A stretch of 32,442 bases of DNA, taken from positions 1 to 32,442 of the forward strand of contig NZ_JAEULO010000034.1 in assembly GCF_016793705.1 (NCBI RefSeq), in the 5' to 3' direction. Position 1 is the stretch's first letter. Each line of letters opens with the position of its first letter. The notes under the pieces are model-generated. The model had not been told where the DNA came from, ran no database searches, and saw only the letters and a list, made by a program, of their open reading frames with translations. This DNA is from Tabrizicola sp. (lineage in GTDB: Bacteria > Pseudomonadota > Alphaproteobacteria > Rhodobacterales > Rhodobacteraceae). Shown here one piece after another: positions 1 to 32,442 of the stretch. Position numbers and translations under genes: made by a program.

Positions 1-19
1 TCCGGCAAGGAGAAGCGAC

Positions 20-499
20 ATGAAACTGCATGAACTCGCCGACAACGAAGGCGCGGCGAAGAAGAAGAAGCGCGTGGCGCGCGGCCCGGGTTCGGGCAAG
101 GGCAAGACCGCCGGGCGCGGGATCAAGGGCCAGAAGTCCCGTTCGGGCGTCGCCCTGGGTGGCTACGAAGGCGGCCAGATGCCGCTCTACCGCCGCCTGC
201 CGAAGCGCGGCTTCACCAAGCCGAACAAGCTGCACTACTCGGTGGTCAACCTGGGCCTGATCGAGAAGTTCATCGCCGCCGGCAAGCTGAACGCCAAGGA
301 AGAGATCACCGAAGACGCGCTGGTCGCGGCGGGCGTGACCTCGAACAAGCGCGATGGCATCCGTGTGCTGGCCAAGGGCGAGCTGAAGTCCAAGGTCAAT
401 CTGGCCGTCACCGGCGCCTCGGCCTCGGCCGTGGAAGCGGTGGAAAAGGCCGGCGGCAAGATCACGCTGTTGGCCCCGGTCGCGGCTGCGGCTGAATAA
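20..499 (+). CDS. rplO: 50S ribosomal protein L15
   Basis: Structural protein of the large ribosomal subunit that binds 23S rRNA late in assembly. The 159-residue product has the L15 hallmarks: a basic, glycine-rich N-terminal arm (residues about 14-45, with [13 protein letters not shown] and GIKGQKSR) followed by [19 protein letters not shown]. The C-terminal globular half ends in an alanine-rich tail, and the length is normal for Alphaproteobacteria. An AAGGAG ribosome-binding site lies about 7 bases before the ATG. The gene is followed at 103 bp by secY, the usual spc-operon order. Nothing suggests damage. The identification is essentially certain from motifs and context. Confidence 0.98.
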
Positions 500-548
500 G
501 GGATTGTGAGCGGCCACGTCGTCGCTTACATCAGCTTCCAGTTTTCCC

Positions 549-581
549 GCGCCGCCGAACCGGAGAACGGTCCGGCGGCGC
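549..581 (+). terminator. GC-rich hairpin between rplO and secY
   Basis: Two 14-base arms (549-562 and 568-581) pair at 13 of 14 positions around a 5-base loop GAGAA. No T-run follows, so it is not a canonical intrinsic terminator. It sits 50 bases after the rplO stop and ends about 20 bases before the secY start. It could be an attenuator, a partial terminator that lowers secY expression relative to ribosomal proteins, or an RNA-processing or stability element. The structure is directly visible; the function is inferred. Confidence 0.55.
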
Positions 582-602
582 TTGGCTTGAAAGAGACCTG
601 AC

Positions 603-1973
603 ATGGCATCTGCTGCAGAGCAAATGGCGGCGAACCTAAGCTGGGGCATGCTCGGCAAGGCGACCGACCTGCGCCAACGCATCCTCTTCACGATCGGCCT
701 CCTGATCGTCTACCGGCTCGGCACCTATATCCCGGTTCCTGGCATCGACGGCGAGGCGCTGCGTCAGTTCATGGAGCGGGCGGGCCAGGGCATCGGCGGG
801 ATGCTGAACCTGTTCACCGGTGGCGCCGTCAAGCGGATGGGGATCTTCGCGCTGGGGATCATGCCCTACATCAGCGCCTCGATCATCGTGCAGCTTCTCT
901 CGACGATGTACGGCCCCTGGCAGCAACTGAAGAAAGAGGGCGAGCAGGGCCGCAAGAAGCTGAACCAGTTCACCCGCTACGGCACGGTGGCGTTGGCCAT
1001 CATGCAGGGCTACGGCATCGCCATGTCGATCCAGGGCGGTGGGCTGGCCCACAACCCGGGTCTGTTCTTCATCGCCTCCTGTGTCATCACGCTGGTCGGC
1101 GGCACGATGTTCCTGATGTGGCTGGGCGAGCAGATCACTGCGCGCGGCATCGGCAACGGCATCTCGCTGATCATCTTCGTCGGTATCGTGGCGGAAATTC
1201 CCGCCGCCCTCGTGCAGTTCTTCGAACAGGGCCGCTCCGGCGCGCTGTCGACCCCGGTGATCCTGGGGGTGATCCTGATGGTGATCGTCGTCATCGCCTT
1301 CGTCGTGTTCATGGAACGGGCGCTGCGCAAGATCTCCATCCTCTATCCCCGTCGTCAGGTCGGGATGAAGGTCTATGAGGGCGGGTCGTCGCACCTGCCG
1401 ATCAAGGTCAATCCGGCGGGGGTGATTCCGGCGATCTTCGCCTCGTCCATCCTGCTTCTGCCGACCACGGTCAGCACCTTCTCGGGCGGCGGGACCAACC
1501 CGGTGCTTTCGTGGCTCGCCGCGAACCTAGGCTATGGCCAGCCGCTGCACCTGGTGTTCCTGGCGGCGATGATCGTGTTCTTCGCCTATTTCTACACGCT
1601 GAACGTCTCGTTCAAGGTCGATGACGTGGCCGAGAACCTGAAGAACCAGAACGCCTCGGTCCCCGGGATCCGTCCCGGCAAGAAGACCGAGGAATATCTG
1701 GAATACGTGGTGAACCGCGTCCTGGTCCTGGGCTCGGCCTATCTGGCGGCGGTCTGCCTGCTGCCCGAAATCCTGATCAGCCGCGTCGGCATCCCGTTCT
1801 ACTTCGGCGGCACTTCGGTGCTGATCGTGGTCTCGGTCACGATGGACACCATCCAGCAGGTCCAGTCGCATCTTCTGGCGCACCAGTACGAGGCGCTGAT
1901 CGAGAAATCGCAGCTCCGCGGTCGCAAGAAGCCGGGCGCCAAATCGGCGCCGAAGGCCCCGGCGCGGCGCTGA
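603..1973 (+). CDS. secY: Protein translocase subunit SecY
   Basis: Channel-forming subunit of the inner-membrane SecYEG translocon. The 456-residue protein has the expected ten hydrophobic segments. The N-terminal cytoplasmic helix is followed by the first membrane span at about residues 25-45, and the conserved [13 protein letters not shown] segment comes directly after it. Further family motifs are [15 protein letters not shown], the [11 protein letters not shown] segment and [15 protein letters not shown]. The C-terminal tail is basic (RGRKKPGAK). The length is typical of alphaproteobacterial SecY. An AAAGAG sequence about 7 bases upstream can serve as ribosome-binding site. The stop codon is 5 bp from the adk start, so the two genes are co-transcribed and probably translationally coupled. 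Confidence 0.98.
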
Positions 1974-1978
1974 CCCAG

Positions 1979-2629
1979 ATGCCGAACATCATCCTTCTGG
2001 GGCCGCCAGGCGCGGGCAAGGGAACGCAGGCCAAACGGCTGGAAGAGTCGCGCGGCATGGTGCAGCTTTCCACCGGCGACATGCTGAAGGAGGCCATCGC
2101 CAAGGGCACCGAGCTGGGCCGCCGCGTCGAAGGCATCATGGCGCGGGGCGAGCTGGTGACCGACGAAATCGTCATCGGCCTGATCGAGGCGAAGATGAAA
2201 GACGGCGCCCGGGGCGGCTTCATCTTCGATGGCTTCCCGCGCACGCTGAATCAGGCCGATGCGTTGGGCGAACTGATGACCCGCACGGGTGCGACGCTGG
2301 ACAGCGTCATCGAGATGCAGGTCGACGATGCAGCCCTGGTCGCGCGGATCACCGGCCGCTTCACCTGCGGCAACTGCGGGGCGGTCTATCACGATGTCAC
2401 CCACCCGACGAAGGTTGCGGGCACCTGCGACGTTTGCGGCAGTACGAACCTGAAGCGGCGGGCCGACGACAACGAGGAAACCCTCAAGACCCGGTTGATG
2501 GAATATTACAAGAAGACCTCGCCTTTGATCGGCTATTACTACGCCAAGGGGCAGCTTTCCGCCGTCGACGGTCTGGCCGAGGTGGAGGCCGTTGCCGAGG
2601 CCATCGCCAAGGTTCTTGACAAAGCCTGA
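1979..2629 (+). CDS. adk: Adenylate kinase, long zinc-binding form
   Basis: Catalyses ATP + AMP to 2 ADP in the cytoplasm. The 216-residue product starts with the P-loop GPPGAGKGT (residues 7-15) and contains the AMP-binding segment STGDML and the DGFPRT motif. It has a long LID domain with four cysteines in two CxxC pairs (CGNC and CDVC, separated by 16 residues), a structural zinc site. Gram-negative Adk more often has a non-cysteine LID, but Cys4 forms are frequent in Alphaproteobacteria. The conserved [13 protein letters not shown] stretch follows. The start lies 5 bp after secY. The secY-adk-rpsM order is standard for this class. Confidence 0.98.
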
Positions 2630-2647
2630 AAAACTGATCTCGCGGCC

Positions 2648-2676
2648 TTGACGGCCCCGGGAAAAGCCCCTAATGC
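2648..2676 (+). promoter_or_regulatory. Predicted sigma-70 promoter upstream of rpsM
   Basis: TTGACG at 2648-2653 and TAATGC at 2671-2676 are separated by exactly 17 bp, close to the housekeeping consensus. The site lies in the 180-bp adk-rpsM gap, so transcription would start near 2683 and give a leader of about 125 nt before the TTG start of rpsM. That leader could hold a ribosomal-protein feedback site, but I see no structure I can name. This is a pattern match only. Confidence 0.5.
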
Positions 2677-2809
2677 ACGGCGTCCCGCGGTGGAATCGCC
2701 TTGCGGGCCTTCCATATTGGAAGTTCGTATCGCCGGGTGAACAGCCCGTGCGGTGTTGTGAAAAAAGGTTCTGGCACTACGGAACCGCAACCGAAGAAGG
2801 ACGACACGT

Positions 2810-3178
2810 TTGGCACGTATTGCTGGCGTCAACATTCCGACCGCGAAACGGGTTCCGATCGCGCTGACCTACATCACCGGGATCGGGCCGACCACGGCCG
2901 AAACAATCTGCGAGGCGCTGAAGATCGACCGCGCCCGCCGGGTGAACCAGCTGACCGACAGCGAGGTTCTGGCGATCCGCGAGTACATCGACGCGAACCT
3001 GACCGTCGAGGGCGACCTGCGCCGCGAAGTCACGATGAACATCAAGCGTCTGATGGACCTTGGCTGCTACCGTGGCCTGCGTCACCGCAAGGGCCTGCCG
3101 GTTCGCGGCCAGCGCACGCACACCAACGCCCGCACCCGCAAAGGCCCCGCGAAGGCCATTGCCGGCAAGAAGAAATAA
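2810..3178 (+). CDS. rpsM: 30S ribosomal protein S13
   Basis: Protein of the small-subunit head that contacts the P-site tRNA and the A-site finger bridge. The 122-residue product begins [15 protein letters not shown], contains the helix-two-turn-helix region ([14 protein letters not shown]) and ends in the basic tail [23 protein letters not shown], all diagnostic of S13. The start codon is TTG: the conserved ARIAGV N terminus follows it directly, a GAAGAAGGA ribosome-binding site lies about 8 bases upstream, and no ATG or GTG is placed to give that terminus. A rare start codon on a highly expressed gene may help tune its level. rpsK follows after 13 bp. Confidence 0.97.
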
Positions 3179-3191
3179 GGGGTCTTGAGAT

Positions 3192-3587
3192 ATGGCACGT
3201 GATACCAAGACCGCCCGCACGAAGAAAAAAGAACGCAAGAACATCGCCGCCGGCGTGGCGCATGTGAACTCGTCGTTCAACAACACCAAGATCCTGATCT
3301 CGGACGTCCAGGGCAACGCGATCTCGTGGTCGTCTTCGGGCACCATGGGCTTCAAGGGCTCGCGCAAGTCGACGCCCTATGCCGCCCAGATGGCTGCCGA
3401 AGACGCGGGCCGCAAGGCGCAGGAACATGGCGTCCGCACGCTGGAAGTCGAAGTGCAGGGCCCGGGTTCGGGCCGTGAATCGGCGCTGCGCGCCCTGGCG
3501 GCCGTTGGCTTCCAGATCACCTCGATCCGCGACGTGACCCCGCTGGCGCACAACGGTTGCCGCCCGCCGAAGCGCCGCCGCGTCTAA
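3192..3587 (+). CDS. rpsK: 30S ribosomal protein S11
   Basis: Platform protein of the 30S subunit near the E site, interacting with S7 and the 3' end of 16S rRNA. The 131-residue product shows the S11 core: [38 protein letters not shown] and the conserved C-terminal [20 protein letters not shown]. The slightly extended lysine/arginine-rich N terminus ([17 protein letters not shown]) is normal in Alphaproteobacteria. It sits 13 bp after rpsM, so the two are co-transcribed. A strong hairpin followed by four T residues comes right after the stop and separates this gene from rpoA. Confidence 0.98.
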
Positions 3588-3601
3588 GGCACTGATTTCG
3601 G

Positions 3602-3638
3602 CCGGGCCGTGGGGGATGTTCCCTCACGGCCCGGTTTT
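3602..3638 (+). terminator. Intrinsic terminator or attenuator between rpsK and rpoA
   Basis: CCGGGCCGTG (3602-3611) pairs perfectly with CACGGCCCGG (3625-3634). The stem can be extended inwards by G-rich/C-rich bases to about 14 pairs including one wobble. TTTT follows immediately (3635-3638). This is a convincing factor-independent terminator shape, yet it lies inside the ribosomal operon 71 bp before the rpoA start. It probably acts as a partial terminator that adjusts RNA polymerase alpha relative to S13/S11, or rpoA has its own promoter between 3639 and 3708. I could not identify a good promoter there. Confidence 0.7.
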
Positions 3639-3708
3639 CGTCGTTTACGATCCTCGGGCGTCCGCCAGCTTTCGGACATCGGCAGCGGACAAGAATAGGG
3701 GCTTCAGA

Positions 3709-4725
3709 ATGATCCACAAGAACTGGCAGGAACTCATCAAGCCGACGCAGCTGGTCGTGCGTCCGGGGGCCGATGCCGCCCGCGTCGCGACGGTCATCGC
3801 CGAGCCCCTGGAGCGTGGCTTCGGCCTGACGCTGGGCAACGCGCTGCGCCGCGTGCTGATGTCCTCGCTGCAGGGGGGGGCGATCACCTCCGTCCAGATC
3901 GACAACGTGCTGCACGAGTTCTCGTCGGTCGCCGGTGTCCGCGAGGATGTGACCGACATCGTCCTGAACCTGAAGGGCGTCAGCATCAAGATGGATGTGG
4001 ACGGGCCGAAGCGGCTGTCGATCTCGGCCAAGGGGCCGGGCGTGGTGACGGCGGGCGAGATCTCGGAATCGAACGGCATCGAGGTCCTGAACAAGGACCA
4101 CGTGATCTGCCACCTGGACGAAGGCGCCGACGTGTTCATGGAGCTGACCGTGAACACCGGCAAGGGCTATGTCTCGGCCGACAAGAACCGCCCGGAAGAT
4201 GCGCCGATTGGTCTGATCCCGATCGACGCGATCTATTCGCCGGTGAAGAAGGTGTCGTATGAAGTCACCCCGACCCGCGAGGGCCAGGTGCTGGACTATG
4301 ACAAGCTGACGATGCGGATCGAGACGGATGGCAGCCTGACGCCGGACGACGCGGTGGCCTATGCCGCGCGCATCCTGCAGGACCAGCTGTCGATCTTCGT
4401 CAACTTCGAGGAACCGGAATCGGCCAAGGTCGGCGAGATCGACTCGGGGCTCGAGTTCAACCCGCTGCTGCTGAAGAAGGTGGACGAGCTGGAGCTTTCG
4501 GTCCGTTCGGCCAACTGCCTGAAGAACGACAACATCGTCTATATCGGCGATCTGATCCAGAAGACCGAAGCAGAAATGCTGCGCACCCCGAACTTCGGCC
4601 GCAAGTCGCTGAACGAGATCAAGGAAGTGCTCTCGGGCATGGGCCTGCATCTTGGCATGGACGTCGAAAGCTGGCCGCCGGAGAACATCGAGGACCTGGC
4701 GAAACGGTTCGAGGACCAATTCTAA
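3709..4725 (+). CDS. rpoA: DNA-directed RNA polymerase subunit alpha
   Basis: Assembly scaffold of RNA polymerase and target of activators and UP elements. The chosen ATG gives 338 residues starting [15 protein letters not shown], the usual alphaproteobacterial N terminus. An upstream in-frame ATG at 3616 lies inside the preceding terminator stem and would add a 31-residue unconserved extension, so it was rejected. The N-terminal dimerisation domain (about 1-235) contains [20 protein letters not shown] linker leads to the C-terminal DNA-binding domain (about 260-325) with [18 protein letters not shown] and [17 protein letters not shown] hairpin and then rplQ follow. Confidence 0.98.
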
Positions 4726-4730
4726 GCGTC

Positions 4731-4768
4731 GGTCTGAAGCCCGACCTACGTAGGCCGGGCTTCAGACC
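4731..4768 (+). terminator. Long perfect hairpin between rpoA and rplQ
   Basis: GGTCTGAAGCCCG (4731-4743) pairs perfectly with CGGGCTTCAGACC (4756-4768). After one mismatch, the inner bases CCTA/TAGG also pair, giving about 17 pairs. No T-run follows, so efficient intrinsic termination is unlikely. It starts 6 bases after the rpoA stop. A role in partial termination, RNA processing or 3'-end protection of the rpoA message is possible. The rest of the 154-bp gap holds only the rplQ ribosome-binding site. Confidence 0.6.
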
Positions 4769-4879
4769 GGCTTACGAAATGCCCGGGCTGATCCGGGGAA
4801 CCCTGGGCAATCCCGCCCCAACGACGCCGACCGCACGCACGGGCGGCAACACAAAGTATAAAGACGTAAGGAGACCATC

Positions 4880-5293
4880 ATGCGTCACGCCCGCGGCTAC
4901 CGCCGCCTGAACCGTACCCACGAACACCGCAAGGCGCTGTTCGCCAACATGGCCGGCTCGTTGATCGAGCATGAGCAGATCAAGACGACTCTGCCCAAAG
5001 CCAAGGAACTGCGCCCGATCGTCGAGAAGCTGATCACGCTTGCCAAGCGCGGCGATCTGCACGCCCGTCGCCAGGCCGACGCGCAGCTCAAGGAAGACAA
5101 GCATGTCGCGCGCCTGTTCGAGATCCTCGGCCCGCGCTACAAGGACCGTCAGGGCGGCTATGTCCGCATCCTGAAAGCCGGGTTCCGCTATGGTGACATG
5201 GCGCCGATGGCGATCATCGAATTCGTCGACCGCGATACCTCGGCCAAGGGCGCTGCTGACCATGCGCGGGCCGAATCGGCGGAAAACGCCTGA
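4880..5293 (+). CDS. rplQ: 50S ribosomal protein L17
   Basis: Large-subunit protein near the peptide exit tunnel. The 137-residue product starts [20 protein letters not shown] and continues with [44 protein letters not shown], all characteristic of L17. The C terminus has the usual [15 protein letters not shown] followed by a short variable alanine-rich tail. A strong AAGGAG ribosome-binding site sits about 6 bases before the ATG. It is the last gene of the ribosomal cluster and is followed 26 bp later by an 11-bp terminator stem. Confidence 0.98.
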
Positions 5294-5319
5294 CCTTCGG
5301 TTGCACGCATCCCGTAACT

Positions 5320-5345
5320 CAAGGCCCGCCACCTGGCGGGCCTTG
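5320..5345 (+). terminator. Terminator after rplQ
   Basis: An 11-bp perfect stem, CAAGGCCCGCC paired with GGCGGGCCTTG, has a 4-base loop ACCT and lies 26 bp after the rplQ stop. It is not followed by a strong T-run, but it is well placed to end the alpha operon. It also forms the boundary between the ribosomal cluster and the quorum-sensing genes. Confidence 0.7.
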
Positions 5346-5445
5346 GTCATTGAAGGGGTGGCGTTTTGTCCCGGGTGCCCCAAATCTCTATGATAAGTTG
5401 CTGTAACGCTTGAAAACTGGTTCCTGAGGTTGAAGATGACACTAG

Positions 5446-6075
5446 ATGGGAACAACCGTGTCGATGTCACAGAGTAAACGATTGACCGAGCTTTACGAAG
5501 AACTGGGAGAGTTGGCGCCGCAGGGATATGCCGTTGGTCTGCACATCCGCTTCGCCAGCCCGCTGATCTATCACAGTCGCTACCCCGAAGCATGGGTCGA
5601 GTATTACAATTCGCACTCCTACTATCTGAGGGATCCGGTGATCTTCTGGGGGATTGGAACCACAGGAACACGCCGATGGAGCGAAATCCCGCTTCCGGAC
5701 CCGTTCGATCTATTGAAGAAGGCCGCCAGCTACGGCATGCGCTATGGCGCGGTATCTTCCTACGGCCCCATTACGTCGCGCTCGATGGCCGGGATCACCC
5801 GGAACGACCGCGAGTTCACCGATGAAGAGATGGAACGTCTGGCCGATATCACTGCGCGCCTGCATATCGCGGCGAAACCACCCTCGGAACTGACGAAAGC
5901 GCAAATCGAAGCGCTGCAATGCATTGCAAATGGGGACCGTCACACTGCTGCCGCGGCAAAACTCGGGATCTCGGAAAGTGCCTTCAAGGCAAGGCTGAAC
6001 TCGGCACGAATCAGGCTTGAGGCTCGAACCGCAGCGGAGGCTCTGAGAAAGGCGCGCGAATACCGTCTGCTCTGA
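5446..6075 (+). CDS. LuxR-family acyl-homoserine-lactone-responsive regulator
   Basis: Transcription factor expected to bind an acyl-homoserine lactone (AHL) and DNA. The 209-residue protein has an N-terminal autoinducer-binding domain (about 20-145) that keeps the TraR-type pocket residues at correct spacing: W50xxxY54, D63-P64 and W78. The C-terminal LuxR helix-turn-helix (about 150-205) shows LTKAQIEALQCIANG and AAKLGISESAFKARL. It is shorter than typical LuxR proteins (about 235-250). The start is uncertain: GTG 5458 and ATG 5464 are in-frame alternatives with similarly weak ribosome-binding sites. The luxI gene starts 51 bp downstream, so this is a cognate pair, probably co-transcribed. 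I saw no convincing lux box upstream. Confidence 0.9.
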   Translation: MGTTVSMSQSKRLTELYEELGELAPQGYAVGLHIRFASPLIYHSRYPEAWVEYYNSHSYYLRDPVIFWGIGTTGTRRWSEIPLPDPFDLLKKAASYGMRYGAVSSYGPITSRSMAGITRNDREFTDEEMERLADITARLHIAAKPPSELTKAQIEALQCIANGDRHTAAAAKLGISESAFKARLNSARIRLEARTAAEALRKAREYRLL

Positions 6076-6126
6076 AGTGTGTCTGGTCTTCCTCTGGCCG
6101 TCGAACGACAAAAGAAGGAGACGAAA

Positions 6127-6714
6127 ATGGAAGTCACGACCCTCTCTTACGAGAACCTGCATAACCACGGCGAGTTGTTCGCCAACATGTTCCGCGCGCG
6201 CCATCGCGCCTTCATCCAGCACAACAAGTGGGACCTGCCGCAATCGAACGGCATGGAATTCGATCAGTACGACACTCCGGCCAGCCGCTGGGTTGCGGTG
6301 CATGAGAATGGCGAAGTGCTGGCGGGCATCCGGTTGACACCGACGACCCACCGCTGCGGCATCTACAGCTACATGATCCGCGACGCGCAGCGCGGCCTGC
6401 TGGAAACCATCCCGAGCAACCTGCTGGACATGCCTGCCCCGGTGGCGGACCACATCTGGGAAAGCAGCCGGGTCTTCGTGTCCGAGGCGGTTCCGGCGGC
6501 CATCCGTCTGCGGGTCCAACTGCAACTGCGCCAGGAAATGGTGAACGCCGCACGAGACCTGGGGGCGACCACGGTCCTGGGGCTGATCCCGGAAGCCTCG
6601 CGACGGATCGGTCGCCGCGTGGGCCTGGAATGCGAACCCGCCGGGCCGATCCTGAATTTCGACGGGCTGGATTGCGTCTGCGTCACGATCAACCTTGCTG
6701 CCAAGATGCATTGA
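6127..6714 (+). CDS. LuxI-family acyl-homoserine-lactone synthase
   Basis: Makes an AHL signal from S-adenosylmethionine and an acyl-ACP or acyl-CoA. The 195-residue product keeps the invariant LuxI residues in order: R25, F29, W35, D46, D49, R69, E112 and R115 (in WESSRVF). The ATG at 6127 was chosen because AAGGAG lies about 7 bases before it and the protein then has a normal LuxI length. An in-frame ATG at 6079 adds 16 residues without a good ribosome-binding site. It follows the luxR-type gene in the same orientation. The acyl chain cannot be deduced from sequence. Rhodobacter homologues such as CerI and GtaI make long-chain AHLs, which is only suggestive here. Confidence 0.93.
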   Translation: MEVTTLSYENLHNHGELFANMFRARHRAFIQHNKWDLPQSNGMEFDQYDTPASRWVAVHENGEVLAGIRLTPTTHRCGIYSYMIRDAQRGLLETIPSNLLDMPAPVADHIWESSRVFVSEAVPAAIRLRVQLQLRQEMVNAARDLGATTVLGLIPEASRRIGRRVGLECEPAGPILNFDGLDCVCVTINLAAKMH

Positions 6715-6715
6715 C

Positions 6716-6744
6716 GCCGGGCCGGAGATGGGCTCGGTCCCGGC
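6716..6744 (+). terminator. Possible hairpin after luxI
   Basis: GCCGGGCCG (6716-6724) pairs with CGGTCCCGGC (6735-6744) if one base is bulged out, with a 10-base loop. It begins two bases after the luxI stop. There is no T-run. It could terminate the luxRI transcript and separate it from rarA, but the stem is imperfect. Confidence 0.35.
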
Positions 6745-6826
6745 GGCTGTGGCGCAGGACGTGTCCTGCAAGCGCCGCGCGGTCGAATGCACCATGCTCT
6801 GACGTCCGTCGCCCTGAAGGAGAGTG

Positions 6827-8140
6827 ATGGCCGATCTCTTCGATACGCCCGACGCCGGGTCTCGCCCCAGTGGCCCCCGCCCGCTGGCCGACAGGCTGCG
6901 GCCGAAATCGCTGTCCGAGGTGATCGGGCAGGAGAAGGTCCTGTCCCGCGACGGCCCGTTGGGCGCAATGCTGGCGGCGGGGTCCCTGTCCTCGCTGATC
7001 CTCTGGGGTCCGCCGGGGGTGGGCAAGACAACCATCGCGCGCTTGCTGGCCGATGAGACCGATCTGCATTTCGTGCAAGTCAGCGCGATCTTCACCGGAG
7101 TGCCGGAACTGCGGAAGGTGTTCGACGCGGCGAAGCTTCGTCGGCAGAACGGCAAGGGGACGCTGCTTTTCGTCGACGAGATTCACCGTTTCAACAAGGC
7201 GCAGCAAGATGGTTTCCTGCCGCATATGGAGGACGGGACGATCCTGCTGGTCGGAGCGACGACCGAGAACCCAAGTTTCGAGCTGAACGCAGCGCTTCTG
7301 TCGCGAAGCCAAGTCATTGTGCTGGAGCGGCTTTCCCTGGCTGACCTGGAGCGCCTGGCGCAAAGGGCAGAGAAGGAACTGGGCCGGGCACTGCCCCTGA
7401 AGGGCGAGGCGCGCGAGGCGATGCTGGAGATGGCTGATGGCGACGGCCGGGCGCTTCTGAACCTGATCGAGCAGGTTGCGGCCTGGAAAGTCGAGGGCAC
7501 GCTGACCCGCGACCAACTTTCGCAGCGGCTGATGCGGCGGGCGGCGAAATACGACAAGTCGGGGGATGAGCATTACAACCTGATCAGTGCCTTGCACAAA
7601 TCGGTGCGGGGGTCGGACCCGGATGCCGCCCTTTACTGGTTCGCCCGGATGCTGGAGGGCGGTGAGGACCCCCGCTTCCTGGCGCGGCGGATCACCCGCA
7701 TGGCGGTGGAGGACATCGGGCTGGCGGATCCGCAGGCCGAGGCGATCTGTCTTGACGGATGGCAGACTTATGAGCGGCTGGGTTCGCCCGAGGGGGAGCT
7801 GGCGCTGGCACAGGCGGTGGTCTATCTGGCGCTCGCACCGAAATCGAATGCGGTCTATACGGCCTACAAGGCGGCGCGCGGGGCGGCGCGGGAGACGGGT
7901 AGCCTGATGCCACCGAAGCACATCCTGAACGCGCCGACGCGAATGATGAAGGACCATGGCTATGGCGCTGGCTATGCCTATGACCACGACGCCGAGGACG
8001 GGTTTTCGGGGCAGAACTATTTCCCCGAGGGCATGAAGCGGCCGGTCTGGTATCTGCCGCCAGAACGCGGGTTTGAGCGCGAGCTGAAGAAGCGGGTGGA
8101 GTATTTCGCCAAGCTCCGGTCCAAACGCCACGACGGGTGA
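6827..8140 (+). CDS. rarA: Replication-associated recombination protein A (RarA/MgsA), AAA+ ATPase
   Basis: ATPase acting at stalled replication forks, related to eukaryotic WRNIP1/Mgs1 and to clamp-loader subunits. The 437-residue protein has the N-terminal PLADRLRPKSLSEVIGQ motif and Walker A GPPGVGKTT (61-69). Walker B is LLFVDEIHRFN (D117, E118), followed by the sensor-1 region LLVGATTENPSFELN. The C-terminal tetramerisation half contains DEHYNLISALHKSVRGSDPDAALYW split into its usual submotifs, and ends with GFERELKKRVEYF. ATG 6827 was chosen; a GTG one codon earlier is too close to the AAGGAGA site. Probably its own transcription unit, as 112 bp separate it from luxI. Confidence 0.95.
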   Translation: MADLFDTPDAGSRPSGPRPLADRLRPKSLSEVIGQEKVLSRDGPLGAMLAAGSLSSLILWGPPGVGKTTIARLLADETDLHFVQVSAIFTGVPELRKVFDAAKLRRQNGKGTLLFVDEIHRFNKAQQDGFLPHMEDGTILLVGATTENPSFELNAALLSRSQVIVLERLSLADLERLAQRAEKELGRALPLKGEAREAMLEMADGDGRALLNLIEQVAAWKVEGTLTRDQLSQRLMRRAAKYDKSGDEHYNLISALHKSVRGSDPDAALYWFARMLEGGEDPRFLARRITRMAVEDIGLADPQAEAICLDGWQTYERLGSPEGELALAQAVVYLALAPKSNAVYTAYKAARGAARETGSLMPPKHILNAPTRMMKDHGYGAGYAYDHDAEDGFSGQNYFPEGMKRPVWYLPPERGFERELKKRVEYFAKLRSKRHDG

Positions 8141-8224
8141 TCCCGGACAACGCAGGACTGGCAGGAGGCAGGCAATCCCTGGCCCCGGATTGACAATCAG
8201 ACCCTCCCGCCGCAAACGAGACCC

Positions 8225-8575
8225 ATGTCCCAGACTCTTCCTCTCATCGCTCTTGGTGGTGCCATCGGCTCGGTGCTGCGCTACCTGTTCATCGCAGCCT
8301 TGGGGGCACCCTGGGGGACGGCGGGGGTCAACGTGTTGGGCAGCCTTACCATCGGGGTGCTTTTCGTCCTGCTCGACGCCCGCGTTGGCTGGCAGTTGCT
8401 CCTGATGACCGGTGTCATGGGCGGCTTTACCACCTTCTCGGCCTTCTCGCTGGACACGCTGAAGCTGATGCAGCAGGGACAGCCGGTGCAGGCTGCCGCC
8501 TATGTCCTGGCCTCGGTTGCGCTCTCCCTGATCGCCGTAGCACTTGGCGTGGCCATAGCCCGGAGCCTGACATGA
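8225..8575 (+). CDS. crcB: Fluoride ion channel CrcB/Fluc
   Basis: Small membrane protein that dimerises to export fluoride. The 116-residue product has four hydrophobic segments and the family signatures GGAIGSVLRY near the N terminus, GVNVLGSLTIG, and GVMGGFTTFSAFSLDT in the third segment, which holds the fluoride-lining phenylalanines and the central sodium site. It follows rarA after 84 bp and overlaps the next gene by 4 nt. No clear fluoride riboswitch is visible upstream. A TTGACA at 8190-8195 lies nearby, but without a matching -10 box. The ribosome-binding site is weak (GAG). Confidence 0.95.
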   Translation: MSQTLPLIALGGAIGSVLRYLFIAALGAPWGTAGVNVLGSLTIGVLFVLLDARVGWQLLLMTGVMGGFTTFSAFSLDTLKLMQQGQPVQAAAYVLASVALSLIAVALGVAIARSLT

Positions 8576-9615
8576 GCGTCCAGATGCTGACGGTGACCGA
8601 GGATGAGGGCGAGCAGCGGCTGGACAAATGGCTGCGCCGCCGATTCCCGCAGCTGAACCAGGTTGCCGTCGAGAAACTGTGCCGGACCGGGCAGATCCGG
8701 GTCGACAGCGGGCGTGTCAAAGCGTCGGACCGCGTTCTTCCGGGCCAGACGGTGCGGGTTCCGCCGCTGCCCGATGCCGCCCCGCGGACCGAGGCGCGGG
8801 TGCAGGGCGTTTCGGCTGCGGATGCGCGGATGATCCAGGGGGCCATTCTGTTCAAGGATGAGCATCTGATCGTGCTGAACAAGCCCGCAGGCCTGCCGTC
8901 GCAGGGCGGCTCCGGTCAGGGCGACCGGCATGTCGATGGTTTGGCCGAGGCCTTGAAGTTCGGCTACAAGGACAAGCCCAAGCTTGTGCACCGGCTGGAC
9001 AAGGACACGTCCGGAGTGCTGATGCTGGCGCGCACCGACCGGGTGGCACGGGCGCTGTCCGAGGCGCTGCGTCACCGCGCGGCGCGCAAGATCTACTGGG
9101 CGGTCGTCGCAGGGGTGCCGCATCCCAAGCAGGGCTCCATCAAGTTCGCGCTGGAGAAGGCGCCGGGCCGGGGAAGGGGGGGCGAGGGCGAGAAGATGCT
9201 CTGCGTCCATCCCGCCAAGATGGCCGATCATCCGGAGGCGAAGCGGGCGCATACCGACTATTTCACCCTGTGGTTCCTCGGCTCGCGCCTGTCCTGGATG
9301 GCACTGGAGCCGGTGACGGGCCGCACCCACCAGTTGCGCGCGCATATGGCCGAGATCGGGCATCCGATCATCGGGGACGGCAAGTATGGAGGCAGCGAGA
9401 CCGAGAACCTGGGCGACGGCTGGGGCGCCGGGGCGGGGGGAGAGCTGTCGAAGAAGCTGCACCTCCATGCCCGCAGCCTGACCATCGAGCACCCGATCAC
9501 CAAGAAGCCGATGACCTTCACCGCGCCGCTGCCGGAGCATATGTCGCGGACCTGGAAGCTTTTGGACTGGAAGGAAGACGACGTCCCCGCCGACCCGTTC
9601 GAGGTGATCCGGTGA
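8572..9615 (+). CDS. rluC: RluA-family 23S rRNA pseudouridine synthase (RluC-type)
   Basis: Isomerises specific uridines of 23S rRNA to pseudouridine. The 347-residue protein begins with an S4 RNA-binding domain (about 13-65: QRLDKWLRRRFPQLNQ, RTGQIRVDSGRVK) followed by the RluA catalytic domain. Its HRLDKDTSGVLMLART motif carries catalytic Asp143, close to Asp144 of E. coli RluC. Further family motifs are VLNKPAGLPSQGG, LEPVTGRTHQLRAHM and HPIIGDGKYGG. The S4 domain plus RluA domain fits RluC or RluD; RluC is favoured by motif details, but the target sites are not provable here. Its ATGA overlaps crcB and its end overlaps the ATP12 gene, so three genes are coupled. Confidence 0.92.
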   Translation: MSVQMLTVTEDEGEQRLDKWLRRRFPQLNQVAVEKLCRTGQIRVDSGRVKASDRVLPGQTVRVPPLPDAAPRTEARVQGVSAADARMIQGAILFKDEHLIVLNKPAGLPSQGGSGQGDRHVDGLAEALKFGYKDKPKLVHRLDKDTSGVLMLARTDRVARALSEALRHRAARKIYWAVVAGVPHPKQGSIKFALEKAPGRGRGGEGEKMLCVHPAKMADHPEAKRAHTDYFTLWFLGSRLSWMALEPVTGRTHQLRAHMAEIGHPIIGDGKYGGSETENLGDGWGAGAGGELSKKLHLHARSLTIEHPITKKPMTFTAPLPEHMSRTWKLLDWKEDDVPADPFEVIR

Positions 9616-10319
9616 GCGGCTGGTCGGCCCGCCGCTTCTGGACAACTGCGACCGCCGTTCCCGTCGAGGCCGGCTTCACCGTGCATCTGGACGCCCGCCC
9701 GGTCCGCACGCCGCTGAAGGCGCCGCTGGTGCTGCCGACACGGGCACTGGCCGAGGCGGTGGCGGCGGAATGGCAGGCGCAGGAGGGCAGGGTCGACCCG
9801 GAGGCGATGCCCTTCACCCGCACTGCCAATTCGGCCATCGACAAGGTTTCGCCGCGACCGGCCGAGGTGGCGGCGATGCTGGCGGCCTATGGAGCGACGG
9901 ACCTTCTGTGCTATCGCGCCGAGGGCCCGCTCGAGTTGGTGGCGCGGCAGGCGGAGGCCTGGGACCCGCTGCTGGATTGGGCCGCGCAGGCGCTGGGCGC
10001 GCCGCTGCTGGTCACGACAGGGGTTATGCATGTCAACCAGCCGCCAGAGAGCCTTGCGATCCTGCACCGGCGGGTGAGCGAGCTCGATCCCTTCCAGCTT
10101 TCGGCGTTCCATGACCTCGTGGCCCTCTCGGGCTCACTGGTCCTGGGTCTTGCCGTGACGGAGGGTCGACTGGCCGCCAGAGAGGCCTGGACCCTATCGC
10201 GGATTGACGAGGACTGGCAGATTTCGCTCTGGGGTGAAGACGCGGAAGCAGCCGAAGTCGCAGCGCGCAAACAGGCGGCTTTCCTTCAGGCCGACCGATT
10301 CTTCGGATTGTGTGGGTAA
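9612..10319 (+). CDS. ATP12-family F1-ATPase assembly chaperone
   Basis: Homologue of mitochondrial ATP12, which holds the F1 alpha subunit before hexamer assembly; found mainly in mitochondria and Alphaproteobacteria. The 235-residue product starts (GTG) SGWSARRFWTTATAVP and contains the family segment [33 protein letters not shown] in its usual form, then MPFTRTANSAIDKV and the acidic LSALHD-like region. The C terminus has EAWTLSRIDEDWQISLWGED. The GTG at 9612 was chosen because it overlaps the rluC stop by 4 nt (GTGA) and yields the conserved N terminus; the open frame runs further upstream only as a shadow inside rluC. It ends the rarA-side housekeeping cluster. Confidence 0.93.
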   Translation: MSGWSARRFWTTATAVPVEAGFTVHLDARPVRTPLKAPLVLPTRALAEAVAAEWQAQEGRVDPEAMPFTRTANSAIDKVSPRPAEVAAMLAAYGATDLLCYRAEGPLELVARQAEAWDPLLDWAAQALGAPLLVTTGVMHVNQPPESLAILHRRVSELDPFQLSAFHDLVALSGSLVLGLAVTEGRLAAREAWTLSRIDEDWQISLWGEDAEAAEVAARKQAAFLQADRFFGLCG

Positions 10320-10362
10320 CATTATTGCCCAAGGAGCGGGCAACCGGGAATGGAATGTCTGT

Positions 10363-10534
10363 TTGACCGAAGTAACCCAACGAAAACAGGCATTTTTCCG
10401 GAAATCCTCAGTGCGCGCTTGACCAACAAAAGCGCTTTCGCCGAAACTGGCGACAGTGGGGGGTGAAGCCCCCTGCAAAAACCCAAGGGTGCGATCCATT
10501 CGCACCGAAAAAGAACACAGGCCCCGGAAGGGCC
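10363..10534 (+). promoter_or_regulatory. Structured leader and regulatory region of bztA
   Basis: The 237-bp gap before bztA contains two TTGACC -35-like hexamers (10363-10368 and 10419-10424), each without a strong -10 partner. Four inverted repeats follow: GCGCTT/AAGCGC (10415-10435), GGGGG/CCCCC with loop TGAAG (10459-10473), the perfect 7-bp GGTGCGA/TCGCACC around TCCAT (10488-10506), and GGCCC/GGGCC (10520-10534). The ribosome-binding site GGAAGAGG is at about 10544-10551. The 10488-10506 dyad could be a protein-binding site or a leader hairpin. I did not find a clean sigma-54 or NtrC site. Confidence 0.45.
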
Positions 10535-10556
10535 GTCTACTCAGGAAGAGGTAAGA

Positions 10557-11573
10557 ATGAAAAAATCCGTATTCTTCGGCGCTCTCGCGGCCACCACGCT
10601 GGTCTCGGGAATGGCGCTGGCCGGCACGCTTGACGACGTCAAGGCGCGCGGCGAGTTGCTGTGCGGGTCGAACACCGGCCTGACCGGCTTCGGCAATCCG
10701 GACGCCAGCGGCAACTGGTCAGGCTTCGACGTCGACCTGTGCCGTGCCGTGGCAGCGGCGGTTCTGGGCGACCCGAACAAGGTCAAGTTCATCCCGACCA
10801 CCGGCGAGACCCGCTTTACCGCGCTGCAATCGGGCGAGGTCGACATGCTGGCCCGCAACTCGACCTGGACCGCCTCGCGCGACAGCGAACTGGCGCTGGA
10901 TTTCGTTGCCGTCAACTACTACGACGGCCAGGGCTTCATGGTGAAGAAGGACCTCGGCGTTTCCTCGGCCAAGGAACTGGACGGCGCTACCGTTTGCATC
11001 CAGACCGGCACCACGACCGAGCTGAACCTGGCCGACTTCTTCAAGCAGAACAACATCACCTACCAGCCCGTCACCGTGGCCGACGATTCGGAAGCGCAGC
11101 GGCAGTATCTGGCCGGTGCCTGCGACGCCTACACCACCGACGCCTCGGGTCTGGCCGCCAGCCGCGCGACCATGCCGGATGCGGACAACCACATCATCCT
11201 GCCGGAGATCATCTCGAAAGAGCCGCTGGGCCCGGTCGTCCGTCATGGCGACAACAACTGGGGCGATGTGGTGCGCTGGACCTATTACGCGCTTCTGATC
11301 GCCGAAGAGAAGGGGATCACCAAGGACAACGTCGAGGAAGTGCTTGCCTCGTCCACCGATGAAGAGGTGAAGCGTCTCCTGGGCGCTTCGGGTGACATGG
11401 GCGCGAAGTTCGGCCTTGACAACGCGGCCTTCAAGAACGCCATCGCCGCCGTCGGCAACTATGGTGAGATCTTCTCGCGCAACATCGGTGAAGGCACCAC
11501 CATCAACCTGGCCCGCGGCCTGAACGCGCTGTGGACCCAGGGTGGGCTGCAATACGCTCCGCCCTTCCGTTGA
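10557..11573 (+). CDS. bztA: Acidic amino acid ABC transporter, periplasmic binding protein (BztA/AapJ)
   Basis: Periplasmic receptor for glutamate, glutamine, aspartate and asparagine (and, for AapJ, other L-amino acids). The 338-residue precursor has a signal peptide of about 22 residues (MKKSVFFGALAATTLVSGMALA, split here as 2 basic residues plus hydrophobic core, cleavage after ALA). The mature part starts GTLDDVKARGELLCGSNTGL. Family motifs are GFDVDLCRAVAAAVLGD, NSTWTASRD and VNYYDGQGFMVKK. The C terminus GLQYAPPFR is diagnostic of the AapJ/BztA group. First gene of a four-gene transporter operon; the terminator immediately after it suggests higher expression of the receptor than of the membrane parts. 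Confidence 0.95.
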   Translation: MKKSVFFGALAATTLVSGMALAGTLDDVKARGELLCGSNTGLTGFGNPDASGNWSGFDVDLCRAVAAAVLGDPNKVKFIPTTGETRFTALQSGEVDMLARNSTWTASRDSELALDFVAVNYYDGQGFMVKKDLGVSSAKELDGATVCIQTGTTTELNLADFFKQNNITYQPVTVADDSEAQRQYLAGACDAYTTDASGLAASRATMPDADNHIILPEIISKEPLGPVVRHGDNNWGDVVRWTYYALLIAEEKGITKDNVEEVLASSTDEEVKRLLGASGDMGAKFGLDNAAFKNAIAAVGNYGEIFSRNIGEGTTINLARGLNALWTQGGLQYAPPFR

Positions 11574-11581
11574 TCGGTTCT

Positions 11582-11613
11582 CGGGGGTGCCTTCGGGCGC
11601 CCCCGTTCTCTTT
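11582..11613 (+). terminator. Intrinsic terminator between bztA and bztB
   Basis: A 10-bp stem (CGGGGGTGCC with GGCGCCCCCG, one T-G wobble) is capped by a stable TTCG tetraloop at 11592-11595 and followed by the T-rich TTCTCTTT. It lies 8 bp after the bztA stop. This position is typical of ABC operons that make the binding protein in excess through partial termination. Confidence 0.75.
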
Positions 11614-11694
11614 CAAACTATGGCCTGAAAGTCTGAGGCTCGACCTCGTTGCCACCGGAAACTCGGGGCCGACTGCGGGAAACAGGGGGTAGCC

Positions 11695-12972
11695 ATGGCA
11701 ATGGCGACGGACGTGCCGAAAGATGGCTTTCGGCTCTCGATGCTCATCTACGATACGCGATATCGATCCTACACGATCCAGCTGGTCGTGCTGGTGCTGT
11801 TCGCTCTGGCGGTGGCCTGGCTTCTGAACAACACGGTGCAGAACCTGGCGGCGCGTGGAAAAGAGTTCAACTACGCATTTCTCTGGCAGCGGGCCGGATA
11901 CGACATCGGTCAGCAGCTGATCCCTTACACCAACGACAGCACGCATTTCCGTGCGCTGTTGGTGGGCCTTATCAATACGCTGGTCGTCGCCTTCCTGGGC
12001 TGCATCTTCGCCACGATACTGGGCGTGGTGGTGGGCGTGTTGCGGCTGTCGAACAACTGGCTCGTCAGCCGTTTGATGACGATCTATGTCGAGACCTTCC
12101 GCAACGTGCCGCTTCTGCTTTGGATATTGCTGTCCTACGTCATTCTGTCTGAGGTGACCCCTTTGCCGAGGGACTTCAGAGTCACCGACGAGATGGAAGC
12201 TGCCGGCGAGGCGCCCAATGCTTCGATGATACTCTTCGACACCGTTGCCGTGACGAACCGGGGGACGAATATTCCCTCACCGCTGTTCGAGCGCGGGTTG
12301 GGTACGCTCGACCTCGGCTTCATGACGCTGAACTTGACCTTCTGGGCCGTGGTCGCGGTGATCGCCGGTTCGGTATTCGTCAATCGCCGCATCCTCGCCT
12401 CCGCCCGCGCCGCGCAGGCGGCGACGGGTCTGCGACCCGTGACCTGGTGGAAGTCGATACTCGTACTCTTCGCCCCGGTGATCGCGCTTCTGGTGGCGAT
12501 GGGGTTCCACCTGGAAATCCCGGAGCTCAAGGGCTTCAATTTCGCAGGCGGCATCCTGGTCGCGCACAGCTTCACCGCGCTTCTGATCGCGCTGACACTC
12601 TACACTGCCGCCTTCATCGCCGAGATCGTGCGGGCCGGTATCCAGGCGATCAGCCGTGGACAGAGCGAGGCCGCCTTCGCGCTGGGCCTGCGCCCGAACC
12701 GCACAATGAGTCTGATCATCCTGCCGCAGGCGCTGCGGGTCATCATCCCGCCGCTGATCAGCCAGTACCTGAACCTGACCAAGAACACTTCACTGGGGAT
12801 CGCGGTCAGCTATCTGGACCTGCGCGGAACGCTGGGGGGCATCACGCTGAACCAGACCGGGCGCGAGTTGGAATGCATGTTGCTGATGATGCTGATCTAT
12901 CTGACGATCAGCCTGTCGATCTCGACGGTGATGAACCTCTACAACAAATCCGTCCAGCTGAAGGCGCGCTGA
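11695..12972 (+). CDS. bztB: Acidic amino acid ABC transporter permease 1 (BztB/AapQ)
   Basis: Inner-membrane permease of the HisMQ/GlnP class. The 425-residue protein has a first membrane span at about 30-48 and the segment FNYAFLWQRAGYDIGQQLIPY typical of AapQ/BztB. A pair of N-terminal transport-domain helices follows (about 85-145). A middle insertion with extra membrane segments (about 205-290) separates these from the C-terminal transport helices. The cytoplasmic EAA-type loop GQSEAAFALGLRPNRTMSLI couples to the ATPase. ATG 11695 is chosen, with ATG 11701 as a close alternative. The stop is 1 bp from bztC, indicating translational coupling. Confidence 0.93.
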   Translation: MAMATDVPKDGFRLSMLIYDTRYRSYTIQLVVLVLFALAVAWLLNNTVQNLAARGKEFNYAFLWQRAGYDIGQQLIPYTNDSTHFRALLVGLINTLVVAFLGCIFATILGVVVGVLRLSNNWLVSRLMTIYVETFRNVPLLLWILLSYVILSEVTPLPRDFRVTDEMEAAGEAPNASMILFDTVAVTNRGTNIPSPLFERGLGTLDLGFMTLNLTFWAVVAVIAGSVFVNRRILASARAAQAATGLRPVTWWKSILVLFAPVIALLVAMGFHLEIPELKGFNFAGGILVAHSFTALLIALTLYTAAFIAEIVRAGIQAISRGQSEAAFALGLRPNRTMSLIILPQALRVIIPPLISQYLNLTKNTSLGIAVSYLDLRGTLGGITLNQTGRELECMLLMMLIYLTISLSISTVMNLYNKSVQLKAR

Positions 12973-12973
12973 G

Positions 12974-14431
12974 ATGAGCGAGACGCATGCCCAAACCGTC
13001 ACCTTCGTCCGCGACACCATGCTGCCGCCCGTCGCGCCCCCGGTGGGTGAACGCGGCGCGGTGAAATGGCTGCGCGAGAACCTGTTCTCGACACCCTTGA
13101 ACATCGCCCTGACCGTTCTCGGCGTCGTCGCGATCTGGTGGCTGGTCTCCTCCTCGCTGCCCTGGTGGCTGAATTCGGTCTGGAACGCCTCGTCGCTGGG
13201 CGAGTGCCGACAGATCGTTGCAGCAAACGCCGGTGAGGGCGCGACCGGCGCCTGTTGGGCGATGATCCGCGAACGCTGGCACCAGTTCCTGTTCGGCTTC
13301 TACCCGCCGAGCCAGTGGTGGCGGCCAATCCTCGCCTTCGGCCTGCTGTTCGGCGCGCTGGCGCCGGTGCTGTTCGCCGGGCAGAAGCGCAGCCTGACCG
13401 TGCTTCTGGGCGCTGTGCTGGTCTTCCTGCTGATAACGCTCTATCTCGCCGGAGCGCCGGGCGTACCCTTCGCCTTGGCCATCGCCCTTGTGCTCGGGAT
13501 GCTCGCCTTGGCGCAGATGCAGCCGGGCAGGCTCCTCTGGTTCACGCTGATCTATCCGGCGCTGTGCTTCTGGCTTCTGTGGGGCGGGTCGGTCTGGTCG
13601 CCCATCGTGGCGATGGCGGGGTTCGGTGTGCTTTACGCCGTCTTCCGCCTGGCCTCGCCCATGATCGGGCTGGCGCCTGCCGCCGGAGTCGGCATCGTCG
13701 TGGCTGTGCTCTGGTGGCTTTACGCAGAGGGTCCCGTTGTATCGGTGGTGCAAGGGGTGCTGCCCTTCGCCCTGCAATCCATCAACTCCGACCAGTTCGG
13801 CGGCTTCCTGCTGGCCATCGTCATCGGCGTGACCGGCATCGCCTTCTCGCTTCCGATCGGCATCCTCTTGGCGCTAGGCCGCCAGTCGGACATGCTGATC
13901 GTCAAGACGCTGTCGGTTGGCTTCATCGAGTTCATCCGGGGCGTACCGCTGATCACGCTGCTCTTCACCGCCTCGCTTCTGTTGCAGTACTTCCTGCCGC
14001 CGGGCACCAACTTCGACATCATCCTGCGAGTGATCATCCTGGTGACCTTCTTCGCCGCCGCCTACCTGGCCGAGGTAATAAGGGGTGGGCTGGCGGCGCT
14101 TCCGCGCGGGCAATACGAGGCGGCGGATGCGCTGGGGCTGGACTACTGGCGGGCGCAGCGGCTGATCATCCTGCCGCAGGCGCTGAAGGTGTCGATTCCG
14201 GCCATCGTCTCCACCTTCATCGGGCTTTTCAAGGACACCACGCTGGTCGCCTTTGTCGGCCTGATGGATCCCTTGAAGGGCGTCACTCAAATCGTCCGTG
14301 CCGACATCAACTGGAAGGGCATCTACTGGGAGCCCTACATCTTTGTCGGCGTCATCTTCTTTGTCATCTGCTTCGGCATGTCGCGATACTCCATGTATCT
14401 CGAACGCAAGCTGAAGACCGATCATCGCTAA
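12974..14431 (+). CDS. bztC: Acidic amino acid ABC transporter permease 2 (BztC/AapM)
   Basis: Second membrane subunit, pairing with BztB. The 485-residue protein is longer than I expect for AapM/BztC (about 380-435). About seven hydrophobic segments fill residues 35-255 before the conserved HisMQ transport domain (about 275-480). That domain contains GFIEFIRGVPLITLL, AAYLAEVIRGGLAALPRGQ and the EAA loop QYEAADALGLDYWRAQRLI. The membrane-rich N-terminal half is the unusual part; no frameshift is visible. It starts 1 bp after bztB and is followed after 9 bp by the ATPase gene. Confidence 0.93.
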   Translation: MSETHAQTVTFVRDTMLPPVAPPVGERGAVKWLRENLFSTPLNIALTVLGVVAIWWLVSSSLPWWLNSVWNASSLGECRQIVAANAGEGATGACWAMIRERWHQFLFGFYPPSQWWRPILAFGLLFGALAPVLFAGQKRSLTVLLGAVLVFLLITLYLAGAPGVPFALAIALVLGMLALAQMQPGRLLWFTLIYPALCFWLLWGGSVWSPIVAMAGFGVLYAVFRLASPMIGLAPAAGVGIVVAVLWWLYAEGPVVSVVQGVLPFALQSINSDQFGGFLLAIVIGVTGIAFSLPIGILLALGRQSDMLIVKTLSVGFIEFIRGVPLITLLFTASLLLQYFLPPGTNFDIILRVIILVTFFAAAYLAEVIRGGLAALPRGQYEAADALGLDYWRAQRLIILPQALKVSIPAIVSTFIGLFKDTTLVAFVGLMDPLKGVTQIVRADINWKGIYWEPYIFVGVIFFVICFGMSRYSMYLERKLKTDHR

Positions 14432-14440
14432 GGGCACATC

Positions 14441-15208
14441 ATGGCAGAAGCAGCAAAAATGCAGGTCTCGGACGAGGTCGCAATCCAGATCACGAGCATG
14501 AACAAGTGGTACGGGCAGTTCCATGTCCTGCGCGACATCAACATGACGGTGATGAAAGGCGAGCGGATCGTGATCTGCGGGCCGTCTGGGTCGGGCAAGT
14601 CGACGCTCATTCGCTGCATCAACCGGCTGGAAGAACACCAGCAGGGGCAGATCGTGGTGGACGGGACGGAACTGACAAACGACCTGAAGAACATCGACAA
14701 GGTGCGGTCGGAAGTGGGCATGGTGTTCCAGCATTTCAACCTGTTCCCGCATCTGACGATTCTGGAGAACCTGACGCTGGCGCCGATCTGGGTGCGCAAG
14801 GTGCCGAAGAAGGAAGCCGAGGAAACGGCGATGTACTTCCTGGGCAAGGTCAAGATCCCGGAGCAGGCACACAAGTATCCCGGCCAGTTGTCGGGCGGGC
14901 AGCAACAGCGGGTGGCCATCGCGCGGTCTCTGTGCATGAAGCCCAGGATCATGCTCTTCGACGAGCCGACCTCGGCGCTGGACCCGGAGATGATCAAGGA
15001 AGTGCTCGACACCATGATCGAGCTGGCGCAGGAAGGCATGACCATGCTCTGCGTCACGCACGAGATGGGCTTCGCGCAGGCCGTGGCGAACCGGGTCATC
15101 TTCATGGACCAGGGCCAGATCGTCGAGCAGAACGAGCCGAAGGAATTCTTCAACAACCCGAAGAGCGAGCGGACCAAGCTGTTCCTCAGCCAGATCCTGG
15201 GTCACTGA
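14441..15208 (+). CDS. bztD: Acidic amino acid ABC transporter ATP-binding protein (BztD/AapP)
   Basis: Cytoplasmic ATPase that powers the BztABC importer. The 255-residue protein has the full set of ABC motifs: Walker [10 protein letters not shown] (47-55), Q-loop in [10 protein letters not shown], signature LSGGQQQR (from residue 150), Walker B MLFDEP (D174, E175) and H-loop His207 in THEMGFA. The sequence is typical of the polar amino acid group. It closes the bzt operon; a short GC stem at 15214-15228 lies just after the stop, where transcription converges with the minus-strand acetyltransferase gene. Confidence 0.96.
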
Positions 15209-15213
15209 CGGCC

Positions 15214-15228
15214 CTGGACGGCGTCCAG
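15214..15228. terminator. Short hairpin between convergent genes bztD and GNAT
   Basis: CTGGAC and GTCCAG form a 6-bp stem with a 3-base loop, in the 20-bp space between the bztD stop and the end of the minus-strand gene. It could work on both strands as a weak bidirectional terminator. It lacks a T-run, so the call is tentative. Confidence 0.35.
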
Positions 15229-15801
15229 TCAGACAGGTTTCACGAAGAGAATCCACTCTGAGGCATCCACCTGCCAGTCGCCCTTGACGACAGGGCGGCG
15301 GGCGATCTCCTGATAGCCCTTCGCCCGGTAGAGCCGCAGCGCATCCTGATGGGTGTCCTCGGCGATCAGGCTGATGATCCGATGGCCGCCTTCACGCGCG
15401 ATGGATTCGGCCTTGGCCAGTAGCGCGCTGCCGAGGCCCTTGCCGCGATGCTGCGTGTAGGTTGCGAGCACGTTCAGATACCAGGACCCCGGCGCCAACG
15501 CCTCCAATTCCAAGAGCGGCACGAAAATCGGCGGGGTGTCGGGATCGATGGGCGCGGGGTCCGGGTCAGCGGCGTAGCCGAGGAGGCAGGCGGCAACCTC
15601 GCCCTCTGCTTCGGCCAGCCAGGCATTGCGGAACGAGAAGTTCCCCGTCTCCCGCGCGGCCCGCTCCCGGCCATAGTCCCAGGGATCGCCGTCCGGTCCC
15701 ACCGATTGCTTCCAGAAGTGCAGCGGCAGATCGTCAGCTGCCATATTGATGAAGCGTGCCAGATGTTCGGCCTCACTTGCCTTTGCTGCGCGGATCGACA
15801 T
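15229..15801 (-). CDS. GNAT-family N-acetyltransferase
   Basis: Transfers an acetyl group from acetyl-CoA to an amine of unknown identity. The chosen start (codon at 15799-15801) gives 190 residues beginning MSIRAAKASEAEHLARFIN, with AGGAAAGGG about 6 bases upstream on the minus strand. A longer reading up to 15894 adds a poorly conserved basic extension and was rejected. GNAT motif A is visible as LNVLATYTQHRGKGLGSALL (Q/RxxGxG/A pyrophosphate loop), followed by ALRLYRAKGYQEIAR, the usual motif B. It is the only minus-strand gene of the window and is convergent to bztD. The substrate cannot be assigned. Confidence 0.88.
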   Translation of the reverse strand: MSIRAAKASEAEHLARFINMAADDLPLHFWKQSVGPDGDPWDYGRERAARETGNFSFRNAWLAEAEGEVAACLLGYAADPDPAPIDPDTPPIFVPLLELEALAPGSWYLNVLATYTQHRGKGLGSALLAKAESIAREGGHRIISLIAEDTHQDALRLYRAKGYQEIARRPVVKGDWQVDASEWILFVKPV

Positions 15802-16002
15802 GGCGGCCCTTTCCTGAGTCCGGTTGGCGAAGGAGATAGACCATTCTTCGGGTCTTTGGCAGGCTCTTCTGGCAGGGAAATCCGTCCCGCGCACGGCCTA
15901 TGTGTTCATCCAAGCGTTCGATTCCGATCCTTTCGCAGGAGTGGATGGAAGATTGTGGGATGTGTCGTCATGGCCGCGCATGACCACGCACACCCCTTGT
16001 GA

Positions 16003-16197
16003 ATGATGTGGCGTGTCGCGGACGAAGGCCGGACGATGTTGCTCGTCACGCACGAGATGAGCTTTGCCCGCGAAGTCTCTTCGAAGGTTGTCTTCATGCA
16101 CAAGGGCAAGATCGACATGGAATTGCCGCCAGCCGAAGCTTTCGGCGTCGGCAAGACCAAGCGATTCACGCAATCCCTGGCCAACACAAGACACTAG
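16003..16197 (+). pseudogene. C-terminal remnant of a polar amino acid ABC transporter ATPase
   Basis: The 64 encoded residues match the end of OccP/HisP/GlnQ-type ATPases: a D-loop-distal helix (VADEGRTM), the H-loop LLVTHEMSFAREVSSKVVFM, HKGKIDMELPPAEAF and a final KRFTQSL segment. Walker A, signature and Walker B are all absent, and the codon just before the first ATG is a TGA stop, so the gene is truncated and cannot encode a working ATPase. It differs clearly from bztD 1 kb upstream, so it is not a local duplication of it but the remains of another amino acid transporter. No matching N-terminal part is visible in 15802-16002. Confidence 0.8.
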
Positions 16198-16218
16198 CGG
16201 TTCAGTTCCGGCATCTGG

Positions 16219-16232
16219 GTGGATCGATTCAA
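16219..16232 (+). promoter_or_regulatory. Possible third LacI-type operator upstream of the cupin gene
   Basis: The 14-mer GTGGATCGATTCAA matches the idealised palindrome TTGGATCGATCCAA (deduced from the two operators at 16785-16819) at 12 of 14 positions. It lies about 100 bp before the cupin start and about 570 bp before the main operator pair. It could bring the cupin gene into the same regulon or serve as an auxiliary site for DNA looping. A chance match is possible. Confidence 0.3.
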
Positions 16233-16329
16233 CCGAAGCCACCAGGTGCCTGGACTGCACAGCTATGGACAGCCTGTCAGCCCCGGCCTACCAATCGGAC
16301 AGAACGCCGCGATCCCAGGAAGGACTCAC

Positions 16330-16683
16330 ATGAGCGACATGGTTTTCCGCTTCCCCGCCCCCGGCCCCGAGCCGATGCTGACCGACCTGGAGGGCTGGAC
16401 CAAGGTCGAGGGCACACCAACGATGAAGACTTGGGTGCAGCATACCTCGCTGGACGGTAGCGTGATCAGCGGCACCTGGGAGGCGACGCCCGGAACCTGG
16501 CACGCGGTCTACAAGTTCTACGAATTCGTCCATCTGGTCGACGGCCAGATCACGATCACTCCTGATGGTGCCCCCCCGGTGACGCTGCGGCCGGGGGATG
16601 CTTTCGTGGTGGAGCCGGGCTTCGCCGGCAACTGGAAGATCGAAAAGCCAGTCCGCAAGCATTTTTGCATCAAGCTTAAGTGA
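16330..16683 (+). CDS. Small cupin protein, DUF861/Cupin_3 type
   Basis: A 117-residue single-domain protein. The cupin barrel shows WHAVYKFYEFVHLVDGQITI, then RPGDAFVVEPGFAGNWKIEKPVRKHF (given here in two parts), the pattern of the Cupin_3 group that includes ureidoglycine aminohydrolase domains. The start at 16330 has AGGAAGGAC upstream; an in-frame ATG at 16219 would add 37 unconserved residues. Function is unknown: such proteins are often sugar- or amine-related enzymes or binders. It stands alone between the broken ATPase and the LacI-controlled promoter, and is followed by a hairpin, so it is probably a separate transcription unit. Confidence 0.88.
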   Translation: MSDMVFRFPAPGPEPMLTDLEGWTKVEGTPTMKTWVQHTSLDGSVISGTWEATPGTWHAVYKFYEFVHLVDGQITITPDGAPPVTLRPGDAFVVEPGFAGNWKIEKPVRKHFCIKLK

Positions 16684-16692
16684 ATCTGGACA

Positions 16693-16714
16693 GGGTGCCG
16701 CTCTCGCGGAACCC
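16693..16714 (+). terminator. Hairpin after the cupin gene
   Basis: GGGTGCCGC (16693-16701) pairs with GCGGAACCC (16706-16714) at 8 of 9 positions around the loop TCTC. It starts 10 bp after the cupin stop, the usual terminator position, but no T-run follows. It supports treating the cupin gene and the downstream operon as separate transcripts. Confidence 0.45.
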
Positions 16715-16774
16715 CCAAGCAGGGCCGGATAGTCAGGCATTGACAGGCTGACCTTCGTTTCCAAAAAGATGTTC

Positions 16775-16820
16775 TTGACAAGATTTGGATCGTTCTAATA
16801 TCAACTTGGAACGATCCAAA
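16775..16820 (+). promoter_or_regulatory. Promoter with paired LacI-type operators driving the catabolic operon
   Basis: A perfect -35 box TTGACA (16775-16780) is followed by TAATAT (16796-16801, spacer 15) or TATCAA (16799-16804, spacer 18). A perfect 12-bp inverted repeat surrounds this: TTTGGATCGTTC (16784-16795) and GAACGATCCAAA (16809-16820) with 13 bp between. Each arm is itself the core of a LacI-family palindrome with a central CG: TTGGATCGTTCTAA (16785-16798) and TTGGAACGATCCAA (16806-16819). Their centres are 21 bp apart, so both face the same side of the helix, one between -35 and -10 and one over the start site. The likely ligand is the LacI protein encoded at 31427-32428. The gene downstream has GAGGA four bases before its ATG. 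Confidence 0.75.
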
Positions 16821-16833
16821 AATCGAGGAAAGC

Positions 16834-17835
16834 ATGCGCTGGGGCCTGATCGGGGCAAGTACCATTGCCGAACAGTTCATGATCGAGGCCATCCGCGCAA
16901 CCGGGGGCGAGGTCGCAGCCGTGGTCAGCACGACCGAGGCGCGCGGGGCAGATTTCTCCCGCACGCAGGGTATTCCGGCCCATGGCACCGCGCTGGCACT
17001 GGCGCTGGATGACCCGACGATCGGCGCGGTCTACATCTCTTCGACCAACGATAAGCACCACGCGCAAGCGCTGGCGGCGATCCAAGCGGGAAAGCATGTG
17101 CTTTGCGAAAAGCCGCTTGCGATGACGGTCGAGGATGCATTCGCCATGGTCCGCGCCGCAGACGCGGCAGGCTTAATCTTCGCCACCAACCACCACCTGC
17201 GCGCATCCGGCTCGCATCGTGCGATCCGCGACCTCATAGCCTCTGGCCGCATCGGGCGCGTGTTGTCACTTCGCCTGTTCCATGCCGTTCACCTGCCCGC
17301 GAACCTGCAAGGCTGGCGGATCAACGACGCTTCGGTGGGTGGCGGGGTGATTCCCGACGTCACCGTTCACGACGCCGATGTCGCGCGTTTCCTTCTGGGT
17401 GAGGATCCTGTGACGGTCGTGGCGCAGATGTCCGTCTCAGGCATGGGGCAAGGGGTAGAGGACAGCGCGATGTCGGTCTGGACCATGCCTTCGGGCACGA
17501 TGGTCATGTCGCACGAAAGCTTCACCCATCCCTTCGCGGGTTCGGGGCTGGAGGTGCATGGCACCGAAGGCTCGATATTCGCACGCGGCGTGATGACGCA
17601 ACTGCCCGTGGGCGAGATCGAACTGGTCACGGGGCAGGGCCGCGCGCCGGTGCCCTATCCGCAGCACAACCTCTATGTTCAGGGTGTCACCGATTTCCTT
17701 TCGGCCATCGCGGGCAAGGGTCAGCCCGCCGCGAGCGGCAGGGATGGCGTTGCCTCGCTGGCCGTTGCGCTGGCGGTGCGCGAGGCCGCCCGCACCGGCA
17801 TCCGCCAGACCGTAGACTATGTGAGGATCGCATGA
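16834..17835 (+). CDS. Gfo/Idh/MocA oxidoreductase, 1,5-anhydro-D-fructose reductase-like
   Basis: NADP-dependent dehydrogenase. The 333-residue protein has the N-terminal Rossmann motif GLIGASTIA (residues 4-12), CEKPLAMT with Lys93, and GGGVIPDVTVHDADVARF with Asp175 and His179. These align with the catalytic Lys94, Asp176 and His180 of Sinorhizobium morelense 1,5-anhydro-D-fructose reductase (AFR), which is also about 333 residues and shares TNHHLR, HLQGWR-like and GLEVHGTEGS segments, as I remember that sequence. AFR reduces anhydrofructose to 1,5-anhydromannitol; the relevant direction and substrate here are unknown. It is the first gene of the LacI-controlled operon, and its stop overlaps the next start by 4 nt. 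Confidence 0.88.
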   Translation: MRWGLIGASTIAEQFMIEAIRATGGEVAAVVSTTEARGADFSRTQGIPAHGTALALALDDPTIGAVYISSTNDKHHAQALAAIQAGKHVLCEKPLAMTVEDAFAMVRAADAAGLIFATNHHLRASGSHRAIRDLIASGRIGRVLSLRLFHAVHLPANLQGWRINDASVGGGVIPDVTVHDADVARFLLGEDPVTVVAQMSVSGMGQGVEDSAMSVWTMPSGTMVMSHESFTHPFAGSGLEVHGTEGSIFARGVMTQLPVGEIELVTGQGRAPVPYPQHNLYVQGVTDFLSAIAGKGQPAASGRDGVASLAVALAVREAARTGIRQTVDYVRIA

Positions 17836-19403
17836 CCAAACTCGTCTCCGCCGCCCAAGCCGTCGCCCGCATCGCCGACGGGGCGGTCGTCACGGTGTCC
17901 TCCTCCTCCGCGCTCGGCTGCCCCGATCTTGTTCTGAAGGCGTTGGGCGAGCGGTTCCGCACTGAGCGTCACCCGAAGGCCATCACCACGCTCCACCCCA
18001 TTGCCGCAGGCGACATGTACGGCGTCAAGGGGATGGACTGGATCGCGCAGGACGGCCTTCTGGCGCGGGTTCTCGCCGGCTCTTACCCCTCCGGCTCCTC
18101 CAACCTCCCGATGCCAGAGATCTGGAAGATGATCGTCGAGGATCGGGTTGCCGCCTACAATGTTCCGTCGGGGATCATGTTCGACATGCACCGCGAGGCC
18201 GCCGCCCGCCGCCCGGGTGTCCTGACCAGGGTGGGCATGGACACTTTCGTCGATCCCCGGCGCGAGGGTTGCGCGATGAACGCCCAGGGCGCGGCCGCCC
18301 CCATCGTCCACCGCGTCGAATTCGGCGGCGAGACCTGGCTACACTTTCCCAACATTTCGCCCGATGTGTGCATCCTGCGCGCGACCACGGCAGATGAATG
18401 GGGCAACCTGACCTATGAACACGAAGGCGCCTATCTGGGCGGGCTGGAACAGGCCATCGCGACCCGCAACAACCGGGGCCTTGTCATCGCCCAGGTTTCC
18501 CGCTTCACCGCCAAGGGCAGCTTGCGTCCGCATGACGTTCGCGTCCCTGGCCACCTGGTCGACCTGATCGTCCTTGACCCCGACCAGCGCCAGACCACCG
18601 AGACCCGCTATGACCCGGCGATCTCGGGCCAGATCATGCGGCCATGGTCCAGCTTTACCCTGGCCGAGCATGGTATTGAAAAGGTCATCGCCCGCCGCGC
18701 TGCGCTGGAGCTGAAGGCGGGCATGACCGCCAACCTTGGCTTCGGCATCAGCGCCATGGTTCCCCGCATCCTGCTGGAGGAAGGTCACCCCGAAGCCGTG
18801 ACCTGGGCCATCGAGCAGGGCGCGGTGGGAGGGATGCCGCTGACCGGCTTCGCCTTCGGCTGTGCCTCGAACGCCGACGCCTATGTCCCCTCGCCGCAGC
18901 AGTTCATCTACTTCCAGGGCGCGGGGTTCGACCTGTCGTTCCTGTCGTTCCTGGAGATCGACGTCGAGGGTAACGTCAATGTCTCGAAGCTGGGGAAAAA
19001 GCCTTATCTGACAGCGGGTTGCGGCGGTTTCGTCGACATCACCGCGCATGCTCGCAAGATCGTCTTCTCCGGCTGGTTCGAGGCGGGGGCCGACGTGAGG
19101 ATCGGGGCGGGGGGCCTGACCGTCGCTGCCCCCGGCAAGTTCTGCAAGATGGTCGAGAAGGTCGAACACGTCACCTTCTCGGGCACCCGCGCGCGGGGCC
19201 AGGGTCAGGAGGTGTTGTATATCACCGAACGCTGCGTGATCCGGCTGACCGACAAGGGGCTGGTGGCGACCGAGATCATGCCGGGCATCGACCCCGCACG
19301 GGACATCGTCGGCGCCAGCCAGGGCCGGGTGACGGTGGCGGAGAATGCCAGCACCATGCCGCTGTCGCTTCTCGCCGAAGGCCCGATGGGGTGGCAGCCA
19401 TGA
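17832..19403 (+). CDS. Family I acyl-CoA:acetate/3-ketoacid CoA-transferase, fused alpha-beta
   Basis: Moves CoA between carboxylates through a glutamyl-CoA intermediate. The 523-residue protein joins both halves of a family I transferase, as in propionate/acetate CoA-transferases of the YdiF/PCT type. The N-terminal half contains VTVSSSSALGCPDLVLKAL and DGLLARVLAGSYPSG; the C-terminal half contains LKAGMTANLGFGISAMVPRIL and WAIEQGAVGG. Glu328 in the latter corresponds to the catalytic glutamate (Glu333 in YdiF). The C-terminal GCGGFVDITAHARKIVFSG is also typical. The substrate acid is unknown. A CoA-transferase inside a sugar-transporter operon is unusual and implies a carboxylic acid intermediate. 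It is coupled at both ends by ATGA overlaps. Confidence 0.9.
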   Translation: MTKLVSAAQAVARIADGAVVTVSSSSALGCPDLVLKALGERFRTERHPKAITTLHPIAAGDMYGVKGMDWIAQDGLLARVLAGSYPSGSSNLPMPEIWKMIVEDRVAAYNVPSGIMFDMHREAAARRPGVLTRVGMDTFVDPRREGCAMNAQGAAAPIVHRVEFGGETWLHFPNISPDVCILRATTADEWGNLTYEHEGAYLGGLEQAIATRNNRGLVIAQVSRFTAKGSLRPHDVRVPGHLVDLIVLDPDQRQTTETRYDPAISGQIMRPWSSFTLAEHGIEKVIARRAALELKAGMTANLGFGISAMVPRILLEEGHPEAVTWAIEQGAVGGMPLTGFAFGCASNADAYVPSPQQFIYFQGAGFDLSFLSFLEIDVEGNVNVSKLGKKPYLTAGCGGFVDITAHARKIVFSGWFEAGADVRIGAGGLTVAAPGKFCKMVEKVEHVTFSGTRARGQGQEVLYITERCVIRLTDKGLVATEIMPGIDPARDIVGASQGRVTVAENASTMPLSLLAEGPMGWQP

Positions 19404-20167
19404 CCGGTGTTCGTCTGCATATCGCTGGGCCGGTGGCCGAGCTGCGGCTGGATAACCCAGCCAAACTCAACTGCTTCACGGTGGAGATGCTGGGCCAGCT
19501 CGCCAGCCATCTGGAGGTCATCGAGGGCCGCCCGGACGTGCGCGCCGTGATCCTGACGGGCGAGGGCGAGAAGGCCTTCTGCTCGGGTGCCGACATCAAC
19601 GCCTGGGGCGGACTTTCCCCCGCCGATTTCGCCCGCAACTGGGTGCGCGGCGGGCATCGCATCTTTGACCGGCTGGCCCGTCTGGCCAAGCCCACGATCG
19701 CCGCCCTGAACGGTCATGCTTTCGGGGGGGGGCTGGAACTCGCGACAGCCTGCGACATCCGGGTGATCACCCCGAAAGCCACCATCGCGCTGCCCGAGGC
19801 GGGGGTGGGGATCGTACCCGGCTGGTCCGGCTCGCAGCGGCTGACCCGCCTGATCCCGGAAGGCATGGTCAAGGAAATGGCCCTTTTCGGTCGCCGGATC
19901 GGGGCGGGCCGTCTTCTGTCCTGTGGTTTCGTTGCCGAGATTGCCGATGATGTCCGTTCGGCTGCGCTGGAGATCGCCGAAAAGGCCGCCACCCTCTCGC
20001 CCCGCGCGACCGAGATCACCAAGGCGATGATCCATGCGGGCCAGGGCGAGGATTCAGCGGCGCTGATCGAGGCGCTCGGCTCTGCTGCCATCGCCGCCAG
20101 CGCCGACCGGCAGGAGGGTGTGGCCGCCTTCCAAGCCAAGCGCAAAGCAGAATTTCCGGGAACCTGA
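19400..20167 (+). CDS. Enoyl-CoA hydratase/isomerase family (crotonase) protein
   Basis: Crotonase-fold enzyme acting on an acyl-CoA. The 255-residue protein has the oxyanion-hole segment AFCSGADINAW and the second one GHAFGGGLELATACD. Glu113 and Glu133 occupy the positions of the two catalytic glutamates of enoyl-CoA hydratase, with the same 20-residue spacing, so hydration/dehydration chemistry is plausible. The PGWSGSQRL segment replaces the usual PGAGGTQRL. The ATG at 19400 was chosen because it overlaps the CoA-transferase stop (ATGA); the open frame upstream is a shadow. Together with the preceding gene it forms a two-step CoA module whose substrate is not known. Confidence 0.9.
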   Translation: MTGVRLHIAGPVAELRLDNPAKLNCFTVEMLGQLASHLEVIEGRPDVRAVILTGEGEKAFCSGADINAWGGLSPADFARNWVRGGHRIFDRLARLAKPTIAALNGHAFGGGLELATACDIRVITPKATIALPEAGVGIVPGWSGSQRLTRLIPEGMVKEMALFGRRIGAGRLLSCGFVAEIADDVRSAALEIAEKAATLSPRATEITKAMIHAGQGEDSAALIEALGSAAIAASADRQEGVAAFQAKRKAEFPGT

Positions 20168-20168
20168 G

Positions 20169-21692
20169 ATGCTCGACCTGACAATTATCCCTTCTACTGG
20201 CGCAACCCTTCCCGAGGTCCGGCTCAACCGGCACTGGATCAATGGCGCATTTACTCCGGAGGCGATGGCGGACTGGACCGAACGGATCTCTCCCTCGCAT
20301 GGGGCGGTGGTCAGCCGCTCGCTGCGCGGGACCGCAAAAGATGCAGAAGCCGCCATCGCCGCCGCCCGTGCCGCCTTTGACGACGGGCGCTGGAGCGGGC
20401 TTTCCGGCAAGGCCCGCGCCACCGTCCTGCTGAAAGTCGCCGACCTGATCGAGGCCAACGTGGACCGCATGGCGCTGATCGAGACACTGGAATCCGGCAA
20501 ACCGATCACCCAGGCGCGGGGCGAGGTTTCGGGCGCCGCCGACCTCTGGCGCTACGCTGCCTCGCTTGCCCGCACCTTGCACGGCGACAGCCACAATTCG
20601 CTTGGCCAGGACATGCTGGCGGTGGTGCTGAAGGAGCCTATCGGCGTCGTCTCGATCATCACGCCCTGGAACTTCCCGTTCTGGATTCTTTCCCAGAAGC
20701 TGCCCTTCGCTCTTGCGGCGGGCTGCACCTGCGTGGTCAAGCCGTCGGAACTGACTCCGTCAACCGCCGTGATGCTGGCGGACCTCCTTACCGAAGCAGG
20801 ACTTCCATCAGGCGTCGTCAACATCGTCCTCGGCCATGGTCAGCCGGTCGGGTCAACGCTTGCCTCGGATCCGCGCGTTGACATGATCACCTTCACCGGC
20901 TCCACTGTAGTGGGCAAGGGGATCGCGGCGGCGGCTTCAGGCACGCTGAAGAAGGTTGCGCTGGAGCTTGGCGGCAAGAACCCGCAGGTGATCTTCCCCG
21001 ACGCCGATCTCGAATCCGCCGCAGATGCCGTGACCTTCGGCGTCTATTTCAACACAGGCCAGTGTTGCAACTCTGGCAGCCGGATTGTCGTGCACGAGGA
21101 CATCGCCGAAGCCTTCGCTGCCCGGGTCGTGGAACTCTCGAAGCAGGTGGCCTTCGGCGACCCGCTTGACCCCGCGACCCAGGTCGGCGCCATCGTCAGC
21201 CCGGAACATGGTGCGAAGATCGACCGCTACGTCGCCGCCGCGCGTGAGGCCGGGGCCAGTGTCGTGCTTGGCGGCGGCCACTTGGAGGTGCCGGGCCTTG
21301 TGCCCCAGTTCTACCAGCCCACGGTCGTGACCGGCGTCACACCGGACATGGCGATCGCCCGCGAGGAGGTCTTCGGACCCGTTCTCGCCGTCCTCACCTT
21401 CCGCACACTGGACGAAGCGCTGAATCTGGTGAACCATGCCGACTACGGCCTCTCCGCCGGGGTATGGAGCGAAAATGTCCACACCTGCCTTACCTTTGCC
21501 CGTGCTGCCCAGGCGGGCACAGTCTGGACCAACACCTGGATGGACGGTTTTCCGGAGGTCACCTTCGGCGGGGTCAAACAATCCGGCCTTGGCCGCGAGA
21601 TCGGCCGCCATGGCCTGGACGAGTTCATGGAGATCAAGTCGCTGGTGATGCGGATCGGCCGCACGCGCGCGCCTTGGGTAAGACCCCGCTGA
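20169..21692 (+). CDS. NAD(P)-dependent aldehyde dehydrogenase
   Basis: Oxidises an aldehyde to a carboxylic acid. The 507-residue protein has the ALDH superfamily landmarks: ITPWNFPFW, the nucleotide-binding TFTGSTVVGK, ALELGGKNPQVIF with general base Glu266, and NTGQCC with nucleophile Cys300. The C-terminal EEVFGPVLAVL and FGGVKQSGLGREIG motifs are intact. It belongs to the broad betaine-aldehyde/gamma-aminobutyraldehyde-like branch, so substrate prediction is weak. The ATG at 20169 starts 1 bp after the crotonase stop; an in-frame ATG at 20118 lies inside that gene and was rejected. It could supply the acid that the CoA-transferase activates. Confidence 0.93.
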   Translation: MLDLTIIPSTGATLPEVRLNRHWINGAFTPEAMADWTERISPSHGAVVSRSLRGTAKDAEAAIAAARAAFDDGRWSGLSGKARATVLLKVADLIEANVDRMALIETLESGKPITQARGEVSGAADLWRYAASLARTLHGDSHNSLGQDMLAVVLKEPIGVVSIITPWNFPFWILSQKLPFALAAGCTCVVKPSELTPSTAVMLADLLTEAGLPSGVVNIVLGHGQPVGSTLASDPRVDMITFTGSTVVGKGIAAAASGTLKKVALELGGKNPQVIFPDADLESAADAVTFGVYFNTGQCCNSGSRIVVHEDIAEAFAARVVELSKQVAFGDPLDPATQVGAIVSPEHGAKIDRYVAAAREAGASVVLGGGHLEVPGLVPQFYQPTVVTGVTPDMAIAREEVFGPVLAVLTFRTLDEALNLVNHADYGLSAGVWSENVHTCLTFARAAQAGTVWTNTWMDGFPEVTFGGVKQSGLGREIGRHGLDEFMEIKSLVMRIGRTRAPWVRPR

Positions 21693-21728
21693 CGGCGGGC
21701 AACGATGCGCAAAACGGGAGGAACCACA

Positions 21729-22979
21729 ATGCGCCTGTTTGGAAAGACGATGACCGCCGCGGCGGCCCTGGTGATGACTACATCGATTGGTTTCGCGGAA
21801 GACGTTGAAGTCCTGCACTGGTGGACATCCGGCGGCGAGGCGGCCGCCTTGAACGTGCTGAAGGACAATCTGGCCGCCGGCGGTACCGGCTGGGTCGACA
21901 TGCCGGTCGCCGGGGGCGGGGGCGAAGCCGCCATGACGGCGCTCCGCGCCCGCGTCACGGCAGGCGATCCTCCCACCGCCGTGCAGATGCTTGGCTTCGA
22001 CATCCAGGACTGGGCGGCCGAGGGGGCGCTCGCCGACCTGACCGCCACGGCGCAGGCCGAGGGCTGGGACAAGGTTGTTCCGGCCGCGCTCCAGGCCTTC
22101 TCGACCTATGACGGCAAATGGGTCGCCGCCCCGGTCAATGTCCACTCGACCAACTGGGTCTGGATCAACAAGGCCGCGCTCGACGCCACTGGCCTTGCCG
22201 CGCCGACCACCTGGGACGAACTGGTGGCCGTGCTCGACAAGATGAAGGAAAACGGGATCACGCCCCTCGGCCACGGCGGTCAGCCCTGGCAGGAAGCCAC
22301 CGTCTTCGACGGCGTGGTGCTCGGCATGGGCGGAGACCTGTACAAGAAGGCTTTCATCGACCTCGACCCCGCCGCGCTGGGTGGGCCGGAGATGGCTGAA
22401 GCCTTCAATCGTCTGATCAAGCTGCGTTCCTATGTTGACGACAACTTCTCCGGTCGCGACTGGAACCTGGCCTCGGCGATGGTGATCAACGGCGAGGCCG
22501 GGATGCAGATGATGGGCGACTGGGCCAAGGGCGAGTTCCTGAAGGCCGGCAAGGTCCCCGGAACCGATTTCGTCTGCATCCGCTTCCCGGGTACGCAAGG
22601 CTCGGTCACGTTCAACTCCGACCAGTTCGCGATGTTCAACCAGTCGGACGCTGCCAAGCAGGAAGCACAGGTCGCAATGGCCAAGGCGATCATGGATCCG
22701 GCCTTCCAGTCGGCGTTCAACGTGGTCAAGGGCTCGGTCCCGGCGCGGACCGACGTGCCGAACGACGCCTTCGACGACTGCGGCAAGAAGGGCATGGTCG
22801 ACCTTGCGGAAGCCAACACCGCCGGCACGCTCTACGGCTCGATGGCGCATGGCCATGCCGCGCCTGCGGCGGTGAAGAACGCCACCTATGACGTGATCAC
22901 TGCGGCCTTCAACGGCGAGTATGCCGATGGAGCAGCCGCCGCTGCCGCGCTGGCCGAAGCCGTCGCCGCCGCGCAGTGA
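21729..22979 (+). CDS. Sugar ABC transporter, periplasmic binding protein (glucose-type, GtsA-like)
   Basis: Family 1 extracellular solute receptor. The 416-residue precursor has a 23-residue signal peptide (basic MRLFGK, hydrophobic core, cleavage after IGFA). The mature protein starts with [18 protein letters not shown]. This HWWTSGGE opening, the [16 protein letters not shown] segment and [15 protein letters not shown] are typical of glucose/mannose receptors such as Pseudomonas GtsA. A glucose-like pyranose or polyol ligand is therefore likely but not proven. The ATG at 21729 has GGGAGGA about 6 bases upstream, which is why the earlier ATG at 21705 was rejected. The last 60 residues are alanine-rich. 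A cluster of three hairpins separates it from the permease genes. Confidence 0.92.
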
Positions 22980-22989
22980 CCTGAAAGAA

Positions 22990-23065
22990 GGGGGCGGCTC
23001 TGGTCGCCCCCAGCCCCAAATTCCTTAAGCAAGGAATTTGTCAAAATCCTTACTGAAGGATTTTG
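22990..23065 (+). repeat. Three consecutive hairpins between binding-protein and permease genes
   Basis: Hairpin 1 is GGGGGCG/CGCCCCC (22990-23011). Hairpin 2 is a perfect 10-bp stem, CAAATTCCTT with AAGGAATTTG (23017-23040, loop AAGC). Hairpin 3 is another perfect 10-bp stem, CAAAATCCTT with AAGGATTTTG (23042-23065, loop ACTG). Hairpins 2 and 3 are near copies and strikingly AT-rich for this genome. The right arm of 2 can also pair with the left arm of 3 at 9 of 10 positions. This probably protects or partly terminates the binding-protein message. The repeat may belong to a dispersed family. Confidence 0.8.
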
Positions 23066-23090
23066 GCCCGCCTGAACCCGAGGGAGGACG

Positions 23091-23987
23091 ATGATGGCCC
23101 CGACCGAGGCCGATTTCCGCACGAAGCTACAGGACTGGTTGCCAAAGCTCGTCCTCGCCCCTTCCTTCGCTGTGACGCTTCTTTTCGTCTACGGCTTCAT
23201 CCTCTTCACCGTCGTGCTCAGCTTCACCGGCTCGAAGATGCTGCCTAAATACGACTGGGTGGGCTTCGAGAACTACCAGAAGCTCTTTGCTTTGCCCGCC
23301 TGGAACACCGCGATCATCAACATCGCGATCTTCGCCACGCTTTACATTGTGATCTGCACGCTGATCGGGTTGATGCTGGCGATCTTCCTCGACCAGAAGA
23401 TCCGGGGCGAGGGGGTTTTGCGTCCGATCTACCTTTACCCGATGGCCCTCAGCTTCATCGTCACCGGCACCGCCTGGAAATGGTTCCTCGACCCCGGCAT
23501 CGGGCTGGAGAAGATCATGCATCTCTGGGGCTGGGAGTCGTTCTCCTTCACCTGGATCAAGGATGGCGAGATGGCGCTTTACACCATCGTCATCGCCGCC
23601 GTCTGGCAGACCTCGGGCTTCGTGATGGCGATGTTCTTGGCCGGCCTGCGCGGCATCGACAACGAGATCCTGAAGGCCGCGCAGATCGACGGCGCCTCGA
23701 ACTGGCAGCTTTACCGGCGGATCGTGATCCCGCTCCTCCGCCCCGCTTTCTTGTCGGCCTTCGTCATCCTCTCCCACCTCGCGATCAAGTCCTACGACCT
23801 GGTCATCGCCTTGACCGGCGGCGGCCCCGGCCGGGCGACCGAGATGCCCGCGACCTTCATGTATTCCTACACCTTCACAAGGAACCAGATGGGCATCGGC
23901 GCCTCCTCTGCCGTGATCATGCTGATGACCATCGCGGCGATCATGGTGCCCTATCTCTACGCCGAGCTGAAGGAGAAGAAGGTATGA
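23091..23987 (+). CDS. Sugar ABC transporter permease 1 (MalF/GtsB-like)
   Basis: Inner-membrane permease of the carbohydrate CUT1 class. The 298-residue protein has six hydrophobic segments, the first at about residues 18-42 (VLAPSFAVTLLFVYGFILF). The ATPase-coupling EAA loop lies near residues 200-220: EILKAAQIDGASNWQLYRRI followed by VIPLLRP. The LTGGGPGRATEMPATFMY region near the C terminus is typical of MalF-type partners. GGGAGG lies just upstream. The start could equally be the next codon, ATG 23094, which has better spacing (6 nt). It overlaps the second permease gene by 4 nt. Confidence 0.93.
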   Translation: MMAPTEADFRTKLQDWLPKLVLAPSFAVTLLFVYGFILFTVVLSFTGSKMLPKYDWVGFENYQKLFALPAWNTAIINIAIFATLYIVICTLIGLMLAIFLDQKIRGEGVLRPIYLYPMALSFIVTGTAWKWFLDPGIGLEKIMHLWGWESFSFTWIKDGEMALYTIVIAAVWQTSGFVMAMFLAGLRGIDNEILKAAQIDGASNWQLYRRIVIPLLRPAFLSAFVILSHLAIKSYDLVIALTGGGPGRATEMPATFMYSYTFTRNQMGIGASSAVIMLMTIAAIMVPYLYAELKEKKV

Positions 23988-24862
23988 GCGCCGTCACCCA
24001 GGACACCGCCGTCAGTACGGGCCGCGCCACCCGCGCCTTCCTCTACCTAATCCTGATCCTCTTCGCGCTTTTCTACCTCCTGCCGCTCTACGTCATGGGG
24101 GTGAACTCGCTGAAGCCGCTGCCGGAAATCACCGGCGGCAACATGATGGCGCTGCCGTCCACGTGGACGCTCGACCCCTGGCGCTCCGCCTGGTCCACCG
24201 CCCAGATCGGGGTGGAGCCGACCGGCCTGAAACCCTATTTCCTGAACTCGATCCTGATGGTCGTTCCCGCAGTCGCGATCTCCACCATCGTCGGCGCGCT
24301 GAACGGTTACGTGCTGACCAAATGGCGCTTCCGCTATGATACCTGGGTCTTCGGGCTAATGCTCTTTTCCTGCTTCATTCCGTTCCAGATCGTCCTCATC
24401 CCGATGGCCGTCGTCCTCGGCAAGCTCGGCCTCGCCGGATCGGTCCCCGGCCTGATCCTCGTCCATGTCGTCTATGGCATCGGCTTCACCACGCTCTACT
24501 TCCGCAACTACTACGCCAGCTTCCCGACCGAGCTGATCCGTGCCGCCCAGATCGACGGGGCCGGGTTCTTCCGGATATTCTGGCGCATCCTCCTGCCCGT
24601 CTCCGGCCCCATCGCGGTGGTCTCGGTGATCTGGCAGTTCACCAACATCTGGAACGACTTCCTGTTCGGCGTCTCCTTCGGCGGCACCTCGCAGCCGATG
24701 ACGGTCGCACTGAACAACCTCGTCCAGTCCTCGACTGGCGTGAAGGAATACAACGTCCATTTCGCGGGCGCGATCCTGGCCGCGCTTCCCACCCTCTTCG
24801 TCTATATCGTCGCAGGCCGCTACTTCGTGCGCGGGCTGATGGCAGGCTCTGTGAAAGGCTGA
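23984..24862 (+). CDS. Sugar ABC transporter permease 2 (MalG/GtsC-like)
   Basis: Second CUT1 membrane subunit. The 292-residue protein has six hydrophobic segments. The first is at about residues 18-40 and is followed by the MalG-type periplasmic stretch [14 protein letters not shown]. The EAA loop reads [20 protein letters not shown], followed by LLPVSGP, and the C-terminal [11 protein letters not shown] and [17 protein letters not shown] are typical of MalG homologues. ATG 23984 was chosen because it overlaps the first permease stop (ATGA); the longer open frame upstream is only a shadow. The ATPase gene follows after 4 bp. Confidence 0.93.
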
Positions 24863-24866
24863 CCCG

Positions 24867-25979
24867 ATGGGCTTTCTCGACATCCGCAACGTCACCAAAT
24901 CCTACGGCCAGGTCGAGGTGCTGCACCGCGTCGACATCGCGGTGGAAGAGGGCGAGTTCCTGGTCCTCGTCGGCCCCTCCGGCTGCGGCAAGTCCACACT
25001 CCTCAACATGATCGCCGGGCTGGAGGCCATCACCGGCGGCGAGATCGCGATCAAGAACCGAGTGGTGAACGGGGTCCACCCCTCCAAGCGCAACATCGCC
25101 ATGGTGTTCCAGAGCTACGCGCTCTACCCCAACATGACCGTGGGCCAGAACATGACCTTCGGCCTCGAAATGCACGGGGTGCCGAAGCCCGAACGTGACA
25201 AGGCGCTGGCCTCCGTCGCCAAGCTCCTCCAGATCGACCACCTCCTCGACCGCAAGCCCGGCCAGCTTTCCGGCGGCCAGCGCCAGCGTGTTGCGATGGG
25301 GCGGGCACTGGTCAGGAACCCCGATGTCTTCCTTTTCGACGAGCCGCTCTCCAACCTCGACGCCAAGCTGCGCGTTGACATGCGGACCGAGATCAAGAAG
25401 CTGCACCACAACCTCAAGACCACCATCGTCTACGTCACCCACGACCAGATCGAGGCGATGACGCTCTCCACCCGCATCGCGGTGATGAACAAGGGTTTCG
25501 TCCAGCAACTCGGCACCCCGAAAGAGATCTACGACACCCCGGCCAACGTCTTCGTCGCCACCTTCATGGGCAGCCCGGCGATGAACATCATCCCCGCCAC
25601 CGTGGTGATGGAAGGCGGCCAGCCCCACGCCGCCGTCACCGATGCCGAGGGCCAGGTCCAGCACCTGCGCTTCAGCCAGCCCGGCCTCGTCGCCTGGGCG
25701 GGCAAGCCCATCCTCCTCGGCATCCGCCCCGAGGCGATCACCGACCCCGAGGGCGCCGACCGCAAGTCCGGCAACATCGTTGCGCTGAAAAACCGCGTCA
25801 CCGTCACCGAACCCGCCGGTGCCGACACCTTCGTCACCATGACCCTCTCCGGGAAGGACGCCATCGCCCGGATGCGCGCCGACGCCAATGTGGCAGCGGG
25901 CCAAAGCTTCGACTTCGCGGTGAACATGGAGAAAGCCGTCGCCTTCGATCCCGCGACCGAGGACCGGATCACCGCCTGA
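24867..25979 (+). CDS. Sugar ABC transporter ATP-binding protein (MalK/UgpC/MsmK type)
   Basis: Energises the CUT1 sugar importer. The 370-residue protein has Walker [10 protein letters not shown] (36-44), [13 protein letters not shown] with the Q-loop, signature LSGGQRQ (from 134), Walker B FLFDEP (D158, E159) and the H-loop His192 in [11 protein letters not shown]-terminal TOBE/OB-fold regulatory domain (about 240-370) contains LLGIRPEAI. The length and order are standard for UgpC/MsmK proteins, which sometimes serve several sugar transporters. Its stop overlaps the next start by one base (TGATG). The domain after residue 240 is less conserved, as usual. Confidence 0.95.
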
Positions 25980-27466
25980 TGCAACCGGACGTCATCATCA
26001 TCGGCTCCGGCATGGGCGGGGCGACGCTGGCTGCTGCCCTTGCCCCCACCGGCCGCCGCATCCTGATCCTGGAACGTGGCGAGCGGCTCAAGGACTCGCC
26101 CGAGGCTCGCGACCCTGCCGCCATCTTCCAGCGTGGCCACTTCAAGCCGAACGAGACCTGGCGCGACATCTCCGGCGCACCGCTCCACCCTGGCAACTAC
26201 GCCTATGTCGGCGGCAATACCAAGTTCTACGGCGCCGTCCTTCTGCGCTACCGGGCCGAGGATTTCTGCCCCCTCCGCCACATCGACGGCACCACCCCCG
26301 GCTGGCCGATCTCCTACGACGATCTCGAACCCTTCTACTCCCGCGCCGAAACCCTCTACCGCGTCCGGGGCGACGTGTCGGGCGACCCCACCGAGCCGCC
26401 GCATTCGGCCCCCTATCCCTTCCTGCCGGTTCCAGATGAGTCCGACATCGCCGATCTGCGCCGGGCCTTCACCGCGCAGGGCCTCCACGTCTCCGCGCTT
26501 CCCCTCGGCATCGACATCGAGGCCTGGCTGAAGCGCGCACCGACCGGCTGGGACGCCTTTCCCGACACCACCGGCGCAAAGTCCGACGCCGAAAGCTGCG
26601 GTCTGGCCGAGGCGCTGAAGCACCCGAACGTCACATTGCAGACTGGCACGAAGGTCACCCGCATCCTTGCCGAAGGGCGCCGAGTGACCGGGGTCGAGGT
26701 CGAACGGTCAGGGGTGCGAGAGATCCTGACAGCGCCCGTCGTCGTCCTTGCTGCGGGCGCTATCCTGTCATCCGCTCTCCTCCTCGCCTCCGCCAACGAC
26801 GACCACCCGACTGGCCTTGCCAACGCTTCCGATCAGGTTGGCCGCAACTTCATGAATCACAACCTCACCGGCATGGTCGCTCTGAACCCCTTCCGCCGCA
26901 ACCGCACGACCTACGAAAAGACCATACAGATCAACGATTTCTACCTGACCGGCGGCCCGAACGGCGAGCCTCTCGGCAACATCCAGATGCTCGGCCGCAT
27001 CACCGGCCCGATCCTCGCGGGCGAGAGCGGCCTGCCGCTCTGGCTCTCGCGCCTGATCGCCGATCGCTCGATTCACATCATGGCCATGTCGGAAGACCTG
27101 CCCGACCCGAATTCCCGGGTGCTGTGGAAGAACGGAGAGGTCGTGCTGGACTGGCGCAAGACCAACACCCGAGCGCATGACCTGCTGGTCAAACGCCTGA
27201 AACAGGCGATGCGCAGGGCCGGCTGGCCGATCACCCTGGCGCGGGGTTTTCCGAAGTCAAAGCCCAGCCACCAATGCGGCACCAACCGCATGGGCGCGAA
27301 CCCTGCGACCTCCGTGGTCGATGTGAACCTCAAGACCCACGACCTCGACAACCTCTACATTTGCGACGCCTCGGTCCTGCCCACCTCGGCCGGCGTCAAC
27401 CCTTCGCTCACCATCGCCGCCCTCGCTCTACGCGCGGGCGACCACATCGCCCGGACCCTGCCATGA
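25979..27466 (+). CDS. GMC-family FAD oxidoreductase, pyranose-oxidase/3-dehydrogenase-like
   Basis: FAD enzyme expected to oxidise a hydroxyl of a sugar or polyol. The 495-residue protein starts with the dinucleotide fold VIIIGSGMGGATLAAALA and later has YVGGNTKFYGAVLLRYR. The C-terminal SHQCGTNRMG and NLYICDASVLPTSAGVNPSLT segments supply the catalytic His431/Asn474 pair. This C-terminal pattern belongs to the branch containing pyranose 2-oxidases and glucoside 3-dehydrogenases rather than choline dehydrogenases. There is no signal or Tat peptide, so it should work in the cytoplasm. No cytochrome or gluconate-2-dehydrogenase-type small subunit is adjacent. The electron acceptor (oxygen, quinone or other) is unknown. 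Confidence 0.88.
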   Translation: MQPDVIIIGSGMGGATLAAALAPTGRRILILERGERLKDSPEARDPAAIFQRGHFKPNETWRDISGAPLHPGNYAYVGGNTKFYGAVLLRYRAEDFCPLRHIDGTTPGWPISYDDLEPFYSRAETLYRVRGDVSGDPTEPPHSAPYPFLPVPDESDIADLRRAFTAQGLHVSALPLGIDIEAWLKRAPTGWDAFPDTTGAKSDAESCGLAEALKHPNVTLQTGTKVTRILAEGRRVTGVEVERSGVREILTAPVVVLAAGAILSSALLLASANDDHPTGLANASDQVGRNFMNHNLTGMVALNPFRRNRTTYEKTIQINDFYLTGGPNGEPLGNIQMLGRITGPILAGESGLPLWLSRLIADRSIHIMAMSEDLPDPNSRVLWKNGEVVLDWRKTNTRAHDLLVKRLKQAMRRAGWPITLARGFPKSKPSHQCGTNRMGANPATSVVDVNLKTHDLDNLYICDASVLPTSAGVNPSLTIAALALRAGDHIARTLP

Positions 27467-28221
27467 AGCCCCTCGCGCTTGTCACCGGTGGCCAGCAGGG
27501 CATCGGTCTCGGCATCGCAGAGGCGCTGACCGCGCAAGGCTTTCGCCTCGCCATCGCCTCGCTGCCCCCGGCGGATGACCCGGTGGTCGTCGAGGCCATG
27601 GCCAGGCTCGGCTCTGAGGTCTGCTACTATCAGCATGACCTTGCCGACCTTGCTGCCATCCCAACGCTCCTGAATCGGATCGAAGGCGACCAAGGTCTGC
27701 TCGACGCGCTGATCCAGAATGCCGGCGTGGCGGCGAAGGTCCGTGGTGACATGCTGGAGATCACGCCGGAAAACCTCGACTGGATCATGGGCATCAACTT
27801 GACCGGGGCTTTCTTCCTGGCTCAGCAGGTGGCGAAACGGATGCTCGCCACGACCAGCCCGCACTACCGCTCGATCACCTTCGTCACCTCCGTCTCCGCC
27901 CGGAGGGCCAGCCCCGAACGCGCCGACTACTGCATCTCGAAGGCCGCCGCCGCCATGGTCGCCCAGACCCTCGCCCTCCGCCTTGCTTCGCACGGCATTG
28001 GCGTCTTTGAGCTGCGCCCCGGCATCATCGAGACCGGCATGACCGCCGGCGTGAAGGACAAATACACCGCGCTCATCGAAGGCGGCCTCGTCCCGACAGG
28101 CCGCTGGGGCCGACCTACTGACATCGGCCAGGCGGCGATCCCCGTCGTCACCGGCCAACTTGCCTTCTGCACCGGCGCCGTGATCCCCGTCGACGGCGGG
28201 CTCTCCATCGAAAGACTTTAA
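27463..28221 (+). CDS. Short-chain dehydrogenase/reductase (FabG-like SDR)
   Basis: NAD(P)-dependent dehydrogenase. The 252-residue protein has the cofactor motif TGGQQGIG (8-15), NAG (86-88) and the catalytic triad Ser143, Tyr156 and Lys160 (YCISK). The C-terminal PGIIETGMTAGV and FCTGAVIPVDGG are standard for classical SDRs. Many such proteins are annotated as 3-ketoacyl-ACP reductase, but in this context a sugar or polyol dehydrogenase is more likely; the sequence does not decide. The ATG at 27463 overlaps the preceding stop (ATGA), which fixes the start. The next gene begins 3 bp after its stop. Confidence 0.92.
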   Translation: MKPLALVTGGQQGIGLGIAEALTAQGFRLAIASLPPADDPVVVEAMARLGSEVCYYQHDLADLAAIPTLLNRIEGDQGLLDALIQNAGVAAKVRGDMLEITPENLDWIMGINLTGAFFLAQQVAKRMLATTSPHYRSITFVTSVSARRASPERADYCISKAAAAMVAQTLALRLASHGIGVFELRPGIIETGMTAGVKDKYTALIEGGLVPTGRWGRPTDIGQAAIPVVTGQLAFCTGAVIPVDGGLSIERL

Positions 28222-28224
28222 GAG

Positions 28225-29805
28225 ATGACCGAAGGCTACGATTACATCATCATCGGTGGCGGCAGCGCAGGCTGCGTTCTCGCCGCCCGCCTCAGCGAAA
28301 ACCCAGCCGCCAAGGTTCTGCTGCTCGAAGCTGGTGGCCGCGACCGCCACCCGTTCTACCACCTGCCCGCAGGCTTCGCGAAGATGACCAAGGGCATCGG
28401 ATCCTGGGGCTGGCAGACCGTGCCGCAGCGCCACATGCGCGGCATGCAGATCCGCTACACGCAGGCCAAGGTGATCGGCGGCGGCTCCTCGATCAACGCC
28501 CAGCTCTACACCCGGGGCAATGCGCTCGACTACGAGGACTGGCGCCAGATGGGCTGCACGGGCTGGGGCTACGAGGACGTGCTCCCGTACTTCCGCAAGT
28601 CTGAGGTCAACGACAGCTTTGAAAACCGTTTTCACGGCAAGGGCGGCCCCCTTGGCGTCAGCCAGCCCCGCGCGCCCTTGCCGATCTGCGAGGCCTATTT
28701 CGCCGCCGCCGCCGAGATCGGCATCCCCAGGAACTGCGACTTTACCGGCGAGACCCAGGACGGCGTCGGCTACTACCAGCTGACCCAGCGCTGGTATCGT
28801 CGCTCCTCCGCTGCCACCGCCTTCCTGAAGCCCGCCCTGAAACGCCCCAACCTCACCCTGAAGACGGGCGCGCAAGTCCTGCGCATCGTCACCGAAAAGG
28901 GCAGGGCGGTCGGCGTCGAAACCCCCGAGGGCATCCTCCGCGCCACCACCGAGGTCATCCTCGCCTCCGGCGCCATCGGCTCGCCGCGCCTTCTGCAACT
29001 CTCCGGCATCGGCCCCGCCGAGGACCTCACCCGCCTCGGCATCCCCGTCGTCCTCGACCGGCCTCAGGTCGGCGCGAACCTGCAGGACCATCTCGACCTT
29101 TTCGTCATCGCCGAATGCACCGGCCCGCACACCTACGACCGCTACGCCAAACTCCACTGGTCGGCGCTGGCGGGCCTGCAGTATCTGCTGACCCGCAAGG
29201 GCCCCGTCGCCTCCTCCCTCTTCGAGACCGGCGGCTTCTGGTACGCCGACCCGTCCGCCCGCTCGCCCGACATCCAGTTCCACCTCGGCCTCGGCTCCGG
29301 CATCGAGGCCGGTGTCGCCGCCATGCCGAACGGCGGCGTCACCTTGAACTCCGCCTTCCTCCGCCCCCGCAGCCGAGGTACGGTCCGCCTCGCCTCCGCC
29401 GACCCGAAGGCCGCCCCCCTGATCGACCCGAACTACTGGGCCGACCCCTACGACCGCGAGATGTCGATCAAGGGCCTCAAACTCGCGCAAGAGATCATGC
29501 GCCAGCCCGCCCTGAAACCCTTCATCCTCGCCGAACGCCTCCCCGGTCCGGCGGTGAAGACCGACGAAGACTACATCGACTACGCCTGCAAGAACGCCAA
29601 GACCGACCACCACCCCGCCGGTACTTGCCGCATGGGGTCAGACCTGGAAGCCGTCGTTGACCCGCAACTCCGCTTCAACGGCATCGAGCACTTGCGCGTC
29701 GTCGACGCCTCGATCATGCCCACCGTCGTCTCCTCCAACACCAACGCCCCCACCATCATGATCGCCGAAAAAGCCGCCGACATGATCAAGGAAGCCCAAA
29801 GATGA
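28225..29805 (+). CDS. GMC-family FAD oxidoreductase, choline-dehydrogenase-like
   Basis: FAD-dependent alcohol dehydrogenase. The 526-residue protein starts YDYIIIGGGSAGCVLAARL and contains the GMC signature KVIGGGSSINAQLYTRG and the second signature ASGAIGSPRLLQLSGIGP. The catalytic pair is His463 in DHHPAGTCRMG and Asn507 in SSNTNAPT. It belongs to the choline/alcohol dehydrogenase branch and is clearly distinct from the GMC protein two genes upstream. The substrate is probably a primary or secondary alcohol, unproven. It lacks a signal peptide. The nearest ribosome-binding site, AAGAG, abuts the start, so translation may depend on coupling with the SDR gene. Its stop overlaps the next gene by 4 nt. 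Confidence 0.93.
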   Translation: MTEGYDYIIIGGGSAGCVLAARLSENPAAKVLLLEAGGRDRHPFYHLPAGFAKMTKGIGSWGWQTVPQRHMRGMQIRYTQAKVIGGGSSINAQLYTRGNALDYEDWRQMGCTGWGYEDVLPYFRKSEVNDSFENRFHGKGGPLGVSQPRAPLPICEAYFAAAAEIGIPRNCDFTGETQDGVGYYQLTQRWYRRSSAATAFLKPALKRPNLTLKTGAQVLRIVTEKGRAVGVETPEGILRATTEVILASGAIGSPRLLQLSGIGPAEDLTRLGIPVVLDRPQVGANLQDHLDLFVIAECTGPHTYDRYAKLHWSALAGLQYLLTRKGPVASSLFETGGFWYADPSARSPDIQFHLGLGSGIEAGVAAMPNGGVTLNSAFLRPRSRGTVRLASADPKAAPLIDPNYWADPYDREMSIKGLKLAQEIMRQPALKPFILAERLPGPAVKTDEDYIDYACKNAKTDHHPAGTCRMGSDLEAVVDPQLRFNGIEHLRVVDASIMPTVVSSNTNAPTIMIAEKAADMIKEAQR

Positions 29806-30110
29806 TCCGCCACATCGTCCTCCTCAAAGCCCGCCCCGAAGTCACCGAGGCCCAGATCACCGCGATCTTCGCCGACCTCCACGCGCTCCGCCTCCCCGGC
29901 ATCCTCGCCATCCACTCCGGCCGCAGCGAAAGCCCCGAGCAGATCGAACGCGGCTACCTGCACGGCTTCACCGTCGACTTCACCGATTGGGCAGCCCTTG
30001 CCGCCTATCAGTCCCACCCAGACCACCAGCGCGTGGGTGCCGCCCTCGTCGCCGCAGCACAGGGCGGAATCGACGGCATCCTCGTCTTCGACCTGCCGAC
30101 CGCGCCATGA
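29802..30110 (+). CDS. Dabb (stress-responsive alpha/beta barrel) domain protein
   Basis: A 102-residue ferredoxin-like protein with the Dabb pattern: MIRHIVLLKARPEVTEAQIT at the start, then SGRSESPEQIERGYLHGFTV and a central AYQSHPDHQRVGAAL segment with the conserved HP(D/E)H. Dabb proteins form dimeric barrels. Some are stress-induced with unknown role, while others (such as olivetolic acid cyclase) are enzymes acting on polyketone substrates, so a catalytic role in the pathway is possible. The start overlaps the GMC gene stop (ATGA). It is followed by a 147-bp gap with a GC-rich repeat element, the largest break in the second half of the operon. Confidence 0.88.
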   Translation: MIRHIVLLKARPEVTEAQITAIFADLHALRLPGILAIHSGRSESPEQIERGYLHGFTVDFTDWAALAAYQSHPDHQRVGAALVAAAQGGIDGILVFDLPTAP

Positions 30111-30130
30111 TCATTCTCTGTCCTCAAATA

Positions 30131-30212
30131 TCCTCGGGGGGTCCGGGGGCGAAGCGCCCCCGGCGTCCGAGCCGGTTGCGCGCGTTTCGCGCGCAGAGGC
30201 GAGGCAAAAGGC
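30131..30212 (+). repeat. GC-rich REP-like intergenic element with two hairpins
   Basis: The gap between the Dabb and DUF993 genes contains a perfect 9-bp stem, CCGGGGGCG with CGCCCCCGG (30143-30163, loop AAG). A perfect 8-bp stem follows, TGCGCGCG with CGCGCGCA (30177-30195, loop TTT), and then a GCGAG/CTCGC arm pair near 30200-30215. The preceding TCCTCGGGGGGTCC and the whole layout resemble repeated intergenic elements I associate with Rhodobacterales genomes. It may stabilise upstream mRNA or partly terminate. Only one copy is in this window. Confidence 0.55.
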
Positions 30213-30257
30213 TCGCGCGTCAGCGCTCATTTTCCGAACCGTCCGAGAGGCCACCTG

Positions 30258-31427
30258 ATGCTGACCCTCCCCACCGCCGATGCGGGCTTGAAATCCTACC
30301 GCCTGAGCGGCACTCCCCTCATTCCCCGCGCGCCCAAGGTCCCGCTCACCCGCACCGCCTTCGCAGCCGCCCATGTCGTCTCCGACCCCCTGCGTGAGAG
30401 GAACCCCTGGGACAGCCGACCCGCCGTCGATTGGGACACGACCCTGGCCTTCCGCCAGCAGCTCTGGGACCAGGGCCTCCACCTCGCCGAGGCGATGGAC
30501 ACTGCCCAACGCGGCATGGGCGTCAATTGGCCCACCGCGCTGGAGCTGATCCAGCGTACCATGCGGGCCGCCAAAGCCCATCCCCTTAGACCCCGGGTCG
30601 CCTGCGGGGCGGGCACCGACCACAAACCCGCACCGGACCTCGCCACCCTCGACGCCATTCTCGCCGCCTATACTGACCAGGCTCAGGCGATCGAGGCCGC
30701 AGGCGGCCAGCTCATCCTGATGGTCTCGCGTGCCTTCATTGCAATAGACGCAACGCCCGACACCTATCACACGGTCTATCGCTGCCTGATCGACCAGGCG
30801 CGCGAGCCGGTCATCCTGCACTGGCTGGGCGACATGTTCGATCCCGCGCTGACCGGCTACTGGGGCACGACAGATGTCGCCCAGGCTACGGATTTCGTGC
30901 TCAACCTCATCGCCGAAAACCCAGCCAAGGTGGACGGGATCAAGATTTCACTCCTCGACCAGGCCCACGAAGAGCAGTTCCGCGCTCGCCTCCCCGCGGG
31001 CGTGCGTCTCTACACCGGTGATGATTTCAACTACGCGCCCCTGATCGAGGGCGACGGCAACCGTCATTCCCATGCGCTCCTTGGCATCTTCGCCGCCATC
31101 GCCCCCGCCGCAGCGCAGGCGCTGGACGCCCTCGCGCAGGGCGACAGCGCGACCTACCACCGCCTGCTCGCCCCGACCGTCCCCCTCAGCCGCGAAATCT
31201 TCCGCGCGCCCACCCGCTTCTACAAGGCGGGCATCGCCTTCCTTAGCTGGCTAAACGGCCACCAGACCCATTTCATCATGCCCGCGGGCTTCCAGTCCTC
31301 GCGCGACATCACCCATTATGCCCAGGTCTTCCGGCTGGCCGATCAGGCAGGCTTGCTTTCCCGTCCCGATCTGGCAGAAGCGCGGATGACCACCCTCCTT
31401 TCCCTGCACGGCATCGACCAGAGCTGA
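30258..31427 (+). CDS. DUF993 protein, putative DapA-like (TIM-barrel) aldolase
   Basis: Uncharacterised family (DUF993) often annotated as dihydrodipicolinate-synthase-like. The 389-residue protein shows the family segments AFAAAHVVSDPL, EAMDTAQRGMGVNWP, PRVACGAGTDHKP, EPVILHWLGDMFDP and LYTGDDFNYAPLI. Lys229 in VDGIKISLLD is placed like the Schiff-base lysine of class I DapA-type aldolases, so a C-C bond cleavage or condensation step is a reasonable inference, not an established fact. The ATG at 30258 is preceded by GAGAGG about 8 bases upstream. It follows the REP-like gap and overlaps the LacI gene by 1 nt (TGATG). Confidence 0.85.
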   Translation: MLTLPTADAGLKSYRLSGTPLIPRAPKVPLTRTAFAAAHVVSDPLRERNPWDSRPAVDWDTTLAFRQQLWDQGLHLAEAMDTAQRGMGVNWPTALELIQRTMRAAKAHPLRPRVACGAGTDHKPAPDLATLDAILAAYTDQAQAIEAAGGQLILMVSRAFIAIDATPDTYHTVYRCLIDQAREPVILHWLGDMFDPALTGYWGTTDVAQATDFVLNLIAENPAKVDGIKISLLDQAHEEQFRARLPAGVRLYTGDDFNYAPLIEGDGNRHSHALLGIFAAIAPAAAQALDALAQGDSATYHRLLAPTVPLSREIFRAPTRFYKAGIAFLSWLNGHQTHFIMPAGFQSSRDITHYAQVFRLADQAGLLSRPDLAEARMTTLLSLHGIDQS

Positions 31428-32428
31428 TGGACAAACGGCCGACGATCATCGACGTGGCGACGCTGGCGGGCGTCTCCAAATCGACCGTCAGCCTTGTCCT
31501 GCAGCAAAGCCCGCTGGTGAAACAGGAAACCCGCGATGACGTGCGCCGCGCCATGGTCCAACTCGGCTATGTCTACAACCGCGCCGCCGCCAACCTCCGC
31601 AGCGCCAATGCCGGCTTGATCGGACTGGTGATCAACGACCTCAGGAACCCGTTCTTCACCGAATTCGCCACCTCCCTGCAGATGGCACTCTCCGCGCGCG
31701 GCTATGCCACCGTGCTGGCCAACACCGACGAAGACCCCGCCCTGCAGGCCCAGGTCGTCGGCGCGATGCTGGAACACGGCGTCTCCGCCCTGATCGTCTC
31801 TCCCGCCTATGGCGACGAGGCCCTGACCTTCGACGCCATCGCCCGCGCCAATGTCCCTGCGCTGCAAGTGCTGCGTCGGGTCGTGGACAGCACCCGCTTC
31901 CCTTTCGCTGCCCCCGACTACCCGACCGGCTCGCGCCTCGCCACCGAACACCTCCTCTCCCAGGGCGCGCGCCACATCGCCTTCGTCGGCGGCCTCGAAG
32001 GCCGCGCCGTCACCCAACTGCGCATGTCGGGCTACCGTGACACGCTCGCTGCGTGCGGCCTGACCCCGCTCCATCTACCCGGTCGCCCCGGCCGCGCCTT
32101 CGGGCGCGAGGCCGCGCGCCGTCTGCAACAGGATCATCCCGCCGTCGATGCCGTCCTCTGCTTCAACGACCTGACCGCACTGGGCCTGCTGACCGGCTGC
32201 GCCGAGCTTGGGCGCGCTGTCGGGACCTCGCTCAGGATCGTCGGCTTCGACGACATCGAGGATTGCGCACAGGTCTTTCCTACCCTTTCCTCCGTCCGCT
32301 GCGACATCGCCGGTTTTGGTCGGCGGATGGCGGAAACGGTGTTGGGTTGGCTGGAAGAGGGTCGTCGCCCGCCTGCGGAAACCGTTACAGCTGTGACATT
32401 GATTCCCCGCGCGTCGAGCCAGTCGTGA
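31427..32428 (+). CDS. LacI-family transcriptional regulator
   Basis: Probable local repressor of the operon. The 333-residue protein has the LacI helix-turn-helix at residues 6-30 (IIDVATLAGVSKSTVSLVL) and the hinge helix with lever Leu57 (AAANLRSANA). The PBP-like sugar-binding domain follows, with LIGLVINDLRNPFFTE, HGVSALIVSP, GARHIAFVGG and LRIVGFDDIED. The paired operators at 16785-16819 have the central CG and symmetry this family prefers. Being the last known gene of the unit it would control, it could be autoregulated. The effector is unknown but is probably the transported sugar or a derivative. Its stop overlaps a following ATG (TGATG), so another gene may follow. Confidence 0.94.
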   Translation: MDKRPTIIDVATLAGVSKSTVSLVLQQSPLVKQETRDDVRRAMVQLGYVYNRAAANLRSANAGLIGLVINDLRNPFFTEFATSLQMALSARGYATVLANTDEDPALQAQVVGAMLEHGVSALIVSPAYGDEALTFDAIARANVPALQVLRRVVDSTRFPFAAPDYPTGSRLATEHLLSQGARHIAFVGGLEGRAVTQLRMSGYRDTLAACGLTPLHLPGRPGRAFGREAARRLQQDHPAVDAVLCFNDLTALGLLTGCAELGRAVGTSLRIVGFDDIEDCAQVFPTLSSVRCDIAGFGRRMAETVLGWLEEGRRPPAETVTAVTLIPRASSQS

Positions 32429-32442
32429 TGATGAGAGACCCC
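32428..32442 (+). CDS. Possible start of a further operon gene, cut by the window end
   Basis: The LacI stop TGA overlaps an ATG at 32428, and the next codon is also ATG; only five codons (MMRDP) are visible. The same TGATG junction occurs at two other gene pairs in this operon, which is the only support. Product unknown. Confidence 0.3.

Follow-up and report, generated by a model that had tools for sequence, protein, structure and literature searches.

The closest described systems are the 1,5-anhydro-D-fructose reductases (AFRs) of Sinorhizobium morelense and Sinorhizobium meliloti (2GLX, 4KOA) and the anaerobic pathway for 1,5-anhydroglucitol (AG). The AFR reaction itself has been published for the Sinorhizobium relative. 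According to the accessible text of a 2025 review (PMC12441222), the anaerobic pathway depends on a PTS and on YbiW/PflD glycyl radical enzymes, an analogous oxidative pathway for AG is so far undescribed, the enzyme acting after AFR is still not named and, in S. morelense, anhydromannitol (AM) is turned into mannose by an enzyme of no given identity. The same text states that a probiotic lowering intestinal AG in two neutropenias would require an aerobic AG-metabolising enzyme. Here, we propose that a 14-gene operon serves aerobic anhydrohexitol breakdown, with ring opening by CoA ester and crotonase chemistry and delivery of 2-keto-3-deoxygluconate (KDG) to one of two exchangeable modules, a reading to which we give a probability of roughly 0.42.

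The window (the whole stretch of DNA analysed, 32,442 nucleotides from Tabrizicola sp.) is an entire contig whose end lies 14 bases past the LacI gene, so the operon may extend further. Its 14 genes occupy positions 16834-32428 on one strand, and all 14 reading frames are intact. Most genes overlap or lie 1-4 bases apart (successive gaps of -4, -4, 1, 36, 111, -4, 4, -1, -4, 3, -4, 147 and -1 bases), and this tight spacing over 13 gaps fits the expectation for one transcript. The initial annotation had described a single LacI-bounded operon. One operon under LacI control is supported, and the genes that the annotation named are indeed all present within a few bases of where it placed them, with Pfam matches above cut-off in a profile search and twin LacI operators ahead. 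Its two different GMC oxidoreductases are likewise confirmed as such, being 28% identical over 303 aa. The features are as follows.

16775..16780, + strand: -35-like TTGACA, putative operon promoter, read by eye
16785..16798, strand not given: predicted LacI operator 1, TTGGATCGTTCTAA, from the site pattern
16806..16819, strand not given: predicted LacI operator 2, TTGGAACGATCCAA, a perfect palindromic match to the pattern
16834..17835, + strand: afr, 1,5-anhydro-D-fructose reductase homologue (Gfo/Idh/MocA), 55% identical to 2GLX and 53% to 4KOA
17832..19403, + strand: CoA-transferase (CoAT), YdiF-like, Pfam match
19400..20167, + strand: crotonase/enoyl-CoA hydratase (ECH), family match, with glutamates in GLELA and LPEAG, which we take to be the usual catalytic places
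20169..21692, + strand: aldehyde dehydrogenase (ALDH), Pfam match
21729..22979, + strand: CUT1 importer receptor of glucose-binding-protein type (SBP_bac_1), structure match 4r2b
23091..23987, + strand: CUT1 permease 1, Pfam match
23984..24862, + strand: CUT1 permease 2, Pfam match
24867..25979, + strand: ABC ATPase, MalK-type, Pfam match
25979..27466, + strand: GMC1, like FAD-glucose-dehydrogenase/pyranose-oxidase, putative C2 dehydrogenase of AG
27463..28221, + strand: SDR, module I, co-occurring with DUF993
28225..29805, + strand: GMC2, like choline-dehydrogenase/alcohol-oxidase, putative C6 alcohol dehydrogenase
29802..30110, + strand: Dabb protein, putative ring-opening helper
30258..31427, + strand: DUF993, DHDPS fold, module I, putative KDG-type aldolase (match E 4e-172)
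31427..32428, + strand: LacI-family regulator of the operon

An operator-like site is present upstream of afr in 21 of 21 regions examined, many of which also carry TTGAC-like boxes as judged by eye; a mechanical scan of 16500-32442 returned no sigma-70 promoter. In the whole genome of the window, the operator pattern with at most one mismatch occurs at the two operon sites and at one other place only. Across genomes, the CoAT, ECH, ALDH and GMC genes both remain beside afr and share its operator. No LacI regulon tied to anhydrofructose was found in the open-access literature searched, and the accessible part of PMC4052901 makes no mention of one.

The identity of the Gfo protein is of particular importance for the substrate. 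At 53-55% identity, the crystallised AFRs are its best PDB matches by far, and the S. meliloti AFR (a 99.7% match to 4KOA) lies inside an S. meliloti cluster orthologous to the operon. The window AFR retains K93 (EKP) and H179 (VHDAD), which we take to be the catalytic lysine and histidine, together with S9, A12, S32 and R37, presumably the NADPH-selecting residues. For a relative, the accessible text of PMC5969746 gives Lys-Asp-His as the catalytic residues. Against the NCBIfam levoglucosan dehydrogenase model (LgdA), the window Gfo scored 87 bits, below the cut-off of 650. The earlier reading had gone no further than "AFR-like" and did not use this identity as an anchor. The receptor fits the glucose-binding subgroup of CUT1 importers by sequence and fold, and its closest structure among the 50 matches listed is 4r2b, "with bound glucose"; the known ligand is glucose itself, a point against an anhydrohexitol. 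Of the 17 afr genomes in the family sample, 16 carry a GMC1 relative, a count that leaves out matches below 50% identity (4 of 35 places: G171, G130, G150 and G157); the core operon is absent at the two of these four places that were examined (L185, L186).

Together, the AFR identity, the placement of the S. meliloti AFR in an orthologous cluster and the glucose-holding relative of the receptor make a 1,5-anhydrohexitol the probable substrate. On this sequence evidence, the operon is likely to serve the aerobic catabolism of 1,5-anhydrohexitols, namely AG, 1,5-anhydro-D-fructose (AF) and AM. Of the glucose-like compound or cyclic polyol initially envisaged, the glucose-like part holds and is narrowed through AFR to this class. 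Alternatively, the substrate could be glucose or 2-keto-glucose (glucosone), GMC1 forming glucosone, AFR reducing it to mannose and the acid/CoA genes clearing a side product. AFR does act on osones, the receptor family binds glucose and GMC1 is similar to both glucose dehydrogenases and pyranose oxidases, but neither free glucose nor mannose needs a CoA-transferase and a crotonase, and no hexokinase family occurs among the 14 operon proteins; we regard this alternative as unlikely. A glucan lyase was also considered as a general source of AF and set aside: PF01055 has no match in G000 and matches in only 7 of 17 genomes (5 above cut-off), which gives no general link.

The gene set had been suggested for a search in other genomes, and its order does recur there, with the operon found in Rhodobacterales and Rhizobiales. 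Around one core, two modules substitute for each other: module I (SDR and DUF993; 13 loci, of which 11 have DUF993 in view) and module II (a Gfo/flavoprotein/KdgK-like-kinase set; 11 loci), with both together in 0 loci. The exchange needs four changes on the GMC2 gene tree, whose 53 rows hold the same genome twice in the pairs L179/L048 and L180/L044, exclude the overlapping duplicates L181 and L182, and have bootstrap values that are not settled. Module II loci retain ALDH, CoAT and ECH without DUF993, so that these enzymes need not depend on a DUF993 product; AFR is also present in 3 of the 11. Their KdgK-like kinase, below the curated cut-off, is in view in 7 of 11. DUF993 has no match in 4 of 17 afr genomes, and a second look at E 1 gave no Dabb protein in any of five Rhizobiales-type loci (L050, L058, L069, L116 and L118); the Rhizobiales-type list (n=26) comprises 23 of 80 loci plus L114, L116 and L118, with L083 (Polaromonas, other order) left out. 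Among the 21 named relatives that carry the module I operon, glycerate 2-kinase follows LacI in 10 and is not in view in the other 11; its best NCBIfam models, GlyK_Thmprot and gly_kin_Thpl, both score below their cut-offs. The AFR-bearing module II loci, the sub-threshold KdgK-like kinase and the loci or genomes without DUF993, Dabb or glycerate kinase in view weigh against our proposal.

Since the same core is found without DUF993, and SDR plus DUF993 is swapped for another set, DUF993 belongs outside the core and not at the central step initially assigned to it. The initial annotation also placed C-C cleavage early: ring oxidation, DUF993 cleavage, aldehyde oxidation and then CoA chemistry on the fragment. 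The aldolase fold of DUF993 and a lysine at the Schiff-base place would suit that order, which we nevertheless consider improbable given that module II loci keep ALDH, CoAT and ECH without DUF993. Oxidation and CoA activation are supported as parts of the route, which probably starts with oxidation and continues with the CoA ester, ring opening by the crotonase and, last, C-C cleavage by DUF993.

The DUF993 protein has PF06187 as its sole family at E 0.001 or better and is not recognised by the PF00701 model. Because its profile comparison with DHDPS was non-significant (E 0.17), fold comparison was used instead, and this, with 50 matches listed, gives a (beta/alpha)8 barrel of DHDPS type. Lys229, invariant in 37 of 37 DUF993 sequences and located on the sixth barrel strand, aligns with the invariant lysine of three DHDPS proteins in that same E 0.17 alignment. 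The protein lacks the G-[ST]-[ST]-G-E (GTTGE) carboxylate-binding motif, with MDTAQRG in its place, as well as the strand-5 tyrosine of DHDPS-type aldolases, where it has H188-W189; with the profile result, this suggests that it may act on something other than a free 2-keto acid. The one significant structure, 4DNH (SMc04132), is a paralogue and is titled hypothetical protein. No paper under the name DUF993 was found in the open-access literature searched. In other places, DUF993 adjoins Gfo and sugar-isomerase-like proteins.

Those neighbours would agree with ring opening through a 3-keto anhydro-sugar, as in levoglucosan breakdown, where C3 is oxidised and the ether lost by beta-elimination. 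Indeed, the best match of the module II Gfo2 is levoglucosan dehydrogenase, at 311 bits and under the cut-off of 650. The window operon, however, has no sugar-isomerase-like protein, and a 3-keto route offers no reason for a core with CoAT and ECH, so that we give this opening a low probability. Both 3-keto elimination and a retro-aldolase action of DUF993 on AF itself were put aside, as there are core loci without DUF993 and neither idea accounts for CoAT and ECH.

In the anhydrohexitol route that we prefer, the glucose-binding-type receptor and the CUT1 ABC importer would bring the substrate in, GMC1 would oxidise AG at C2 to AF, and AFR would reduce AF to AM with NADPH, the pair achieving a C2 epimerisation. 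We infer the chemistry downstream of AFR. GMC2 and ALDH may take C6 of AM to the carboxylate, and the CoA-transferase may then form a CoA ester, with CoA possibly drawn from the product. Removal of the C4 hydroxyl by the crotonase would yield an enol ether at C4=C5. Addition of water at C5 (by crotonase or Dabb) would then produce a hemiketal that opens, breaking the stable 1,5-ether and giving KDG. In module I, DUF993 could split KDG into pyruvate and glyceraldehyde, the latter passing via glycerate to glycerate 2-kinase; in module II, to judge from the reciprocal replacement, the KdgK-like kinase could take the shared intermediate to KDPG. The scheme assigns no step to the SDR or to the module II flavoprotein, which counts against it. 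The reciprocal replacement and the glycerate 2-kinase in about half of the named DUF993 loci point to KDG as that intermediate, an idea that predates the module II kinase scan but was unregistered and is not a prior prediction. Stereochemical bookkeeping gives D-KDG from anhydromannitol and not from anhydroglucitol, which would account for AFR forming the manno product instead of the gluco one, although the AFR stereochemistry was known beforehand and the match is no blind test. We place the KDG route a little short of even odds. More tentatively, as part of a joint reading with C2 epimerisation, C6 oxidation, a CoA ester and crotonase opening to D-KDG, DUF993 may be a new family of 2-keto-3-deoxy-sugar-acid lyases with which a KDG kinase is exchangeable.

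Another conceivable fate of AM is its hydroxylation at C1 to mannose, the remaining operon genes serving another purpose. The succession of AF, AM and mannose is reported for S. morelense in the accessible text of PMC12441222, but no P450 or other oxygenase family occurs among the 14 operon proteins, and such a route makes no use of CoAT, ECH, ALDH and GMC, which keep with afr and its operator; it seems to us a poor prospect. The KDG route needs no enzyme converting AM to mannose, and the S. morelense report speaks against it. In line with the initial annotation, which knew of no named pathway with this set, the open-access literature searched, including under SMc04390-SMc04402 and SMc04132, described none, and the degradation route is probably one not described before; the annotation's suggestion of a new pathway becomes more specific here. 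The operon around the crystallised S. meliloti AFR gene offers concrete candidate genes for an entire aerobic route. If the proposal is true, CoA chemistry breaks an unreactive ring ether and feeds an anhydro-sugar into ordinary sugar metabolism, a reason is suggested for the manno product of AFR, and the orphan family DUF993 gains a first proposed, testable reaction.

The operon resembles the known AFR systems in its Gfo subfamily, its active-site Lys/His and its S. meliloti neighbourhood, but a known reaction was found for AFR only and for none of the other 13 genes. It has its substrate class in common with the anaerobic AG pathway, from which it differs in lacking a PTS or glycyl radical enzyme among its 14 proteins and in being oxidative and unphosphorylated. 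The non-phosphorylative Entner-Doudoroff branch employs a KDG aldolase and glycerate 2-kinase; the operon, as found in relatives, is similar in pairing a DHDPS-fold enzyme with glycerate 2-kinase, although the window DUF993 is without the canonical DHDPS-family motifs. Finally, uronate degradation after polysaccharide lyases proceeds from an unsaturated uronate through KDG, with KdgK and Eda. While the operon would use a free anhydrohexitol, a CoA ester and a crotonase, with no polysaccharide lyase, the proposed route would share with uronate degradation a beta-elimination beside the C6 carboxyl, the hydration of an enol ether, a 2-keto-3-deoxy acid and a final kinase or aldolase.

The window spans an entire contig from a draft genome of 3.8 Mb. 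Its operon (16834-32428, + strand) comprises 14 genes, all with intact frames and separated by gaps of -4 to 4 bases, with three exceptions of 36, 111 and 147 bases. The protein families named for these genes in the initial annotation were borne out. The first gene encodes a homologue of 1,5-anhydro-D-fructose reductase (AFR), a Gfo/Idh/MocA protein. The CoA-transferase (CoAT) is YdiF-like, and the nearest solved structure to the crotonase (ECH) is a 3-hydroxypropionyl-CoA dehydratase. One GMC oxidoreductase, GMC1, resembles FAD glucose dehydrogenase and fructose dehydrogenase, and its C-terminal part also resembles pyranose oxidases. Among curated families, GMC2 scores highest against choline dehydrogenase (556 bits versus a cut-off of 605); among solved structures, it comes closest to a chloramphenicol-inactivating oxidoreductase, choline dehydrogenase and an alcohol oxidase.

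Immediately 5' of the operon promoter, outside the operator-controlled unit, lies a EutQ-like cupin (16330-16683); small cupins elsewhere can open unsaturated uronate rings. Also upstream are a polar amino-acid-type ABC importer (10557-15208; SBP_bac_3 receptor, two permeases and ATPase) and the final part of an ABC ATPase of the amino-acid type (15999-16198; LLVTHEMSFAREV...), which by eye lacks its first part and is probably a gene remnant. A LuxR-type autoinducer-binding protein adjoins a LuxI-type autoinducer synthase (5446-6714) a little 3' of rpoA.

An orthologous cluster in Sinorhizobium meliloti Ak57 (L114) reads LacI-AFR-CoAT-ECH-ALDH-receptor-permeases-ABC, with DUF993 divergent. Its Gfo protein is 99.7% identical to PDB 4KOA, which we take to be locus SMc04400, and 86.7% identical to 2GLX; both depositions are titled 1,5-anhydro-D-fructose reductase. 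PMC12542648 groups SMc04390 (annotated L-sorbose dehydrogenase), SMc04391 (an SDR) and SMc04392 in a table with negative log2 changes and gives leuB as SMc04405, a listing that fits L114, where the order is GMC2-SDR-GMC1 and leuB lies near the cluster. Dextrin induces smc04396, according to PMC4960864, and from the locus numbering we infer that this is the receptor gene of the S. meliloti AFR cluster.

Directly 5' of afr in the window stand two copies of the palindrome TTGGA[AT]CG[AT]TC[CT]AA:

16785-16798, first copy of the palindrome, directly 5' of afr
16806-16819, second copy of the palindrome, directly 5' of afr

With at most two mismatches allowed, the palindrome gives 6 strand-matches against 0.67 expected, a number reached in 1 of 100 shuffles; in the window's genome, matches with at most one mismatch are the operon pair and one other place only (C57:139047). 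We compared 21 afr upstream regions (the window, 17 fetched stretches, L112, L119 and L047; 260 bases each or as available). All 21 contain a site matching TTGGAACGATCCAA at 12 or more of 14 positions, and 18 contain two sites at 11 or more. All 26 Rhizobiales-type loci have the palindrome TTGGAWCGWTCCAA (matched at 13 or 14 of 14 positions) next to LacI, and 24 have two copies of it; DUF993 starts within about 350 bases across the palindrome, divergent from LacI, in 25, and is not in view in the other (L118). Since the palindrome sits between LacI and divergent DUF993, DUF993 belongs to the AFR regulon, even as a separate transcript.

A genome scan with a DUF993 alignment, limited to the top 80 of at least 580 related stretches, yielded the window-type operon, at least in part, in 19 (L032-L049 and L082), with importer genes not in view in L039 and L047. 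Of these 19 genomes, 18 have an AFR orthologue of 60-75% identity. As we read the coordinates, it lies 11.7-14.6 kb upstream of DUF993 in 16 genomes and 9.1 kb upstream in L047; in L036 it is on a separate contig. The L039 genome has none at that identity level. The remaining loci include the Rhizobiales type, a Gfo-DUF993-sugar-isomerase type with varied importers (e.g. L115, L121, L123, L124), and forms from enterobacteria and Janthinobacterium that carry ALDH, GMC2, CoAT and acyl-CoA dehydrogenase.

In a Raoultella DUF993 locus (L108:1825-12039), ALDH and GMC2 are accompanied by both subunits of ETF, by ETF-quinone oxidoreductase and acyl-CoA dehydrogenase, and by a sugar-isomerase-like protein. 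Two plasmid loci (L121:728-9981, L123:5390-10068) combine DUF993 with Gfo, sugar-isomerase-like and annotated enolase-like proteins, the last being a class that frequently produces 2-keto-3-deoxy acids; tricarboxylate-type transporter genes in L121 suggest an acid substrate there. An Erwinia plasmid of the Gfo/sugar-isomerase/DUF993 type (L115:3234-10152) also bears, on the opposite strand, a glycerate kinase that shares 53% identity with the one in L112. In Roseibium porphyridii (L119, L113) the operon is carried by a plasmid of 49 kb and has hydroxyproline and nitrate genes as neighbours; the stated source of this bacterium is the red alga Porphyridium cruentum, and red algae are able to form 1,5-anhydrofructose from starch.

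The family sample comprises 198 genomes, of which 43 carry DUF993, 17 carry AFR (E 1e-50) and 34 carry GMC1 (E 1e-80). The 17 AFR genomes include 13 with DUF993 (Fisher p 6e-7) and 16 with GMC1 (p 2e-13), kinship being ignored in both values. The sample includes just one further genome from the window's genus; it has a DUF993 piece only, with no AFR or GMC1 at these thresholds. On a Bradyrhizobium plasmid (L117:12001-14667) an AFR-like Gfo adjoins a GMC1 relative (56% identity), with an MFS transporter gene nearby and no other operon genes found beside the pair, which is consistent with GMC1 and AFR working together.

Four of the 17 AFR genomes have no DUF993 match. We compared GMC1 neighbourhoods of the family sample at 31 places where GMC1 reaches at least 50% identity, counting the window. 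The SDR is present in 13, with DUF993 in view in 11 of them (module I). The other two, L150 and L162, reach a contig end before the DUF993 place; DUF993 starts a different contig in the L162 genome (G182) and was not found in that of L150 (G195). In 11 places the SDR is replaced by module II, comprising a second Gfo, Gfo2 (10/11), a FAD_binding_2 flavoprotein (10/11) and a PfkB kinase (7/11). Markers of both modules coincide at none of the 31 places. Seven match neither: two are cut by contig ends (L158, L176), three hold importer and GMC1 only (L174, L175, L177), L159 holds only DUF993, glycerate kinase, Dabb and GMC1, and L178 has the core without either module and DUF993 on a different contig. 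The core common to both modules is CoAT, ECH, ALDH, importer, GMC1, GMC2, Dabb and LacI, from which certain loci lack single members or do not show them within the stretch (e.g. the importer in L147, L163 and L172). AFR accompanies 11 of the 13 module I loci, the remaining two stretches starting past its place, and 3 of the 11 with module II. A search of L032-L124 (E 1e-10) found neither a PfkB kinase nor a flavoprotein of the module II kind. Module II requires four changes on the GMC2 tree, four being forced by starred branches (bootstrap unsettled), and the distribution therefore looks like repeated replacement and not a single split.

We propose that the operon serves aerobic anhydrohexitol catabolism through 2-keto-3-deoxygluconate (KDG). 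GMC2 and ALDH would oxidize C6 of 1,5-anhydromannitol to a carboxylate, which CoAT would convert to a CoA ester. There the C5 hydrogen would be acidic and the C4 hydroxyl beta, the ordinary crotonase geometry, and the crotonase product would be a C4=C5 enol ether. Addition of water at C5 would give a hemiketal whose opening leaves a ketone at C5 and a free alcohol at C1, so that the product, counted from the old C6, would be a 2-keto-3-deoxyhexonate. In this CoA ester the C5 hydrogen and C4 hydroxyl lie on the same ring face, which suits a syn-eliminating crotonase. By Fischer bookkeeping, 1,5-anhydromannitol places the C4' and C5' hydroxyls on the right, i.e. D-KDG, and 1,5-anhydroglucitol gives the L-threo isomer. 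The reduction of 1,5-anhydrofructose to the manno product by AFR, described in PMC12441222, is therefore what the KDG route needs. The published mannose route (PMC12441222) is at odds with it, unless mannose is a side product there.

Gene sets that substitute for one another would be expected to use a common intermediate. Module I contains the DHDPS-fold DUF993 protein, and a glycerate 2-kinase lies 3' of LacI in 10 of 21 named loci. In the window's genome, contigs C73 and C4 (L126 and L125) start with the last 38-41 residues of glycerate 2-kinase (82% and 78% identity), encoded by identical sequence at bases 1-141; our guess is that this gene follows the window's LacI. For module II, the two kinases tested have 2-dehydro-3-deoxygluconokinase as best curated family (230 and 247 bits versus a cut-off of 400). 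An aldolase with glycerate kinase is the non-phosphorylative manner of using KDG, and a KDG kinase the phosphorylative one.
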